Assembly (NCBI RefSeq): GCF_032108445.1
Contig: NZ_CP134876.1
Coordinates: forward strand, 6,386,001-6,450,000
Reading direction: 5' to 3'
DNA: 64,000 nt
DNA from: Micromonospora halotolerans
Lineage (GTDB): Bacteria; Actinomycetota; Actinomycetes; Mycobacteriales; Micromonosporaceae
This document shows, piece after piece, positions 1-64,000 of the stretch. The notes beneath the pieces are model-generated. The model did no database searches and was not told where the DNA came from. It worked only from the letters and a program-made list of their open reading frames with translations. Numbering within the stretch: the stretch's first letter is position 1; each line of letters opens with the position of its first letter. The position numbers and the translations under genes were made by a program.

Positions 1-170
1 GCGAGGTCCGCAGCGTGCCGGTGCTCCAGCGGCTCCAGACGAACAAGTTCACCGTCGAGCAGCGGCGCGGTCAGTCTCGTTGGGAATGGCAGGGGAACGC
101 TCCGTCCGCGACTTGCCTGGCACACCATGCGCCGGGCCGGGTCCTCACCCGGAGCACCCCACCCGCGTAG
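1..170 (+). CDS. possible 3' end of an unidentified gene
   Basis: The frame that begins at base 3 is open from the window edge to a TAG at 168-170, giving about 55 residues rich in charged and aromatic positions (for example FTVEQRRGQSRWEWQGN). No family could be recognised. It lies on the same strand just upstream of two genes of immunity-protein type (SUKH and SUFU), so the tail of a polymorphic toxin is one possibility. That idea rests on position alone. Bases 171-435 hold no gene I can support. Confidence 0.25.
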   Translation, partial: EVRSVPVLQRLQTNKFTVEQRRGQSRWEWQGNAPSATCLAHHAPGRVLTRSTPPA

Positions 171-435
171 GAGGGTTGCCGGCCAGCAAGCCGGGGCTTG
201 GAGCTGGCACTCATGACCTGGCGTTACCGTAGCGGCGCCGCCGGTCCACCGCAATCCGCATTTTGATGACTGACGATGCGTGGCGCCGCCTGCGCAGATA
301 TGCCAGGACAGAGTCTTCCCGCCGCTGGACCTGCGCCCCCACGTGATCGGGAATCGGATCTGCCGCGCACCGCGCTGGTTGCAACTCAGGTATGGCCTCG
401 CTACTCGAGCGTCAGTCAGTTCCACCCGACGCCGT

Positions 436-974
436 ATGAAGGCTCTCCTAGACTTTCTTGGTGCAGTACGAGGACCGTACGCTTCCGCCCGCGCTGGCTG
501 CAGCCCACGCTGAAGGCTTCTCCGTCGACCATGACGGTCACGACTTCGAGCCGTACGACGAGTTCATGTGGTCCGTCGAGACGCTTGAGTGGTGGCAATC
601 CTGGACTGGCAACCCGACGGCCGACATCGCGCCGTTCCGAGTCTTCGGGCAAGATGGGTCCGGCGGTCTGGCTGCCTTCTGGATCCGCGTGCCTGACGCC
701 CCGATCGAGACCCAACCGATCGTGTTCCTTGGCTCCGAGGGTGAGCTGAGCGTGATCGCCAGGAACCTCGGCGACTACCTGTGGCTGCTTGCCAATGGCG
801 TCGGCCCCCTTGAGACCGTTGACGGCATCCACCGCACCACCACGCCCGTCCCCGCGCTTACCGTTCGCACGGCGCTACACCGGCGGCACGCACCGGCCCA
901 CCGCACCGGTGATCGACGCAGCCCAAGCCGAGTTCTGCGCGCTGACAACACTGTTCGACGCGACCGCGCGGTAG
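436..974 (+). pseudogene. SUKH (SMI1/KNR4) family immunity-like gene, broken by two frame breaks
   Basis: The middle part, read from 458, contains a SUKH-like core: FRVFGQDGSGGLAAFWI, then PIVFLGSEGELSVIARNLGDY and LWLLANG. The likely true start is ATG 436 (MKALLDFLGA) in another frame. It joins the core if about five bases have been lost near 461-470, where the sequence carries short GTGC-type repeats. After about base 850 the reading moves to a third frame that ends TAPVIDAAQAEFCALTTLFDATAR at 974, a plausible native C-terminus. SUKH proteins are common immunity proteins against nuclease and deaminase toxins. Two independent frame changes suggest a decayed gene, although assembly errors would look the same. 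Confidence 0.6.
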
Positions 975-1079
975 CTGCTGGCCGTACCCCGTTCACAGGC
1001 TCTGTGTCCCGAGGTGGGGGCGAACACATGGTCGGCAGGGGAGAGCTTCCGTCGTGGCTTGATCGGAGATGATCAGCGA

Positions 1080-1658
1080 GTGGCTGGGTTGATTGAACAC
1101 CTGGAATCGCACCTCGGGCTCATCGCGACTGGTAGCCGAGGCGACGATACGACGCCGGAGGGCGTTCAGGTGGCGTGGTTTGGCCCCGACGTCCCGTTCG
1201 GCGGGGTCACGACCCTGGTGACGGTCGGGCTGTCGCGGCGTCATCTCAACCTGCCGGGTGACGGGGCCTTGCACCAGGAGTTGGTGATGCACGTTCCCAC
1301 TGATGACTATCCGGCCCTGGCGGCTGGGCTGTTGTTCCAGGTGGCCGGTGAGATGGTGCGCCGCCGGACCGGCTTGTCGCATGGGCAGGTGATTGGTCCG
1401 CGCGGGCATCTCTTCCCGGGCAGCCAGACCACAGCCATCCTGGCCATCAGCCCGAGATATCTGCCGGAGTCCTTCGCCGTCTGTCACACCGAACCCGCGC
1501 CGGTGGTCTTCACGTGGTTGGTCCCGATCACCACAAGTGAAGCTGAGGTGATTCAGAAGTTCGGGTGGGGGACGCTGGAGCAGGCATTCGCGGCTCAGGA
1601 TCCTGACCTGGCTGACCCCGGTCGGGCAGAAGTGGCGCTGGATTGGTCGGGCTCGTAG
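1080..1658 (+). CDS. SUFU-domain (suppressor of fused) protein
   Basis: About 192 residues, cytosolic, no signal peptide. The pattern is that of the bacterial SUFU domain family: an N-terminal helix (GLIEHLESHLG), a hydrophobic core (VTTLVTVGLS), LVMHVP, then the conserved late section with FTWLVPITTSEAEVIQKFGWGTLEQAF. Such proteins often act as immunity proteins in polymorphic-toxin loci. GTG 1080 is preferred because a GGAG lies 11 bases upstream and the domain begins soon after. In-frame GTG 1014 and TTG 1059 are alternatives. It follows the broken SUKH gene on the same strand, which strengthens the immunity reading, but no intact toxin is visible. Confidence 0.6.
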   Translation: MAGLIEHLESHLGLIATGSRGDDTTPEGVQVAWFGPDVPFGGVTTLVTVGLSRRHLNLPGDGALHQELVMHVPTDDYPALAAGLLFQVAGEMVRRRTGLSHGQVIGPRGHLFPGSQTTAILAISPRYLPESFAVCHTEPAPVVFTWLVPITTSEAEVIQKFGWGTLEQAFAAQDPDLADPGRAEVALDWSGS

Positions 1659-1806
1659 GCCTCAGCAGGCGGGTGATCGAGTATCCGGACCTGCCGCTAA
1701 CCGCGAGCCGGTTAACGGCGCACGCCAGGTGCCGATCGACATCTGCGGGTCGGCTCCGGGATTCACCTCATTACGTTTGCGCCAAGTCGTCCATAAGACT
1801 CTTGGC

Positions 1807-3471
1807 ATGAATCTTCTGCCGAGTCGGCCGCGGCCACCGCGCGCCCTTTTTCGCAGGAGTTCCGCACGCGCCGAGTCCGCGCCACCGCCCGTGCGCCGAG
1901 AGACCGCCGACGTCGTCGCCGGATGGCTCGGCGTGCCCCCGGTCCGGTCGGACGAGGCGGCCCGGAAAAGACTTGGCGCGACCCAACGGACCGGCGCGGC
2001 GGCGGCCGTCGTCCTCGCCGGCCTGACCTGCGGTCAGCCCATTCCGCTCCCGGTCGTCGTAGTGGGCGGGCTGGTCGCCATGGTCGTGGTCGTGGGTTCC
2101 TGGCTGATTCTCGGCACGGTCGCCCACGCAGTGCCGCTGCGGCGTCTGCGCACGATCGCGGTCTGGTGGTCGCTGCCGCTGGCTCTCGGCCGTCCGCTGT
2201 TCAGCGGCGACCTGTGGAGCTACCAGGCTCAGGGCCTGATCCCGCTCGCGGGGCATGACCCGTATCGACTCGGCCCGGCGCGGGCCCTCGAGGCGGACTC
2301 GGCGGTCGCCCAGCACGTCAGCCACTACTGGGTGGACACGCCTGCGCCCTACGGCCCGGCGTGGGAGGGCCTGGCCACCCTGGTGGGGCGGGCCACCGGT
2401 ACGAACCTGGTGGCCGGCGTGCTGGTGTACCGGACGCTGGCGCTGGCTGGCGTCCTGCTCATCGCCTGGGCGTTGCCGCGCCTGGTGCGGCGCACGGGCA
2501 CCTCCCAGTCCACGGCGCTGTGGCTCTGCCTGCTCAACCCGCTGGTGCTGTGGCATCTGGTATCCGGGGCGCACAACGATGCGATCATGCTTGGCCTGAT
2601 GTTCGCCGGGTTCGAGCTCGGGCTCGGCGGCCTCGCCCGACGGGGGACGAACGGCGTACCGCGGCTGGCGGGGGGCTTCGCGTTGTTGATCCTGTCGGCC
2701 AACGTGAAGGTCGTGGCGATCGGTGCGGTGTGCTGCCTGGCCGCGTACGCCGCCCGAAGGCATGGCCGGGTGGTGCTGGTGACGGCGGTGGCGGCCGGGG
2801 GCGGCGTGGTGCTTTCCACGGTGGTCGCGCTTGGATCGGGGCTCGGGTTCGGCTGGATCGGTGCACTCGGCTCTTCCACCAGCGTGTACAGCTGGATGGC
2901 GCCCACCAACCAGCTCGGCTTCCTGATCGGCGGCGGGGCGGGGCTGTTTGGCTGGCACGTGCTGCCGCAGGCGGTGCACGTGGCCACGCTGCTGGGCGCG
3001 GCGGTCGGTGCCGTGCTCTGCGGGCGGGTGCTCCGGTCGGTGTGCCGCGGCGCCGTGGAACCGGTGCGGGGTCTTGCGCTGCTGCTCACGATCATGGTGG
3101 TGTGCGGGCCTGTGGTGCAGCCGTGGTACCTGCTCTGGGCGATCCTGCCGCTGGCAGTGTCGGCCCGGCTGCCGCAACAACGGAACCGGCTAGTGATCTT
3201 CAGTGCGGTCATCGCTCTCGCGTTGCCCCCGACAGGCTCCGGTGCGCCCACCCTCATCACCGGGTATGCGATCGCGGCGGCGGTCGGCGCCGGGGTGTGG
3301 TGGCGGCTGCGGGCCGCCCAGCTGGCTCGGGCTGAACGGGCCGAGCCGTGCACTGGCGCCACGACCGGGGAAGTCGATCGTGTACACGACGTCGCGACCT
3401 CGCAGGTAACTCCGGTCCCTAAACGAACGCACCACTCTTGGTCGCATGTAGTGACGGGATACGACGTTTAA
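1807..3471 (+). CDS. mptB: MptB-like polyprenol-phosphomannose-dependent alpha-1,6-mannosyltransferase
   Basis: A GT-C fold integral membrane glycosyltransferase of 554 residues. After a basic cytosolic N-terminus there are roughly a dozen hydrophobic helices. The first large extracytoplasmic loop carries the acidic motif FSGDLWSYQAQG followed by AGHDPY, as in the MptA/MptB family. These enzymes add alpha-1,6-mannose from polyprenyl-phospho-mannose to lipomannan-type glycans outside the membrane. ATG 1807 (MNLLPSRP) is chosen over the in-frame upstream start at 1729, because the extension adds no recognisable sequence and most of it looks non-coding. The last 50 residues after the final helix are soluble and poorly conserved in appearance. 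It appears monocistronic. Confidence 0.75.
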   Translation: MNLLPSRPRPPRALFRRSSARAESAPPPVRRETADVVAGWLGVPPVRSDEAARKRLGATQRTGAAAAVVLAGLTCGQPIPLPVVVVGGLVAMVVVVGSWLILGTVAHAVPLRRLRTIAVWWSLPLALGRPLFSGDLWSYQAQGLIPLAGHDPYRLGPARALEADSAVAQHVSHYWVDTPAPYGPAWEGLATLVGRATGTNLVAGVLVYRTLALAGVLLIAWALPRLVRRTGTSQSTALWLCLLNPLVLWHLVSGAHNDAIMLGLMFAGFELGLGGLARRGTNGVPRLAGGFALLILSANVKVVAIGAVCCLAAYAARRHGRVVLVTAVAAGGGVVLSTVVALGSGLGFGWIGALGSSTSVYSWMAPTNQLGFLIGGGAGLFGWHVLPQAVHVATLLGAAVGAVLCGRVLRSVCRGAVEPVRGLALLLTIMVVCGPVVQPWYLLWAILPLAVSARLPQQRNRLVIFSAVIALALPPTGSGAPTLITGYAIAAAVGAGVWWRLRAAQLARAERAEPCTGATTGEVDRVHDVATSQVTPVPKRTHHSWSHVVTGYDV

Positions 3472-3697
3472 GCCACGAGTTATCGACCGCGACAGGCGGA
3501 CACCGGGGGGTTCCACCGGCCAGGTCGACCGAAGCCGTGAAGGCAGCAGCGACGAGCCCGCTCTCATGCCGCCGACCGGGCGCGGTCCGCTGATCGGTCT
3601 GTCGGTATCCGTGGCCGCTGATCCCGGCGCTGCCGAATCTGTGTGGAGCATCCAGCCTGCGTGCAGCCCGGGCCACGATCTGCCTGGGACACCTACG

Positions 3698-4294
3698 ATG
3701 GCCTCGATGACCATTCCCGAAACACGACACGACGACGCCCTAACCGACGAAGCCCGGGTCGAAGAGGCCCTGCGGCTGCTCACCGGCGTGCCGGTCACAC
3801 TCGATGTCGCCGTCAAGCGGCTCAGCCGTGGCAGCGGTGTCTACGCCTGGTGGGCTGATCCTTCGGTCTTTCCCGACCTTCCCGGGCCGCCGAATGAAAG
3901 CGTCCCGTCGCTACGGCTGCTGTATCTCGGTCGGGCGACCAGCCTGCGGGGCCGGATCCTGCGCAACCACCTGAGGCGTTCGGGCAGCTCGACTCTGCGC
4001 CGTACTTTGGTCGGGCTTCTTGTGTCCGAGGGCTACCGAACAACCTGGACCGATCGCGTTGTTCTGGTCCCTGAGGACGAGGCGCGGCTGACCACGTGGA
4101 TGTACGCGCACCTGCGTTTGACCTGGGTGGAGGACGCCGAGCCGGCGACCATCGAGGCCGAACTTGTCCGGCCTCTGCACCCGCCGCTCAACGTCCACGG
4201 CGTCAACCCCGAACACATCCAGGCGGCCGTGGTCGCCGCCAAGAACTCCTACAACATGAGCAGCCACCCAGCCGAGTCCTCGCGAACCCCTTAA
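3698..4294 (+). CDS. GIY-YIG nuclease superfamily protein
   Basis: 198 residues. The hallmark strands are visible: GVYAW (residues 47-51) in place of GIY, and LLYLGRA (74-80) in place of YIG, followed by an arginine-rich helix (SLRGRILRNHLRR) that supplies the expected catalytic Arg. Near the C-terminus EAELVRPLHPPLN matches the region with the catalytic Glu and the conserved proline/asparagine. Stand-alone proteins of this type in actinobacteria are uncharacterised single-strand or flap nucleases. ATG 3698 and ATG 3707 are both plausible starts. Nothing nearby reveals a substrate. The preceding 226 bases contain no gene. Confidence 0.65.
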   Translation: MASMTIPETRHDDALTDEARVEEALRLLTGVPVTLDVAVKRLSRGSGVYAWWADPSVFPDLPGPPNESVPSLRLLYLGRATSLRGRILRNHLRRSGSSTLRRTLVGLLVSEGYRTTWTDRVVLVPEDEARLTTWMYAHLRLTWVEDAEPATIEAELVRPLHPPLNVHGVNPEHIQAAVVAAKNSYNMSSHPAESSRTP

Positions 4295-4552
4295 CCGTTC
4301 GCCCGGCCGGTGTACAGGTACCGATGCGCCCTCCTGCCGCACACCGTGCGCTATGCCGCTCGGCGCTCGCAAACTGAGCTTCTGCACAGCTCAACCGCTC
4401 CAGCACTCGCCATGTACATGGAGTAAGGCTCCGGCCCGAGCGTCCCCAGACCTCCACGGGCGTCATTAAGGGCGAACGGCAGCTGGCAGCCCGGTAGCGA
4501 GGGCCATCAGCTGCCGATGTCGTCGGGATTCTCGGCATCACCAGCGCCGACG

Positions 4553-4590
4553 CCCGCGGCCGGCCACCCGTTCCGGTGGCCGGCCGCGGG
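4553..4590 (-). terminator. intrinsic-type hairpin after the propeller glycosidase gene
   Basis: Perfect 16-bp inverted repeat (left arm CCCGCGGCCGGCCACC at 4553-4568, six-base loop) immediately beyond the stop of the gene that ends at 4599. There is no T-run, as is usual in high-GC actinobacteria. The rest of the 4295-4552 gap holds nothing I recognise. Confidence 0.75.
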
Positions 4591-4598
4591 GCCGGAGG

Positions 4599-6290
4599 CT
4601 ACGCCGCGCCGTTGAGCGAGGCGGCCAGGGCCTCTGCGAACCCGGTGTCGGCGGGCGCGCCGCTCACGCCGATGCGCCAGGTCCCGCCCGGGAGGTCGCC
4701 CACCGGCAGTGATCGCCCGCCCGGCTGCCACAGGGGCTGCCAGGCGACCGAGCCGCTCGGCCGGTTGAACCACCGGTTGTCCTCGCTCCAGGCCGACCCG
4801 TCCCGGTAGGCAACCGCCAGTGTGGTCGTGTCGTCCGTGGCAAGCGTCCACCGGGTGAAGCCCGCCGCGTCCCCGTCGCGATCGGCGCCGGCCGGGTCCG
4901 CGAGCCGGGGCAGGGCCGAGTCGAGGTTCCAGGCTGCCTCCCAGACCGGCGCGCTGGTCGGGCCGGTCACGTGCCAGGCGAGGCCAACATCCACCGTGGT
5001 AGGTGCGAACCGGAAGCGCCAGTCGACGGTCACCGGTTCGTCGCCGAGCGGGATGCCGGCCAGGAGCACGTCCGTGCCGTCGGCCGACACGGTCACGTCG
5101 CGGGCAGCGCCGGCCGTGTCGGTGGGCCCGAAGGTGCCGACCGCGAGGTAGGGCGCCGTGGAACGGAACGACGAGTCCGTCACGGTCCGGTAGGCGCCTT
5201 GACCGGTCGGGTCGGCCTCGTAGGAGACCAGCCGGGACTCGGGCGCGGCCTGCACGACGGCCCGGTAGTAGGGCGTGCTGACCAGCCGCCCCTTCGTCAC
5301 CACCGGCGTACGCCAGTTCAGCGGTGCCAACCAGAGCCCGCCCTGACCCCAGCCGGCGCCCGTGACGTACCACTGGCCGGTGCCGGAGTCGTCCTTGACC
5401 ACCTCGGCGGCGTGCGCCTCGATCCGGCCGGCGAGCTGGTCGACGGTGAAGTGGAACGGGTCCTCGCTGCGGTACACGCGGGTGTCCTGGTAGCCGCTCT
5501 CGCAGCAGACGAAGAGATACCAGGAGCCGTCGCGGTGCACCACGAACGGCGACTCGGTCGGCCCGCCGAAGGTGCCGGTGGCCGGGTGCTCGAAGGCCGT
5601 CCGCCGGTCGCTCCAGTGCACGAGGTCACGGCTCGTGCGGTAGGCGACGATGTGGTGGCCACCGGCCGGGGTGCTGTTGGCGGTGTAGTACATGACCCAC
5701 TGGTTGCCGACGCGGGTCACCATCGGGTCCCGACCGTCGAAGCCGTCGGTGAAGAGCGGGTTGCCCGGGTGCCGCGTCCAGGTCGTCAGGTCCTTGGACG
5801 TGGCGAGGTGCATCCGGTACGCCTCGTGGTCGGCGGTGCCGCCCGCGTAGAACATGTAGTAGGTGCCGGCGTGGAACAGCACGTACGGCGCCCAGATGTG
5901 CGTCTCCCCCGCGCTCGGGTCGGCCTCAAGGGCGAACGGCTGCTTCGTCCAGGGGCCACGGGGTGACGGCGCGGTGGCATGGCCGAAGAACTTCTCGTCC
6001 AACGGGTTGGCCGGCTCGGCGTGGGTGATCGCGAAGACGTGCCACAGGCCGGTTGCACGGTCACGCACCATGGTGTGGTCGTTGTAGTACCAGCGCTCGT
6101 CCTCGCCGACGCTGGGGTCGTACACGTTCACGAACTCGCCGGCGGTGACCTGGACGGACCGGTTCTCGTACGGCTGGTTGCTCAGCGCGGCGCTGTCGGC
6201 GGCCCGGGCCGGCGCCGGGGCCACGATCAGTCCCAGGGCGAGGGCGAGCAGCGCGGACAGCCGACCGACGCGCGACGGTGGGCGGGGCAT
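4599..6290 (-). CDS. secreted five-bladed beta-propeller glycoside hydrolase (GH43/GH32-like)
   Basis: 563 residues with a Sec signal peptide (cleavage near ARA-ADS, residue 30). Residues 50-330 form a five-bladed propeller of clan F/J type. The acidic triad appears as Asp71 (YYNDHTM), Asp188 (GRDPMV, the RDP motif shared by these clans) and Glu246 (TESPFVV). Blades show repeated W/Y-rich strands such as [22 protein letters not shown]. The remaining 200 residues form a beta-sandwich that could bind sugar. Known relatives cleave furanosides (arabinofuranose or fructofuranose), which suits the neighbouring furanose-type ABC importer, GH172 and GH116 genes. The exact substrate is unknown. It is the last gene of the minus-strand operon, separated from the binding-protein gene by a strong hairpin. 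Confidence 0.7.
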
Positions 6291-6349
6291 GCGTTCCTCC
6301 AGGGGTCAACGGGTGGCGAGGGGGTGCGCCGGACGGGCGCGCGGCCGCG

Positions 6350-6382
6350 CTGGTCCGCCGCCTACCTCCGGCGGCGGACCAG
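6350..6382 (-). terminator. hairpin between binding-protein gene and glycosidase gene
   Basis: Perfect 13-bp stem (CTGGTCCGCCGCC with its complement, seven-base loop) in the 101-base gap between two genes of the same orientation. It may terminate part of the transcription or protect the abundant binding-protein mRNA. The glycosidase could then be expressed at a lower level. Confidence 0.65.
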
Positions 6383-6391
6383 CGCCCGGCC

Positions 6392-7396
6392 CTACTGCTT
6401 GCCGCCGAGGGTGGTGTAGACCTCCGCGGCGTTCTCCTTGGTGATCTGCTGGGTGCCGAGGGTGGTCGTCTTCGGGACGTCCTTGGCGCAGTCGACGAGG
6501 ATCTTCTTGGCCAGGTCGATCGCCTCACGCCCGCCGGTCGGGTACTGGAACGTCGCCTGGAGGCGGCCCTGCTCGACGGCCTTGATGCCGCCGGAGGGGA
6601 CGGGCAGCGCGTCGATCCCGGTGAACTTGATCGCGGTCTCCTTGCCGGCCGCCTTCGCCGCCAGGTAGGCGCCCTCCGCCATCGGGTCGTTGTGCGCGTA
6701 CACCGCGTCGATGTCCGGGGTCGACTTGAGCATCGCGTCCATGACGCTCTGCCCCTTCTCCCGCAGCCACTCGGCGGTCTGGCTCGCCACGATCTTGATC
6801 TTCGGGTTGCTCGCGATGCCCTCCCGGAAGCCCTGGGCGCGCTCGGCGGCCGGGGTGGAGCCGGGCAGGCCGGAGATCTCCACGACGTTGCCGCCCTGCG
6901 GCAGCAGCGTCTTCGCGTAGTACTCCCCCGCCGCCTTGCCGATCGCGACGTTGTCGCCACCGATGAAGGCCGTGTACGCGTCGCCCTCGACCTTGCGGTC
7001 CAGCACGATGACCGGGATCCCCTGGTCGTAGGCCTTCTTGACCACCGCGGTCAGCGGCTTCGCCTCGTTCGGCGAGATGATCAGCAGGTTGATGCCCTGG
7101 GAGAGGAAGTTCTCCACGTCGGCCACCTGCTTGCTGTTGTCCTGGGCCGCGTCCGAGACGACCACCTTGAAGCCGGGCACGGACTTCGCGGCGTTGCTCA
7201 CGTCGTCGTTCATGACCTGCCGGTACGGCTCGGCATTGTTGGCCTGGGACATGCCGATCAGGAAGTCCTTGCCGCTGCCGCACTTCGCCGAGGCGTCGGA
7301 GCTGCCGCTGCCGGGGTCGTCCTCGACGCTGCACGCCGAGGTGGCGACGAGCGCGGCCAGCGCCAGGATCGTGGCGGCTCTTCGGGCGTAACGCAT
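6392..7396 (-). CDS. sugar-binding lipoprotein of a ribose/galactofuranose-type ABC importer
   Basis: 334 residues. A lipoprotein signal ends in ATSAC with Cys22 as the lipidation site, so the protein is anchored on the outer face of the membrane. The mature part is a type-I periplasmic-binding fold: KDFLIGMSQANNAEPYRQVMND, then the SQGINLLIISPNEAKPLT hinge, VIVLDRKVEGD, and GSTPAAERAQGFREGI, which resembles the GSxPAxxRxxGF segment of the E. coli galactofuranose binder YtfQ. The C-terminal FTGIDALPVPSGGIKAVEQGR matches the second lobe. Together with the permease and double ATPase upstream it should import a pentose or furanose released by the secreted hydrolases. D-arabinose is my inference. 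The gene lies 23 bases after the permease. Confidence 0.8.
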   Translation of the reverse strand: MRYARRAATILALAALVATSACSVEDDPGSGSSDASAKCGSGKDFLIGMSQANNAEPYRQVMNDDVSNAAKSVPGFKVVVSDAAQDNSKQVADVENFLSQGINLLIISPNEAKPLTAVVKKAYDQGIPVIVLDRKVEGDAYTAFIGGDNVAIGKAAGEYYAKTLLPQGGNVVEISGLPGSTPAAERAQGFREGIASNPKIKIVASQTAEWLREKGQSVMDAMLKSTPDIDAVYAHNDPMAEGAYLAAKAAGKETAIKFTGIDALPVPSGGIKAVEQGRLQATFQYPTGGREAIDLAKKILVDCAKDVPKTTTLGTQQITKENAAEVYTTLGGKQ

Positions 7397-7419
7397 GGTT
7401 TCCTCCAGTGGGTGGTGGG

Positions 7420-8484
7420 TCAGGCGATGCGGGGACGGAGCTTCTGCAGCGCGGCGGCAGCCACGATGACCAGGCCCTTGACGACCAGCTGCACGTTCGC
7501 GTCGATGTTGTTGAGGGCGAGGATGTTGTTGAGGATCCCGAGCAGCAGGGCGCCGGCGATGGTGCCGCCCATGGATCCACTGCCACCGGCAAGGCTCGTC
7601 CCGCCGATGACCACGGCCGCGATCGCGTCCAGTTCGTAGCCGGCGCCGTCGTTCGGGCTGCCCTGGTTGAGCTGCCCGGCGTGGATGATCCCGGCCAGCG
7701 CGGCGAGCAGGCCGGAGATCGCGAACACGGTGATGCGGACACGGCGCACCGGCACCCCGGACAGCCGGGCGGCCTTCTCGTTGCCGCCGATGGCGTACAC
7801 GTGCCGGGCGAAGGCCGTGCTGCGCAGCACCAGCAGCGCGCCGACGCCGATGGCGAGGAACAGCAGCGCCGGCACCGGGAGGACTCCGTTGATGGACCCG
7901 CTCAGCGTCGAGAACGCCTCCGGGGCCTCCTGCGGCCCGTCACCGTAGGCGATGGGGATGCCTAGGCCGCCGGACCACATCCGGGCGATGCCCCGGGCCG
8001 CCTGCAGGCCGGCGAGGGTGACGATGAACGACTGGATGCCGAGCCGGGCGACGATCGCACCCTGGGTGGCGCCGAACGCGGTGCCGATGAGCAGCACGAT
8101 CAGGACCGTCGGGAGGATGCCCATGCCGCTGTCGACCATCAGGGTGGCGGACCCGACCGCGGCGAGCCCGAGCACCGCCCCGACGGAGAGGTCGATGCCG
8201 CCGATCAGGATCACGAACGTCATCCCGACCGCGATGATGCCGATCTCCGAGACCGCCCGGACGATGTTGGCGAGGTTCCCGGAGCTGAGGAAGACGCTCT
8301 CGCCGTTGCGGACGGGCGACACGGCGATCGCGATGATGAAGACGGCGGCCAGGCCGAACAGGCTCTGGAAGCGGAAGAAGCTGTCGACGATCGCGTGCCG
8401 GTCCCGCGGCAGCCGGATCGGCCCGCGGCGGGGCGGCGTCTCGCGCGGCGCTTCGGCGACGGAGGTGGGGTTGGGCGAGTTCAT
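7420..8484 (-). CDS. RbsC-family sugar ABC permease
   Basis: 354 residues with a polar 35-residue N-terminus and about ten transmembrane helices. The family signature is clear: GIIAVGMTFVILIGGIDLSVGAVLGL, the AIGGNEKAARLSGVPVRR cytoplasmic coupling loop, and ELDAIAAVVIGGTSLAGGSGS near the end. One polypeptide presumably forms the homodimeric membrane channel of the importer. Its ATG overlaps the stop of the ATPase gene (ATGA), so the two are translationally coupled. Confidence 0.85.
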   Translation of the reverse strand: MNSPNPTSVAEAPRETPPRRGPIRLPRDRHAIVDSFFRFQSLFGLAAVFIIAIAVSPVRNGESVFLSSGNLANIVRAVSEIGIIAVGMTFVILIGGIDLSVGAVLGLAAVGSATLMVDSGMGILPTVLIVLLIGTAFGATQGAIVARLGIQSFIVTLAGLQAARGIARMWSGGLGIPIAYGDGPQEAPEAFSTLSGSINGVLPVPALLFLAIGVGALLVLRSTAFARHVYAIGGNEKAARLSGVPVRRVRITVFAISGLLAALAGIIHAGQLNQGSPNDGAGYELDAIAAVVIGGTSLAGGSGSMGGTIAGALLLGILNNILALNNIDANVQLVVKGLVIVAAAALQKLRPRIA

Positions 8485-10019
8485 CGGGCCTCCTTGGCAT
8501 CGTCCCCGTTGGCCGCGGCGAGGATCGCTTGTTGGGTGGCGGACGCGCGGGGCAGCGCGGCCACGGTGTGACCGCGGTGCAGGACGACCACCCGGTCACA
8601 GAGGCTGAGCAGCTCGGGCAGTTCGGACGAGGCGAGCAGGATCGCCATGCCGGTGTCGGCGAGCTGGTGCAGCAGCCGGTAGATCTCGGCCTTGGCCCCG
8701 ATGTCGACGCCTCTGGTGGGCTCGTCGAGCAGCAGCAGCCGCGGTCGCGTCAGCAGTTGCTTGGCGAAGACGATCTTCTGCTGGTTGCCGCCGGAGAGCG
8801 TGGCGGTGGCGACCGCGGGCGAGGCGGCCTTCACCGCCAGGGCGCTGAGCTGCCCGGCCACCGTCCGCTTCACCGCCTGCCGGCGTACGAGGCCGAGCGT
8901 CGTCAGTGTCGACAGCGCGGAGAGCACGACGTTGTCGGCCACCGAGTGCTCGAGCATGAGTCCGGCGCCGCGCCGGTCCTCGGGGACGAACGCCACCCCG
9001 CGCGCCAGGGCCGACCGTGGGCCGTGCGGACGGTACGGACGGCCGTCGAACGTCACCTGGCCGGCGCGGCGGCCGGAGCCGCCGGCGCCGAAGAGCGTCT
9101 CGAGCAGTTCGGTGCGGCCCGCGCCCATCAGCCCGGCGAGTCCGACGATCTCGCCGGAACGCACCGTGAGGTCGACACCGGCCGGCTCGGTCCGCCCGGG
9201 CGTCGGCCGGCGTGGCGCCACGGCGAGTCCACGGACGTCGAGCAGCACGTCCCCGGGCTCGTTGCGACCCTCGCCGTAGAGCGCGTCGACCGACCGGCCG
9301 ACCATCAGCTGGATGATGTCGTCGCGGGAGGCGGTCTTCGGGTCGACGCTGCCCGCGATGCCGCCGTTGCGCAGCACGGTGACCCGGTCCGCGACGACCT
9401 CGATCTCCGCCATCCGGTGCGAGATGTAGACGATGCCGACGCCGGCCCGACGCAGCTCGGCGATCGTCGCGAAGAGGCGTTCGACCTCGGCGTCCGCCAG
9501 GGCGGCGGTCGGCTCGTCCATGATCAGCACCCGCGCGTTCAGCGACAGGGCCCGGCCGATCTCGACCAGTTGCTGCTCGCCGACGCGCAACGACCCGACG
9601 AGCCGCCGCGGTTCGAGGTCGGCGCCGAGCGTACGCAGGTGGTCGGTGGCCTGCCGGCGCATCCGCCGGAGGTCGACGGTGCCCATCCGGGTGCGCGGCT
9701 CGCGGCCGAGGAACATGTTCTCCGCGATGGAGAGCCCGCCCACCAGGTCCAGCTCCTGGTGGATCGTCGCGATGCCGGCGCGTTGGGCGTCGGACGGGCC
9801 GGCGAAGCTCACCGGCTGCCCCTCCAGCTCGATGGCGCCGTCGTACTCGGTGATCACGCCGGAGAGGATGTTGATCAGTGTCGACTTGCCGGCGCCGTTC
9901 TCGCCGAGCAGCGCGTGCACCTCACCCGCCCGGACGGTGAGGTCGATGTCGCGGCAGGCGTGCACACCGCCGAACCGTTTGCCGATGCCGGTCATCCGGA
10001 CCAGCGGGCGTTCTGTCAT
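8481..10019 (-). CDS. double-domain sugar ABC importer ATPase (RbsA/YtfR type)
   Basis: 512 residues containing two fused nucleotide-binding domains. Domain 1 has the Walker A GENGAGKST (residues 39-47), signature LRVGEQQ and Walker B VLIMDEP. Domain 2 has a degenerate P-loop (GLMGAGRTE), as is normal for this family, with a canonical LSGGNQQ signature and LLLLDEPTRGVD. The start at 10019 (MTERPLV) is supported by GAGGTG eight bases upstream; the frame is open further but without sense. It is the first transporter gene after GH172, with a strong hairpin between the two. Confidence 0.85.
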   Translation of the reverse strand: MTERPLVRMTGIGKRFGGVHACRDIDLTVRAGEVHALLGENGAGKSTLINILSGVITEYDGAIELEGQPVSFAGPSDAQRAGIATIHQELDLVGGLSIAENMFLGREPRTRMGTVDLRRMRRQATDHLRTLGADLEPRRLVGSLRVGEQQLVEIGRALSLNARVLIMDEPTAALADAEVERLFATIAELRRAGVGIVYISHRMAEIEVVADRVTVLRNGGIAGSVDPKTASRDDIIQLMVGRSVDALYGEGRNEPGDVLLDVRGLAVAPRRPTPGRTEPAGVDLTVRSGEIVGLAGLMGAGRTELLETLFGAGGSGRRAGQVTFDGRPYRPHGPRSALARGVAFVPEDRRGAGLMLEHSVADNVVLSALSTLTTLGLVRRQAVKRTVAGQLSALAVKAASPAVATATLSGGNQQKIVFAKQLLTRPRLLLLDEPTRGVDIGAKAEIYRLLHQLADTGMAILLASSELPELLSLCDRVVVLHRGHTVAALPRASATQQAILAAANGDDAKEAR

Positions 10020-10061
10020 GCGGCACCTCGTCAGTCGTCTGCGGGTCTGCTGCGGGTCGGG

Positions 10062-10100
10062 CCGGAGCCGCCGGGCCCGCTGCGGGCCCGGCGGCTCCGG
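10062..10100 (-). terminator. 18-bp perfect hairpin between GH172 and the importer genes
   Basis: CCGGAGCCGCCGGGCCCG pairs with its exact complement across a three-base loop. It stands directly after the GH172 stop (10105) and 43 bases before the ATPase start, so any transcript from the GH172 promoter must pass it to express the importer. No promoter is obvious in the 43 bases, which favours partial read-through. Confidence 0.7.
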
Positions 10101-10104
10101 TCGG

Positions 10105-13100
10105 TCACGAGACGAGCCGCGCCTCGACATAGTCGAGCCCGGCCAGGTAGCCGACCGCCGCGGCGGCCTTGCCGGTCACGGTGAGCGTGAGCGTGTGCCG
10201 GCCCGCCGTCAGCTCCCGCTGGCCGTAGTCGAGCGGGTCGCTCACGACCACCTCCGGCGAGTGGTACGCGTCGAAGGCCGGCCCGACCCGGGCACCGTCG
10301 ATCGCCACCGTGTTGGTGCCGTAGTCCCGGGCCAGCGTCTGCACGAGGCGCAGGTCGTAGGTCCCGGTGGTGGGCACGGTGAAGTTGACGGTGACGCTCT
10401 GGTTCGGCCCGTTCGCGTGGAACCACAGCTGCGCGCTCTGCGACCAGTGGATGCCGCAGCAGTCGCTCTGCGGGTCGGCCGGCGCGTCGGCGCTGACCGC
10501 GGGCAGGAGCGATTCGCCCTCGATCCGCAGCGTGTCACCGGTGGTGGCCGAGGCGGTCGGCGAGTACGGGCTGGCGTTGCCGGCCGCATCCACGGCGCGT
10601 ACCCGGTAGTACCAGGTCTCGCGCAGCCCCAGACCCGCGTGCTCGAAGCTCGGGCGGGTCGTGGTGCCGACGCGGTTGCCCGGTCCCGGCGTGAAGTCCG
10701 CCTGGCGGGAGGCGAACACCTCGTACCGGGGGGCGTAGACGTCGTCCGCGGCCGGCTGCCAGGTCAGCGTCACGGCGTTGGTCGTGCCGCTGGTGGCGGT
10801 GAGCCCGCTGACCGCGCCCGGCCGCTGGTGGTCGGTGAACGGCGTGACCAGGCTGAGCACCGCGTACCGGGCCGCGGACCAGGCCGGAGCGCCGGCGGTG
10901 GGCGTCAGGGTGACGGTCACCGCGTCCCTGCCGCGGGTGAGCGCGGCCGGGACCCGGTACTCGTCCTCCAGCCACCGGTGCGACGCGTTGGCCAGCGGCT
11001 GCGACCAGATGCCGGCGTCGTGCCCGTCGACACCGACCGCCACCGACTGGTACCCGGCCGACTGGTCGCCGACCCGGCGTAGGACCGCGCCCGCGTTGTC
11101 CTCGTCGAGGGTCACCCGGAACCGGATCGGCTCGCTGGAGGCGCGGACGTCGTCGGTCACCGGTCGGGGCGCGCCGTCGTCGCCTTCGAAAGTCGCCGTG
11201 AGCACCGTCCGGTCGCCGCCGGAGGCGTACTGGTGGGCCGTCTCGCTGGCGGAGTCGCCCACGTCGACCGTGTCCGTCCAGCGCTGCCCGAGGGTGTCCT
11301 GGCCGTACCAGTACGCCGTGGAGCCGTACCGGGCCGGGTCCTGGTCGCCCGGGCCGTGCTCGATGCCGAACCGCAGTCCGGTCGAGAACGCCACCGACTC
11401 CGCGAGCATGAGCCGGTACGCCCCGGTGCAGTCGTACCGGCAGCCGTAGTCGGCGATCTCGTGGGCCGGGTTGCCGTTCATGGGCGCGGAGAAGGTGCCG
11501 TGGTTGAAGTACCAGCCGCTCTCGTAGAAGTCCTCGGTGCCGGTGCCGTGGATGCTCGGGCTCTGCGCGCCGTCCACGTACACCCGCTCGTCACCCTCGA
11601 GGTAGTTGCGCTGGTTACCGGCGGGGATGTGCCCCTCCATGGTGTGGGTGACCCCCACGAACTTCCCCCGTCCGGCGACGTCGAGGAAGAGGTGGTCCGC
11701 TCCCGGCGTGGTGTCGGCGCTGGTCGCGGTCGCCCGGAAGTAGCCGGTGTCGCCGGTCGGCCGCAGGGCCGCCGCCCAGCGGGCGGAGCGCTCGGTGGTC
11801 ACGGTGGCCACCGACGGTTTGATCGCCACGTCGGACCCGTTGCGCAGCTCGATCGACCAGCGCGACCGGTAGGGCATCGGCCACCAGGCCGACAGGGTCG
11901 CGGTCGCGGGGTCGACGCCGAACATCAGGGACCGGACGGCGTGCAGCCCGAGGCCCGTGCCGAAGAACTCGCCGAGCGGGGCGTCCACCGTGGTCTTTCC
12001 GTCGAACGAGATGCGCAGCCGGGTGTCACGCAGCACCGCGTCGGACGCGGCGACGGCCGCCTTGCGCTCGTCGTCGGACGGGTAGGAGGAGGTGTTGCTG
12101 CCCTGCCAGGTCTGCGCGGTGATCCGGTAGCCGTGCGCCGCCTCGACGTCGGTGTGCGCCGGGCCCAGGTCGACGGTGTCGGTGCGCTTCGCGGTGCCGG
12201 CGACGAGGCTGTCGACCCAGTAGGTGAACTCGTTGACGTCGAGGTCGGACGAGATGAACTCGTTGCGGATGGTCAGCTTCGTCTTGCCGGCCGTGGCGCT
12301 CGCCGGCAGTTCGACGCTCTGGTCCAGCCAGGTGCCGAACGGCACCGGGTCGTTGGCCGGCCACTCGGCGACCGGTGCTCCGTCGACCAGGATCCGCGCC
12401 CGCTGGTGCCCGATGTGCGGGTCGAGCCGGCGGGTGAGCCGTACGCCGGTGTTGGCCGGGTCGACGGCGACGGTGAACTCGCTGCCGCCGCCGGCACCGA
12501 AGGCGCGGCCGTCGTCGGCGATCGGCTGGGGCGCGCCGACGAGCTGGGGAATCTTCAGCTGGAGTGCGGTGATCGCGCCGGGGCCCACGCCACTGGCGAG
12601 GGTGGCCCGACCGCCCGCGGGGACGGCGAAGGTGCGCTCGGCCGTCGCGGCGCCCGGCTGGGCGGGCTTGGGGTCGCGGGTGCCGGCGGCCTTGAGCTGC
12701 GCGATGACGTCCTCGGCCCGGTCGGTGGGGTCGAAGGTGCGGACGCCGTCCGAGGTGGTGAACTTCCGGTAGGAGACGTGGTGGAAGATCGGGTTCTTCT
12801 CGGTGGTGACCCGCATCGAGCTGCGGTAGGTCATCGGCGCCTTGATGTAGACGCCCCCGGAGCTCTGCGCCGCGTTGGCGACCACCGGGTAGACGAAGGG
12901 GGCACCGAGCTTGCCGTCCACGACATCCTGGAGCTTGGCGTCGAGCACGGTCTGTCCGTCGAGGACGACCGTGATTTTGCCCGTGGCGGAGACGTTGCCC
13001 TCGTCGCGGGTGAACCAGATGGAGTCGATCTCGCCGGCGCCGGTGGCCTCGGCGATGACGCAGCCGTCGGCGCTGGTGCGCAGGCAGGAGTACTGGCCGG

Positions 13101-13356
13101 AGAAGCCGTCGTCGTTACCGCCGCTGCGGTCGAAGCTCGAGAACTGGTAGGCCCGGGAGCCGTCGGTCAGTTCCGGGAGCCGGTCGAGCCGGCGGTAGAC
13201 GTCCCAGCCGACGGGGCCGTTCGCGGTCGTTCCGGTGGAGGCCGAGGCGGGCCCGGTGAGACCGACGACGGCCGAGCCGGCGATGAGCGTCGCCGCGGCG
13301 GCGGCACCGAGCAGCCGCCGAAGCGAGGTACGTGGTGCGTGGGTGGTGGGTGTCAT
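10105..13356 (-). CDS. secreted GH172 (DUF2961) glycoside hydrolase with FN3 and sugar-binding modules
   Basis: 1083 residues. Signal peptide 1-40 (cleavage after PASAS). The GH172 catalytic region runs from about residue 45 (GWDVYRRLDRLPEL) to about 700 and includes the hallmark GTGTEDFYESGWYFNHG near 604-620 and DSIWFTRDEGN near the N-terminus. A beta-sandwich is inserted at about 260-415. An FN3 domain follows (about 845-935), then a C-terminal carbohydrate-binding-like module (940-1083). Characterised GH172 enzymes are exo-acting on alpha-D-fructofuranosides or alpha-D-arabinofuranosides, including mycobacterial D-arabinan. ATG 13356 has GGAAAGG upstream; the frame is open to 13521 but that part covers the promoter. 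An operator for the local LacI protein lies 54 bases upstream. Confidence 0.85.
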   Translation of the reverse strand: MTPTTHAPRTSLRRLLGAAAAATLIAGSAVVGLTGPASASTGTTANGPVGWDVYRRLDRLPELTDGSRAYQFSSFDRSGGNDDGFSGQYSCLRTSADGCVIAEATGAGEIDSIWFTRDEGNVSATGKITVVLDGQTVLDAKLQDVVDGKLGAPFVYPVVANAAQSSGGVYIKAPMTYRSSMRVTTEKNPIFHHVSYRKFTTSDGVRTFDPTDRAEDVIAQLKAAGTRDPKPAQPGAATAERTFAVPAGGRATLASGVGPGAITALQLKIPQLVGAPQPIADDGRAFGAGGGSEFTVAVDPANTGVRLTRRLDPHIGHQRARILVDGAPVAEWPANDPVPFGTWLDQSVELPASATAGKTKLTIRNEFISSDLDVNEFTYWVDSLVAGTAKRTDTVDLGPAHTDVEAAHGYRITAQTWQGSNTSSYPSDDERKAAVAASDAVLRDTRLRISFDGKTTVDAPLGEFFGTGLGLHAVRSLMFGVDPATATLSAWWPMPYRSRWSIELRNGSDVAIKPSVATVTTERSARWAAALRPTGDTGYFRATATSADTTPGADHLFLDVAGRGKFVGVTHTMEGHIPAGNQRNYLEGDERVYVDGAQSPSIHGTGTEDFYESGWYFNHGTFSAPMNGNPAHEIADYGCRYDCTGAYRLMLAESVAFSTGLRFGIEHGPGDQDPARYGSTAYWYGQDTLGQRWTDTVDVGDSASETAHQYASGGDRTVLTATFEGDDGAPRPVTDDVRASSEPIRFRVTLDEDNAGAVLRRVGDQSAGYQSVAVGVDGHDAGIWSQPLANASHRWLEDEYRVPAALTRGRDAVTVTLTPTAGAPAWSAARYAVLSLVTPFTDHQRPGAVSGLTATSGTTNAVTLTWQPAADDVYAPRYEVFASRQADFTPGPGNRVGTTTRPSFEHAGLGLRETWYYRVRAVDAAGNASPYSPTASATTGDTLRIEGESLLPAVSADAPADPQSDCCGIHWSQSAQLWFHANGPNQSVTVNFTVPTTGTYDLRLVQTLARDYGTNTVAIDGARVGPAFDAYHSPEVVVSDPLDYGQRELTAGRHTLTLTVTGKAAAAVGYLAGLDYVEARLVS

Positions 13357-13409
13357 GAATCGCCTTTCCACATCGGTGGGTGGGGCGGGTCGTGATATGC
13401 GGCAGACAA

Positions 13410-13421
13410 GGAATCGATTTC
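13410..13421. promoter_or_regulatory. predicted LacI operator, GH172 side
   Basis: GGAATCGATTTC, or GAAATCGATTCC on the other strand, with the central CG typical of LacI-family sites. It falls about ten bases after the predicted transcription start of GH172. The same 12-mer, with one or two changes, recurs at 13554 and 22819. Confidence 0.7.
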
Positions 13422-13438
13422 TCGCTGCGGTTGCGATC

Positions 13439-13467
13439 AGGTTAGGCAGCCGTCGCGCGGCGGTCAA
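13439..13467 (-). promoter_or_regulatory. housekeeping-type promoter of the GH172 operon
   Basis: On the minus strand TTGACC (13467-13462) is followed after 17 bases by TAACCT (13444-13439). Transcription should start near 13432. The operator at 13410-13421 then lies just inside the transcript, a roadblock arrangement. Confidence 0.65.
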
Positions 13468-13508
13468 TCCTCCAGCGCTGACGGGCGAGGTTCGGCGGCG
13501 CTTCGACG

Positions 13509-13537
13509 TTGACAGCCCCATCCGCCGCTCCTATGGT
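13509..13537 (+). promoter_or_regulatory. housekeeping-type promoter of the GTPase-GH116 operon
   Basis: TTGACA (13509-13514), 17-base spacer, TATGGT (13532-13537). Transcription should start near 13544, ten bases before an operator. It is back-to-back with the GH172 promoter. Confidence 0.7.
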
Positions 13538-13553
13538 CCTCGATCAGAACCGA

Positions 13554-13565
13554 GCAAACGATTTC
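13554..13565. promoter_or_regulatory. predicted LacI operator, GTPase-GH116 side
   Basis: GCAAACGATTTC, or GAAATCGTTTGC on the other strand. It shares the longer run CGATTTCTCGCT with the site at 13410 and lies at about +10 to +21 of the predicted transcript. Confidence 0.65.
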
Positions 13566-13616
13566 TCGCTCACAAAAGCGCACCGCGGCCCCGCGGCGCG
13601 CGGGGAGGGGGCAGCC

Positions 13617-14699
13617 GTGCCCCGACTCGTCGTCCTCACCGGATTCCTCGGCGCGGGCAAGACCACGACCATGCTGGCCGCCGGACGGCTGCTCACCGCA
13701 CGCGGCGGCCGGGTCGCGGTCATCACCAACGACCAGGGCAGCGACCTCGTCGACACCCACCTGGCCCGGGACGCCGTGCCCGACGTCGGCGAGGTGACCG
13801 ACGGCTGCTTCTGCTGTCGCTTCGAGGACCTCGCCGACCTGGTGACGGACCTGCTCGACACCGGGCGTGCGGACACCATCCTGGCCGAGGCCGTCGGCAG
13901 CTGCACCGACCTGCAGGCGACGGTCATCCGCCCCCTGCGGGCCCGCTACGGCGACCGCCTGACGCTGGCCCCCCTCACCACGATCGTCGATCCGGCGCGC
14001 GTCGGCGTGCTGGACGGCGACCTCGGCTACCTGTTCGACCGCCAACTCGCCGAGGCGGACCTCATCGCGGTCAACAAGTCCGACGCCCTGCCCCGCGCCG
14101 CGTTCGGCGCGCTCCTCGACCAGATCCGGCGCGGCTACCCCGGCGCGGGCGTCCTCGGCTACAGCGCGAGCCTCGGCGAGCACCTCGACGATCTCGTCGC
14201 GCGGTGGACCGGCGAGCCACCGCGCGACCGGGACGTGGACCTGGCCGTCGACTACGACCGGTACGCCGCGGCGGAGGCGCGGCTGAGCTGGCTCAACCAG
14301 ATATGGCAGGTCTCGGCCGACGGCGGGTTCTCCCCGCGACGCTGGGCACACGTCGCCCTCGAATCGCTCTCCGCCGCCTGCGCCCGGCGGGGAGACGTCA
14401 TCGGTCACGCCAAACTCGCCGTCCAGTCGCCCGCCGGGCTGATCCGCATGAGCGTCGTGGCCGCCGGTGACCGGCCTCGGCACGAGCCCGCCGGGCCCGA
14501 CGGATCGCCGGTGGCCCGGGCCACCGTGCTGCTCAACGTCCGCGCCACCTGCCCACCGGAGGACCTCGAATCACTGGTACGGGCCGCCGCCTACGACGCC
14601 GACCTCGCGGCCGGCGCCGCCGCCCGGCCCGGCCCGGCGAACGCCTTCGCGCCGTCCTACCCCCGCCCCGTGCACCGTCTCCCGGCCACACCGGCCTGA
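13617..14699 (+). CDS. COG0523 (CobW/ZNG-type) G3E GTPase, putative metallochaperone
   Basis: 360 residues. GFLGAGKT (9-16) is the Walker A motif, NDQGSDLVD lies where COG0523 proteins have their second conserved block, CFCC (64-67) is the CxCC metal-binding motif, and VNKSD is the base-recognition motif. COG0523 GTPases deliver zinc, cobalt or other metals to client enzymes. GTG 13617 is chosen because GGGGAGGGGG precedes it and the P-loop strand begins at once; the frame is open to 13509 but that covers the promoter. It is the first gene of the operon with GH116, 15 bases upstream of it. A client could be the metal-dependent isomerase of this locus, which is inference. A GTPase of this family in a glycan locus is unusual. 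Confidence 0.75.
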   Translation: MPRLVVLTGFLGAGKTTTMLAAGRLLTARGGRVAVITNDQGSDLVDTHLARDAVPDVGEVTDGCFCCRFEDLADLVTDLLDTGRADTILAEAVGSCTDLQATVIRPLRARYGDRLTLAPLTTIVDPARVGVLDGDLGYLFDRQLAEADLIAVNKSDALPRAAFGALLDQIRRGYPGAGVLGYSASLGEHLDDLVARWTGEPPRDRDVDLAVDYDRYAAAEARLSWLNQIWQVSADGGFSPRRWAHVALESLSAACARRGDVIGHAKLAVQSPAGLIRMSVVAAGDRPRHEPAGPDGSPVARATVLLNVRATCPPEDLESLVRAAAYDADLAAGAAARPGPANAFAPSYPRPVHRLPATPA

Positions 14700-14714
14700 C
14701 CGTCAGGAGCACCC

Positions 14715-17700
14715 ATGGCAGAGCATCCGTACGACCAGTGCTGTCCCGGCAACGCCTGCGGCCCGAACCGCCGGCAGTTCCTCACCCTCTCCCTCGGGCT
14801 CACCGCCGGCACCGTGCTCGTCGGCTCCCGGGCCGAAGCCGCCGCTGCCCTCGGCGTACCCGAGGATCGGCTGATCGGCGTACCGGTCGACAAGGCGCTG
14901 CCGCCCGACTGGTCCGCGGCGCTGTACCGCCGGGGCGAGCCCACCAGCTACGCCGGCACCGACCTCCGCTGGCTCGGCATGCCGGTCGGGGGTGGCGCCA
15001 CCGGCCAGCTGTACCTCGGCGGCGACGGGCGGCTGTGGAACTGGGACATCTTCAACCGACCGGCGGCCGGCACCACCGACGTCGGGTACGCGAGCCCACG
15101 GCAGCCCGCCTCGCCCGTCCGGCACGGTTTCGCGCTGCGGACCCGGTCCGGCGGGCGGGTCCAGACCCGCGCGCTCGACGCCACCGGCTTCGACCAGGTG
15201 CGGTTCACCGGGCAGTACCCCATCGGCACGGTCCGGTACTCAGCCGCCGACGCTCCGGTCGAGGTGACTCTGGAGGGGTTCTCGCCGTTCGTACCGCTGT
15301 CGGTCGCGGACTCGACGCTGCCGGCGACCGTGCTGGTCTACACGCTGCGCAACACGTCGCACGCAACGGTGGACGCGACGCTGCTCGGCTACGTCGAGAA
15401 TCCGGTCTGCCTGGACACCAGGACGCAGCGCGGGATCACGCTGCGGTCGACGGCGTTCGGCGACCGGTCGCTGCGCGGAGTCCGGTTCTCGGCCGCCGAG
15501 CAGACCGAGACGGCCGACCGCCCCGACGTCGTCTTCGAGGACTGGGAGCGGGACACCTACGAGGGCTGGACCGTCGAGGGCAGCGCCTTCGGCGCCGGCC
15601 CGGTGCTGGTCTCCGAGATACCGGACTACATGAAGGGCGGCGGGCCGCTCAACGCGACCGGACAGCGACTCGTCACCTCGCACGACTTCCGCGGGGCCGA
15701 CGGCGACATCGGCCGGGCCGACGCGCCGACCGGCAAGCTCACCAGCGCCCCGTTCACGGTCTCGCGCAAGTCGATCCGGCTGTCCATCGGCGGCGGCAAC
15801 CACCCCGGCCAGACCTGCGTCAACGTGCTCGTCGACGGCGCGGTGGTCGCCACGGCGACCGGCCGCAACGCCGAGGCGATGCACAGCGTCTACCTGGACG
15901 TCGCCGCACACGAGGGGAAGTCCGCGGTCATCGAGATCGTCGACGCCCACACCGGCGGGTGGGGGCACGTCAACGTCGACCGGATCGTGTTCACCGACGT
16001 GGCGCCCCGCCCGGAGATCGTGTTCGAGGACTGGGAGCGCGAGACCTACGACGGCTGGACCGTCGAGGGCACCGCGTTCGGCGCGGGCCCGGTGCAGGTC
16101 TCCGCGGTGCCCGACTACATGAAGCGCTTCGGCGATCTCGGCGCGTCGGGGCAGCGGTTCGTGACCTCGCACGACTTCCGCGGCTCCGGCGGTGACACGG
16201 GCCGGGCCGACGCCGCCACCGGCAAGCTGACCAGCCGGCCGTTCACCGTCGAGCGCCGCTACGTCAACGTGGCCGTGGGCGGCGGGAGCCACCGCGGCAG
16301 CACCTGCGTCAACCTCCTGGTGGACGGCGCCCTGGTGGCCAGCGTGGCCGGCCGCGACGCGGAGCCGGTCAGCGTGGCGACGATGAACGCCTCCGCGTAC
16401 CAGGGGCGCACGGCGGTGATCGAGATCGTGGACGCGGACACCGGCGGGTGGGGGCACGTCAACGTCGACCGCATCGTGTTCAGCGACGTGCCGACGGACA
16501 CCCGGCCGCTGGACCAGGTGCCCGACAACGGCACGCTCGTCCTCGCCGCGCTCGACGGTCGGGCGGTGACGCGTCCGTCGCTCGCCGGGTGGGACAGCCT
16601 CGACGAGGTGTTCGCGGCGGAGGCCGGCCCCACGGAGGTGGACGGCTCGCTGGCCGGGCAGGCCGGATCGGTGAGCGTGGCGGTCCGCCTCGCGCCCGGC
16701 CAGAGCCGCACCGTGCGATTCGTGCTCGGCTGGCACTTCCCCGTGCCGGACCGCGTTTCGCTGGGCTTCCTGCGCGGCTCGGACAGCCTGCGCCGGCACT
16801 ACGCGACCCGGTTCGCCGACGCCCGCGCGGTGGTGGAACACGTCGCCCACGACCTCGACCGGCTGGAGGCCGACACCCGCACCTGGGTGCAGACCTGGTA
16901 CGCCGACGCGACCCTGCCGCACTGGTTCCTGGAGCGCACCCTGGCACCCGCGTCGACGCTCGCCACCAACACCTGCTACCTGTTCGACGACGGCCGGTTC
17001 TACGGCTGGGAGGGCGTGTACTGCTGCCCGGGCACCTGTGAGCACGTGTGGAACTACGCCCAGTCCATCGCCCGGCTCTTCCCCCAGCTGGAACGCGACA
17101 CCCGCGGCAGGGTGGACCTCGGCATCGGATTCCACCCGGACACGGGCCAGATCGGCAACCGCGCCGAGGCCGACATGGGCTGGGCCACCGACGGGCAGTG
17201 CGGGACGATCCTGCGCTGCTACCGGGAACACCTCACCGCGCCGGACGACACCTACCTGCGGGTGAACTGGCCCCGGCTGCGGCGCGCGCTGGAGTGGATC
17301 ATGGAACACGACGTGGGCCCGGACGGCACGCTCGACGGCCCGCAGCCGAACACGCTCGACACCACCTGGTACGGAAAGATCGCCTGGATCACCGGGATGT
17401 ACGTCGCGGCACTGCGAGCGGGCGCGGCGATGGCCGACGAGGTGGGCCAGCCCGAGTTCGCCGACCGGTGCCGGGTCCTCGCCGATTCCGGCAGCCGGTA
17501 CCTGTCCACGGAACTCTTCAACGGCGAGTACTTCATCCAGGAGGTCGACCCGGCCCACGCCGATGCGATCAACAGCAATCGGGGGTGCCACATCGACCAG
17601 CTCTTCGGGCAGAGCCTCGCCGGTCAGCTCGGGCTCCCCCGCGTCGTGCCGGCGGAGCAGGCCGTGAGCGCCCTGGAGAGCCTCTACCGGTACAACTTCA

Positions 17701-18398
17701 CGCCCGACCACGCCGGCTACCGGGAGGACAGCGTCATCCCGGGCGGCCGCTGGTTCGCGATGGACCACGAGTACGGCATGCTGATGACCACCTGGCCGCA
17801 CGGTGGCGCCGACACCGCGGCCGGGAACCCGGCGAGCTGGGCCGCGATGTATTTCAACGAGGTGTGGACGGGCCAGGAGTACCAGGTCGCGGCACAGATG
17901 CTCCAGGAGGGCCTGGTCGAGGAAGGGCTCACTCTCACCCGGGCGGTGCACGACCGGTACGCCGCGGGCAAGCGCAACCCGTACAACGAGATCGAGTGCG
18001 GCGACCACTACGCCCGGGCCATGGCCAGCCACGGTGTCTACCTCGCGGCGTGCGGGTTCGAGTACCACGGCCCCCGCGGCCACATCGGGTTCGCGCCCCG
18101 GATCAGCCTCGACAGGTTCGCCGCCGCATTCACCGCGGCGGAGGGGTGGGGCCTGTTCCAGCAGGAGCGCCACGGCGGGCACCTCACCGGCACCGTCGAG
18201 GTCCGGTACGGCCGCCTGCGGGTATCCAGCATCGCCCTGGCGGTGACGCGTTCCCCGGCACGGGTGACGGTACGTCTGGGCAATCGCACTCTGCCGGTGC
18301 GTGACTGGTCGTGCCGGGACGGGCGCATTCTCGTTACCTTGGACGCCGAGGTCGTGGTCGGTCGGGGAGACACCATCCAGGTGATGCTCAACGGCTGA
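14715..18398 (+). CDS. Tat-exported GH116-family glycoside hydrolase with two inserted repeat modules
   Basis: 1227 residues. A twin-arginine signal (NRRQFLTLSLGL, Arg19-Arg20) predicts folded export. The GH116 N-terminal beta domain begins near residue 80 (LRWLGMPVGGGATGQLYL) and resumes after two tandem modules of about 160 residues each (about 271-430 and 433-595), both starting FEDWER and ending GGWGHVNVDRIVF. The alpha-barrel catalytic domain spans about 700-1180, with TCEHVWNYAQS, NTLDTTWYGK (candidate acid/base Asp) and the family-typical RNPYNEIECGDHYARAMASHG. GH116 includes beta-glucosidases and an exo-beta-D-arabinofuranosidase that trims mycobacterial arabinan; the GH172 neighbour favours the latter. 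AGGAG lies five bases before ATG 14715. Confidence 0.8.
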   Translation: MAEHPYDQCCPGNACGPNRRQFLTLSLGLTAGTVLVGSRAEAAAALGVPEDRLIGVPVDKALPPDWSAALYRRGEPTSYAGTDLRWLGMPVGGGATGQLYLGGDGRLWNWDIFNRPAAGTTDVGYASPRQPASPVRHGFALRTRSGGRVQTRALDATGFDQVRFTGQYPIGTVRYSAADAPVEVTLEGFSPFVPLSVADSTLPATVLVYTLRNTSHATVDATLLGYVENPVCLDTRTQRGITLRSTAFGDRSLRGVRFSAAEQTETADRPDVVFEDWERDTYEGWTVEGSAFGAGPVLVSEIPDYMKGGGPLNATGQRLVTSHDFRGADGDIGRADAPTGKLTSAPFTVSRKSIRLSIGGGNHPGQTCVNVLVDGAVVATATGRNAEAMHSVYLDVAAHEGKSAVIEIVDAHTGGWGHVNVDRIVFTDVAPRPEIVFEDWERETYDGWTVEGTAFGAGPVQVSAVPDYMKRFGDLGASGQRFVTSHDFRGSGGDTGRADAATGKLTSRPFTVERRYVNVAVGGGSHRGSTCVNLLVDGALVASVAGRDAEPVSVATMNASAYQGRTAVIEIVDADTGGWGHVNVDRIVFSDVPTDTRPLDQVPDNGTLVLAALDGRAVTRPSLAGWDSLDEVFAAEAGPTEVDGSLAGQAGSVSVAVRLAPGQSRTVRFVLGWHFPVPDRVSLGFLRGSDSLRRHYATRFADARAVVEHVAHDLDRLEADTRTWVQTWYADATLPHWFLERTLAPASTLATNTCYLFDDGRFYGWEGVYCCPGTCEHVWNYAQSIARLFPQLERDTRGRVDLGIGFHPDTGQIGNRAEADMGWATDGQCGTILRCYREHLTAPDDTYLRVNWPRLRRALEWIMEHDVGPDGTLDGPQPNTLDTTWYGKIAWITGMYVAALRAGAAMADEVGQPEFADRCRVLADSGSRYLSTELFNGEYFIQEVDPAHADAINSNRGCHIDQLFGQSLAGQLGLPRVVPAEQAVSALESLYRYNFTPDHAGYREDSVIPGGRWFAMDHEYGMLMTTWPHGGADTAAGNPASWAAMYFNEVWTGQEYQVAAQMLQEGLVEEGLTLTRAVHDRYAAGKRNPYNEIECGDHYARAMASHGVYLAACGFEYHGPRGHIGFAPRISLDRFAAAFTAAEGWGLFQQERHGGHLTGTVEVRYGRLRVSSIALAVTRSPARVTVRLGNRTLPVRDWSCRDGRILVTLDAEVVVGRGDTIQVMLNG

Positions 18399-18405
18399 AC
18401 GTGTC

Positions 18406-18435
18406 GGCGCTCGACACGGCACCGTGTCGAGCGCC
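18406..18435 (+). terminator. hairpin after GH116
   Basis: GGCGCTCGACACGG and its exact complement separated by two bases, starting eight bases after the GH116 stop. A strong 14-bp stem without a T-run. Confidence 0.7.
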
Positions 18436-18448
18436 GGCGCGGACGCCC

Positions 18449-18480
18449 TTGACTATTCCGTCATTTTCCGCCCGTAAGAT
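18449..18480 (+). promoter_or_regulatory. possible promoter of the lacI-type gene
   Basis: TTGACT (18449) and TAAGAT (18475) stand 20 bases apart, longer than the usual 17, so only one of the two boxes may be real. No copy of the 12-bp operator is present here, so strong autoregulation is not indicated. Confidence 0.3.
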
Positions 18481-18487
18481 GCCCAGT

Positions 18488-18511
18488 CCCCGCACCGACG
18501 AGGGTGCGGGG
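18488..18511 (+). promoter_or_regulatory. hairpin in the leader of the lacI-type gene
   Basis: CCCCGCACC pairs with GGTGCGGGG around a six-base loop, about 55 bases before the start codon. It could be a weak attenuator or an mRNA-stability element. No riboswitch class is recognised. Confidence 0.35.
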
Positions 18512-18565
18512 ATCGGGCACCCGTTCTCGGGCTTGTCATCGTAGGAATCCACCGGATGGAGGCGA

Positions 18566-19564
18566 ATGGCGACGATCTACGACGTGGCACGGCAGGCTCA
18601 GGTCTCCCCCGCGACGGTCTCGCGGGTGCTGAACGGCCGCACCACCGTCGATCCAGTCATGGCCGCGCGCGTGCACCAGGCGATGCAGGACCTCGACTAC
18701 CGCCCCAACGCGGTCGCCCGCAACCTGCGCCTGAGCCAGACCAGCCTCTGGGCGGTCATCATCTCCGACATCGGCAACCCCTTCTTCACCTCCATGGTGC
18801 GTGGGGTCGAGGACGTCGCGCAGAGCGCCGGCTACTCGGTGGTCCTGTGCAACACCGACGAGGACCCGGAGAAGGAGTCCCGGTACATCGCGGCGGTCCT
18901 CGCCGAACGGATGGCCGGCGTCATCATCTCCACGTCGGGCCGCTCGACGGTGATCAACCGGCTCCTCGAGGCCCGCATCCCGGTCGTGGCGATCGACCGC
19001 CAACTGCGCGGCGTCACCATCGACACGGTGCTCGTCGACAACGTGCACGGTGCCGGGCTGGCGACCACGCACCTGCTCGACAACGGCTACCAGCGGGTCG
19101 CCTGCATCACCGGCCCGCGCCGGATCTCCACGGCCGCCCAGCGGCTCCGGGGCTACCAGCGCGCGCTGCGGGAACGCGGACAGGAGGTCACCGACGCCCT
19201 CGTGCGGTACGCGGACTTCCGCGAGGAGGGCGGCTACCGGGCCATGGCCTCGCTGCTCGACAGCGACAACCCGCCCGACAGCGTCTTCGCCACGAACAAC
19301 CTGATGACCGTGGGCGCCGTGGAATGCCTCGTCGACCGCGGCATTCGGGTGCCGGACGAGGTCGGGGTCGTCGGATTCGACGACATTCCGTGGGCACACC
19401 TGGTCCGGCCGTCGTTGAGCACCGTGTCCCAGCCGACGTACGACCTCGGACGCGCCGCCGCCGGCCTGCTCACCGAGCGGATCGCCAACCCGTCGCGGCT
19501 GCCGTCGACCGTCACGCTCAGCACCGGGCTCCAGGTGCGCGACAGCTCCACCCGCCCGAGCTGA
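18566..19564 (+). CDS. LacI-family regulator of the furanoside locus
   Basis: 332 residues. The N-terminal helix-turn-helix is canonical (IYDVARQAQVSPATVSRVLNG), followed by the hinge helix region (DYRPNAVARNLR) and a periplasmic-binding-like effector domain (VVAIDRQLRGV, ITGPRRISTAAQRLRGYQ, VGFDDIPWAHLVRPSLSTV). GGAGG lies six bases before the ATG. It is placed between the GH116 operon and the convergent kinase-isomerase operon, so it is the natural candidate to bind the three GAAATCGWTTSC sites upstream of the catabolic operons. The likely inducer is a released pentose or a phosphorylated product. Confidence 0.85.
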   Translation: MATIYDVARQAQVSPATVSRVLNGRTTVDPVMAARVHQAMQDLDYRPNAVARNLRLSQTSLWAVIISDIGNPFFTSMVRGVEDVAQSAGYSVVLCNTDEDPEKESRYIAAVLAERMAGVIISTSGRSTVINRLLEARIPVVAIDRQLRGVTIDTVLVDNVHGAGLATTHLLDNGYQRVACITGPRRISTAAQRLRGYQRALRERGQEVTDALVRYADFREEGGYRAMASLLDSDNPPDSVFATNNLMTVGAVECLVDRGIRVPDEVGVVGFDDIPWAHLVRPSLSTVSQPTYDLGRAAAGLLTERIANPSRLPSTVTLSTGLQVRDSSTRPS

Positions 19565-19582
19565 CCGTTCGCCGGCACGAGG

Positions 19583-19627
19583 GCTCGGCGACCCGGCCGG
19601 GCTTCCTGACCGGCCGGGTCGCCGAGC
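19583..19627. terminator. bidirectional terminator between lacI-type gene and isomerase
   Basis: An 18-bp perfect stem (GCTCGGCGACCCGGCCGG, nine-base loop) sits in the 69-base gap between two convergent genes and can serve both. Confidence 0.8.
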
Positions 19628-19633
19628 GCGTAC

Positions 19634-21268
19634 TCAGAGGTTGACGTCGCCGCAGAGGTGCACCTGGACGCCGAGTTCGGCGAACATCGCGGCCTTCACC
19701 CGCAGTGTCCGGTCGGCGGTCTCCGCGTCCGGCGCGTAGGCGACGTTCACGTGGTTGGCCTTGTGGCGGGCCATCAGCTGGTCGCGACCGACCCCGTGCA
19801 GCACGGCATGCATGATCGGCCACTGCGGGTTCGTGGCCTCCAGCCGGCGCCGGGTCTCCTCCTCCGGAAGCTCGACGACGGTCGCGCGGCCGAGGTCGAC
19901 GTGCAGCCCGCCGTCCATGATGAACACCCGGGACCAGACGATCTCGCCCGGCTTGGAGACCCCGCTCAGGGTGCCGCCGCCGAGCGGGAAGAACATCGGC
20001 GGCTGCCGCATGCTGTACGACTTGTCGTACCCGCCGTTGTGCGACGCCGGCACCGAGCCGGAGATCTCGAACGCCCAGACGAAGTCGTCGCCGTAGGTCT
20101 CCCCCCACCGGATGTCGTGCAGGGTGGTGGCCGGGTCGAGGCCCATGGCGGTCCAGATGCGGTTGGTGACCAACGAGTCGACGGCCACCCCCTCGTCGAC
20201 CTCGTTGAAGTGCGGCAGCGGCGCGCCCGCGTAGAGTTCGCGGCTGCCGTCGCGGCTGCGTACCGGTGGCCGCTGGACGTTGTTGAGCAGCCCCTCGGCC
20301 AGGTCGCTGGCCGGGACGGTGTCCTTCAGTCCCTGCTGGTACTGAATGCCGACCGCGTCGAGGCCGAAGTCGTCCGCGATGCGCAGAGCGGCGATGTACA
20401 TCTTGAACTGGCTCGTCAGCTGGGCGTCGGTGAGCTCGGTCGCCTCGTCGGTGCCGGTGTGGAAGGTCATCCCGGCCTCGTCCAGCCAGCGGCGGACCGC
20501 GTGGGCCTCCTCGTCGGAGACCCGTGCCATCTCGGCGACCAGCGCGCTCTGCGACAGCCGCTCCTTGTAGATGCCCAGCGGGTTGATCAGTTCGTCGTCG
20601 AAGATCGCGTTGTACATCCCCATGCAGCCCTCGTCGAAGACGCCGATGATGGCCTTCTCCCGGGCCAGCTGCGCGGCCAGGGCGCGACCGAGCTCGACCT
20701 CCGGGTCGTCCGGCAGGGTGGACAGATCGCGGACGTGACTGGTGTCGTGGCGCAGCTCGCCGGTCTCCAGCCAGGTGCGCAGCCCGTTGACCGCCCAGTC
20801 GTCGGTGAAGTCCCGGCTCCACAGCGCGGAGTGCCGCACGCCCGCCTTGGTGAGGCTCGCGGTGAGGTTGAGCAGGCCGACCAGGCCCGGGAACTCGCCG
20901 CTCCAGTTGGCCACGATGAGGATCGGTCCCCGGTGGCTGCGCAGGCCGGCCAGGACGTGGTGGCTGTACTGCCAGACCGCCTCGACCACGATGAGCGGCG
21001 CGTCGACCGGGATGCTCTTGAAGACCTCGATCCCGGCCCGCTGGCTGTCGATGAACCCGTGGCCCTTGTCCGGGTCGAACGCGTGGCCGCGCTCGACCTT
21101 CCAGCCGAGCGCGTTGACCGCAGTCGTGAGGTCGGCCTCCAGTTGCTGCTGCGTGGGCCAGCACGTGACGTTCGCGCGGGGCCGGAGATCGCCACTGGCC
21201 ACCGTGTAGACGGTGCCGGGCGCCGCGACGGGCGGCTCGGCCAGCACGGGCAGCGGGTAACGGGTCAT
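19634..21268 (-). CDS. L-fucose/D-arabinose isomerase-family aldose isomerase
   Basis: 544 residues, cytosolic. The sequence fits the FucI-like superfamily: an N-terminal Rossmann-like domain (APLIVVEAVWQYSHHVLAGLRS, GPILIVANWSGEFPGLVGLLN), the central FDEGCMGMYNAIFDDELI with a candidate metal-binding Glu, and a C-terminal block with RHKANHVNVAY, whose His is a candidate metal ligand. Members use Mn2+ and interconvert L-fucose/L-fuculose or D-arabinose/D-ribulose. No fuculose-phosphate aldolase is encoded here, which favours D-arabinose, since D-ribulose 5-phosphate needs no aldolase. The ATG at 21268 overlaps the kinase stop (ATGA), so the pair is coupled. Confidence 0.7.
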   Translation of the reverse strand: MTRYPLPVLAEPPVAAPGTVYTVASGDLRPRANVTCWPTQQQLEADLTTAVNALGWKVERGHAFDPDKGHGFIDSQRAGIEVFKSIPVDAPLIVVEAVWQYSHHVLAGLRSHRGPILIVANWSGEFPGLVGLLNLTASLTKAGVRHSALWSRDFTDDWAVNGLRTWLETGELRHDTSHVRDLSTLPDDPEVELGRALAAQLAREKAIIGVFDEGCMGMYNAIFDDELINPLGIYKERLSQSALVAEMARVSDEEAHAVRRWLDEAGMTFHTGTDEATELTDAQLTSQFKMYIAALRIADDFGLDAVGIQYQQGLKDTVPASDLAEGLLNNVQRPPVRSRDGSRELYAGAPLPHFNEVDEGVAVDSLVTNRIWTAMGLDPATTLHDIRWGETYGDDFVWAFEISGSVPASHNGGYDKSYSMRQPPMFFPLGGGTLSGVSKPGEIVWSRVFIMDGGLHVDLGRATVVELPEEETRRRLEATNPQWPIMHAVLHGVGRDQLMARHKANHVNVAYAPDAETADRTLRVKAAMFAELGVQVHLCGDVNL

Positions 21269-22803
21269 GGGGCGACTCCTTCGGTGCGTGGGGTGTCGCT
21301 GGCCGCCGGCGGGCCGGCGGCCATCAGACGGTCCTGACGTGCAGCGAGCGCGTGCGCGACCCGCTTGGAACTCGTGTACAGCTCCCGGTACAGCTCGTAG
21401 AGCTCGTCGTAGTCCGCGGCCAACTCGGCCCGGGGCTGCCGGATCTCCTTGACGGGGTTCCACGCCTCGATCGAGACGGGCCACCCGGTCCGCGCGGCGA
21501 GGAACGCCGCTCCGTAGCTCGCGCCGATCGTCTGCGACGGAATGACCTGGGCACGCCCGGTGACGTCCGAGACGATCTGGGTCCACAGCCCGCCCTGGGT
21601 GCCGCCGCCGACCGCCACGACCCGTCGGATGTCACCACCGCTCGCCTCGATCGTCTCGATGTTGTGGCGTACGCCGAGCGCGGTCGCTTCGAGCGCGGCG
21701 CGGTACAGGTCCCCGCGCGTGTGCGAGACGGTGAGGCCGGCGACGAAGCCACGGGCTCGCGGATCCAGGATGGGCGTGCGCTCCCCCGCGAAGTACGGGA
21801 GCATGAGCAGCCCCTTCGCGCCCGGGCCGGAGGCCTCGGCCAGCCGGAGCAGCTCGGGATAGTCCGGTGAGCCGAACAGCTCGCGGAGCCACGCCGTGAT
21901 CGCGCCCGAGGTGGCCAGGCCGCCGGCGAGGTTCCGCGTCCCGGGCAGGGCGCCGACCGTGCCCCACAGCGACGGGTTCGTCAGGCGGGCCGTGACGGTG
22001 TGGACGAGGAACATGGTGGTGCCGTACATCAGCATCAGGTCGTTGACGCCCTGGGCGCCCACGCTGATCGCCTCCGACCAGGCGTCGATGGTGCCCGTGA
22101 TCACCGGGACACCCGCCGGCAGGCCGGCCTCCGCCGCCGCGCGCGACGTCACCGTCCCGGCCACCTCGCCGGGCCAGCGCAGCGGTGGCAGGACCAGGTC
22201 GGGTGCGATCTCCGTGGCCCACAGCGCGTACCAGTCCTGGCCCTCGGTGTCGTAGAGCGGTGTGCACTGGCTCGCCGAGTGCTGATCGAGCACGTAGTGG
22301 TCGGTGAGTTTCCACGCGAGCCACGAGCTGGGCATGAAGAGCCGTCGGGCCCGGGCGAAGAGTTCCGGTTCGTTGTCGGCCACCCAGGCCACCTTGGCGC
22401 CCGCCGCCTGGCTGGACAGCGCCGAGCCGCACCGACGCAGGATCTCCTCCGCGCCGAACCGCTCGGTGAGGCGGGCGATCTGCTCCGTCGAGCGGGTGTC
22501 GACGCCGTAGAGGATGGCGGGGCGCAGCGGGGTGTTCGCGGCGTCCGTGAGCAGCACGCACGGACCCATGCCGCTCACCCCGACGGCGACGACGTCGACG
22601 TCGCCCGGTGCGAGGAGCTCCCGGCTGAGCGCGACGAACTCCCGCCACCAGACGTCGGCGTCCATCTCCACCCAGCCCGGTCGCGGGCGGCTCACCTCGT
22701 GCGACCGGGTCGCCGAGCGAACGACCCGGCCGTCGGTGTCGACGAGGACGCCCTTGCTGCTCGATGTGCCGATGTCCACGCCCAGGACGGCCGCAACCTT
22801 CAT
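21265..22803 (-). CDS. FGGY-family pentulose kinase (predicted D-ribulokinase)
   Basis: 512 residues. The ribonuclease-H-like ATPase fold is evident: GVDIGTSSSKGVLVDTDG at the N-terminus (phosphate 1), GTIDAWSEAISVGA with the candidate catalytic Asp, and GGGTQGGLWTQIVSDVTGR near the C-terminus (the second FGGY signature). The family phosphorylates xylulose, ribulose, fuculose and related ketoses. Coupling to an aldose isomerase downstream makes a two-step route aldose to ketose to ketose phosphate. Which pentulose cannot be read from sequence; D-ribulose is inferred from the locus. An operator copy lies 16 bases before the ATG. Confidence 0.75.
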   Translation of the reverse strand: MKVAAVLGVDIGTSSSKGVLVDTDGRVVRSATRSHEVSRPRPGWVEMDADVWWREFVALSRELLAPGDVDVVAVGVSGMGPCVLLTDAANTPLRPAILYGVDTRSTEQIARLTERFGAEEILRRCGSALSSQAAGAKVAWVADNEPELFARARRLFMPSSWLAWKLTDHYVLDQHSASQCTPLYDTEGQDWYALWATEIAPDLVLPPLRWPGEVAGTVTSRAAAEAGLPAGVPVITGTIDAWSEAISVGAQGVNDLMLMYGTTMFLVHTVTARLTNPSLWGTVGALPGTRNLAGGLATSGAITAWLRELFGSPDYPELLRLAEASGPGAKGLLMLPYFAGERTPILDPRARGFVAGLTVSHTRGDLYRAALEATALGVRHNIETIEASGGDIRRVVAVGGGTQGGLWTQIVSDVTGRAQVIPSQTIGASYGAAFLAARTGWPVSIEAWNPVKEIRQPRAELAADYDELYELYRELYTSSKRVAHALAARQDRLMAAGPPAASDTPRTEGVAP

Positions 22804-22818
22804 GGCGCCACTGTTTCA

Positions 22819-22830
22819 GCAATCGATTTC
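22819..22830. promoter_or_regulatory. predicted LacI operator, kinase-isomerase operon
   Basis: GCAATCGATTTC, or GAAATCGATTGC on the other strand, differs from the 13410 site at one position. It is 16 bases upstream of the kinase start codon. No convincing -35/-10 pair was found here. Between this site and 23231 I see no gene. Confidence 0.65.
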
Positions 22831-23230
22831 CGAATCAAGACCGCTGCGTCGGCGTCTTCCCCTGTTGGGTTCGAGCCCGCGCGCTGGCATGCTGTCGTAT
22901 CGCCTGATGAATGCGGGTGCCGGCACGGCCGCAGGTAGCCGGGACCGGCGGGAAATCGTTAACTCACTACGGCTCCGGACACGGTGGATCCGCCGATCCC
23001 GCACGATGCCGACAGGCGTCATCGGGCCGCCGCGGGCATACCACCCTCGGGCAAGCGAACCCGGCTGCGTGCAGCGCCAGCGACCAACTCGGCGGATTCC
23101 AGGTGCCGCCCGTCGTGGGGCGTCGTCCGCCCCAGGGGCGGGTCGGCGAGTAGGTCAGTGGCCGGCCGATGAATTTGAGATGCTGCGGCGGTCTACCTGT
23201 CGACATCACCCGATTCGAAGGGACCGCCCG

Positions 23231-23845
23231 ATGGCAAAGGTCATCTCCACGCTGTTCATCTCGGCCGACGGTGTGGCCGAGATCGACCCCGACTGGCACT
23301 TCCCGTACTTCGACGAGAACATGGGCCGCGCCGTCAGCGAGGACTATGACGCCGCTGACGTGCTGCTCATCGGCCGCGAGACCTACGACAGCTTCGCCGG
23401 GGCCTGGCCCGAGCGCGAGGCCGCCGGCGGCGATGACGCGCCGTTCGCCAAGCAACTCGGGGACGTGCGCAAGGTGGTCGTCTCGCGCCAGCCGCTGCAA
23501 TTCTCCTGGCGCAACTCGGAGCTGATCGAGGGTGATCTGCTCGACGCGGTCCGCGCGCTCAAGGCCGACACCGGCAGCAAGGGCATCCTCATCCCGGGGT
23601 CGATCTCCGTGGTGCAGCAACTGCTCGCCGCCGGGCTGGTCGACGAACTGCGCCTGCTCGTGCACCCGGTGGCCGCCCGCAAGGGCCGCAAACTGTTCGA
23701 CGACGGCGATACCCCGTACCACTTCCGGGTGACCACGACCGAGGTATTCCCCACGGGCGTGATCCGGGTGATCTACGCCCCGACCCCGGCGCCCGGGAAG
23801 GTCGGCTACGACGACGTCACCGACCAGGTACCGGCCGGGAGCTAG
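23231..23845 (+). CDS. RibD C-terminal-like (dihydrofolate-reductase-fold) protein
   Basis: 204 residues. The fold markers are MAKVISTLFISADGVAEID, DVLLIGRETYDSFAGAWPE, VVVSRQPLQFSW, KGILIPGSISVVQQLLAAGLVDELRLLVHPVAARKGRKLF and a terminal strand near VIRVIYAP. Such stand-alone members are NADPH-dependent reductases of unknown substrate, widespread in actinobacteria. The start at 23231 is the only ATG adjacent to the conserved first strand. The stop codon TAG is composed of the TA target duplication plus the first base of the adjoining insertion sequence. The pre-insertion sequence would also have read TAG, followed by two more TAG codons, so the protein is unaltered. Confidence 0.75.
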   Translation: MAKVISTLFISADGVAEIDPDWHFPYFDENMGRAVSEDYDAADVLLIGRETYDSFAGAWPEREAAGGDDAPFAKQLGDVRKVVVSRQPLQFSWRNSELIEGDLLDAVRALKADTGSKGILIPGSISVVQQLLAAGLVDELRLLVHPVAARKGRKLFDDGDTPYHFRVTTTEVFPTGVIRVIYAPTPAPGKVGYDDVTDQVPAGS

Positions 23846-24902
23846 GCCGTGTTTCATAAGCCGGGTCGGAGCCATTCGTTGATCGTGGCGATGTGCACGG
23901 TGGCGTGGTAGCGGACGGCCAACTTGTCGTAGCGGGTGGCCAGCGCTCGGTTGCGTTTGAGCTGGTTGATGCCGCACTCGACGGCATGGCGTTGCCGGTA
24001 GGTGCCGGGGTCGAAGGTCGGTGGCCGGCCGCCTTTCGAGCCCTTCCTGCGTCGGCTCTCCGCCTGGTCGATCTTGATCGGGATGGTCGCCGCGATGCCT
24101 CGACGGACCAGGTGCTGCCGGTTGGCGCGGGAACTGTAGGCCTTGTCCGCCAGGACCCGATCCGGTCGTGTGCGGGGCCGGCCACCGCCGACCCTGGGGA
24201 CCCGGATACCAGCCAGCACGGGAACGAACTGCGGGCTGTCGCCGCGGTGCCCGGCGGTGAGCACCGTCGACAACGGCTTACGACCCTGTTCACAGGCCAG
24301 GTGAAGCTTGGTGGTCAACCCACCTCGTGACCGCCCCAACGCATGATCATCGGGTTCGTCATCGACACCGCCGGGCGACTCGACCTGCAACTGGCCACGG
24401 TTGCAGGCGCCGGCAGCGTGCTGATGAGCGCGGGCGCTGGTGGAATCGACGCTCACGTCCCACGTGATCATCCCCGCCGCGTCGGCCCGAGCCTGCAACC
24501 CGGTGACCACATCCCGCCACACTCCGGCCCGCTGCCACCGCCGGAACAACCCGTAGACGGTCTGCCAGGGCCCGTAGAGCGCCGGCACGTCCCGCCACGG
24601 CGAGCCGACCCGGGTGCGCCACCGAATCCCGTCGATCAACTGCCGTCTGCTCCACTTCGGCGGACGTCCTGACCCACGCAGCCTGGGCAGCAACGGCTCC
24701 AGCACCGCCCACTGAGCGTCGGTCAGGTCGTGTCGCCTCGTCACCGCTAAGGTGGCCACGAGGTCTCCGGTATGAAAGTTCGTCTTGGTCGATGAACCCT
24801 CTACCGGAGACCTCACTGTCTATCGATCACCGACACGCCTGAGCCGGCCCGGTGCGGGCCAACGGCGGACGATCAGACGGTTTTCATTTTTGAAACAGGG
24901 CC
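23845..24902 (-). mobile_element. complete IS5-family (IS427-like) insertion sequence, 1058 bp
   Basis: Imperfect terminal repeats are visible: GGCCGTGTTTCA at the left and GGCCCTGTTTCA (reverse complement of the right end). The flanks carry TA on both sides (23843-23844 and 24903-24904), the 2-bp target duplication expected for this group. Removing the element and one TA rejoins AGC-TAG-TAG-TAG at the end of the RibD-like gene. The transposase occupies most of the length and appears intact, so the insertion is probably recent. Confidence 0.85.
23854..24759 (-). CDS. IS5-family DDE transposase
   Basis: 301 residues from GTG 24759, or longer from an upstream ATG at 24816. The N-terminal helix-turn-helix region reads [15 protein letters not shown], followed by [23 protein letters not shown]. 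The catalytic acids appear in [14 protein letters not shown] (first Asp), [12 protein letters not shown] (second Asp) and the C-terminal [24 protein letters not shown] (Glu in the Y-(2)-R-(3)-E-(6)-K-like block). It is encoded in one uninterrupted frame, unlike many IS427 relatives that need frameshifting. A decayed fragment of a related transposase lies near 45.4 kb. Confidence 0.85.
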
Positions 24903-25012
24903 TAGTAGTAGCGGGCCGCAGCGGTCGACGCGACGCAGAGCACCGGCGGGGACGCGTACCTGTGCCGCCGTCCCCGCCCCACCGATCCACGACGCCGCCC
25001 TGGAGGTTCCTG

Positions 25013-25060
25013 ATGTATCCGACGGTCGACTCGTTCCGCACATCCAGCGGCGAGGCGTGA
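25013..25060 (+). CDS. 15-residue leader-type small ORF upstream of the hydrolase
   Basis: ATG 25013 is preceded by CTGGAGG at an ideal distance, and encodes MYPTVDSFRTSSGEA. Its TGA overlaps the ATG of the next gene (TGATG), so its translation should feed ribosomes into that gene, whose own ribosome-binding site is weak. It may be a translated leader rather than a functional peptide. Confidence 0.45.
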   Translation: MYPTVDSFRTSSGEA

Positions 25061-25899
25061 TGACCACGGTCGAGGCGAACGGCGTCACGCTCGGGGTCGA
25101 GCACTTCGGCGACCCGGCGGCGCCCCTCGTGCTGCTCGCGGGCGGCACGACCATGCTCTCCTGGCCCGACGCACTCTGCGAGGCGCTCGCGCACGGCGGG
25201 CGCCACGTGGTGCGGTACGACCTGCGCGATTCCGGCGCGTCGACCACCGTCGACCCCGACGCTCCGGCGTATACGCTGCGCGATCTCGCCGCCGACGCCG
25301 CGGCCCTCGCCCGCGAACTCGACGGCCGGCCGGCGCATCTGGCGGGCATCGGGGTCGGCGGGATGGTCGCCCAGGTCGCCGCGCTCGACCACCCGGACGC
25401 GTTCTCGGCGCTCACGCTCGTCGGAACGCGGCCCGTCGCTCCAGGCCCGGTAGATGACGACCTGCCGGACCACGACGCGGCGACGATGGGCCGGCTGTTC
25501 TCGCGAGCGATGCCCGACTGGTCCGACCGCGCCGCGGTGGCCGAATTCGCCGCCGGAGGCGCGGAGATCCTCGGCAACGATCCCGCCGCCGCGCGCGCGA
25601 CCGCCGCGCGCACATGGGACCGCACGCCGGGCACCGAGCCCGCGGTACAGGTGGCCAACCAGTTGGGCACGGTGTTCGCCAAGCTCGACTGCACGCCGCG
25701 CTGGCGCGAGCGGCTGTCCGAGCTCACGCTCCCGACGCTGGTGGTGCACGGTCGCCGCGACCCGTTCTTCCCGGTCGGCAACGGCGAAGCGCTCGCCCGC
25801 GAGATCCCTGGAGCGCGGCTGCTCGTGCTCGAAGGGGCCGCGACGGCGATCCCCGATGCGGCCGCCGGTGAGGTCGCGGCGGCGATGCTGGCGCTGTAG
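25060..25899 (+). CDS. alpha/beta-hydrolase-fold protein lacking the nucleophile
   Basis: 279 residues. The fold is clear: PLVLLAGGTTMLSWPD (oxyanion strand), RYDLRDSGAST, and HLAGIGVGGMVAQVAAL (94-110) at the nucleophile elbow. The expected G-x-S-x-G reads G-I-G-V-G, so Gly98 replaces the catalytic Ser. The acidic strand is present (TLVVHGRRDPFFPVGN), but the segment that should hold the catalytic His reads LEGAATAIPDAAAGE without His. Two of three catalytic residues are therefore missing, and a classical esterase mechanism is unlikely. It might be a binding protein or a recently inactivated enzyme. ATG 25060 is the second codon of a GTG-ATG pair. Confidence 0.7.
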   Translation: MTTVEANGVTLGVEHFGDPAAPLVLLAGGTTMLSWPDALCEALAHGGRHVVRYDLRDSGASTTVDPDAPAYTLRDLAADAAALARELDGRPAHLAGIGVGGMVAQVAALDHPDAFSALTLVGTRPVAPGPVDDDLPDHDAATMGRLFSRAMPDWSDRAAVAEFAAGGAEILGNDPAAARATAARTWDRTPGTEPAVQVANQLGTVFAKLDCTPRWRERLSELTLPTLVVHGRRDPFFPVGNGEALAREIPGARLLVLEGAATAIPDAAAGEVAAAMLAL

Positions 25900-25979
25900 G
25901 TCTCCCCGGCGGCAACCTGCGGGTCGACTACATCGACTGCCGCGTCATGCACCCGTCCGCCTTGTTCGCACTCCGAAGC

Positions 25980-26180
25980 AATTCGACCCGCCAGTCACCT
26001 ATCGGATCATCGCCGCCGAGGGCACCACCAACGCCTCGACCGTCGGCTACCTGCTCCCGGTGGTCTCGGTGGCGCTGGGGGCCATCGTGCTCGACGAGGG
26101 CTTCAACCTCCGGGTCGCCGCCGGGATGGTGGTCGTGCTCGTCGGCGTCGGCCTGACCCGCCGGCCCACGGGTGGCGCCC
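25980..26180 (+). pseudogene. C-terminal remnant of an EamA-type (DMT superfamily) transporter
   Basis: About 60 codons in one frame give YRIIAAEGTTNASTVGYL, then LPVVSVALGAIVLDE, then VAAGMVVVLVGVGLTRR. This is the last two helices of an EamA drug/metabolite exporter. The remaining eight helices are absent, since the alpha/beta hydrolase gene ends just 80 bases upstream. A truncated leftover. Confidence 0.6.
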
Positions 26181-26250
26181 AGGTGTGCCGCGACCACGAG
26201 CGTGCCGCGCGCCGCGGAGCTGCGGCGGGCGGCACGGCTCGCGCGCCAGG

Positions 26251-27177
26251 TCAGGAGATGACCACGTCGCTGTAGTAGTAGCGCAGAATCGCCTGGTAGC
26301 TCTTGCCCGAGTTCGCGAGATCACGCGAGCCGTACTGCGACAGCCAGTCCCCGGTCACCCAGCCACCGCACGCAGTCGTGGTCGCGCAGTAGTGCGCCTG
26401 CAGGATGTTGCCGCTGCGGGTCATCCGGGTGGACCAGGTGCGGTCCACCGCGCCGGACGTCGACGCCTGCGCCGACGACGGCCGGTAGACCTGGTCGCCG
26501 GTGTCGTCACGGACGTCATAGCACTGTCCGCCGGGGGTCTTGCGGGTCGAGTGCAGCGCCCAGTACCAGCCGTAGCTCTTGACGGCTACGGCTCCGGCCT
26601 CCAGCGAGGCGCTCGGCCAGCTCGACACCCACTCGTTCGGGAGGACGTTCTTGACGTACGTCTTGAAGTCGACCCGGTCGACTCGCCCGAGGCTGACCCG
26701 GTAGACCAGGATGGTGTTCGGCAGCGTGCTGTTGGTGCCGTCCGTGCTGCAGCCCGTCGGCCCGCTCAGCAGTTCGTGCGAGGCGTTGTTGTTCTTCAGC
26801 GTGACGTTGAGGTTGCCCTTCGCACCGGCGGCGAAGTCCTGGCTCGCGCCGGCGAAGTTGCTGTTGAAGTAGACGCGCACGGTCTTGCCGGTCCGGTTCC
26901 ACACCGACGCGGCGTTGTTCTTCACGCACACGCCCTGGCCCGCGCCCGTACCTTTGAAGTCGTAGCAGGTCGGCTGGGTCGTGCCGTAGTCGTCCAGGGA
27001 GTCGGTGAAGTCGGAGACCGAGCCGGCCTGGTTGCTGTTGTAGTAGTAGCAGAACTCGCCACTGTCGCAGCCCCCGTCGCGGGCGGCGGCGGACGCCGCG
27101 CCCGGCGCCACCGTGACGCCGACGAGCGCCGCCACCAGGACCGCCAGGATGGCCGGAAAGGTTCTCAGGATGGTCAT
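26251..27177 (-). CDS. secreted I36-domain protein with SpoIID-like catalytic domain
   Basis: 308 residues. Signal peptide to about residue 31, then a peptidase-inhibitor family I36 domain (37-135) with Cys pairs and the FCYYYNSNQAGSVSDF and VYFNSNFAGASQDFAAG repeats. Residues 160-308 match the SpoIID/LytB domain: GRVDRVDFKTYVKNVLPNEW, LEAGAVAVKSYGWYWA, QCYDVRDDTGDQVY. SpoIID is a lytic transglycosylase acting on peptidoglycan. The I36 half is a close paralogue of the I36 half encoded by the next gene upstream on this strand, and the two arose by tandem duplication. ATG 27177 is chosen because it begins the signal peptide. Confidence 0.75.
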   Translation of the reverse strand: MTILRTFPAILAVLVAALVGVTVAPGAASAAARDGGCDSGEFCYYYNSNQAGSVSDFTDSLDDYGTTQPTCYDFKGTGAGQGVCVKNNAASVWNRTGKTVRVYFNSNFAGASQDFAAGAKGNLNVTLKNNNASHELLSGPTGCSTDGTNSTLPNTILVYRVSLGRVDRVDFKTYVKNVLPNEWVSSWPSASLEAGAVAVKSYGWYWALHSTRKTPGGQCYDVRDDTGDQVYRPSSAQASTSGAVDRTWSTRMTRSGNILQAHYCATTTACGGWVTGDWLSQYGSRDLANSGKSYQAILRYYYSDVVIS

Positions 27178-27258
27178 CCGTGGTCGCCGATCAGCAGTGG
27201 AGCGTGTGCGGGAAGCGGGCTGGGCGCCGCTCAGGTGCACCTGTGAGCGCATGCCGGG

Positions 27259-28038
27259 TCACCAGCCGCTCGGGACGTAGGCCCAGCCCAGGTAGTCGGA
27301 CCGGTCCCGGAACGTGTTGGTCTGGTAGACGCTCGGCCCAGTGCTGATGGCGCTGTTGCCGCCGATGGAGAGCATGACGTGCCCGGCCGACGTGGTGGAC
27401 GTGAAGAACACCGCCGTTCCGGCGGGCGGCACCGAGCCGGTGTGAATGCGCCCGTTGTCTTTCTGCCACTGGTAGTGCGTGCGGGCCGTGGCGAACCGTC
27501 CGCTGGTGCCGAACGCCCGCTCGACGAACAGCTCGCACTGGTTGTTCCAGTCAGTGTGCCCGAGCCGTGCCTTCGCGAACGCGACGGCCTCGGCCGCGCG
27601 CGGGTCGGCCGGGTAGGTGCCGCTGGTGCCGCCGATGTTGTGCGAGGCGTTGTTGTTCTTCAACGTCGCGTTGAGGTTGGCCTTCGCCCCGGCCGCGAAC
27701 GACTGGCTCGCACCGGCGAAGTTGCTGTTGTAGTAGACCACCACGGTCTTGCTGGTGCGGTTCCACACCGACGCGGCGTTGTTCTTCACGCACAGGCCCT
27801 GGCCTGCGCCGGCACCCTTGAACTCGTAGCAGGACGGCTGGGTCGTGCCGTAGTCCTCGATCGACCCGGTGAAGTCCGAGATGGAGCCGGCGTAGTTGCT
27901 GTTGTAGAAGTAGCAGAACTCGCCGCTGTCGCAGACCCCGTCCCGAGACGCCGCCTGGGCCGGCGAGGCGACAGTCAGGATGGAGGTGGTCATGGCGAGC
28001 GCTGCGCCGACGACGGCGAGGTTCTTGCGAATGTTCAT
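27259..28038 (-). CDS. secreted I36-domain protein with NlpC/P60-CHAP-like domain
   Basis: 259 residues. Signal peptide ends near PAQAA (30). The I36 domain (35-135) reads FCYFYNSNYAGSISDF and VYYNSNFAGASQSF. The C-terminal half has papain-like residues: Cys168 in NNQCELFVERAFG and His220 in SAGHVMLSIGG, suggesting a cell-wall amidase or endopeptidase of the NlpC/P60-CHAP group. It lies 53 bases upstream of the previously listed gene (start 28038, same strand), so the pair shares an ancestor for the I36 module but not for the catalytic module. Alternatively I36 could inhibit a co-secreted protease. Confidence 0.75.
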   Translation of the reverse strand: MNIRKNLAVVGAALAMTTSILTVASPAQAASRDGVCDSGEFCYFYNSNYAGSISDFTGSIEDYGTTQPSCYEFKGAGAGQGLCVKNNAASVWNRTSKTVVVYYNSNFAGASQSFAAGAKANLNATLKNNNASHNIGGTSGTYPADPRAAEAVAFAKARLGHTDWNNQCELFVERAFGTSGRFATARTHYQWQKDNGRIHTGSVPPAGTAVFFTSTTSAGHVMLSIGGNSAISTGPSVYQTNTFRDRSDYLGWAYVPSGW

Positions 28039-28090
28039 GGTGTCCTCTCGTGGACAGTGAGCGATGGTTGTGGATCGGGTCGGGTGCGGG

Positions 28091-28954
28091 TCACTGCCCA
28101 CGCTGGTACTGCTCCCAGGTCAGGATCGGAACCTGAGGGCCGTTGTCCGGGCCACGGTTGGCCAGGCCGTTCATGCCGAGGTAGTAGTCGCCGACCTGGT
28201 GCTGCGCCTGGCTGGACAGGTCCGTGTCGTTGATCGCCGCGGCGTGGATGTGCCACGGCCAGTCACCCTGACTGGGGTCACGGACCCAGGCGGCGAAGCC
28301 GACCTGGCGCAGAGCTCGGGCGACGGCGGTGCGCTTGGCCGCGGTCATGCCGGTGACCGCGATGTCCACCACGCCCCCGCCGTCGTGCGTACCGGCCGAG
28401 GTCGGGTCGCCCCCGGGGTTGTACGAGCCCTGCTCGAGCACCAGGGTGGAGCCGAGCAGACGCTGGGCCTCGGCCAGCATCGCCTGGGTGCGGGCGTTGA
28501 CGACGTACCCGTCACGCTGGACCTTCGCGCCCGGGCCGATCGTCTTGACGACGGTGTAGCGGTTGAGCCCGAGCTTCGTCAGCGAGGTCGTGCCGGGCAG
28601 CCCGTTCGCGGCCAGGCCGGTGTAGCCGAGCGAGCGCTGGTAGGCCGCGTACGCCGCGACGGTCTGGGTGCCGAAGTAGCCGTCGACCCACTGCGCGTCC
28701 AGCAGGTTCGACGCCTGGAGCGCCTGCTCCACGGCGAGCACGGAACTCTTCGCGCCCGGGGTCAGTGTGCTGTCGGCACGGCGGGGGTCGATCTGGGCGG
28801 CCAGGACGGTGGCCTCCATGTCCACGACAGGCCGCGCGGCCGTGGTGACGGTCCGCTGCGCTGTGGCGCCGGATGTCGCGGCCCACGCGTGGGCCGGAGC
28901 GCCGACGGCCACGCAGAGCGCGGCGAGCCCGACGGTCAACCAGGGACGTTGCAA
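28091..28954 (-). CDS. secreted peptidoglycan-binding M15-type (D-Ala-D-Ala carboxypeptidase-like) protein
   Basis: 287 residues from TTG 28954, supported by GAGGAGG nine bases upstream. The alternative start at 29002 lacks such a site. A signal peptide is followed by DMEATVLAAQIDPRRA, then a peptidoglycan-binding-like repeat (WVDGYFGTQTVAAYAAYQRSLGYTG). The catalytic region shows a zinc-type pattern: AGTHDGGGVVDIAV (His and Asp) and WPWHIHA (HxH). M15 enzymes trim peptidoglycan stem peptides. The DMEA-IDPRR segment recurs in the secreted protein at 35013, which points to local exchange of N-terminal parts. Confidence 0.7.
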   Translation of the reverse strand: MQRPWLTVGLAALCVAVGAPAHAWAATSGATAQRTVTTAARPVVDMEATVLAAQIDPRRADSTLTPGAKSSVLAVEQALQASNLLDAQWVDGYFGTQTVAAYAAYQRSLGYTGLAANGLPGTTSLTKLGLNRYTVVKTIGPGAKVQRDGYVVNARTQAMLAEAQRLLGSTLVLEQGSYNPGGDPTSAGTHDGGGVVDIAVTGMTAAKRTAVARALRQVGFAAWVRDPSQGDWPWHIHAAAINDTDLSSQAQHQVGDYYLGMNGLANRGPDNGPQVPILTWEQYQRGQ

Positions 28955-29218
28955 GGTCGGTCCTCCTCGTAGCTGGTGAGTCTCGTTCGGAACGGACATC
29001 ACCCTGCGAGAGGAGACGTGCTGTTCGGTACCCCCGGCGCCCTGTCAGATCCGTCAGGCCCTCACCGACCTCGATGAATGCGGTGTTGTCAGGTTGGACG
29101 GCGCCCGGGGCTGACATCGAGCGGTCGCCCGCTGACACCGGGCGGGGCGACCCGGGACCCGGCAGATCGACCGGGGCGGCGGCACGGCGGGCTTGACCGC
29201 GGCCGCCGCCGGGGGCGC

Positions 29219-30262
29219 TCAGGCGATGACGGTGACCATGAAGTACACCGGCCGGCGGGTGGGAAAGTACTCCTGCCCGTGCTCGTCGACCATCTTCCAG
29301 CTGACCCAGCACTTCCCTGGGCGGTTCGGCGCGGTGACCACCACACTGATCATCACCTGCTCGCCGGGGGGCGTGTCGCCGATCGCCACCCGGTCCGGTG
29401 TCCGGCAATCGTCATCGTCAGCGGTGGGGTTCGTCCGCGCGAGGAAGCGGTTGTGCCAGTCGACCGATCCCACGTTCTTGAGCGCCCACACCTTCTCGAA
29501 TCGGGCGTTCACCTTCACCCGCGTACCGTCGGGGATGGTGATGTCGGCGACGAACTTGCTCGAGTCGCCGGGAATCAACGCGTCCGAGAACGCCGGCGGC
29601 GACGGGGACTGAGAGGCGGCCACGGCGCCCGAGCCGCCCGGGGACGACCGGCCGCGGACGGCGAAGCCCAGGGCGGCGACCAACGCCACCACCACCACCA
29701 CGGTCGCCGCGGCGGCGAGCCACGGCAGGGGGTGCCGTCGCGCACCCGCGACGTCGTCCTGCACGGCCGGCAGGTGCTCCGCGACCCGCAGCGCGCGTGG
29801 GCCCGCCGGCACGAGGTCGGCGGACGTGGCGACGCCGGACACGACGGGCCCACCGGCCGCCGCAGAGTTCACGGCGCGGGACGTCTCGGCGGCCACGACG
29901 CGAGTCGTCGCAGCATCGGAAATGCCGGCCCTGGTCGGGGAATCGGTGTCGACCGGTGTCGGGGAGTCGTCCGGAGCGGCGTGGACTGTTCCCGAGCGCT
30001 GAGCATCCTCCCAGCGGCACCGCCACTGGGCCTCGTCGGCCTCGCAGGCCCGGACGAACTCGCGCGTGGTCTCCCACGAGGGAAACCTGGTCCCGGCGGC
30101 AGCCTCGTGCAGCGTCGTGTGCGAGATCCGGCCCGACCGCCCGGCCATCTTCCGGAACGACGGGTTGCCCACGCCGGTCCGCAGTGTCCGCAGCTGTTCG
30201 GCGAATTTCTCGGCGGCCACGCGGTCCGGACCTAACTCACCCGCAGCACGCTGGTTGTCCAT
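29219..30262 (-). CDS. XRE-type HTH transmembrane protein with NBR1-like Ig (FW) domain
   Basis: 347 residues. N-terminal helix-turn-helix region (AEKFAEQLRTLR, ISHTTLHEAAAG, FPSWETTREFVRAC) in the cytosol, a linker, one transmembrane helix (LPWLAAAATVVVVVALVAALGFAV, about 180-205) and an extracellular C-terminal beta-sandwich. That domain matches the NBR1-type four-tryptophan Ig fold, with FEKVWALKNVGSVDWHNRF, GEQVMISVVVTAPNRPGKCWVSWKMVDEHGQEYF. Actinobacterial proteins of this layout are uncharacterised; the topology suggests a one-component sensor. It lies among secreted cell-wall proteins, which might be sensed or regulated. Confidence 0.7.
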   Translation of the reverse strand: MDNQRAAGELGPDRVAAEKFAEQLRTLRTGVGNPSFRKMAGRSGRISHTTLHEAAAGTRFPSWETTREFVRACEADEAQWRCRWEDAQRSGTVHAAPDDSPTPVDTDSPTRAGISDAATTRVVAAETSRAVNSAAAGGPVVSGVATSADLVPAGPRALRVAEHLPAVQDDVAGARRHPLPWLAAAATVVVVVALVAALGFAVRGRSSPGGSGAVAASQSPSPPAFSDALIPGDSSKFVADITIPDGTRVKVNARFEKVWALKNVGSVDWHNRFLARTNPTADDDDCRTPDRVAIGDTPPGEQVMISVVVTAPNRPGKCWVSWKMVDEHGQEYFPTRRPVYFMVTVIA

Positions 30263-30397
30263 GTGTCCCCCATGTCAGACGCCGGCGTCAGACGTTGTCA
30301 GAGCGTGTAAGAGGCTACCGAACGGCGTCGTCGGTCATCAATGTCGTGGACGACGACACCGGGCGCGAAGATCCCGGTGCGCTGAAGGAGATCATCG

Positions 30398-30817
30398 ATG
30401 AAGAGCCTTTCCCGACGTGGGATCCGCTTCCTCGCCGCTGCCGGGCTGGCGGTGCCCGCCGCGCTGGCGTTTGCCGGACCCGCCCATGCCGCCGAGACCA
30501 ACCCGCACTGCGCGAGCTCGGTGCAGATCGGCGCGACGGCGTACGTCACCGTCGGCGGACAGACCGCCGCGTCGGTCAAGCAGTACAAGGGATGCGGCAA
30601 GAACTACGCCTACACGCACGTGTGGCAGCAGTACCGGGCCAGCCACGGCTCGTACCAGGTCTGCACCTCGATCGTGACCGGGAGCAGGCTACGCGACCTG
30701 CAGTGCTCGAGCGGCCCGGACGTCTGGTCCTCGGGCGCCAACACGCTGACGGTGTGCACCCGGGCTCTCGGCGGGATCTCCGACGTGGCGCAGAAGGAGA
30801 CCGAAGTGCGCTGCTGA
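30398..30817 (+). CDS. small secreted protein of unknown function
   Basis: 139 residues. Signal peptide ends near AHAAE (32). The mature protein has six Cys (such as NPHCASS, KGCGKN, YQVCTS, LQCSSGPDVW) likely forming disulfides. No known family. AGGAG is placed eight bases before the ATG. A truncated second copy of its 3' half lies at 34821-35004. Confidence 0.7.
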   Translation: MKSLSRRGIRFLAAAGLAVPAALAFAGPAHAAETNPHCASSVQIGATAYVTVGGQTAASVKQYKGCGKNYAYTHVWQQYRASHGSYQVCTSIVTGSRLRDLQCSSGPDVWSSGANTLTVCTRALGGISDVAQKETEVRC

Positions 30818-30832
30818 CCGGGGAACTCGACC

Positions 30833-31216
30833 TCACGCCACGCAGAACTCGTTGCCCTCGGGATCCTGCATGACGACGTGCCCCAAGGTGTCGCCGTACC
30901 ACTCCTCGCGCAGCACGGTCGCGCCGGCGGCCACCAGTTCCGGCACCTTCTGCTGGATCAGTCGTGCACGCTCGACCATGTCCCAGGGGCCTGGGCCCGC
31001 CACCCGGACGTCGATATGCATCCGGTTCTTGGCGGACTTGCCCTCGGGTACCTTCAGGAAACCAATGGCAGGTCCCCTGCCGTGCGGATCGACGATGGAC
31101 GCGTTGTCCGGCTCGTCGAAACCGGGCTCCTTGACATACCCGAGGGCGAGCGCCCAGAAGGCAGCGAGCCTCTGGGGATCGCCGGCGTCGCACCCCAGGG
31201 TCCAGTAGGTCGCCAT
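30833..31216 (-). CDS. VOC-superfamily (glyoxalase-like) protein
   Basis: 127 residues forming one vicinal-oxygen-chelate unit: LGCDAGDPQRLAAFWALALGY at the N-terminus, MHIDVRV with a candidate metal-binding His, and GHVVMQDPEGNEFCVA, the classical C-terminal signature with Glu. Family members include glyoxalases, dioxygenases and resistance proteins; the substrate is unknown. Start chosen at ATG 31216 rather than 31252, because the extra residues precede the first strand. Confidence 0.75.
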   Translation of the reverse strand: MATYWTLGCDAGDPQRLAAFWALALGYVKEPGFDEPDNASIVDPHGRGPAIGFLKVPEGKSAKNRMHIDVRVAGPGPWDMVERARLIQQKVPELVAAGATVLREEWYGDTLGHVVMQDPEGNEFCVA

Positions 31217-31476
31217 TGCGCCAACGTACGCGGGGCCAGGACCCGCTGTCATCGTCGAGGGTGTCCGAGATGAGGGTGGGCGGTGACACCGAACGCGTCG
31301 CCCAGGCGCTCTTCCGTCGCCTCCGCGCGTCGGCCCCGGACTCCTCGCCGTGCAGGACTGGATCGTGTCGCACGGCGGTCAACCAATGCAGCGGGTCGAG
31401 GACGGCCCGGACAGCCTTGTCGGGTCAGCGCCCGACGGGCACAACGCTCGGATCGACTGCATGAGTGCTCAGGCGA

Positions 31477-32001
31477 TCAAGCAGCGTCGTCGACCTGCCC
31501 GAGCCATCGACGGATCGCTGAGAAATCGGATGCGGTCAGGCCCACGTAGGGGTCGACACGTTGCAGCAGCGCCGGCACGGGGTGGTGTGCTGCTACCCAT
31601 CGCCGGTCAGCATCAGTTATCTCGTCGTCGAGCCAGACGAATGGGCGGCCGGCTGCCCACCGGGTCAGGAAGACGGTCTTCCAGTGCAGACCGTGCTCCG
31701 GATCCTCGTCGTCGTCCGGCCATTCGACGACCGGCAGGTCCGGAAGCCCGAGCGGCGGCGAGATGACCTCGTTCGCCTCCGCCATCCATGTCGTCGCCCA
31801 GACCAACTGACATCCCAGTGCCAACAGCCGCTGCCCGTCGTCTGGGTCAAGCCGGCCCAGCAGAGGGTTGCCAGTATCGTCGGGTGGCTGCACGACGGCA
31901 CCACCCAGAGTAACCTCGCGGCCAACCGGCCGGGCTTTGAACGGGATCAGCGGCCCGTCGACATCGACGAACACAAGAATGTTGTTCGCAGGGCCGGCCA
32001 T
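31477..32001 (-). CDS. HAD-superfamily hydrolase-like protein
   Basis: 174 residues. The nucleophile motif DVDGPL is at the start (LVFVDVDGPLIPF), ATTWM supplies motif II and WLDDEITDADRRWV is the acidic motif IV region, all typical of the small HAD proteins with a C1-less fold. Probably a phosphatase or phosphotransferase of unknown substrate. ATG 32001 opens the conserved strand; the frame is open further upstream. Confidence 0.7.
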   Translation of the reverse strand: MAGPANNILVFVDVDGPLIPFKARPVGREVTLGGAVVQPPDDTGNPLLGRLDPDDGQRLLALGCQLVWATTWMAEANEVISPPLGLPDLPVVEWPDDDEDPEHGLHWKTVFLTRWAAGRPFVWLDDEITDADRRWVAAHHPVPALLQRVDPYVGLTASDFSAIRRWLGQVDDAA

Positions 32002-32150
32002 CACGCTCGAATCGTATGGAATGAACGCCGTCCCCGCTCCGGGGAAGCATCCCGCGGCGTGCCGCCGGCTACCGTTCACACCACCAGCGGCCCGCGCCGT
32101 CGACACCCGCCCATAGCTGCTGACCGCGTCGCGTACGGGTGGCAGCTCGA

Positions 32151-32756
32151 TCACGGCGAAGTCGAGGGCTTGGCCTTCTGCGGGTGAATCGTCTCGTGAC
32201 GGGCCAGCATGGCGACGAACTCGGCGATCTTCCGCTCGCGGGTCTGCGCCCGTTTGACGGCATTGACGCGGTGGATGAGAGCGAACCGGTTGGTTTTGGT
32301 GAGTACGTCGAACATGGCCTGGGCGGCGGGTTCGGCGGCGATGGCGGCGAGCAGGTCGGCCGGCACCTCGGCTTCCGACGGCGGGGCGTAGGCGGCCTCC
32401 CAGCGCCCGTCCGCCTTCGCGGCCTCCACCGCGGCGCGGCCCGCAGGCTGCATTCGCCCCTCCGCCTCCAGCCGGGCCACGTGGGAGACGTTGCGTTGTG
32501 ACCAGGAACTGCGGGACCGGCGCGGGGTGAACCGGATCCAGGAGGTCTCCTCATCCCGTTTACGGGCCTGCCCGTCGATCCAGCCGAAACACAGGGCCTC
32601 GTCGACGGCCTGCTGCCAGGTCAGCGTCGTGACTGTGCCGCCCTTCCTGGTCAGGGCGAGCCAGACACCGGGCGACGTGGCGTGGTTGGCCGACAACCAC
32701 ACGCGCAGCGCGTCGGCGTCGGCGACGATCAACTCGTCCAGTTCGGCGCTCCCCAT
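32151..32756 (-). CDS. YdeI/OmpD-associated-family protein
   Basis: 201 residues, cytosolic. The pattern LRVWLSANHATSPGVWLALTRKGG, WQQAVDEALCFGWIDGQARKRDEETSWIRFTPRRSRSSWSQRN is diagnostic for the YdeI/OmpD-associated family, followed by the C-terminal NRFALIHRVNAVKRAQTRERKIAEFVAMLAR helix pair. The function is not established; relatives are implicated in antimicrobial peptide tolerance. Start and stop are unambiguous. Confidence 0.8.
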   Translation of the reverse strand: MGSAELDELIVADADALRVWLSANHATSPGVWLALTRKGGTVTTLTWQQAVDEALCFGWIDGQARKRDEETSWIRFTPRRSRSSWSQRNVSHVARLEAEGRMQPAGRAAVEAAKADGRWEAAYAPPSEAEVPADLLAAIAAEPAAQAMFDVLTKTNRFALIHRVNAVKRAQTRERKIAEFVAMLARHETIHPQKAKPSTSP

Positions 32757-32827
32757 GACGGCAGGCTACCGCTGCGCCGAGTGGGGCCGTGATCAGCTGG
32801 AGGCATCGCGGGAAATAGGATCAGGTC

Positions 32828-33769
32828 ATGCCCTTGACGGTGGATGACGTCGATCGATTCGAGCTGTCGAGGCGCCGTCTGGAGGCCATCGCCTACCGTC
32901 TCCTCGGCTCCGCGGACGAGGCGGAGGACGTCGTGCAGGAGACGTTCCTGCGCTGGCAGGCCGCCGACGTCGACCGCGTCGAGGTCCCCGAGGCTTGGCT
33001 GACGAAGGTACTCACCAACCTGTGCCTCAATCAGCTCACCTCCGCGCGGGCACGCCGCGAGACCTACGTGGGTCGATGGCTCCCCGAGCCGCTGCTGGCG
33101 GGGGACCCGATGCTCGGCCCGGCCGACACCGCTGAGCAGCGCGAATCGGTCTCGTACGCGGTCCTCACCCTCATGGAGCGCCTGTCCCCCAACGAGCGGG
33201 CCGTGTACGTGCTGCGAGAGGCCTTCGACTACCCGCACCGGGAGATCGCCGAGATCCTCGGCATCACCGAGGCCGCCAGCCAGCAGATCTTTCACCGCGC
33301 CAAGAAGCATGTCGCGTACGGCAAGGCCCGCACCGACGTCGACCAGGCCGCCGCCCGGCGGATCGCCGCGGAGTTCCTCGCGGCCGCCACCAGTGGCCGG
33401 ACCGATGAGCTCGTACGCCTGCTCACCAAGGACGCCATCTCCATCGGCGACGGCGGAGGAAAGGTTCCGGCACGCACCAGGGCGTTCGAGGGAGCCGTCG
33501 CGGTCGCGAAGTTCGTGTGGGGCCTGCTCAAGCCCGCCGAAGCGAAGCGCGCCATCGTCGGCGGCTCGCCCGAGATCTACGCCTGGACCGCCAATGGCGA
33601 ACCCGCCGTTGTGGCGGTCGTGGAGGGCCGGGTCGTCGCCATCATGTGCCTGGAGGTCACCGCCGAGGGCATCACCGCCTGCCGTACCCAGGCGAACCCC
33701 GACAAGCTCGAACGCGCGACCCAGCAATGGGCGGCGGCCAGCCATGGGGGGCCCCTGCTCATGATGTGA
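32828..33769 (+). CDS. ECF41-type (SigJ-like) RNA polymerase sigma factor
   Basis: 313 residues. Sigma-2 domain from FELSRRRLEAIAYRLLGSADEAEDVVQETFLRW, sigma-4 from LSPNERAVYVLREAFDYPHREIAEIL. The ECF41 hallmarks are present: WLPEP in the linker (84-88), then a C-terminal SnoaL-like extension of about 140 residues with DGGG and NPDKL. That extension replaces an anti-sigma factor and modulates activity. ECF41 sigma factors control an adjacent carboxymuconolactone decarboxylase, oxidoreductase or epimerase gene; here the epimerase-like gene follows. A second ECF41 lies at 44198. Confidence 0.9.
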   Translation: MPLTVDDVDRFELSRRRLEAIAYRLLGSADEAEDVVQETFLRWQAADVDRVEVPEAWLTKVLTNLCLNQLTSARARRETYVGRWLPEPLLAGDPMLGPADTAEQRESVSYAVLTLMERLSPNERAVYVLREAFDYPHREIAEILGITEAASQQIFHRAKKHVAYGKARTDVDQAAARRIAAEFLAAATSGRTDELVRLLTKDAISIGDGGGKVPARTRAFEGAVAVAKFVWGLLKPAEAKRAIVGGSPEIYAWTANGEPAVVAVVEGRVVAIMCLEVTAEGITACRTQANPDKLERATQQWAAASHGGPLLMM

Positions 33770-33789
33770 CCCGCGTCACCCTGGGCTCC

Positions 33790-33838
33790 TGTCAGGAATC
33801 GGCGGGCCATCCGGTTCAAGTGACGAATCCGAACCGGA
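33790..33838 (+). promoter_or_regulatory. leader of the epimerase gene with a TGTCA box and an inverted repeat
   Basis: TGTCA at 33790-33794 resembles the -35 core of ECF41 target promoters, but a CGTC-type -10 at standard spacing is not convincing. Downstream, TCCGGTTC (33810-33817) and GAACCGGA (33831-33838) form an 8-bp inverted repeat 18 bases before the start codon. Confidence 0.35.
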
Positions 33839-33855
33839 CAGCAAGGGAGCCGACG

Positions 33856-34791
33856 ATGAGAGTGCTGGTGGCAGGAGCGACCGGAGCGATGGGCAAGGAA
33901 CTCGTGCCGCGTCTGGTCGATGCCGGACACGAGGTGTTCGCCATGATCCGCAGCGGATCCAACAAGGCCAGGGCGGCACAGCTGGGCGCGGTACCGGTCA
34001 TCGCCGATGCGCTGGATCGCGCCCAGGTCGAGGCGGCCGTGCGCCAGGCGGCCCCGGAGGTGATCGTTGACCAGCTGACCGCCATCGGGCACGTCGACAC
34101 CCGTCACTTCGACCGCAGCTTCGCCGCCACCAACCGGCTGCGGATCGAGGGGACCGACAACCTCCTCGCGGCCGCACGCGCCACCGGAGCACGACGGTTC
34201 GTCGCCCAGAGCAACGGGGCGTTCACCTACACGCGGACCGGCGGGCCGGTCAAGAACGAACAAGACCCGCTGGATCGCGCGCCGGTCAGCCAGATGGCCC
34301 CGATGATCGCCGCGATCGAACACCTGGAGAAGGCCGTGCTGGGCGCCGCCTGGACCGAAGGGATCGTGCTGCGCTACGGCGCGTTCTACGGACCCGGCAC
34401 CTCCATGGCGCCGGGCTCCGAGCAGCTCGAGATGATCCGCAAACGCAAGTTCCCGGTCGTCGGCGACGGCGGTGGGGTGTGGTCGTTCGTCCACATCGCC
34501 GACGCCGCCGAGGCCACGGTCGCGGCGGTGGAGAACGGCGGCCGCGGTGTCTACAACATCGTTGATGACGACCCCGCCCCGGTCGCCGAGTGGCTGCCGG
34601 AACTGGCAGCGATGCTGGGCGCCAAGAAGCCGATGCGCGTACCGCGGTTCGTCGGACGGCTGGCCGCCGGAGAGGCCGGCGTGGTGCTCATGACCGAGCT
34701 GCGCGGCGCATCCAACGCCAAGGCGAAGCGCGATCTGGTCTGGCACCCGACACACCCCACCTGGCGTCAAGGCTTCCAGGTCGTGCCGTGA
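33856..34791 (+). CDS. NAD(P)-dependent epimerase/dehydratase-like SDR (ECF41 partner)
   Basis: 311 residues. Atypical/extended SDR: VAGATGAMGKELVPRL is the Rossmann nucleotide-binding loop (GxxGxxG), followed by the central QSNGAFTYT region, LRYGAFYGPG, and WSFVHIADAAEATVAAVENG typical of NAD-epimerase members. AGGGAG lies nine bases before ATG 33856. By analogy with other ECF41 loci it is the gene controlled by the sigma factor just upstream. The substrate is unknown. Confidence 0.8.
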   Translation: MRVLVAGATGAMGKELVPRLVDAGHEVFAMIRSGSNKARAAQLGAVPVIADALDRAQVEAAVRQAAPEVIVDQLTAIGHVDTRHFDRSFAATNRLRIEGTDNLLAAARATGARRFVAQSNGAFTYTRTGGPVKNEQDPLDRAPVSQMAPMIAAIEHLEKAVLGAAWTEGIVLRYGAFYGPGTSMAPGSEQLEMIRKRKFPVVGDGGGVWSFVHIADAAEATVAAVENGGRGVYNIVDDDPAPVAEWLPELAAMLGAKKPMRVPRFVGRLAAGEAGVVLMTELRGASNAKAKRDLVWHPTHPTWRQGFQVVP

Positions 34792-34820
34792 CGTGCTGAG
34801 CGTCGTTCTTCCCGCCTCGT

Positions 34821-35004
34821 TGGCAGCAGTACCGGGCGAACCACAGCTCGTACCAGGTCTGCACCTCGATCGTGACCGGAAGCACGCTGCGCGACCTGCA
34901 GTGCTCGTGCGGCCCGGACGTCTGGTCCTCGGGCGCCAACACACTGACGGTGTCCACCTGGGCCCTCGGCGGGATCTCCGACGTGGCGCAGAAGGAGACC
35001 GAGA
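34821..35004 (+). pseudogene. 3' fragment of a duplicated small secreted protein gene
   Basis: About 184 bases closely match the end of the gene at 30398 (from its base 30623): YQVCTSIVTGSTLRDLQCS, then GPDVWSSGANTLTVSTWALGG. The 5' part with the signal peptide is absent, and the frame runs on past the original stop. One Cys is replaced by Ser (TVSTW for TVCTR). An inactive copy, left by a duplication or recombination. Confidence 0.75.
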
Positions 35005-35012
35005 GGGTGCGA

Positions 35013-35372
35013 TCAGGCAGAGTAGCCGTGGGTGGCCATCCAGTTCGCAAGGTCGATGGTGGTCATCCCGTACGAGGCGGTAGCCACATTCGCCGAGCCG
35101 GCAATCCGGACGGTCCGGCCGTCGTCCTTGTAGCCAACCACCGTGATGTAGTGCCCGCCGGGAAACGAGTGCCAGCCGCCGTCGGTGTCGGTCGCCGAGC
35201 CGACGGTGTTGGCAACCACTGCGCGCCGCGGGTCGATCTGCGCCGCCTTGATCAGCGCCTCCATGTCGACCTCCGGCAGGACCGCCCTACCGGGAACCGC
35301 GAGCAGCCCGGCGCCGAGCACCCCGAGCGTCACCGCGGCCGTACGGCTCAGCGGGTGCCTCCGGTGCAGCAC
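35013..35372 (-). CDS. short secreted chimera with a C39-like peptidase tail
   Basis: 119 residues from GTG 35372. A signal/anchor helix (AAVTLGVLGAGLLAVPG) leads to VDMEALIKAAQIDPRRA, also found in the M15-type protein at 28.1 kb, and then directly into FPGGHYITVVGYKDDGRTVRIAGSA, the C-terminal half of a C39-like papain-fold peptidase with its catalytic His. The N-terminal half with the catalytic Cys is missing. It looks like an internal deletion or fusion product; function is doubtful. It ends 8 bases from the duplicated fragment. Confidence 0.5.
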   Translation of the reverse strand: MLHRRHPLSRTAAVTLGVLGAGLLAVPGRAVLPEVDMEALIKAAQIDPRRAVVANTVGSATDTDGGWHSFPGGHYITVVGYKDDGRTVRIAGSANVATASYGMTTIDLANWMATHGYSA

Positions 35373-35434
35373 GGTCCCCGCCGGTCGATCGCGGCGGTCG
35401 GGTCGCTGCCCAAACCCGGCTGCCAGGCCCGGGC

Positions 35435-36199
35435 TCACCAGGCCGCCGGCAGGTAGGCGACCGACCAGCCGCGGTAGGAGCCGTGGTCGAGGTAGCCGGC
35501 CACCCCGACCCCGCCGCCGACGGAGGTGCCGATCACCTTGCCCTCCCCCAGGCTGATCGCCACGTGCCCGCTGCCGACCGAGTTGTGATACCAGACCAGC
35601 GCGCCGCGCGGCGGGATGCCGGAGGTCTTCAGGTAGCCGTTGCTGCTCTCCCAGTCACCGCCGATCTCCGCGGTGTTCCAGCCCGAGCCGCCCCACCCGT
35701 ACGCCTGGGCGACGAAGGCCAAGCACAGGTTCTCGTAGGCGGTGGAGCGGTACCGCTGGAAGGCCCAGTCGATCGCCCCGTTGGCGGATCGTGGGTTCGT
35801 CTTCGAGGACGGCTCGTCGCCGACGTAGGCGCAGCTGTTGACGACCTGGCCGTCCGAGCCGGTGTGCACGTAGGCGTCGGAGACCATGCCGCCGTTGGAC
35901 AGCAGGTCCCACAGCGTCGTGGTGCCGTAGGTGCCGGTCACCGACTGGCCGGTGGTCTGGCACAGCAGCGTGACCGTCGACCCGTCGGACACCGTTCGCC
36001 ACGCCGCGTAGCCGGTGCCCGGTCCCGACCGGACGCTGAGTGCCGTACCGGAGGTGTTGATCGTGCCGGTGGCGGAGTCGGCGTACGCGTAGGCCGCGCC
36101 CGGCGCTCCGCCGACCAGGACGACGGCCAGCGCGGCGGCGGCCACCGCGGCGACCGGTCCGCGCGAGCGCTTCGGCAAGGTATCGACAATCTTCCACAT
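35435..36199 (-). CDS. secreted SH3 plus NlpC/P60-CHAP-type cell-wall hydrolase
   Basis: 254 residues. Signal peptide ends near AAYAYA (40). An SH3b domain (45-125: GTALSVRSGPGTGYAAWRTV) with a Cys80-Cys123 pair candidate precedes the catalytic domain: Cys159 in YENLCLAFVAQAYGWGG, His212 in GSGHVAISLGEG. Such proteins cleave peptidoglycan stem peptides. It is divergent from another NlpC/P60 gene with a 171-base AT-richer intergenic region between. Confidence 0.75.
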   Translation of the reverse strand: MWKIVDTLPKRSRGPVAAVAAAALAVVLVGGAPGAAYAYADSATGTINTSGTALSVRSGPGTGYAAWRTVSDGSTVTLLCQTTGQSVTGTYGTTTLWDLLSNGGMVSDAYVHTGSDGQVVNSCAYVGDEPSSKTNPRSANGAIDWAFQRYRSTAYENLCLAFVAQAYGWGGSGWNTAEIGGDWESSNGYLKTSGIPPRGALVWYHNSVGSGHVAISLGEGKVIGTSVGGGVGVAGYLDHGSYRGWSVAYLPAAW

Positions 36200-36370
36200 A
36201 GTTGAGGAAGCTAGCGTTCGCTCACGGCCCGGTCCACACCCGTGTGGACATTCTTGCCACAGACGCCCATTGACCCGAAACTAACCTTCACCCTCACCCT
36301 TGACAGCGAGGTTCATCTATTCTTTGCTGTTCCGGACGATAAATAATCGCTGCAGCGGTGAGGAGTTGGC

Positions 36371-36913
36371 ATGAGCAGGACAATCCCCGTGCGCCGGTTC
36401 GCCCGTCGGGCAGGTGCGATCCTCGCGACCGCCGCCCTGGTGACAACCGGCGCGGTTCACATCGCCACCGGCCCCGCCTACGCGGCCGGTGCCCGGGCAA
36501 GTGTCGTCAGCGCGGCCAGGGCCTATCTGGGAACCCCATACAAGCTGGCCTACGGCTGGACATGCGGGCGGGCGGCGGTGGACTGCGAGTGCCTGAACCG
36601 GCACGCGATCTGGGACGGCACCTACGCGGCCACCGGCCGCGGCCTGCAACTGAACTACTGGCTCCAGGGCCAGATCAACCAGGGCCGCCGCACCACCAGT
36701 CCCCGGGCCGGAGACCTGATCTTCTGGGACACCGATCCCAACGACGGCATCCGCTACGGTGGCGACCTCGACCACACCGGTGTCTACATCGGCAACAACC
36801 AGGCCATCGACGCCAACGCCTACTACGGCTACGTCAAGGTCGACTCGATTACCCTGGGCGGCACCGAGCCGGACCCGATCTTCGTGGACGTGTTGACCCC
36901 GAACGGCTATTGA
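36371..36913 (+). CDS. secreted NlpC/P60 (C40) protein
   Basis: 180 residues. Tat-like or Sec signal (RRFARRAGAILATAALVTTGAVHIATGPAYAA). Catalytic Cys72 lies in VDCECLNRHA, where most relatives have DCSGL, and His135 in LDHTGVYIGN. SPRAGDLIFWD is the conserved strand before it. A single-domain D,L-endopeptidase or a relative with altered substrate. AGGAG precedes the ATG. In the upstream region, TTGACA at 36300 lies in AT-rich sequence, but a good -10 box at 17 bases is lacking. Confidence 0.75.
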   Translation: MSRTIPVRRFARRAGAILATAALVTTGAVHIATGPAYAAGARASVVSAARAYLGTPYKLAYGWTCGRAAVDCECLNRHAIWDGTYAATGRGLQLNYWLQGQINQGRRTTSPRAGDLIFWDTDPNDGIRYGGDLDHTGVYIGNNQAIDANAYYGYVKVDSITLGGTEPDPIFVDVLTPNGY

Positions 36914-36940
36914 CGGCGGGCACCGGGCCGGCCGACGGTC

Positions 36941-38074
36941 CTACCGTGACCGGCCGGCCCGGACCATGGCGATCACCCGTTCCACCGGCAACGCCGACAT
37001 CGCGTGGCCGTCGCGGCCCGTCATGTCCTCGTTGACGAACAGCGCGTTGAGGACCGCCTCCTCGACGGCCTGCACGACAGCCTCGAAGAAGCGGTCCATG
37101 AAGCTCCACGGCACGAACGACATCTCGTCCAGACACTCGCGGGTGTCCTGCGGATACCCGGCGTGCAGCGCCCCCTCGTTGGCGGTGGAGAAGGTCAGGA
37201 AGAGATCACCGGAGAAGTGCGATCCGCTGGTGCCGGTGCGCGCGAGTCCCAACGGCACGCGCCGCGACATCGCCTTGCACTGGCCGGGCAGCAGGGGCGC
37301 GTCCGTCGCCACAACGACGATCACCGATCCGGCGCCGGCGGGCGGGCGCGCCCCCTCCGGCGCCGGTGGCGGGTCGGGCAGGGCCCGGCCCACCGGCACC
37401 CCCGCGACGACAAGTTCGTCTCGGGTGCCGAAATTGGCCTGGACCAGCACCCCCACCACGTAACCGCGCCCGGCGAAGGTCACCACGCGTGATGCGCTCC
37501 CGGTTCCGCCCTTGAAGCCGTAGCAGCACATCCCGGTGCCGCCCCCGACCGAGCCCTGCGCCACCGGTCCGCCGGCGGCCTCCTGGATGGTGCGGGCGAC
37601 CGCCGCCGGTTGGACGTGCGCGCCGTTGATGTCGTTCAGGTACCCGTCGTAGGTCTCGGCGACCACCGGAAGCATCCACCGCTGCGCCCGCTCCGGAACA
37701 TTCGCCACCACCCAGTCGATCACCCCACGGTGCGCCGCACCGACCGCATGGGAATTGGTCAGCACCACGGGCAGATCCAGCAGACCGGCCTCCTCGACGA
37801 ACGCCGCTCCGGTCATCTCCCCGTTGCCGTTGAGCACCGACGTGCCGGCAGCGCACGCCGAACCCACGCCCGCGCGTCCGCGCGGCAGGATCACGGTGGC
37901 CCCCGTACGTACCGGACCGGAACCCACCGCCAGCGTCCCGGAACCCTCGATCAGGGTCAGCAGACCCACCTCGACCCCGGGCACATCGCTGATCGCATTG
38001 TTCGGGCCGGGCTCCCCGAGCAGCGGAACGCCGGCCTCCCGCGCACCCACCCCGGCCCATCGTCCGCGAGCCAT
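36941..38074 (-). CDS. P1 (DmpA/S58) family aminopeptidase
   Basis: 377 residues. PGPNNAISDVPGVEVG at the start and GGGTGMCCYGFKGGTGSASR in the middle are family signatures; the Ser of GSASR is the N-terminal nucleophile created by self-cleavage into two subunits. DmpA-like enzymes release D- or L-amino acids, or beta-peptides, from small peptides. No signal peptide, so cytosolic. ATG 38074 opens the conserved region. It is divergent from a TetR gene 130 bases away, the likely regulator. Confidence 0.8.
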   Translation of the reverse strand: MARGRWAGVGAREAGVPLLGEPGPNNAISDVPGVEVGLLTLIEGSGTLAVGSGPVRTGATVILPRGRAGVGSACAAGTSVLNGNGEMTGAAFVEEAGLLDLPVVLTNSHAVGAAHRGVIDWVVANVPERAQRWMLPVVAETYDGYLNDINGAHVQPAAVARTIQEAAGGPVAQGSVGGGTGMCCYGFKGGTGSASRVVTFAGRGYVVGVLVQANFGTRDELVVAGVPVGRALPDPPPAPEGARPPAGAGSVIVVVATDAPLLPGQCKAMSRRVPLGLARTGTSGSHFSGDLFLTFSTANEGALHAGYPQDTRECLDEMSFVPWSFMDRFFEAVVQAVEEAVLNALFVNEDMTGRDGHAMSALPVERVIAMVRAGRSR

Positions 38075-38204
38075 CAGTCCGCCCCCTCCGGCGCCTCGGT
38101 TCCTCGGATGCGACGACAAACCCTACCGATCCGCACCGCGGGGATCGTGACGGCATTGATAGCGTGAGCTGACGGCGCAGCCGTCGGACGACCCGGGGAG
38201 ACAG

Positions 38205-38864
38205 ATGGCCCGTCCCAAGGTGCAGGAGCAACAGCGCGCTCACCTGGCCGCGGCAGCCCGTCGAGCAATCGTCACGCACGGCTTGGCGCACGTCCGGATC
38301 CGGGACGTCGCCGAGGCCGCCGGCATGTCACCGGGCACCGTCACCTACTACTACCGGCAACTCGACGAGCTGTTCCAGCAGATCTACGAGGACGCCGTCG
38401 ACCGCTTCCACCGGCAACGCGCGCAGGCCATGCAGCGGCAGGCCGACCCCGCCGGAAAGCTGCTCGCCGCGATCGACGCCGGCCTGCCGGAAGGCCAGGA
38501 CGACGAGCTGTGCTGTCTGCTCTACGAGTTCTCGCCGCAGGCGCGGCGCCGGCCTGGGGAGGCCGCCCTCCGCCGCGGTCTCTTCGACCAACAGGCACAG
38601 CTGTACGCGGACCTGCTCGCCGCGGGTGCCGACCAGGGAGCGTTCGCCTTGGCCCTGCCGGCCGCCGAGGCGGCCCGGAACCTCGTGGCGCTCGAGGACG
38701 CCTACGCGTACCACATCATCGCCGGGACCTCGGTGACTCGTGGGCAGGCTCGGGACTATCTCGTCGGATACGCCAGCTACGCGACCGGCACCGACCTGAA
38801 GCGGCGGACGCCCTCACCGCGGCGGGCCGATGAGATCGCAGGTTGCGTGGCGGACCACGGCTAG
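38205..38864 (+). CDS. TetR-family regulator
   Basis: 219 residues. The helix-turn-helix reads RIRDVAEAAGMSPGTVTYYYRQLDELFQQIY (residues 30-62). The C-terminal domain is TetR_C-type without recognisable ligand signature. It is divergent from the P1 peptidase gene and probably controls it. The leader has ACGACCCGGGGAGACAG as a ribosome-binding region (GGGGAG). Confidence 0.85.
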   Translation: MARPKVQEQQRAHLAAAARRAIVTHGLAHVRIRDVAEAAGMSPGTVTYYYRQLDELFQQIYEDAVDRFHRQRAQAMQRQADPAGKLLAAIDAGLPEGQDDELCCLLYEFSPQARRRPGEAALRRGLFDQQAQLYADLLAAGADQGAFALALPAAEAARNLVALEDAYAYHIIAGTSVTRGQARDYLVGYASYATGTDLKRRTPSPRRADEIAGCVADHG

Positions 38865-38879
38865 GCCGGCTCGCCACTT

Positions 38880-38913
38880 GCCGCGCCGGGCCCGGAGGCG
38901 GGCCCGGCGCGGC
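38880..38913 (+). terminator. terminator after the TetR gene
   Basis: 14-bp GC stem (GCCGCGCCGGGCCC) with a six-base loop and a perfect right arm, 16 bases after the stop. Confidence 0.75.
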
Positions 38914-38999
38914 ACGGTCCGTCAGCCGAGGGTGAACCGGAAAACCGGGGACGGTAGATCCCCCGGGTCCCGGTAGTGGGTGCCGGCGGGGTGTTGTGC

Positions 39000-39213
39000 T
39001 TTCCCCGAGCAGCGCCTGCGCCACAGCCAACGTGAGCAACTCCGCGTCGGACAGCCTCGGTGGCCTACCGGTCCTACGAGGCCGTCCGAGCCAGTCATCG
39101 ATCTTCACGTAAAGTGCGGTCAGAAAGGATGTTGAGGTCTGTCGTCACAAACAGAACTTCAGCACCCTTCGTCTACGCCCACACCCCGGGGTTGTTAGGA
39201 CTTACTCGTCTAG
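39000..39213 (-). mobile_element. 5' end remnant of an IS982-like insertion sequence
   Basis: The remnant starts at 39213 with the terminal repeat CTAGACGAGTAAGTCC, followed by a GTG start at 39108 encoding KIDDWLGRPRRTGRPPRLSD and AELLTLAVAQALLG, the N-terminus of a transposase. Similarity stops near 39000; the rest is lost. The same terminal repeat ends another remnant at 57729. The IS tip supplies the TAG stop codon of the acyl-CoA ligase gene. Confidence 0.65.
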
Positions 39214-41045
39214 TGGCCGGCGTAGAGGGCGTCGATCTCCGCGGCGCAGTGCTCCTGCACCACCTCCCGCTTGATCTTCAAGGTGGGGGTGAGCTCACCG
39301 TTGGCCTCGCTGAAGTCGTCGGGCAGGATGCGGAAGGTCTTGATCGCCTCCGCCTGGGAGACCGGGCTGTTCGCCCGGTCGATCGCCGCCTGGATCTCGC
39401 CGCGCAGGGCGGGGTCGTCGCGCATCTCCGCCACCGATGCGCGCGGGTGACCGTGAGCGGTCCGCCACCGCAGCCACGCCTGCGGGTCGATGGTGATCAG
39501 AGCCGCCGCGTACGGCTTCGCGTCGCCGACGAGCATGCAGTTGCTGACCAGCGGGTCCGCGCGTACCCGATCCTCCATCGGTGCGGGCACGATGTGCTTG
39601 CCGGCAGCGGTCACGAGGATCTCCTTGGTGCGTCCCGTGATCCGCAGATAACCGTCGTCGTCGAGGCTGCCGAGGTCGCCGGTGCGGAACCAGCCGTCGG
39701 CGGTGAACGCCGCGCGGGTGGCGGACGGGTTGTTCCAGTACCCCTGGAACACGACCTGGCCGCGGACGAGGACCTCCCCGTCGTCGGCGATCGCCAACTC
39801 CACGCCCGGTAGCGGCCGGCCGACCGTGCCGATCCGCATCGCCGACGGCCGGTTCGCCGCCACCGCCGGGGAGGTCTCGGTCAACCCGTACCCCTCCAGC
39901 GGCGTCAGACCGGCCCCGCGGAAGAAGTGCCCGAGCCGCTCACCGAGGGGAGCGCCGCCGACGATCGCGACGCGGCACCGTCCGCCGAGCGCCGCCCGCA
40001 GCTTCCGATAGACCAGCAGGTCGAAGACCCGCCGCGCCAGCCGGAGCACCGGACCGGGGCCGGACGGGCGGTCCAGGGCCCGGCTGTACCGCACGGCCAC
40101 CCGGTCCGCGACGGCGAAGAGGCGACCCCGGCGGCTCTCGATGGCCTTCTGCCGCGCCTGGTTGTACATCTTCTCGAACACTCGCGGCACCGCGAGGACG
40201 AACGTGGGCCGGTACCGACGTAGCTGATCCATCACGCCGCTCATGCTGGCGCTGTGCACCATCGTGGCCCGGGTCTGCACCATCCCCACCTGGATCATCC
40301 GGGCGAACGCGTGCGCCAACGGCAGGAAGAGCACCGTCGACGCCCGCTCATGGAACAACTCCGGCAGCACCGCGACCGCGTTGCCGACGTCGAGGCCGAT
40401 GTTGCCGTGCGTCAGCACGCAGCCCTTCGGCCGGCCCGTCGTCCCGCTGGTGTACACGATCGTCGCCACGTCCCCGCCCGACACCGCGCCCCGGCGGGCC
40501 TCCACCTGCTCGTCGTCGACAACCCGACCCCGAGCCGCTGCCTGTATCAGGTCGCCGGCGTCGATCTGCCACACCTGCCGGAGCCCCGGCAGCCTTTCCC
40601 GCACGCCGGTCAGCATCGCGGCGTGCTCGGGTGTCTCCACCACGCACGCCACCGCGCCGGAGTCGGCCAGGATCCAGGCCAGCTGATCGGCACTGGAGGT
40701 GTCGTACACCGGAACGGTCACCGCCCCGATCGTCCACACCGCATAGTCGACCAGGGTCCACTCGTATCGGGTACGGCTCATCAACGCCACCCGTTCGCCC
40801 GGCTCGACCCCTGCGGCGATGAGCCCTCGCGCCAACGCCAGCACGTCATCGCGGAACTGCCGGCAGGTCACCGCACCCGCGTCGCCGACGCCGGACTGCT
40901 GCGCGGGCCACGACCGGACGTCCGGGTCCGGGCGCAGAAACTGCACGGTGTCCGGTTTCCGTCGCGCGTTCTCCCACACCACGTCGGCCAGCCCCACCGA
41001 CTCGCCGCCGGTCACCTCCGGCTTCACCGCGACGCTGCCTCGCAT
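39210..41045 (-). CDS. long-chain-fatty-acid-CoA ligase (FadD15-like)
   Basis: 611 residues from ATG 41045. ANL superfamily: YTSGTTGRPKGCVLTHGN is the AMP-binding P-loop, GYGLTETSPAVAANRP is motif A5, GWFRTGDLGSLDDDGYLRITGRTKEILVTAAGKHIVP is A7/A8 with the hinge, and SNCMLVGDAKPYAAALIT lies in the C-terminal lobe; the A10 lysine is in TPTLKIKRE. The family activates long-chain acids with ATP and CoA. The last codons are unaltered by the IS remnant that supplies the stop. Confidence 0.85.
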   Translation of the reverse strand: MRGSVAVKPEVTGGESVGLADVVWENARRKPDTVQFLRPDPDVRSWPAQQSGVGDAGAVTCRQFRDDVLALARGLIAAGVEPGERVALMSRTRYEWTLVDYAVWTIGAVTVPVYDTSSADQLAWILADSGAVACVVETPEHAAMLTGVRERLPGLRQVWQIDAGDLIQAAARGRVVDDEQVEARRGAVSGGDVATIVYTSGTTGRPKGCVLTHGNIGLDVGNAVAVLPELFHERASTVLFLPLAHAFARMIQVGMVQTRATMVHSASMSGVMDQLRRYRPTFVLAVPRVFEKMYNQARQKAIESRRGRLFAVADRVAVRYSRALDRPSGPGPVLRLARRVFDLLVYRKLRAALGGRCRVAIVGGAPLGERLGHFFRGAGLTPLEGYGLTETSPAVAANRPSAMRIGTVGRPLPGVELAIADDGEVLVRGQVVFQGYWNNPSATRAAFTADGWFRTGDLGSLDDDGYLRITGRTKEILVTAAGKHIVPAPMEDRVRADPLVSNCMLVGDAKPYAAALITIDPQAWLRWRTAHGHPRASVAEMRDDPALRGEIQAAIDRANSPVSQAEAIKTFRILPDDFSEANGELTPTLKIKREVVQEHCAAEIDALYAGH

Positions 41046-41090
41046 GCCTCGTACGCCTCCTGGCTGTAGACCGATGCGTCCCTGCACGTC

Positions 41091-41252
41091 CTATCGGCTG
41101 CTCTTCACCTTCCTGTGGAGCTGGTCGAGCTCATGCGGGTCCGGCTCATGCGGGAAGTCCAGCCCTTTGTTCCGCACCCGGGAGAAGTCGTCGATCATGT
41201 GCTGAACCTCGCCGGGGTGAACCGCTTGGTCCCGATCACCCTTTTCTTTCAC
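41091..41252 (-). CDS. small ORF of unknown function (second of an overlapping pair)
   Basis: 53 residues from GTG 41252, containing VQHMIDDFSRVRNKGLDFP and EPDPHELDQLHRKV. The composition looks like a genuine charged helical protein end. The GTG overlaps the stop of the preceding small ORF (GTGA), so they are either a coupled pair or one gene split by a frame shift. No family recognised. Confidence 0.35.
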   Translation of the reverse strand: MKEKGDRDQAVHPGEVQHMIDDFSRVRNKGLDFPHEPDPHELDQLHRKVKSSR

Positions 41253-41332
41253 TCGATGACGTCGTCGTAGTTCTTCCAGTCCCGTTTGCCGATCAAGCGC
41301 TCGATGTCGGTGACGTCGTATTCCTTCTGCAT
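41249..41332 (-). CDS. small ORF of unknown function (first of an overlapping pair)
   Basis: 27 residues: MQKEYDVTDIERLIGKRDW then KNYDDVIE. It lies directly before and overlaps the other small ORF. In a shifted frame ATG-AAG-ATC-CAC (MKIHDPASQR) precedes it, suggesting that an original longer gene has been damaged. The region from 41333 to 41620 otherwise holds nothing I recognise. Confidence 0.3.
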   Translation of the reverse strand: MQKEYDVTDIERLIGKRDWKNYDDVIE

Positions 41333-41620
41333 CGCTGACTGGCCGGGTCGTGGATCTTCATCACCCGATCGCCCCGTCGCCGGTTCTCCGCCGCGCGATT
41401 GCCCGAGGCGTACTTGGCCAAACGCTCCGCTCCGCCATGGGGCCCCGTTTGTGGCCGGTGCCGGCGAGTGACCGCGCCGGGCGGCCATCCGGGCCTGGAG
41501 TGAGTGGACCACGGCTGATGTTGAGAGCGGGTCTTATGGCACGACGCGACTGCGGCGGGCAGCTGGGCGCCTGGGCTGATCCACACCCCGACCCGCATGC
41601 CGGTAAGCCAGACTGCATGA

Positions 41621-42847
41621 GTGAAGATCGCGGCGCCGACAATCAGGTGGACGCCCTGGCGGTTCGTGACCGTGTTCGGTGTTGTCAGTCTGCTGTCGGA
41701 CGTGGTGTACGAGGGCGCCCGGTCAGTCATCGGTCCTTACCTGGCCATCCTCGGCGCATCCGCGACCCTCGTCGGCCTGGTCACCGGTGTCGGGGAGGCG
41801 TTCGCCCTGGCCGGACGGCTGGGCAGCGGGCCCCTCGCCGACCGAACCCAGGCCTACTGGCCGCTGGTCCTGGTCGGCTACGTCCTGACCATGGTCGCGG
41901 TGCCCGCACTCGGGCTGACCAGCGCATTGTGGCTGGCTGCGGTGCTGTTCGTCGCGGAACGTGCCGGTAAGGCGATCCGGGGCCCGGCGCGCGATGTCAT
42001 GATCTCCCACGCGGCCTCGGCAGTGGGCCGTGGCAAGGGCTTCGCCGTGCACGAGGCGCTCGACCAGGCGGGGGCGGTTGCCGGGCCGTTGCTGGTCGCC
42101 GCCGTTCTGGCCGCCACCGCCTACCACTACCGACCCGCGTTCCTCGCCTTGGCCGTACCGGGTGTGGCGGCGCTGCTCCTGCTGCTGTGGCTGCGCGTCG
42201 GCGTTCCCGATCCGCGCCGCTTTGAACCGAGTCCTCAACCCGGTGCGGCGCCCACCCCGCCGGGCGTCCGGCTGCCCCGCGTGTTCTGGACCTATCTGGC
42301 CTTTACGGTGCTGACCACGGCCGGCTACGCCACCTTCGGCGTGCTCAGCTTCCACCTCGCCACCCGGCACGTCGTACCGGTGGCGGTGGTCCCGGTCGTG
42401 TACGCCGCCGCAATGGGCGTCGACGCGATCGCCGCGCTGGCCTCCGGGTGGCTGTATGACCGGGCCGGCCTGCGGGTACTGGCCGCCGTCCCCGTGCTGA
42501 CCGCCCTGATCCCGCTGGCCGCCTTCACCACCACTCCGGCGACCGCGGTCGCCGGCGTCCTGGCCTGGGGCGCCGTGCTCGGCATCCAGGAATCCACCAT
42601 GCGTGCGGCCATCGCCGACATCGTCCCCGCTGCCAGGCGGGGCACCGCCTACGGCATCTTCGCCGCCGGGTTGGGCGCGGCGACCCTGGTCGGTGGGGTG
42701 ATCATCGGCGCCCTCTACGACTACTCAATCACCGCCATGATCATCGCCGTGGCCGGAATTCAGGCCGTCGCCCTCGCCCTGTTCGTCGCTACCGATCGCC
42801 CGGCCACCCGGCCCGTTCGCCCTTCACCGCAGGGAAGTCGTGGATGA
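41621..42847 (+). CDS. MFS transporter
   Basis: 408 residues, twelve predicted helices. The loop between helices 2 and 3 has GRLGSGPLADRTQAYWP, the MFS motif A region, and the second half shows ALASGWLYDRAGLRV as its counterpart. RGPARDVMISHAASAVGRGKGFAVHEALDQAG links helices 4 and 5. GTG 41621 is the start; the substrate is unknown. It converges with the oxidoreductase gene. Confidence 0.75.
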   Translation: MKIAAPTIRWTPWRFVTVFGVVSLLSDVVYEGARSVIGPYLAILGASATLVGLVTGVGEAFALAGRLGSGPLADRTQAYWPLVLVGYVLTMVAVPALGLTSALWLAAVLFVAERAGKAIRGPARDVMISHAASAVGRGKGFAVHEALDQAGAVAGPLLVAAVLAATAYHYRPAFLALAVPGVAALLLLLWLRVGVPDPRRFEPSPQPGAAPTPPGVRLPRVFWTYLAFTVLTTAGYATFGVLSFHLATRHVVPVAVVPVVYAAAMGVDAIAALASGWLYDRAGLRVLAAVPVLTALIPLAAFTTTPATAVAGVLAWGAVLGIQESTMRAAIADIVPAARRGTAYGIFAAGLGAATLVGGVIIGALYDYSITAMIIAVAGIQAVALALFVATDRPATRPVRPSPQGSRG

Positions 42848-42957
42848 CGAACGAGCCGGCGACAGCACCGCGGTGGGGCCCGGCGGCGAGTGGGACACCC
42901 GGGATGCTGGCCAGCTCGCGGGCCGGCATCCGCAGGAGAAGCAGGTACATGAGCGAG

Positions 42958-44148
42958 CTAGGCGGTGACGGGCCGGTTGCGCCGGCCGCCGGTGGCGCCC
43001 AGCATGCGGGCCGAGATGGCGATCCGCTTCGCCAGGCCGTAGGTCTTGATCGGGCTGCTGCTGACGGCCTCCTTGTAGAACACGGCTGCTCGGCCGGTGA
43101 GCATCCAGCGCCGAGGAGTGTCGTCGGCGTGCGTGAACTGGATCACCGCGTCCTTCCGGCCGAGGCTGACCGGCTGGTGGATGTAGCCGAACCGGAAGGG
43201 CCGGGGCTCCTTGCCGCGCGCCTGGCGGGCGACGTTCTCGGCGACGTGGGCGGCGGTCGGCAGGCCGCTCTGACACGTGCCGTGGAGCACGCCGTACGCC
43301 TGCCGGATCGCGGCGGCGTCTCCGACGGCATAAATGTCCGGGTGCGACACGGAGCGCAGGGTCGCGTCGGTCACGATCCGACCGGTCTCGTCGGTCGTGA
43401 TCCCGGCATCGGCCGCCAGTGGTGCCACGCGCACCCCGGTGGTCCACAGGGTTCCGTCGCCCGGTACGAACTCGCCTCCGGCCAACTCGACACCATCCGG
43501 CAGCACCCGGGCGACCTCGGCGCCGGCGCGGACGGCCACACCCAGCCGGTCGAGCGACGCCCGCAGGTAGGCGCGCGCCCTGGCACCCATCATCGCGCCC
43601 GGTTCGCTCCGACTCAGCAGCGTCACCTGGACCTTCGGGTAGGACTCGGCGATCTCAGCCGCCGCCTCGATACCGGTCAGCCCGCCCCCGCACACCAGGA
43701 AGGTGCCCTGGTCGGCGGCCTTGAGGTGCTCGGCCACGTGTAGCGCGCTCCGCGGGCTGTTGAGGGTGTAGGCGTGAGCGTCGGCGCCCGGGACGCGGGC
43801 GGAGTCGGTAGTGCTGCCGAGCGCGTAGATCAGCGTCTCGTAGTCCACCGCAACCCGCTTGTCGGAGGTGGAAACGGTGACGGTGCGCGCGGCGGTGTCG
43901 ATGCCGGTTGCCCAGCCCTTGACGAAGGCGATCCCGGTGCCGGTCAACAGGTCCGGGATCCGGTGGTCGGCGAGCTGCTGTCCGGTCGCGATCTGGTGCA
44001 TCCGCAGCCGCTCGGTGAGGCGCTCCGACGGGTTGATCAGTGTCACGCGCACTCGGCCCCTGCCCCGGTGCGCTGCGCCGAGAGCCGCCAGCATGCCGGT
44101 GTATCCGGCGCCGACAACGACGATCCGCTTTTGCTCTGTGTTCACCAT
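42958..44148 (-). CDS. FAD-dependent NAD(P)H oxidoreductase (NDH-2-like), ECF41 partner
   Basis: 396 residues. VVVGAGYTGMLAALGAAHRG is the FAD Rossmann motif, YETLIYALGSTTDSARVPG and LVCGGGLTGIEAAAEIAES the NAD site, and HPDIYAVGDAAAIRQAYG the C-terminal FAD contact. Pyridine nucleotide-disulfide reductase family, without a redox-active CxxxxC. It is 49 bases downstream of an ECF41 sigma factor gene on the same strand and is the expected oxidoreductase partner. A putative respiratory or quinone reductase. Confidence 0.8.
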   Translation of the reverse strand: MVNTEQKRIVVVGAGYTGMLAALGAAHRGRGRVRVTLINPSERLTERLRMHQIATGQQLADHRIPDLLTGTGIAFVKGWATGIDTAARTVTVSTSDKRVAVDYETLIYALGSTTDSARVPGADAHAYTLNSPRSALHVAEHLKAADQGTFLVCGGGLTGIEAAAEIAESYPKVQVTLLSRSEPGAMMGARARAYLRASLDRLGVAVRAGAEVARVLPDGVELAGGEFVPGDGTLWTTGVRVAPLAADAGITTDETGRIVTDATLRSVSHPDIYAVGDAAAIRQAYGVLHGTCQSGLPTAAHVAENVARQARGKEPRPFRFGYIHQPVSLGRKDAVIQFTHADDTPRRWMLTGRAAVFYKEAVSSSPIKTYGLAKRIAISARMLGATGGRRNRPVTA

Positions 44149-44197
44149 GCCCCACGGACGAGGCAGCGGCGCGGCGAGTGAGCTGCTGTGAGCCCCG

Positions 44198-45058
44198 TCA
44201 CAGCCCGCCGATGGCGGTGAGCTTCTCGGGGTTGCTGATCAGGTGGATCTCCCGGGCGCGCCCCTCGACGAGGTGCAGCACGACGACCACCACCGGCGTT
44301 TCGGTGGAGTAGATGACGATGCCGGGGCCGCCGTTGACCTCGGTCATGACAACGCGCGGCGACTCGGGCATGCGCCCGGCGAACGTGACTAGCGCCCGCG
44401 CCACCAGCTCGATTCCGTCGATCGCCTTGCGGGGCGCAGGTGCCAGGCCGCCGCCGTCGCAGACCAACCTGACGTCGGGTGCGAGCACCTCCATCAGGGC
44501 GGTCAGGTCGCCGCCGGCACTGGCCGACATGAACGACTCGGTCACCTTGCGCCGCGTCGCCTGATCGGTGTCGTAGCGCCGGCGGTGTCTGCTCACGTGC
44601 TGGCGTGCACGCACCGCCGTCTGGCGTACCGATTCCGGGCTTCGCTCGACGATCTCGGCGATTTCGTTGTGGGAGTAGCCGAACGCCTCGTGCAGCACGA
44701 AGACCGCCCGCTCGAGCGGCGACAACGACTCCAGGATGAGCAGCACGGCCAGGGACACCGACTCGGCCCTGGCCACATCGTCGGCGACATCGGGCGCGGT
44801 GAGGATCGGCTCGGGCAGCCACGGCCCGACGTACGCCTCGCGTCGGGCGGCGGCGCTGCGCAACCGGTCGATGGCCAGCCGAGTGGTCACCCGGACCAGG
44901 AAGCCCTCCGGGTCGTCGACCTGCCCGATGTCGACGGCGCTCCACCGCAGCCAGGCGTCCTGCACCACGTCCTCGGTGTCGCTGGCGCGACCCAGCACAC
45001 GGTAGGCGACGGCCATCAGCAGTGAGCGATGCGCGGCGAAGACCGTCTCGTGCTGCAC
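44198..45058 (-). CDS. second ECF41-type sigma factor
   Basis: 286 residues from GTG 45058. Sigma-2 (SLLMAVAYRVLGRASDTEDVVQDAWLRW), linker with WLPEP, sigma-4 (LSPLERAVFVLHEAFGYSHNEIAEIV), and a SnoaL-like tail with DGGG and NPEKL. It belongs to the same ECF41 group as the sigma factor at 32828, but the partner gene is an FAD oxidoreductase. Upstream (45059-45340) nothing is recognisable. Confidence 0.85.
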   Translation of the reverse strand: MQHETVFAAHRSLLMAVAYRVLGRASDTEDVVQDAWLRWSAVDIGQVDDPEGFLVRVTTRLAIDRLRSAAARREAYVGPWLPEPILTAPDVADDVARAESVSLAVLLILESLSPLERAVFVLHEAFGYSHNEIAEIVERSPESVRQTAVRARQHVSRHRRRYDTDQATRRKVTESFMSASAGGDLTALMEVLAPDVRLVCDGGGLAPAPRKAIDGIELVARALVTFAGRMPESPRVVMTEVNGGPGIVIYSTETPVVVVVLHLVEGRAREIHLISNPEKLTAIGGL

Positions 45059-45339
45059 CTACCCAGGATACGGAACTGCCGTTCCGCCTTCGCACCACTC
45101 AACTGCTGTCGCTAGCCAAATGCCAGTCGTGTTTGTCGTGAACGGCGATCATGGGTATGGGGTCGGCTTCGCCCCTCGGGCGCCAAACGAAGAACCACCA
45201 AACGACGCCGTACCGCCTGGGTGCCACCTAGCTTGATCTTCAACCTGTGCGTCGCGGGCCCGCAGCCATGCTGGCGTCATCCGGGTGATCGACCACCCAC
45301 ACCTGAACCGTGACCCAACCACGAGCCTTGACGGGGTCG

Positions 45340-45480
45340 TCTGCTGAAGTGGACGAGACGGCAGTTGATCGACGGAACCGGTGGCGGACCAGGCTAGGTT
45401 CGCAGTGGCGGGACGTGCCCGCCCGGTGCGGGCCGTGGCAGAGATGCCGCGGCCTTAGCGTGCGGCGCCGCCCGGTCGAC
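45340..45480 (+). pseudogene. decayed IS5-type transposase fragment
   Basis: In one frame: RNRWRTRLGSQWRDVPARCGP, with preceding VDETAVDRR in a shifted register, aligns to the [31 protein letters not shown] part of the transposase at 23.9 kb. About 45 codons survive and no terminal repeats were found. Confidence 0.5.
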
Positions 45481-46375
45481 CTGGGCCGGTCCCGGAGGGC
45501 CGGTGACCGACGCGTGGAGCCCGTATCACTGGGGAGTTGCCAGATGCCGGGCGGAAACTCCGTGCCGCGCCGGCCACCGTATCGTCGGGATCGCGCTCGA
45601 GGGCCCGCCGGATGTGCGGCGGGATGACCTCGGATTTTGCCATCGCCAGTCGGACCTGCACCGAACGGTCGTCAACCAGGCGTTCCAGATCGGCCTCGTC
45701 CAGCTGGACCGTGCGGACCAGCGCGGCACGGACGTCGACCACGGGGTCCTGGGCAAGCGCGCTGCGCTGCTCGGCGGTGGTCCGGGGGTTGCGGGCGACC
45801 CCCTTGCGTACGCGTGCGGTGCGATCGGCCATCAGAGCGGTGATCACGTCGGGGTCGTGGGTGTGGGTGGCGAGTCGTTCCCGTACCTCGGGTGAGACGT
45901 CGTCGATCAGGCTGGCGGCCAGATCGGGCTCCAACTCTCGCATCTCCGCGAGGAGGCCACGAAGCTCCTTGTCGGGTGCCTCTGACATCACCCGGCGAAC
46001 CGACTCGTCGCAAGCCGGGTTGCCGGCGACCGCCCAGCGGACCCACCGGTCGGCGTCTTTGACGAGACGCAAGAGGTTGGCGACCGAGGTCGAAGGGTTT
46101 CTTGCCACGGCCTCCCGGACCTGACGATCATGGTCCCGAGTCAGCGGTCGCAGTGCCTGCGCGGGTGCGTCGGCCCGGGCCGCGACCGCCTTACGGACCA
46201 CAGCCGACGGGTCGGACGCTAAGTCGATGAGGGTCGTCTGTGGCGTTGCGGGGTCCTGCGCGATGGCGAGCCGCGCGTCGACGCTCCCACCGATCGCACG
46301 GTGGGCGGTGGTACCTGACGCGCTGTGACGATCAGGCCCGCCGACGTCCTGCTGCTTCCCCATGGGCGCAATCAT
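45455..46375 (-). CDS. HEAT/LRV-like repeat protein
   Basis: 306 residues. Repeats of about 22-25 residues with the form DPSAVVRKAVAARADAP, DHDRQVREAVARNPSTS, DADRWVRWAVAGNPACD, DRTARVRKGVARNPRTT, DRSVQVRLAMAKSEVIP, that is, a leucine-rich-repeat-variant/HEAT-like solenoid with a conserved VR or VRxAVA core. A protein- or nucleic-acid-binding scaffold of unknown partner. The last 40 residues (after DDTVAGAARS) leave the repeat pattern and may be recruited from flanking sequence. ATG 46375 or ATG 46363 may be the start. Confidence 0.7.
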   Translation of the reverse strand: MIAPMGKQQDVGGPDRHSASGTTAHRAIGGSVDARLAIAQDPATPQTTLIDLASDPSAVVRKAVAARADAPAQALRPLTRDHDRQVREAVARNPSTSVANLLRLVKDADRWVRWAVAGNPACDESVRRVMSEAPDKELRGLLAEMRELEPDLAASLIDDVSPEVRERLATHTHDPDVITALMADRTARVRKGVARNPRTTAEQRSALAQDPVVDVRAALVRTVQLDEADLERLVDDRSVQVRLAMAKSEVIPPHIRRALERDPDDTVAGAARSFRPASGNSPVIRAPRVGHRPSGTGPGRPGGAAR

Positions 46376-46478
46376 GTCACGGACTGACTGGGGCAGCGCG
46401 AGCCTGACCAGCGCGTTGACGATGGCCGAAGCGTTACCTCACCGCGGCGCCCTTCGGTACGTCAGCTGCACGGACCTC

Positions 46479-48209
46479 TCAGCTGTGCCAGGAGCGCCAG
46501 AGGGAGGCGTAGGCGCCGTCGGCGCGGATGAGTTCGTCGTGGCTGCCGAGTTCGGTGATCCGGCCGTTCTCCATCACGGCGACCCGGTCGGCGTCGTGCG
46601 CGGTGTTGAGCCGGTGCGCGATCGCGATGACGGTCCGGCCGGTGAGCACGGCCGCCAGCGCGCGCTCGGTACGCCGGGCGGTGGTCGGATCGAGCGCGGC
46701 TGTCGCCTCGTCGAGGATCAGCGTGTGGGGGTCGGCGAGCACCAGCCGGGCCAGCGCGAGCTGCTGCGCATCGGCCGCCCCGAGTTGCCTGGCCCCGTCG
46801 CCGAGTTCCGTGTCGAGGCCGTGGGGCAGCTCGGCGTACCAGTCGGCGCCGACGGCGACCAGCGCGGCTCGCATCTGTTCGTCGGACGCGTCCGGCGCGG
46901 CGAAGGAGAGGTTGTCGCGCACAGAGCCGATGAAGACGTGGTGTTCCTGGGTGACCAGGGCGATCCGGCGGCGGCGCTCGGCGGGATCCAGGTCGGTGAC
47001 CGGGCAGCCGCCGATGCTGACCACGCCCTGTCGCGGCGCGTCGATCCCGGCCAGCAGCCGGGCCAGGGTGGATTTCCCGGCACCCGACGGGCCGACGATA
47101 GCCAACCGCTCGCCGGGCCGTACCTCCAGGTCGATGCCGTGCAGGACGTCGTGGCCGTCGGTGTACGAGAATCGGGCGCCGCGCACGACGAGCCGCTCCC
47201 CGGGTGGCGCGGAAGCCTTGCCGGGCGGCTCCGGTGGCACCTGGCCGACGCCGAGCACGCGGGCGAATGACGCGAAGCCGCGCTGCGCCTGTTCGGTCCA
47301 CTGCAGGATCCGGTCCAACGGCTCGATCGCCTGCTGAAGATAGAGCGCGGCGGCGACCACTTCACCGAGCGAGACCAGCCCCTTGGACATGAAGAAGCCG
47401 CCGACCAGCAGCACTGCGGCGATCGGCAACGGATAGCTGGCCTCCACCACCGTGTAGAACACGGTCCGCAGCGCGAGCGTCGCCCGTCGGGTGGCCCACA
47501 CCCGGGCGATGCGCTCGGTGCCATGGACGATCCGATCGTCAGTGAGGCGCAGCGCCTCCACGGTGCGCGCGCCCTCGGCGGTGGTGGTCAGCGTCTCGGT
47601 CAGCTCCGCCGTGGCGGCGCCCTCGGCGAGGTAAGCGGCGCTGGCCCGCCGCAGGTACCAGCGGCTCGCCGCCCAGATCGGCGGCAGCCCGGCCAGCGCG
47701 ACCAGGCCGAGCATGGGGTGCAGCAGGAAGATCGCCCCGAACAGCAGCGTCAGCTGCGCCGATGCGATGACGATGGTAGGCACGACGTCGCGGACGGTGG
47801 TCCCGGCCGTTGACACGTCGACGGAGCTGCGGGTGGCGAGGTCCCCGGAGCCGGCCCGCTCCACGACGCCGACGGGCAGGCCCAGCGTCGTGCGGATGAA
47901 CTCCTCGCGCAGCCGGGCAACCGCCCGCTCCCCGAACCGGTGACCGGCGTACTGGGCGTACCGGGAGAGCAGCGCCTGCACCAGAACGCATCCGCCGATC
48001 GCCGCCGCCAAGCGGTCCACGGTGGCGACGCCCGCGCCGGCGGCAACCTGGTCGACGATGGTGCCAAGCAGCCACGGCGCGGCGAGTCCGGCGATCGCGG
48101 CGGCACCGTGCAACACCAGCACGACCAGGACCGCGCGCCGGTCCCGGCCGACGAGGTCCAGCATCTCCCGTCGGACCGCGGCCCAGTCCGCTACCGGCAG
48201 CCGGCTCAC
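46479..48209 (-). CDS. ABC exporter half-transporter, canonical ATPase half
   Basis: 576 residues. N-terminal six-helix ABC-exporter membrane domain (about 25-310) and a nucleotide-binding domain with complete Walker A (GPSGAGKST) and Walker B (TLILDEATAALD). Its signature is degenerate, LGAADAQQ in place of LSGGQ. Its ATG overlaps the stop of the upstream exporter gene (ATGA), so the two are a coupled heterodimer. It supplies the intact Walker motifs to the consensus site. Confidence 0.85.
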   Translation of the reverse strand: MSRLPVADWAAVRREMLDLVGRDRRAVLVVLVLHGAAAIAGLAAPWLLGTIVDQVAAGAGVATVDRLAAAIGGCVLVQALLSRYAQYAGHRFGERAVARLREEFIRTTLGLPVGVVERAGSGDLATRSSVDVSTAGTTVRDVVPTIVIASAQLTLLFGAIFLLHPMLGLVALAGLPPIWAASRWYLRRASAAYLAEGAATAELTETLTTTAEGARTVEALRLTDDRIVHGTERIARVWATRRATLALRTVFYTVVEASYPLPIAAVLLVGGFFMSKGLVSLGEVVAAALYLQQAIEPLDRILQWTEQAQRGFASFARVLGVGQVPPEPPGKASAPPGERLVVRGARFSYTDGHDVLHGIDLEVRPGERLAIVGPSGAGKSTLARLLAGIDAPRQGVVSIGGCPVTDLDPAERRRRIALVTQEHHVFIGSVRDNLSFAAPDASDEQMRAALVAVGADWYAELPHGLDTELGDGARQLGAADAQQLALARLVLADPHTLILDEATAALDPTTARRTERALAAVLTGRTVIAIAHRLNTAHDADRVAVMENGRITELGSHDELIRADGAYASLWRSWHS

Positions 48210-50083
48210 CGCAGCGCCCTCTTGGGCCCGGTGAAGTCTTCGACGTCGAGGGCGTCGCCGCCCCGGGCCACCAACTGCCGGTAGCCCCGGTCCTGTTCGA
48301 GCAGTTCGGCGTGCGTGCCGGTGGCGACGATCCGACCTTCGCTCAGATGCGCGACCGTGTCGGCGTGCCCGAGCAGCAACGGTGACGTAGCGAGCACGAT
48401 GGTGGTCCGCCCGGCCCGCGCGACGCGCAGCCGCTCGGCGATCCGCGCCTCCGTGTGCGCGTCCACCGCCGACGTCGGGTCGATGAGGATCAGCACCTCA
48501 GGTTCGGCGAGCAGCGCCCGGGCCAGCCGTACCCGTTGGCGCTGGCCGCCGGAGAGTGTGCGGGCCCGGGTGTCGATCGGGGTGCCGAGCCCGTCGGGCA
48601 GCGCGTCGGCGACGTCCTCCGCCGACGCGATACGCAGGGCCGCCGTGATCCGGTGGTCAGCGCCTCCCTTCTGGGCGAGGGTGTCGCCGTTCCCTGCTCG
48701 GGCGCGGCCGTCGCCGTTCCCCGCCGGGCCGTCGGCGCTCGACGCCCGGCCACGCAGGATGTCCCGTAGGGTCCCGGCGAAGAGGTAGGAGTCGTGGTCG
48801 GCGACCAGGATCCGGGCGCGTACCTGGTCGAGTGCGATCTCGGTCAGCGGCACGCCGCCCCAGGTCACGTCGCTGACGACGTAGCGTCCGAGCCGGTCGG
48901 CCAGGGCGATGGCCTCGGCCGGGTCGTCGGCGGCGACGCCGATCAGCCGACCGTCGCGCACGGCCAGTCCGCAAGCGGGGTCGTACAGGTCTGCGGGCCG
49001 TACCGGCGCGGACCTGGCTAGCGGCCGGCGGGCACCGGGTACGTTTCCCGGCCCGCCCACGTCCTGCGGGGTCGTGCCGCCGACGTGGTCCGGGGTCAGG
49101 TTGAGCAGGGCGATGATGCGGCGGGCGGCGACGCGGCCCCGGATCACCCCGTAGCTTCCCTCGAGCAGGAACCAGACCGGCACGATGAGCGTCGCCACGT
49201 ATCCGTAGACGGCGACCATTTGCCCGACCGTGATGTCGCCAGCGACCGCCATGCGGGCCGCGAGCCACACCACGGCCGCGAGGAACAGCCCCGGTATGGC
49301 GACCGTCAACGCGCCGATCCAGCTGTAGACGGCACCGACCCGATAGCCCTCGGCGAGCAGGTCCTGGGAGCGGGCGGCGTACCGGCGGGCGAACAGGCCG
49401 CGGCCGCCGACCCCGGCCAGCACCCGCAGCCCGGCCACGATGTCGCCGGCCCTGGTGGTGAGGACGCCCTGCTGGTGTCGGTAGACGGACTCCGCCCGTT
49501 CGAGGCGGCGCAGCAGCGGTCCGATGATCAGCGCGATCGCTGGCACGCCCAGCAGCACACACAGCGCCAGCAACGGAGAGACCGACCACAGCACGACGGC
49601 GATGACCGCGTACGCGATGACGGCACCAACGCCCGGGCCGGTCATGGTCAGCACCTGCGACGTGTAGCCGATGTCGGAGCCGCCGACCGTGGCGACCTCC
49701 CCCGCGGCGAGCCGGCGCGGCAGCACCGCGCCGATCCGAGACAACTGGCGCAGCAGGGCCGCCGCGGAGCGGGCTGTAGCGTCCTCCCGGACGAAGGTCA
49801 TCGTGCGGTGCCGCATGATGCCCAGGTACGACAGCCCCACCCCGGCGACGACGATTGCCGCGACCCATAGCAGCAGGGCTCGGGTGTCGTGCGCGCGCAG
49901 TCCGTCGTCGACGGCGCGGGAGACGAGGTACGGCCGGACCGACAGCCCGATCATCCACGCCGTGCCGACCACGGTGCCTCGCAGCACCCGCCAGGGTTGG
50001 CAGCGAACCAGCCACCAGACGTACCGCATCGGCCCCCTCGTGTCCGGCACACCGGGCTCGGGATGCGGAATCTGTGGGGGCAC
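48206..50083 (-). CDS. ABC exporter half-transporter, degenerate ATPase half
   Basis: 625 residues. Exporter membrane domain 1-320; the nucleotide-binding domain has an intact signature (LSGGQRQRVRLARALLAEP) but no recognisable P-loop: the expected region reads CGLAVRDGRLIGVAADDPAEA. Walker B reads VLILIDPTSAVD, with Pro in place of the catalytic Glu. Paired with the next gene it would form one consensus site (Walker of the partner, signature here) and one degenerate site, as in several heterodimeric exporters. The substrate is unknown. Confidence 0.8.
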   Translation of the reverse strand: MPPQIPHPEPGVPDTRGPMRYVWWLVRCQPWRVLRGTVVGTAWMIGLSVRPYLVSRAVDDGLRAHDTRALLLWVAAIVVAGVGLSYLGIMRHRTMTFVREDATARSAAALLRQLSRIGAVLPRRLAAGEVATVGGSDIGYTSQVLTMTGPGVGAVIAYAVIAVVLWSVSPLLALCVLLGVPAIALIIGPLLRRLERAESVYRHQQGVLTTRAGDIVAGLRVLAGVGGRGLFARRYAARSQDLLAEGYRVGAVYSWIGALTVAIPGLFLAAVVWLAARMAVAGDITVGQMVAVYGYVATLIVPVWFLLEGSYGVIRGRVAARRIIALLNLTPDHVGGTTPQDVGGPGNVPGARRPLARSAPVRPADLYDPACGLAVRDGRLIGVAADDPAEAIALADRLGRYVVSDVTWGGVPLTEIALDQVRARILVADHDSYLFAGTLRDILRGRASSADGPAGNGDGRARAGNGDTLAQKGGADHRITAALRIASAEDVADALPDGLGTPIDTRARTLSGGQRQRVRLARALLAEPEVLILIDPTSAVDAHTEARIAERLRVARAGRTTIVLATSPLLLGHADTVAHLSEGRIVATGTHAELLEQDRGYRQLVARGGDALDVEDFTGPKRALR

Positions 50084-50146
50084 CTGCCAAAACTACCGAG
50101 CGGGCTGGTGACGTACCCACCCAATATCCCCGGGTTCGGTCGTGCA

Positions 50147-50272
50147 TCACCCCGCGCGGGCCGCACTGCTGCTGAGGCTGCGGTTGGCCACGAACCGCAG
50201 GCGCTCCAAGCCACCGTCGGTCAAGGCGTTGGCGACGTCCTGGTATTCCAGCCGGACTTCGTGATCCGGCAT
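50147..50272 (-). CDS. hypothetical 41-residue ORF upstream of the exporter pair
   Basis: MPDHEVRLEYQDVANAL followed by TDGGLERLRFVANRSLSSS. It lies 63 bases upstream of the exporter genes on the same strand and lacks a clear ribosome-binding site. It could be the remnant of a larger gene or a substrate peptide; nothing proves either. Confidence 0.25.
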   Translation of the reverse strand: MPDHEVRLEYQDVANALTDGGLERLRFVANRSLSSSAARAG

Positions 50273-50376
50273 GCTGGCAGGCGGCAGAGCCGCGCAGGCC
50301 CACACGCGAGCGGCGCAGCCCGGCGACGTGACAGTCTCGTCAATGCGGATACGCGCGACAGGGAAGGTGCGACGGT

Positions 50377-50787
50377 ATGACCGCTGACGAGATCGGCCGG
50401 CGCGACCCCGAGCCGCGGCAGGACCTGGTGCAGCGCTCGGCACCGTTCCTGCCCGTTGGCAGCGCGATCCGGCAGGTGTTCATCTGCCAGAGCGCGCCGA
50501 ACTTCTGGTTCTTCGTCATCACTTATCTCACCGGCCTGACGATGTTCTGGAACAAGTACCGGTGCGTGGCGGTCACCCAGGACGCCATCTACGTGTTGGA
50601 CAGCAGCAAGCTGTCCGGCGGCGCCAGACCACAGCGGCTGGCGGGCATGATGCCACGTCATACCCGACTTGGTCCGGTCTCCGGCCGGTGGGGGCAGGTG
50701 AACCTACTCGGCGAGCGTCATTGGGTTCACAAACGCTTCCACGACCAGATCGCTGCCGCAGACGAGGAGACCGGTTTCGCCCCATAG
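50377..50787 (+). CDS. membrane protein with PH-like segment, unknown function
   Basis: 136 residues. One hydrophobic segment (NFWFFVITYLTGLTMFW) is followed by KYRCVAVTQDAIYVLDSSKLSG, the pattern of small actinobacterial proteins with a bPH-like beta strand set, and a basic C-terminal part. No function known. ATG 50377 has GGGAAGG upstream. Confidence 0.5.
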   Translation: MTADEIGRRDPEPRQDLVQRSAPFLPVGSAIRQVFICQSAPNFWFFVITYLTGLTMFWNKYRCVAVTQDAIYVLDSSKLSGGARPQRLAGMMPRHTRLGPVSGRWGQVNLLGERHWVHKRFHDQIAAADEETGFAP

Positions 50788-50829
50788 GTCACGACCTTGG
50801 ATGGCGACCTGATGTCATGGTCTGACGCG

Positions 50830-51060
50830 GCCGACGCCCGACCCGGTCGCGCTGCCGACCGACCAGCCGTACTACATCAAGAGCCTGGCCAAGGACGGCG
50901 CAACCGAGTCGAAGCAGACGGACATCAGCAACATGCTGAAGGTCGACAACGCCGGACACTTCGCCCTGCTGGCCACCGGCACGGACCCGCATCAACACGC
51001 ACGACTTCTACTACGACCAGGACAAGGGCGGCCGGCTTCGTGAACACGACCCAAATCTCC
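50830..51060 (+). pseudogene. fragment of an unidentified protein gene, frame-broken
   Basis: One frame gives PTDQPYYIKSLAKDGATESK followed by QTDISNMLKVDNAGHFALLA; after about 50985 another frame gives RINTHDFYYDQDKGGR. The stretches look protein-like and belong together, but no start or family was recognised. Confidence 0.35.
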
Positions 51061-51098
51061 GGGGCACCGACACGTCAAACCGTTGTATATAGAGTGCG

Positions 51099-51629
51099 AT
51101 GATCGCAGAGCGCGAGGTTCACAATCTAGATTGGACAGTCCGCTTGAGAACTATTGCCGATCGACTGCGCCACAAGCTGAACCGGACCGTGAGGCGCGGT
51201 GCGGTGCTCGTCGCGGCCGCCATGGTCGCCGTGTTCGGCCTGCCGTCGGCAGCCATGGCCGAGGACAACTACTACAAGACGTGTGAGTACGACTATGCGA
51301 GTTGCCAGACCGGCGTGGCGGCCGGGCTCGTGGAAGGCCAGTGCATGACGGCGAGCTTGAGTTACGGGTCCACGTCGGTCTGCGTCGACTACGACGGCGA
51401 CTACGTCTACGTCAGGGATGGCAGGGCCGACGGCTACGCCGCGATCGGCTACGTCGGCTCTGCCAACGGCGTCAGCGACCGCCTCTGCCGGAACAACCAC
51501 GGCTACGGCACCTGGGTCAGGTGCAACTTCGACTGGGTCGAGGCAGGCTCGCACTCCGCGTCCGGCGGCTATCTGGAGCAGTACTACATCATGGACCTCA
51601 GCTACCTCTGGTCCTGGTCCGGCAAGTAG
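51099..51629 (+). CDS. secreted cysteine-containing protein, unknown function
   Basis: 176 residues. A long N-terminal region (about 56 residues) ends in a signal sequence, RRGAVLVAAAMVAVFGLPSAAMAED. The mature 120 residues are rich in Tyr, Gly and Cys (CEYDYASCQTG, GQCMTAS, SVCVDYDG, RLCRNNHGYGTWVRCNF) and presumably disulfide-stabilised. The upstream TTGTATATAGAG just before the ATG is the most AT-rich stretch of the area and could be a -10 region for a nearly leaderless message. Bases 51630-51891 hold no gene. Confidence 0.6.
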   Translation: MIAEREVHNLDWTVRLRTIADRLRHKLNRTVRRGAVLVAAAMVAVFGLPSAAMAEDNYYKTCEYDYASCQTGVAAGLVEGQCMTASLSYGSTSVCVDYDGDYVYVRDGRADGYAAIGYVGSANGVSDRLCRNNHGYGTWVRCNFDWVEAGSHSASGGYLEQYYIMDLSYLWSWSGK

Positions 51630-51891
51630 CGGCCGGGTAGGCCCGCGTCGGCTCGGGCCGGCGCCGCCGCCGGCTGGCTGACTGCTTGTGGGTGAGATCC
51701 CCGAGACCTGACGGTGCCGGCGAAGCCTCCTGGTGAATCCCGCGGCGACACCACAGATTCGCCAGGAGGCTTCCTTGCGCGTGGATCGGGCTGACGGTCA
51801 GCCAATCATCAACCGCCGCTGAACAACGTTCACGGCCGCACCCTGGTCGCACCGGCAGGCGGGCGGTCCTCCCGATTTCCGAGGGAGCGAG

Positions 51892-52500
51892 ATGAGAAGA
51901 CCCCTGGCCCTGGTCAGCGCCGCGTCGTGCTGGCCGCCGCCGCGCTGACCGGCGGCGCGGCGCAGGCTGCACCTGCGGCGCCCGCTGCGGACCGCACCGT
52001 CGGCACCGCCCGGACACCGGCCACCCCGGGCCCCGAGGCGACCCCGCCGCCTGTCCAACGGGCCAAGCCGTTCCGGGCGGTGTCACCGCCCGCAGATGGG
52101 CCGCGTGCCAAGGCCGCCCCGCCGGACTTCGGCCCTGGCGAGAAGATTCTCGCGGCGTACCACCGGGGCAGCTGTCGGGTGACGACGCGGTGCGGCACGG
52201 GCTGGCCGCGCTGCTTGCGCTCGGCACGGTGCCGGCCCACCTGGGGCCGAGGGGCGCGATCCGCGACCCGCAGCGCTACCTGACCTACCTGTCCATGCCT
52301 GGCCGCCAGCGCGCGCCCGGAGGTGGCCCGACCCATCGCGCCCGACGTCACCGCACCCGCCGCCGCGACGGGCTACGACGACTGCGCCGCCGAGCCGTGC
52401 GAGTATCTCGACGTCACCTGCCGGTGCCGGGCCGGCGCGGGCGAGTTCCTCATCCTCTACAACGTCGCCTCCGGCAGCCAGCCGGGTGTCCCGGCGGCGC
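51892..52500 (+). pseudogene. secreted protein gene broken by several frame changes
   Basis: GAGGGAGCGAG precedes ATG 51892 (MRRPLALVSAA), which loses frame; the continuation in another frame reads VLAAAALTGGAAQAAPAAP (signal peptide end), then ADRTVGTARTPATPGPEATP (Pro/Thr-rich linker) and FGPGEKILAAYH. Further pieces follow in other frames: AVRHGLAALLALGTVPAHLG, then GYDDCAAEPCEYLDVTCRC. The IS982 remnant at 52513 cuts it off. The original function is not recognisable. Confidence 0.45.
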
Positions 52501-52512
52501 CCGGCCGGCCCG

Positions 52513-53082
52513 CAAGATGCGTCCCGAGGCCCGTTGGTTGCGGTTCGTTCCCGGGCATCCGCCGGGGGCGTTCCCGTACCTGCCGGGGCAGTCCGGTTAC
52601 AACAAGCGGTTGCGGGCTGCGTTGCCGCTGCTCAAGCGGGCAATCCGGGCGGTTGCCGCGGACACCGACCTGTGGTCGGATGCGACCTGGGTGGTGGACT
52701 CGACACCGGTGGAATGCGGCCGGTCGAGGCCGACGGTGAAAAGGTCCGGGCGGGGTGGGCCGGGTACGGCTACTGCGCCTCGCACTCCAGGTTCTTCTGG
52801 GGTTTGCGCCTGCATCTGATCTGTACCCCGTCCGGTCTGCCGGTCGCCTGGGCGCAGGTGTTGACCGCGGTCCTCGAACATGACCCGGACCTTGTCACCG
52901 ATCGTCCGGGTCTGCTGATCGTGGCGGACAAGGGTTACGTCTCGGCCGAGTTGGATCGGTGGCTGGCCGAGCGTGGGGTGCGGTTGCTGCGACGGTCGTA
53001 CCGCAACCGCACCCCACGCCAGGACGAGCACCTGTTGGAACCGATCCGCCAGCTCATCGAGTCGGTGAACGACACGTTGTAG
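52513..53082 (+). mobile_element. central part of an IS982-like transposase, truncated and frameshifted
   Basis: Reading from 52517: MRPEARWLRFVPGHPPGAFPY and DTDLWSDATWVVDSTPVECG; after about 52740 the frame changes and continues GWAGYGYCASHSRFFWGLRL, LIVADKGYVSAELDRWL and HLLEPIRQLIESVNDTL. The catalytic DST and DKGY acids are visible. The beginning and the last 50 residues are missing, as is any terminal repeat. Confidence 0.7.
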
Positions 53083-53100
53083 GCCCAGTCCTCAAGGTCG

Positions 53101-53724
53101 TCAGAAGATCAGGCTCAGCGCGGCCTCCCGCCGGGCGGCCGGCGCGGTGTGCGGATTGCCGGCATCGAACGGTGGCTGAGGGTCGTACTCGATGGCGAGC
53201 TGCACGGTCCGTGCTGTTTCCGCGTCCTGCGCCTCGGCGAGGAGGATCAGCGCCATGTCGATGCCGGAGGAAACTCCGGCCGCTGTGACGATCTTGCCGT
53301 CGATCACCACGCGTTGCTTGATGTGTTCGGCGCCCACGGCTGGCAGCCGGTCAGCCCAGCCCCAGTGGCTGGTCGCCTTCTGCCCGGCCAGCACGCCGGC
53401 TGCGCCGAGGACGAACGAGCCGCTGCACACCGAGGTAGTCCACCTGGTGTGCTGATGCGCGGCGCGGATCCAGGAAAGCAGCTTCTCGTCGCCCGCAGCG
53501 GCGACGGTTCCGGGACCACCGGGGACCAGGAGCACATCCGGCCGGGGCAGGTCCTCGAAGGAGGCGGTGGCGGTGATCGACAGGCCACCTTTGTCGTCGA
53601 TGACCGGGCCGGGTGTGGCGGCTACGAAAGTGACCGTCCAGCCCGGCGCGAAGGCCAGGACTGTGTAGGGGCCGACCGCGTCCAGGGCGGTGAAGCGAGG
53701 GTAGAGAGGGATGGCGACCTGCAT
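53101..53724 (-). CDS. DJ-1/PfpI family protein
   Basis: 207 residues. VLLVPGGPGTVAAA and TSVCSGSFVLGAAGVLAG hold the nucleophile elbow with Cys100; HWGWAD follows. It resembles isonitrile hydratase-like and GlxA-associated DJ-1 proteins. It is preceded, on the same strand, by a broken GlxA-type regulator gene 4 bases away, which presumably controlled it. Confidence 0.75.
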   Translation of the reverse strand: MQVAIPLYPRFTALDAVGPYTVLAFAPGWTVTFVAATPGPVIDDKGGLSITATASFEDLPRPDVLLVPGGPGTVAAAGDEKLLSWIRAAHQHTRWTTSVCSGSFVLGAAGVLAGQKATSHWGWADRLPAVGAEHIKQRVVIDGKIVTAAGVSSGIDMALILLAEAQDAETARTVQLAIEYDPQPPFDAGNPHTAPAARREAALSLIF

Positions 53725-53727
53725 GGG

Positions 53728-54230
53728 TCAGTTCTCCTTTGTGTGAAAGCGGCGGCGGTAGTCGCCTGGTGAGATCCGCCAGTGCCGGCGGAAGACGCGG
53801 TAGAGGGTTTCCGGCGCACCGAGCCCGGACTGTCTCGCGATGCGGTCGAGCGGGTAGCCAGTGGTTTCCAGCAGCCGGCGAGCGGCGTCGGCGCGGCTGC
53901 GCTCGACGTACCGGCCGGGCGACATGCCGGTCTGGTCGGTGAAAATTCGGGAGAAGTGGCGCTCGCTCATCCCGACTCGCCGGGCCAGTGCAGGCACTCA
54001 GGTCGTCGGCGGGGTGGGTGGGCGCCGATGAACGCCTGCAGCTCCCGCAGCGGCTCTGTGCGCGGTGTGCCTACCTGCATCGGCGTGCTGAACTGGTCGC
54101 CCGCCCGGCCGGTGCAAATACACCACCAGTCCACGGGCCACTTTCCGGGCCAGCGCGTGGCCGTGGTCTTCAGTCACCAGGGCGAGGCAGAGATCGATCC
54201 CGGCGGTGACGGGGCCGTTGTGTGGCGGCT
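53728..54230 (-). pseudogene. GlxA-type AraC regulator gene, truncated and frame-broken
   Basis: 53728-53997 encodes an AraC-type DNA-binding domain: VPALARRVGMSERHFSRIFT, PLDRIARQSGLGAPETLYR, ISPGDYRRRF. Upstream, in another frame, is HNGPVTAGIDLCLALVTEDH, ARKVARGLVVYLHRPGG, the end of a DJ-1-like domain of GlxA regulators. The bulk of the N-terminal domain is missing where the next gene begins. At least one frame break near 54000-54110. Confidence 0.65.
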
Positions 54231-54655
54231 CAGAGCAGTTGCGCCCGCACGAAGCCGAAGAGTAGGACGGTGAAACCGCCGGTCTCGGCAACGATTAGCG
54301 CGATCATGAATGGCGTGGTGCCACGGACCCGGTCACGAAACTGGTTGTCGGTGTCACGGCGCCAGCCGTGATAGACGTACGTGCCGATGGCGGCCATGAA
54401 GAACAGCACGATCGCCCCGGCGGACAGCAGGTTCATGATCGCGTTCCAGCCGCTGAACTGGACGAACGTGGCGACCAGCAGGGTCGCGAACGAGTAGAGC
54501 AGCGCGGCACGATGCGCCATATCGACGTACGGATGAGCCACGTGGTCCCTGGACCCGGCCATCTGCCGGTATTTCCACATCCCCAGCACCAACGCCCACA
54601 GGAAGATCAGCCCAGCCGCCAGCAGCACGACTTTGGTGTCGGCCCCCAAGTCCAT
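54230..54655 (-). CDS. four-helix membrane protein, unknown function
   Basis: 141 residues. Four hydrophobic stretches: VVLLAAGLIFLWALVLGMW, ALLYSFATLLVATFVQFS, LLSAGAIVLFFMAAIGTYVYHG and FMIALIVAETGGFTVLLFGF. No family assigned. ATG 54655 is preferred because GGGAG precedes it; ATG 54670 is an alternative. Confidence 0.6.
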   Translation of the reverse strand: MDLGADTKVVLLAAGLIFLWALVLGMWKYRQMAGSRDHVAHPYVDMAHRAALLYSFATLLVATFVQFSGWNAIMNLLSAGAIVLFFMAAIGTYVYHGWRRDTDNQFRDRVRGTTPFMIALIVAETGGFTVLLFGFVRAQLL

Positions 54656-54728
54656 CTGTATTTCTCCCATCGCTCCCGGCACTGCGGCGCAGGTCGGATC
54701 CGTGAATCAGTCTCTGTGTCTGGTGGTT

Positions 54729-56171
54729 TCAGTGGGCGTGTGGGAGCCGGCTGTTCGCCGGCTTGCCTGGTGGGACCAGTGCCAGAACGAGGACGGCTGC
54801 CGCGGCGGCCGCGATGGCCGTCGCGGTGTAGGCGTCGGTGAACCCGCCGATGGAGGGCACGCTGGTGAGCCCGGCTGCGGCGAGGGAGGAGGCCATCGCG
54901 ACGCCGATGGCGCCGCCGAACTCGTGGAAGGTGTTGATCACACCGGAGGCGAGCCCTTCCTCTCCATGATCGACGTGGGCCAGCGCGGAGGTGGTGGCGG
55001 TGACGAAGACCGGGCCGACTCCGACCGCGGCGATGACGATCCCGGGCAACAGCTCGGTGTAGACGCTGCCGTCCACGGAAAGCCGCGTGAGCAGTCCGGT
55101 GCCGGCTGCCACGAGCGCGAGGCCGGCGGCGGCGACTGGCCGGGTCCCGATGCTGCCGACGAGGCGGCCAGCCAGGTGCGCCCCGATCCCGGTGGCCAGC
55201 GCGGCGGGCAGGAACAACAGCCCCGTCTCCAGTGCGCCGAGGTGGCGTAGGTGCTGCAGGAAGAGCGACCCAAGGAAGAACAGCGAGATCAGCAGACCAG
55301 AGCCGACGAGCATCAGGAATGCGCCGGCGGCCACCGGGCGGCGGGCCAGCATGCCTACCTGCATGAGCGGGGAACGCGCTGTCCGTTCGATGCCGGCGAA
55401 CACCCCGTACAGCAGGGCGGCAGCGGCCAGCGGCACCAGAGTTGCGGAGGCGCCCCAGCCGTGATCCCCGGCGGTGACGAGCGCGTAGATGAGCGAGCCG
55501 GTGGCGGCGGTCACGGCCAGCGCTCCGGAAATGTCGATACGCCGCTGGTCGCGGTGCGGTCGGAGGACGGCGGGGACGGTCGCCGGGAGGGACGCCAGCA
55601 CGGCGACGCCGACCGGCACGTTGACGAAGAACGCCCATCGCCAGCCGGGACCGGCGGTGAGGATCCCGCCGAACAGCACCCCGGCCGCGAAGCCAATGCC
55701 GCCGAGCCCCGCCCAGATGCCGAGCGCCTTGTTGCGCTCGGTGCCGTGGAAGGTCGTGGTGACGGTCGACAGCGCCGCGGGTGACAGCAGGGCTGCCCCG
55801 ATGCCTTGTGTGATGCGTCCGCCGATGAGCAGCACCTCGTTCTGGGCGAGTCCGGTGCCCAGCGAGGCGAGGGTGAAGACCGCCAGGCCGATCAGCATCA
55901 TCCTGCGGGCTCCGAACAGGTCGGCGAGCCGGCCGCCGAGCAGCATCAGCCCGCCGAAGAACAGGGTGTAGGCGGTGATCGCCCAGGTGAGCGCGGTGCG
56001 GTCGAGCCGCAGATCAGCGCCGATCTCGGGCAGAGCGACGTTCACCACCGTCACGTCGAGGATCAACATGAACTGGGCAACGCTGATCAGCGCGAGCGCC
56101 GCCCAGCGGCGCGGATGTGCCGAGGTCTCGGGCTTCGGCGGGCAGTGCAGCGCATGCGAGGGGTGGGCCAT
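54729..56171 (-). CDS. DHA2-family (14-helix) MFS drug exporter
   Basis: 480 residues. LDVTVVNVALPEIGADL is motif D1 of DHA2 pumps, LLGGRLADLFGARRMMLIGL motif A, and GIGAALLSPAALSTVTTTF motif C-like. Fourteen predicted helices, EmrB/QacA group. The gene is divergent from a TetR gene with a shared operator region and is presumably induced by the compound that it exports. Confidence 0.85.
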   Translation of the reverse strand: MAHPSHALHCPPKPETSAHPRRWAALALISVAQFMLILDVTVVNVALPEIGADLRLDRTALTWAITAYTLFFGGLMLLGGRLADLFGARRMMLIGLAVFTLASLGTGLAQNEVLLIGGRITQGIGAALLSPAALSTVTTTFHGTERNKALGIWAGLGGIGFAAGVLFGGILTAGPGWRWAFFVNVPVGVAVLASLPATVPAVLRPHRDQRRIDISGALAVTAATGSLIYALVTAGDHGWGASATLVPLAAAALLYGVFAGIERTARSPLMQVGMLARRPVAAGAFLMLVGSGLLISLFFLGSLFLQHLRHLGALETGLLFLPAALATGIGAHLAGRLVGSIGTRPVAAAGLALVAAGTGLLTRLSVDGSVYTELLPGIVIAAVGVGPVFVTATTSALAHVDHGEEGLASGVINTFHEFGGAIGVAMASSLAAAGLTSVPSIGGFTDAYTATAIAAAAAAVLVLALVPPGKPANSRLPHAH

Positions 56172-56231
56172 GTGCACTCCGTTTTGGCGGTTGGAGGGAT
56201 GGGCGATGACGCCGGCGACCCGCTGGCGCAA

Positions 56232-56250
56232 GTCGTACAGGCCTGTTCGG
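56232..56250. promoter_or_regulatory. TetR operator O1, MFS side
   Basis: GTCGTACAGGCCTGTTCGG has the core ACAG-NN-CTGT and shares GTCNNACAGNNCTGTTCG with the second site. It overlaps the expected start of MFS transcription. Confidence 0.65.
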
Positions 56251-56251
56251 C

Positions 56252-56282
56252 TTGAACATACTCCGTGAGGGCAATAAGTCAA
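56252..56282. promoter_or_regulatory. overlapping divergent promoters of the MFS and TetR genes
   Basis: Plus strand (TetR gene): TTGAAC at 56252-56257, 17-base spacer, TAAGTC at 56275-56280. Minus strand (MFS): TTGACT at 56282-56277, 16-base spacer, TATGTT at 56260-56255. The two overlap almost completely and are flanked by the operators. Confidence 0.65.
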
Positions 56283-56297
56283 ACAGTGCTGTTCGAC
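56278..56297. promoter_or_regulatory. TetR operator O2, TetR side
   Basis: A palindrome of form GTCNAACAGNNCTGTTNGAC overlapping the TetR -10 box and start. Autoregulation is likely. Confidence 0.7.
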
Positions 56298-56315
56298 TAC
56301 GTCTATGCTGTGGAC

Positions 56316-56918
56316 ATGGCGCACACCGCAGAGCACGGGGCCCGAAAGGCTGGGACGCGCAAGAGGGCCGACGCCGAACGCAACATCGCGGCGATCATCA
56401 CCGCCGCCGCGGACTCTCTCGCCCGGGACCCGGACGCCAGCATGACCGACATCGCCAAGGCCGCCGGTCTGGGCCGGGTCACCCTGTACGCGCATTTCCC
56501 GTCCAGGGAGGACTTGCTGAGGAGTGTGCTCGCACAGACGATCGCCGAGAGCACCGGAATCATCGAGGCCGTTTCACCTGATGAAGGGCAGGCCGCTGAG
56601 GCGTTCGCCCGGATGATCCGTTCCTGCTGGCCGCTGCTCAGCCGGTTCGGCAGCCTGCACGCCGCCGCGCAGCGCGCCCTGCCTGCCGGCGAAGTACGCC
56701 GCCGCCACGATCAGCCCATGGCCTATGTCGAACGGATCATCGCCCGCGGACGGGCGGAGGGGGCCTTTCGCACCGACCTGCCGGTGGAGTGGCTGGTCAC
56801 CACCGTTTACACACTGCTGCACGCGGCCGCCGACGAGGCCGCCGCCGGACGACTGGCCACGGACGCTGCTGGCGAGATCCTCGAAAAGACCCTGCTGGCC
56901 GCGCTGAAGCCCGAGTAG
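56316..56918 (+). CDS. TetR-family repressor of the MFS exporter
   Basis: 200 residues. Helix-turn-helix: SMTDIAKAAGLGRVTLYAHFPSREDLLRSVL. The C-terminal part has the TetR_C pattern, with EWLVTTVYTLLHAAADEAAAG. The start at ATG 56316 follows the two operators. It is divergent from the DHA2 exporter gene. Confidence 0.85.
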   Translation: MAHTAEHGARKAGTRKRADAERNIAAIITAAADSLARDPDASMTDIAKAAGLGRVTLYAHFPSREDLLRSVLAQTIAESTGIIEAVSPDEGQAAEAFARMIRSCWPLLSRFGSLHAAAQRALPAGEVRRRHDQPMAYVERIIARGRAEGAFRTDLPVEWLVTTVYTLLHAAADEAAAGRLATDAAGEILEKTLLAALKPE

Positions 56919-57207
56919 GAACATTCAGGTCGCAAGCCCTCAGCCGCGAACACTCGAGCGGCGCAGTCGGCCATGTCGCCGTCGCCCGGTGTGCGAGCCC
57001 CTACCGGACCGAGAGGCCGACATGCGGGCAGCCGCTGAGGCGATCGAAGCCTGCACGTCGTCGGGAATGCCAGCGAGTTGCTGTTCTCGGCGACGGTCGG
57101 CGTGCCGGTTCAGCGCCACCCAAAACGAGTCGCCACCGAGGACGTCCAGGTCGACCAGCAGGTCGGGCGCATCGGCGTCCGCCACCCCGCCAGTCGCCGA
57201 CCCGGCT
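56919..57207. other. gene-poor remnant stretch
   Basis: No intact gene. On the minus strand an open stretch around 57060-57160 gives LLVDLDVLGGDSFWVALNRH and ADRRREQQLAGIPDDVQASI, protein-like but unassigned. Confidence 0.3.
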
Positions 57208-57405
57208 CTAACACAAGCCGGCGGACGGCTCGGCATGTCGTAGCAGGTATCGCATCAGCGTCGGTGACACCGGCTGCCACCGCACCGTCTCGCCCTTCTC
57301 TCCCAGGAGGATCAGGCACAGATCTGGGTCCAGGTCGATCGGCCGCAGCGCCAGCGCTCCGCGCCGACGGCACGCCGTCTCGGTCTGCAGCCGCAGTAGC
57401 AAGGG
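57208..57405 (-). pseudogene. fragment of a tyrosine recombinase/integrase gene
   Basis: The frame reads LLLRLQTETACRRRGALALR, IDLDPDLCLILLGEKGE and SPTLMRYLLRHAEPS, the part around the first catalytic Arg of a phage-type integrase. Its upstream part is replaced by the IS982 remnant at about 57400. Confidence 0.55.
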
Positions 57406-57729
57406 GTACGTCTCGGCCGAGTTGGATCGGTGGCTGGCCGCGCCTGGGGTGCGGTTGCTGCGACCGTCGTACCGCAACCGCACCCACGCCCGGACGAGCA
57501 CCTGTTGAAGCCGATCCGCCAGCTCGTCGAGTCGGTGAACGACACGTTGAAGGGCCAACTCGACCTTGAGCTTCACGGCGGCCGGAGTATCGAGGGGTCG
57601 CCGTCCGGGTCACGCAGCGACTCCTCGCGGCGACCGCCGCTATCTGGCACAACCGGACCACCGGCCAACCCGTGACCAGGTCCCTGATCGCCTACGACCA
57701 CTAACCCGACTTCGGACTTACTCGTCTAG
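57400..57729 (+). mobile_element. 3' end of an IS982-like element
   Basis: YVSAELDRWLAAPGVRLL starts the match; after a frame change HLLKPIRQLVESVNDTLKGQ, and then further changed frame AAIWHNRTTGQPVTRSLIA and YDH-stop. The outer end GGACTTACTCGTCTAG (57714-57729) equals the terminal repeat of the remnant at 39 kb. It overlaps the central remnant at 52.9-53.1 kb by about 150 bases with high similarity, so these derive from separate copies. Confidence 0.65.
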
Positions 57730-57823
57730 CCGTTCCGGCAGGGGAGGCCTCGCGAAGCCCAGCGATCGGCCGCCGGCGCCTCGTGGATCATTCCGCACCC
57801 CTGAGGTTGTAGCCTCGGCCCCT

Positions 57824-58321
57824 ATGAGCTGGCTGCCGGACGACTTCGTCCACCCCGTGCACGTGCCCGTGCCCAACACCACGCTTCACCTGCGGCCGAT
57901 CCGGGAGGCCGACACCGCGCTCGACTACCCCGCCGTGATGGGCTCCCGGGAGCGCCTGTGGGAGATCTTCGGCCCGGCGTGGGCCTGGCCCCCGGCGACG
58001 ATGACCTACGAAGAGGACCGCATCGACCTGCTGCGGCACGAGAAGGAGATCGCCGCGCACCAGTCGTTCAACTACGCGCTGCTGGACGAGAAGGAGACGG
58101 CGATCCTCGGCTGCGTCTACATCGACCCGCCCGAGCGCACCGGCTCCGACGGCGAGGTCTCCTGGTGGGTGGTGGACGACCTCGTCGGCAGCGAGGCCGA
58201 GCGCGCGCTCGACGCGCTGGTGCCGCGGTGGATCGCCGCCGACTGGCCCTTCCGGCAGCCCCGTTACCTGGGCCGCGACATCACCTGGCAGGACTGGCTG
58301 GCGCTGCCGCGCGCCTCGTGA
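57824..58321 (+). CDS. GNAT-family N-acetyltransferase-like protein
   Basis: 165 residues. N-terminal LRPIREADTALDYPAVMGSRERLWEIF, central NYALLDEKETAILGCVYIDPP and VSWWVVDDLVGSEAERALDALVPRW, as found in GNAT-like proteins of actinobacteria. The usual pyrophosphate loop (R/QxxGxG/A) is not clear, so activity is uncertain. Start ATG 57824 chosen from several. Confidence 0.6.
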   Translation: MSWLPDDFVHPVHVPVPNTTLHLRPIREADTALDYPAVMGSRERLWEIFGPAWAWPPATMTYEEDRIDLLRHEKEIAAHQSFNYALLDEKETAILGCVYIDPPERTGSDGEVSWWVVDDLVGSEAERALDALVPRWIAADWPFRQPRYLGRDITWQDWLALPRAS

Positions 58322-58369
58322 CACCTCCCCGGCGGGGCCCGGATCGCGTCAGGACACCTCGTGTTCCCG

Positions 58370-59056
58370 TCACTGGCTGGCAACAACGCCGGCAGGAGTG
58401 TCGGCGAGGAGCTGGATCCTCCGGGCCGGCCTGGCCGGCCGCCTGCGCAACGCCCATTCGACGACGGCCAGGTTGATCACCCAGCCGGCGAGCATCATCA
58501 GCACCCGGCCGATCCCGCTCGGCTGGCCGACCAGCAGCATCCAGGGCAGGTGGGTCAGGACCTGCGTGCCCGCGCCGAGACCGATGGCGTAGCCGCGGGC
58601 CATCCAGGCCCGGTGGCGGGGGATGTCCCGACGCAGGATGGCGGCGAGGCCGAGGACGATGCAGCAGAGCATCGCCGTGCCGAAGACGAGCCGGATCGGG
58701 GTCACCAGCACGTGGTCGATCGGCGGGCGGGGATAGAACAGCGTCATCCACAGGCCCGACAGGGCGGCGGCGATCCCGCAGGGGACGAGCAACCGGCCGG
58801 CGAGGCGGTGCCAGCCGGGCCGGCGGCGGCGGAAGCCGGGGGCGAATTGGAACGCGCCGAGGAAGCAGTACACGCTGGCGCCGATGATGTGCACCAGCAC
58901 GGGTGCCGGTGAGGCGAAGAACCGGGCGTTGTCCGGGGTGACCGTCGCACCGCCGCTGAGTTCGGCGGCCCGGGCGGCGCCGGCGATCACGGGAACGGCG
59001 CTGAGCATGATCAGGCCGGCGGGGACCAGCCACTCTCGCTTGGCTGAGGGGGTCAT
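58370..59056 (-). CDS. DUF2306 membrane protein
   Basis: 228 residues. Seven or so helices; VHIIGASVYCFLGAFQFAPGFRRRRPGWHRLAGRLL is the DUF2306 signature with the conserved HxxxG and H residues, and HRAWMARGYAIGLGAGTQ the second block. Function unknown. Divergent from a TetR gene; both share operators. Confidence 0.75.
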   Translation of the reverse strand: MTPSAKREWLVPAGLIMLSAVPVIAGAARAAELSGGATVTPDNARFFASPAPVLVHIIGASVYCFLGAFQFAPGFRRRRPGWHRLAGRLLVPCGIAAALSGLWMTLFYPRPPIDHVLVTPIRLVFGTAMLCCIVLGLAAILRRDIPRHRAWMARGYAIGLGAGTQVLTHLPWMLLVGQPSGIGRVLMMLAGWVINLAVVEWALRRRPARPARRIQLLADTPAGVVASQ

Positions 59057-59112
59057 GGCACATCCATTCGTGCTGGTCATCCGCCCGGCCGGCCACCTCG
59101 CCACCGCCCGAA

Positions 59113-59129
59113 GGTGTACGGCGTACACC
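59113..59129. promoter_or_regulatory. TetR operator 1
   Basis: GGTGTACGGCGTACACC, 17-bp palindrome, in the DUF2306/TetR divergent region. Confidence 0.8.
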
Positions 59130-59136
59130 TGACGTC

Positions 59137-59165
59137 AGAGTAAGGTGTACGGCGTACACCGTCAA
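59137..59165 (-). promoter_or_regulatory. promoter of the DUF2306 gene with an operator in its spacer
   Basis: Minus strand: TTGACG (59165-59160), 17-base spacer, TACTCT (59142-59137). The second palindrome fills the spacer, so the repressor would block polymerase binding directly. Confidence 0.65.
59144..59160. promoter_or_regulatory. TetR operator 2
   Basis: Identical to operator 1 and 31 bases from it (centre to centre), three helical turns, so two dimers would bind on one face of the helix. Confidence 0.8.
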
Positions 59166-59206
59166 GAGGCGATACCGTTTGGCGACGCTTCACGGAAGGG
59201 CGACGG

Positions 59207-59911
59207 ATGGCTCAGCAACAGGTGGACGGCGCACGCCGCGCTCCCCTCAGCCGGGACCGGGTGCTGCACGCCGCCGTCGCGCTCGCGGACCACGCCGGCG
59301 TCGACTCCGTGAGCATGCGCAACCTCGCCCAGGAGCTGGGCGTCGTACCGATGGCGCTCTACAAGCACGTGGCGAACAAGGAGGAACTCCTCGACGGCAT
59401 GGTCGACGTCGTCGTCGGCGAGATCGACCCGCCCGCCGACGGCGCCGACTGGAAATCGGCGATCCGGCAGCGCATCCTGTCGGCCCGACGTGCCCTGGAG
59501 CGCCACCCCTGGTCGTCGCGCGTCATCGAGTCCCGCCCGAAGCCCACTCCGGTCGTGCTGGACTACCTGAACTCGATCGTGGGCATGTTCCGGGCCGGCG
59601 GCTTCTCCGTCGACCTCACCCACCACGTGATGCACGCTCTCGGCAGCAGGGTGTGGGGGTTCACCCAGGAACTCTTCCCCGCCTCACCGCTGCCCGAGGA
59701 CCCGGAGACGCAGGCGGCCGGGTTCCGCGAACTGGCCAGCAGGTATCCCCACATCGCCGAGATAGCGATGGCCGCCGCCCACGACGACGAGTCAGTCGTC
59801 GGCCAGGGCTGCGACGACGAGTACGAGTTCCAGTTCGCGCTCGACCTCCTGCTCGACGGATTCGACAACCTCCACCGGCAGGGATGGACATCCCGCGGCA
59901 CGGGATCCTGA
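59207..59911 (+). CDS. TetR-family repressor of the DUF2306 gene
   Basis: 234 residues. Helix-turn-helix VSMRNLAQELGVVPMALYKHVANKEELLDGMV; C-terminal TetR_C_1-type domain with HHVMHALGSRVWGFTQELF. Likely autoregulated through the adjacent palindromes. The LysR gene follows 21 bases later. Confidence 0.85.
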   Translation: MAQQQVDGARRAPLSRDRVLHAAVALADHAGVDSVSMRNLAQELGVVPMALYKHVANKEELLDGMVDVVVGEIDPPADGADWKSAIRQRILSARRALERHPWSSRVIESRPKPTPVVLDYLNSIVGMFRAGGFSVDLTHHVMHALGSRVWGFTQELFPASPLPEDPETQAAGFRELASRYPHIAEIAMAAAHDDESVVGQGCDDEYEFQFALDLLLDGFDNLHRQGWTSRGTGS

Positions 59912-59932
59912 CGCAGGGAGGCAACCCCGCCG

Positions 59933-60946
59933 ATGTTCAACACCGCACGCCTGCAGGTCATCCTGGAGATCGCCCGCCACGGCACCATCGTCGCCGCCGC
60001 GGAGCGGCTTCAGCTGAGCCCGTCCGCGGTGTCCCACCAGCTCGCCGCCTTGGAGCAGGAGGCCGGGGTCGCGCTGGTGGACCGGGGGCCGCGCAGCCTG
60101 CGGCTCACGGTCGCGGGCCAGCGCCTGGCGGACTACGCGCAGCAGATCGCCGACCTGATGTCGGCGGCCCGCGACGAGCTGGCCGCACACGGAGAGGGCC
60201 GTCAGGGGCTGCTGCGGATCGGGTTCTTCGCCACCGCCGGGACCGAACTGCTGCCGCGCGCGCTGTCGAGCTTCACCCGGGACCATCCGCAGGTCGAGCT
60301 GGCGCTGATCCTGGGGCAGCCGCACGAGCTGCTCCCCCGCCTCCACCAGGGTGAGCTGGACCTGGTGGTGGTCTTCGACCATCCGCTGAGCCCGGCGCAG
60401 GCATCGCCGTACGCGACGGTCGAGCCACTGATGGTGGACCCCCAGCTGGTGGTGCTCCCCGAGGACCATCCGCATGCCGGCCGGCGGCGGCTTCGGCTCG
60501 CCGACCTAGCCGCCGAACCGTGGATCACCACACTCGGCGTGCCGGGCGAGGTGTCGGTGCTGGAGCTGGCAGCGCGGGCGGAGGGCTTCACGCCGAGGAT
60601 CCGCTGCCGCAGTGACCATTACGAGGTGGTGCTGGGCCTGGTTCGGGCCGGTGTCGGTGTGGCGCTGGTGCCGTCGCTCGGCCTGCGTAACCCCGGCGGC
60701 GTGGCGGTGCGGCAGCTCGCGCACGCCAAGCTGTACCGGGACATCGGCGTGGCGCTGCGTCCCGGCAACCCCAACCCGGTGGTCGGCAGGTTCGTCGAGC
60801 GGCTGAGCGACGCGGCGTCGACGCTCAGTCAGGAGTTGTCGCAACGGTGGTCTCCGGCGAGCCGGTCGACCGCCGTACCCCAGCGGCGCAGCTCGGACAC
60901 GGCAGCCCGCTCCGCCCCGGGCGGGAACGCGGCGACCACCGCGTAG
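59933..60946 (+). CDS. LysR-family regulator
   Basis: 337 residues. HTH: LQVILEIARHGTIVAAAERLQLSPSAVSHQLAALEQEAGV; effector domain LRIGFFATAGTELLPRALSSF, ELDLVVVFDHPL, GLVRAGVGVALVPSLGL. The C-terminal 40 residues overlap the convergent beta-lactamase-like gene by 118 bases and look like antisense of that gene rather than LysR sequence. Its target is unknown, perhaps the convergent operon. Confidence 0.8.
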   Translation: MFNTARLQVILEIARHGTIVAAAERLQLSPSAVSHQLAALEQEAGVALVDRGPRSLRLTVAGQRLADYAQQIADLMSAARDELAAHGEGRQGLLRIGFFATAGTELLPRALSSFTRDHPQVELALILGQPHELLPRLHQGELDLVVVFDHPLSPAQASPYATVEPLMVDPQLVVLPEDHPHAGRRRLRLADLAAEPWITTLGVPGEVSVLELAARAEGFTPRIRCRSDHYEVVLGLVRAGVGVALVPSLGLRNPGGVAVRQLAHAKLYRDIGVALRPGNPNPVVGRFVERLSDAASTLSQELSQRWSPASRSTAVPQRRSSDTAARSAPGGNAATTA

Positions 60947-61611
60947 ACGACGGTGTGCCGGCCGGACACGATCCCGGTGTCGGCGCGTACCCCGGTGTCG
61001 GTGCCGGTCTTGTTCTCCACCCGGACGCCGTCGCCCGACCACGGGTCGTGGCCGATCGAGTCGGCGACCATCGTGCGGTCGGTGTTCCCGGCGAGCCAGC
61101 CGCGCAGCAGCCGGCACGCCTGGGGGCTCTCCCAGGTCCCCGTCGCCACCTCGGTGAGGAAGGCGCAGAGTTCGCGGGCGGTGCCGGTGGCGAAGGTCTC
61201 CGGTACGCCGGGGCCGCGCTCGGCCCGGATCCGGTCGTGCACGGTGGTGTCCCGCAGCCCGCTGCGGCGGGCCAGGTCCCGCACGGCCTCCAGGGACACC
61301 AGCCGCAGCAGGGCGTTGGTGGCGGCGTTGTCGCTGACCGTGGCGACCGCGGTGGCCAGGTCGGCGACCGCCCACCACCGGGGCGACAGCTGGCCGAGCA
61401 GGCCGGTGCCGCCGACCTCGCGGTCCGCGTCGAGCAGCTCGACCGGCTGGTCCGCGGTGAGCGTCCGGTCGGCGAGCCGCCGGGCCACCTCGCCGAGGAG
61501 CAGCACCTTGCCGACGCTGGCCAGCGGCAGGACCAGGTCGGGGTCGGTCGAGAGGGTGCGGCCGTCGTCCAGCCGCCGCACCATCGCCGCGACCCGCACC
61601 GCCGGGCTCAT
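60829..61611 (-). CDS. beta-lactamase-like serine hydrolase without signal peptide
   Basis: 260 residues. SxxK as Ser32-Val-Gly-Lys35, SDN at 93-95 and KTG at 201-203, in the spacing of class A beta-lactamases, but the ExxLN motif of the omega loop is not visible and there is no export signal. It may be an amidase or esterase acting on an acyl-D-amino compound. The ATG overlaps the deacylase stop (ATGA), so it is in an operon for N-acyl-D-amino acids. Confidence 0.7.
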   Translation of the reverse strand: MSPAVRVAAMVRRLDDGRTLSTDPDLVLPLASVGKVLLLGEVARRLADRTLTADQPVELLDADREVGGTGLLGQLSPRWWAVADLATAVATVSDNAATNALLRLVSLEAVRDLARRSGLRDTTVHDRIRAERGPGVPETFATGTARELCAFLTEVATGTWESPQACRLLRGWLAGNTDRTMVADSIGHDPWSGDGVRVENKTGTDTGVRADTGIVSGRHTVVYAVVAAFPPGAERAAVSELRRWGTAVDRLAGDHRCDNS

Positions 61612-63229
61612 CGCCGCCCCGGCATGGCGCGCTGCCGATCCGGTACGGCGAGCACCCGGCCCGGCCGCGCATCGGTGACCGCACCGCCGTCCACGACGAC
61701 CCGGCCGCCGACCAGCACGCACCGCACCCCGTGCGGCGGCGCCAGGGGTTCGTCGTACGTGGCGCCGTCGGCGACCCGCGACGGGTCGAGGACCACCAGG
61801 TCCGCGGCGTACCCGTCGGCGAGCAGCCCGCGGTCCCGCAGGCCGAAGCGGCGGGCGGGCATCGCGGTCATCTTGTGCACCGCCTCCGCCAGCTCCAGCA
61901 GTCCCACCTCGCGAACGTAGTGGCCGAGCACCCGGGCGAAGCTGCCCGCCCACCGCGGGTGGGGACGGCCCCCCTTCGGTACGCCGTCGGAGCACAGCAT
62001 GGTCAGCGGGCTGGCCAGCACTCGGCGTACGTCGTCCTCGTGCATGGAGTGGCTGAGGATCGTGACGTCGCCGTGCTCGGCGGCGAGCAGGTCGCAGGCG
62101 TAGTCGACGGGGTCGACGCCGCACGCGGCGGCCAGGTCGGCGATGGTGTGCCCCTGGGCGTCGGGGTTGTTCGGGGCGGATGCCACGCGGATCAGGTCCC
62201 AGCCGCCGTTGCCGACGGTGTTCTCCCAGCCCGTCACCCCGGCGACCAGATCGTGGCGGATCCGGTCGCGGACCGCCGGCTCGGCGGCGGCGGCGAGCAT
62301 CGCTGGCACCCCGTCGGCGATCAGCCACGGCGGCAGCATGGCGTGCAGGGCCGTGCTGCCCGCCGTGTACGGGTAGACGTCGCAGGTGACGTCCAGCCCG
62401 TCGGCGCGCGCCTGCTCGAGTCGGGCGAGGGTGCTGACGGTGGCGCCCCAGGCGCGCCGGCCCGCGGTCTTGTGGTGGGAGACCTGCAGCGCCGACCCGG
62501 CCGCGGTGGCGATCTCGATGGCCTCCTCGAGCGCGGACTCGACCTGGGACATCTCGTCACGCAGGTGCGTCACGTACGGCTTGCCGTGTGCGGCCACGAC
62601 CCGGGCCAGCGCGATGACCTCGTCGGTGCCGGCGTTGACGCCCGGGGAGTAGATCAGGCCGGTCGACAGGCCGGCCGCGCCCGCGGTGAGCGCCTCGTCG
62701 AGCAGGTGGCACATCCGCCCGATCTCGGCAGGGGTGGCCCGCCGCTGGGCGAAGCCGACGACCGCGGCGCGCAGCGTGCCGTGGCCGACGAGGGCGGCGA
62801 GATGGTTGCGCCGGGCCACGCCCTGCGCGTCGGCGAACTCGGCGAACGACCCGTACGCCGAGGCGGGTGGACCGAACGTCGCGGCGATCAACTCCCGCAC
62901 CGGTTCGCCGCGCTGGGGCGGGACCGGGAAGGGGCTGATGCCGCAGTTGCCGCAGATCTCCGTGGTGACGCCCTGGAGCAGCGGCGCCCGACGTAGCACC
63001 TCCCGCTGCTCGTCCTCCCCCGCCAACAGGTCGGAGTGGGTGTGCACGTCGATGAAGCCGGGTGTGACGACCAGCCCGGTCGCGTCGATGACCTCGGCGG
63101 CGGGCGTGCCGCTGCCCGGGGGCAGCAGCACGAGCCGCCCGTCGCGGACGCCCACGTCGGCGGGGCGGGACAGCGAGCCGCTGCCGTCGAGCACGTCCCC
63201 GCCGGTGACCAGCAGGTCCAGCCGGGCCA

Positions 63230-63230
<1 letters not shown>
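61608..63230 (-). CDS. N-acyl-D-amino-acid deacylase
   Basis: 540 residues. Amidohydrolase fold: PGFIDVHTHSDLL has His63/His65, TTEICGNCGISPFP contains the metal-ligand Cys seen in D-aminoacylases, LVGHGTLRAAVVGF, HLRDEM, SHHKTAG, and the C-terminal strand set ADLVVLDPSRVADGATYDEP. D-aminoacylases use zinc to release D-amino acids. Its start overlaps the end of the ATPase gene (TGATG), so all three are coupled. Confidence 0.85.
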
Positions 63231-63994
<764 letters not shown>

Positions 63995-64000
63995 CGCGCG

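What the first reader, a model, noticed from the sequence alone, without database searches (positions are those of the whole stretch)
4599..22803. Candidate D-arabinan / D-arabinofuranoside utilisation locus
One 18-kb block contains GH172 and GH116 enzymes, a third furanosidase-type propeller enzyme, a furanose-type ABC importer, a LacI regulator, an FGGY kinase and an L-fucose-isomerase-family enzyme. Exo-alpha- and exo-beta-D-arabinofuranosidases that dismantle mycobacterial arabinogalactan and lipoarabinomannan were recently placed in GH172 and GH116. D-arabinose isomerised to D-ribulose and phosphorylated needs no aldolase, and none is present. The gene set therefore gives a complete predicted path from arabinan ends to D-ribulose 5-phosphate. 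No endo-D-arabinanase (GH183/DUF4185) is visible, so it may depend on another organism or another locus.
Basis: partly seen in the sequence, partly recalled or inferred. Interest (0 to 1): 0.9.

Follow-up and report, generated by a model that had tools for sequence, protein, structure and literature searches.

The report
Secreted D-arabinan scavenging gene cluster
A soil Micromonospora carries a gene cluster that very probably strips D-arabinose off the cell-wall arabinan of other bacteria outside the cell and then imports and metabolises the sugar, using an enzyme pairing not found in the papers searched here and including one enzyme type of untested function.

Summary
The D-arabinofuranoside reading survives the sequence tests made: active-site residues of GH116 and GH172, FucI metal ligands in the isomerase, close isomerase and kinase relatives inside GH183/GH172/GH116 D-arabinan clusters, and a LacI-type operator core, GAAATCGWT, found four times in the window, all before these genes, and in 13 of 13 short-GH172 loci that hold GH183. 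Yet the locus is not the published D-arabinan PUL: the genome has no GH183, the GH172 is a long clade, the importer is a monosaccharide (CUT2) type, and a GH43/GH32-like propeller enzyme is present. That enzyme's 34 full-length relatives all have the long GH172 beside them, fused in nine, though only 8 of 20 long-GH172 loci have it. Best reading: a GH183-free variant that frees D-arabinose outside the cell and imports the monomer; the propeller enzyme is the leading candidate for a second exo-beta-D-arabinofuranosidase type. Nothing has been assayed.

The parts
4599..6290 (-). GH43/GH32-like enzyme ('GH43L') with Sec-like signal (by eye): five-bladed propeller plus C-terminal beta-sandwich; D71, R187-D188, E246 invariant; candidate exo-beta-D-arabinofuranosidase
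   Evidence: function inferred
6392..7396 (-). CUT2-type sugar-binding protein (RbsB/YtfQ-like)
7420..8484 (-). CUT2-type ABC permease
8481..10130 (-). CUT2-type ABC ATPase (two ABC stretches; true start may be near 9995)
10105..13356 (-). Long GH172 (1083 aa, Sec-like signal by eye): N-terminal part with a weak match to the start of GH172, catalytic double jelly-roll within about 230-687 (E587, E608, Y616), beta-sandwich, FN3, C-terminal carbohydrate-binding-like domain
13405..13426 (.). LacI-type operator 1 (core GAAATCGAT at 13413-13421, - strand)
13549..13570 (.). LacI-type operator 2 (core GAAATCGTT at 13557-13565, - strand)
13617..14699 (+). COG0523/CobW-type GTPase (accessory, travels with GH116; role unknown)
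14715..18398 (+). GH116 with Tat-like signal (by eye) and a CBM35-like insert; residues E766, H777, R816, D882 match ExoMA2 E431, H446, R483, D557
18406..18435 (+). Inverted repeat after GH116, read by eye as terminator-like
   Evidence: sequence
18566..19564 (+). LacI-family repressor
19634..21268 (-). FucI-superfamily isomerase, predicted D-arabinose to D-ribulose; E356, D385, H506 match FucI metal ligands
21265..22803 (-). FGGY (XylB-like) kinase, predicted D-ribulokinase
22822..22830 (-). LacI-type operator 3, just upstream of the kinase
22952..22960 (+). LacI-type operator 4, upstream of the kinase

Best explanation
A D-arabinofuranoside (D-arabinan) scavenging locus of a variant kind that does not use GH183. 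Secreted exo-enzymes take D-arabinan ends apart outside the cell: the long GH172 removes alpha-D-Araf, and the GH43/GH32-like propeller enzyme (plus, in this strain, a secreted GH116) removes the beta-D-Araf caps. Free D-arabinose enters through the CUT2 monosaccharide ABC importer, is isomerised to D-ribulose by the FucI-superfamily enzyme and phosphorylated by the FGGY kinase to D-ribulose 5-phosphate (pentose phosphate pathway). The LacI repressor binds paired GAAATCGWT operators before both transcription units and is released by a pathway sugar. Shown by sequence: gene content, family residues, linkage, operator-like sites. Inferred: all activities, secretion, inducer, transport and kinase specificity. 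The beta-activity of the propeller enzyme is the least certain step (about 0.45).
Against: No activity, growth or transcript data. The long GH172 is distant from every GH172 with a solved structure (80.3 bits or less); the assayed enzyme described with 1.5 DUF2961 domains (DgGH172b) was weak (PMC10115798, passages). In the Micromonosporaceae draw only 8 of 20 long-GH172 regions hold GH43L, 4 of 20 the isomerase and none GH183. The isomerase also occurs away from any glycosidase (L045), and relatives at 84-85% identity are listed from many Streptomyces. Nine of nine Kribbella genomes with the GH172/GH43L pair lack this isomerase. 29 of 45 more distant GH43L loci have no GH172 nearby. The kinase scores best as xylulokinase. 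The operator pattern was derived from this locus before it was counted, and many of the loci counted are related. Importer specificity cannot be told from sequence.
Confidence: 0.8

Rival explanations
1. A difructose-dianhydride / alpha-fructofuranoside utilisation operon: GH172 cuts alpha-D-Fruf, the GH32-like enzyme cuts beta-D-Fruf, and the ABC importer brings in the sugar, as in Bifidobacterium dentium.
For: The B. dentium operon also has LacI, GH32, DUF2961 and an ABC importer (PMC8605356, passages); GH43L's best structural matches include GH32 levanases and it hits PF00251.
Against: The specificity residue is Tyr, not Gly; the three Gly-type GH172 loci fetched (L030, L031, L035) carry no operator match, though neither do four Asn-type loci without GH183 or isomerase (L026, L027, L033, L034); fructose needs no isomerase, yet the isomerase is linked to GH183/GH116 clusters; the GH116 is ExoMA2-like.
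Confidence: 0.07
2. A plant L-arabinan or other L-arabinofuranoside locus: GH43-like L-arabinosidase, L-arabinose import, L-arabinose isomerase and L-ribulokinase.
For: GH43 arabinanases are among the weak sequence matches of GH43L; the kinase scores on ribulokinase models, under cut-off.
Against: No gene of the block is an L-ribulose-5-phosphate epimerase (not searched genome-wide); the isomerase aligns to FucI (AraA was fetched but not compared); GH172 and GH116 residues are those of D-Araf enzymes; the operator is shared with GH183 clusters.
Confidence: 0.04
3. A D-arabinofuranoside locus as in the best explanation, but with GH43L as an endo-D-arabinanase standing in for GH183 rather than an exo-beta-enzyme.
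Against: Exo- and endo-acting GH32, GH43, GH117 and BT0996 structures all lie within a few Z units; an endo-enzyme would yield oligosaccharides, whereas the importer is of the monosaccharide CUT2 type, unlike the SBP_bac_8 importers of the published PUL and of a canonical relative; without GH116 something must still remove beta-caps, and G116 and G127 lack GH116 and GH183.
Confidence: 0.2
4. Same sugar, other target: D-Araf on non-mycobacterial glycans, or turnover of the cell's own wall sugars.
For: alpha-D-Araf is also reported in Pseudomonas pilins and Stenotrophomonas O-antigen (PMC8605356, passages); an MptB-like mannosyltransferase lies next door.
Against: No Emb-type arabinosyltransferase in the genome, with the control ringing in C. 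glutamicum; amidase and FG-GAP genes accompany relatives' loci, which suggests attack on whole cell walls.
Confidence: 0.15

Closest known systems
D-arabinan PUL of Microbacterium arabinogalactanolyticum (Shimokawa et al. 2023, PMC10509167; sections 9 and 10 read, other passages)
   Same: GH172 and GH116 exo-enzymes, ABC importer, isomerase and kinase feeding D-ribulose 5-phosphate
   Different: There: four GH183, no signal sequence on the exo-enzymes, SBP_bac_8-type importer. Here: no GH183, signal sequences (by eye) on GH172, GH116 and GH43L, CUT2 monosaccharide-type importer, long GH172, extra GH43/GH32-like enzyme, COG0523 gene
Dysgonomonas gadei PUL42 and its GH172 enzymes (Al-Jourani et al. 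2023, PMC10115798; passages)
   Same: [quoted passage not shown] DgGH172b is described with 1.5 DUF2961 domains, which may resemble the long GH172 here
   Different: Bacteroidota PUL with GH183; no GH43L mentioned in the passages seen
Bifidobacterium dentium DFA I operon (Kashima et al. 2021, PMC8605356; passages)
   Same: LacI, GH172, GH32-type enzyme, ABC importer
   Different: Fructose substrate, Gly at the specificity position, no isomerase, kinase or GH116 named in the passages, enzymes thought intracellular
GH183-containing clusters of Micromonosporaceae (L029/L053, L036-L040, L049-L052)
   Same: Isomerase 78-81% identical in 10 of 10, kinase 64-69% in 9 of 10, LacI 47-49%; same operator core
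   Different: Short GH172 with Asn, GH183 present, CUT1-type importer where seen (8 of 10; checked by Pfam in L036), GH116 37-41% identical

Membership tests
GH172 (DUF2961) | Pfam DUF2961 domain over cut-off | tested here: met
   217.4 bits, cut-off 27
GH172 (DUF2961) | Two catalytic glutamates (alphaFFase1 E270/E291, DgGH172c E233/E254) | tested here: met
   E587 and E608 in the alignments, invariant in 34 of 34 rows. E233/E254 from PMC10115798; E270/E291 recalled and consistent with the chain numbering
GH172 exo-alpha-D-arabinofuranosidase | Non-Gly residue blocking the fructose hydroxymethyl (ExoMA1 N253 against alphaFFase1 G299) | tested here: met
   Tyr616; Tyr in 21 of 21 long enzymes; rationale from PMC10509167 section 9. 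That Tyr acts like Asn is inferred
GH172 exo-alpha-D-arabinofuranosidase | Hydrolysis of alpha-D-Araf | not testable with these tools
   needs assay
GH116, ExoMA2-type (subfamily 4 of PMC10509167) | Nucleophile, acid/base, His446 and Arg483 equivalents | tested here: met
   E766, D882, H777, R816 in the multiple alignment; the pairwise alignment had put Ile against Arg483
GH116, ExoMA2-type (subfamily 4 of PMC10509167) | Placement in the subfamily tree | tested here: inconclusive
   only by score: ExoMA2 258.8 bits against 73.2 or less for others; no tree built
GH183 (DUF4185) endo-D-arabinanase | DUF4185 domain anywhere in the genome | tested here: not met
   no match in G000 while 74 of 150 genomes match, 59 over cut-off
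Published D-arabinan PUL type | GH183 + GH172 + GH116 + isomerase + kinase in one cluster | tested here: not met
   GH183 lacking; the rest present
FucI-type isomerase | Mn2+ ligands Glu337, Asp361, His528 | tested here: met
   hhalign of a 36-row profile (19 rows kept by the program) to E. coli FucI, 97.4% probability, ligands aligned to E356, D385, H506; a 10-row profile gave nothing (1.9%); ligands from PMC6894278
FucI-type isomerase | D-arabinose as substrate | not testable with these tools
   needs assay
GH43 | PF04616 over cut-off and triad D/D/E | tested here: met
   55.1 bits; D71, D188, E246 invariant in 42 of 42 rows; triad assignment recalled, partly seen
GH32 | PF00251 over cut-off and RDP motif | tested here: met
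   46.2 bits; R187-D188-P189 invariant; motif meaning recalled. Meeting both GH43 and GH32 signs leaves the CAZy family open
GH137 (BT0996 domain) | Clear sequence and fold relation | tested here: inconclusive
   [not shown]
CUT2 importer specific for furanoses (YtfQ type) | Score over the YtfQ equivalog cut-off | tested here: not met
   147.6 of 510 bits; RbsB 155.5 of 337

The most novel reading that the evidence does not exclude
The GH43/GH32-like partner of the long GH172 founds a new family of secreted exo-beta-D-arabinofuranosidases. [quoted passage not shown] Together with the long GH172, sometimes as one fused polypeptide, it takes mycobacterial-type arabinan apart without GH183 or GH116, and GH116 has been lost from some clusters because it is redundant.
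Probability: 0.4. Interest if true: 0.78.

Novelty: new variant of a known kind. Interest (0 to 1): 0.62.

Why it matters
D-arabinan is the signature polymer of mycobacterial and corynebacterial walls and few enzymes that cut it are known. A GH183-free route with a GH172/GH43L enzyme pair, fused in nine relatives, offers a second toolkit for cutting lipoarabinomannan and arabinogalactan, and probably a family of untested specificity. The shared operator gives a way to find further members of the D-arabinan regulon in actinobacteria.

Tried and rejected
Isomerase against PDB by sequence: nothing at E <= 1. A shallow hhalign to FucI failed; only the deeper profile worked. L-arabinose isomerase was fetched but not compared. 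Pairwise phmmer suggested GH116 had lost ExoMA2's Arg483; the 23-row alignment restores it by spacing. I first took GH116-COG0523 as a recent insertion because three close relatives lack it. One search shows 79 bases of the GH116 3' end plus the first bases of the COG0523 gene left in L007, and a weaker trace in L006, so deletion is the better reading, at least for L007. I called GH43L the constant partner of the long GH172 in a draft; one search shows this holds only one way (8 of 20 long-GH172 regions have GH43L). I expected GH172/GH43L genomes to lack GH116 and GH183 generally: not so. Of 14 named genomes that I picked from the 80, 10 have GH116 and 13 some DUF4185 match. Of the 5 among them with the isomerase, N. 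endophytica, Isoptericola and Ornithinimicrobium lack GH116 and have no or only a partial DUF4185 match. One further site in the genome with the operator core and a matching tail (6269000, L139) lies by a sigma-factor-like and a sialidase-like frame (by eye); I treat it as unrelated; the other three outside sites (L136-L138) were not looked into. Paper searches for a GH43- or GH32-type D-arabinofuranosidase or a D-arabinan LacI operator showed none in their listings (open-access library only). Fold absences: no family is excluded.
Full report
WHAT IS THERE. The window is from a Micromonospora chromosome of 6.96 Mb (genus from isomerase relatives at 97-99% identity). On the minus strand lie GH172 (start near 13356), ABC ATPase, permease, binding protein and a GH43/GH32-like enzyme (4599-13356), and further right kinase and isomerase (19634-22803). 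On the plus strand lie a COG0523/CobW-type GTPase, GH116 and LacI (13617-19564). An IS4/5-family transposase follows at 23854-24816.

LINKAGE. In a draw of 150 Micromonosporaceae genomes, DUF2961 occurs in 38, DUF4185 in 74 (59 over cut-off), GH116 in 23 and the isomerase in 25. By my tally of those tables, 21 genomes (own included) have the isomerase at 70% identity or more; 16 of 21 have GH116 within about 12 kb on the same contig, and 10 of 21 have GH116, short GH172 and GH183 all in that cluster. Of the 23 genomes with GH116, 17 have that isomerase and 6 do not. In the ten full clusters, the kinase is found in 9, LacI in 10 and a CUT1-type binding protein in 8 (importer checked by Pfam in L036). 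Against this, one Micromonospora (L045) has isomerase and kinase with no glycosidase seen nearby.

THE VARIANT. In the named loci L056-L064, L082 and L088, COG0523 is seen in 6 (L056, L058, L060, L062, L063, L064), GH116 beside it in 5 of these (L063 is cut by its contig), and both are lacking between GH172 and LacI in 5 (L057, L059, L061, L082, L088). L057, L059 and L061 are the same places as L008, L007 and L006. L007 keeps the 3' end of GH116 as a 79-base relic, so loss is likely there. G116 and G127 have no GH116 and no GH183 match anywhere; G138 lacks GH116 but has GH183 elsewhere.

COUNTER-EVIDENCE FROM OTHER GENERA. Of 14 named genomes with the pair that I chose from the 80, 5 have the isomerase (3 Nakamurella, Isoptericola, Ornithinimicrobium) and 9 of 9 Kribbella do not. 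GH116 is present in 10 of 14, DUF4185 in some form in 13 of 14. So the pair is not tied to this isomerase and does not generally replace GH116 or GH183. The clean cases are G116 and G127 above and, outside Micromonospora, N. endophytica, I. cucumis and O. cavernae, which have no GH116 and no full-length DUF4185 match; completeness of these last three is not told.

REGULATION. GAAATCGWT occurs 4 times in the window (0.12 expected), twice between GH172 and COG0523 and twice before the kinase. With its tail it occurs 8 times in the genome, 4 of them here; reversed control 0. In 124 loci (seven overlapping or duplicate loci dropped) there are 190 raw matches against 10.5 expected and 3 reversed; 133 of 145 merged sites are noncoding although 19% of the sequence is, and 130 of 145 lie within -30 to 350 bases of a called start, of GH172, LacI, kinase, GH116, GH183, importer or unassigned genes. 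By locus, it is in 13 of 13 short-GH172 loci with GH183, 4 of 12 without (none of three Gly-type, but also none of four Asn-type without GH183), 16 of 20 long-GH172 loci and 11 of 11 Kribbella loci. The pattern was found in this locus first, and relatedness inflates the counts.

LOCALISATION AND TARGET. Signal sequences on GH43L, GH172 (Sec-like) and GH116 (Tat-like) are read by eye. Together with a CUT2 importer they point to extracellular monomer release, unlike the exo-enzymes without signal and the SBP_bac_8 importer of the Microbacterium PUL. The genome has no Emb arabinosyltransferase, so the arabinan is probably foreign. FG-GAP genes stand in 14 and amidase genes in 8 of the 20 long-GH172 regions.

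VERDICT. The locus is a new variant of a known kind; its untested propeller enzyme is what deserves bench work.

Noticed in passing
window 13617-14699 and L056, L058, L060, L062, L063, L064: A COG0523/CobW-type GTPase travels with GH116; why a metallochaperone-like GTPase accompanies a glycosidase is unexplained.
   Followed up: partly
L007 near 7890-7968, L006 near 12023-12350: Leftover stretches of the GH116 3' end between GH172 and LacI in relatives without GH116 suggest loss by deletion (clear in L007, weaker in L006).
   Followed up: partly
window 1729-3471: MptB-like alpha-1,6-mannosyltransferase (236 bits, cut-off 40) beside the locus.
   Followed up: no
L029, L018, L014 and others of L006-L025: FG-GAP proteins and Amidase_2/FG-GAP proteins stand by D-arabinan-type loci (Pfam-scanned in L029, L018 and, FG-GAP only, L014); in L018, L025, L032 and L055 members of that cluster follow a LacI 70-74% identical to the window's.
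   Followed up: partly
L045: Isomerase (82%), kinase (51%) and LacI with an SBP_bac_1-type importer but no glycosidase seen, and operator matches before LacI and between LacI and kinase: perhaps a D-arabinose-only locus.
   Followed up: no
L066-L075, L087 (Kribbella): GH172/GH43L pair or fusion with the operator core in 11 of 11 loci, but no relative of this isomerase in the nine genomes searched; how D-arabinose would be metabolised is open.
   Followed up: partly
L077 (Micromonospora sp. U21), L063 and L080 (M. acroterricola): These strains seem to hold a second long-GH172/GH43L pair next to the kinase end of the locus.
   Followed up: no
window 26251-28101: Two frames pair a peptidase-inhibitor I36 domain with SpoIID or NlpC/P60 domains (the NlpC/P60 match is below cut-off).
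   Followed up: no
window 60937-61584: Beta-lactamase2 domain hit on the minus strand in a 575-aa open frame (found by a mistaken query).
   Followed up: no
window 23854-24816: IS4/5-family transposase at the right edge of the locus.
   Followed up: no
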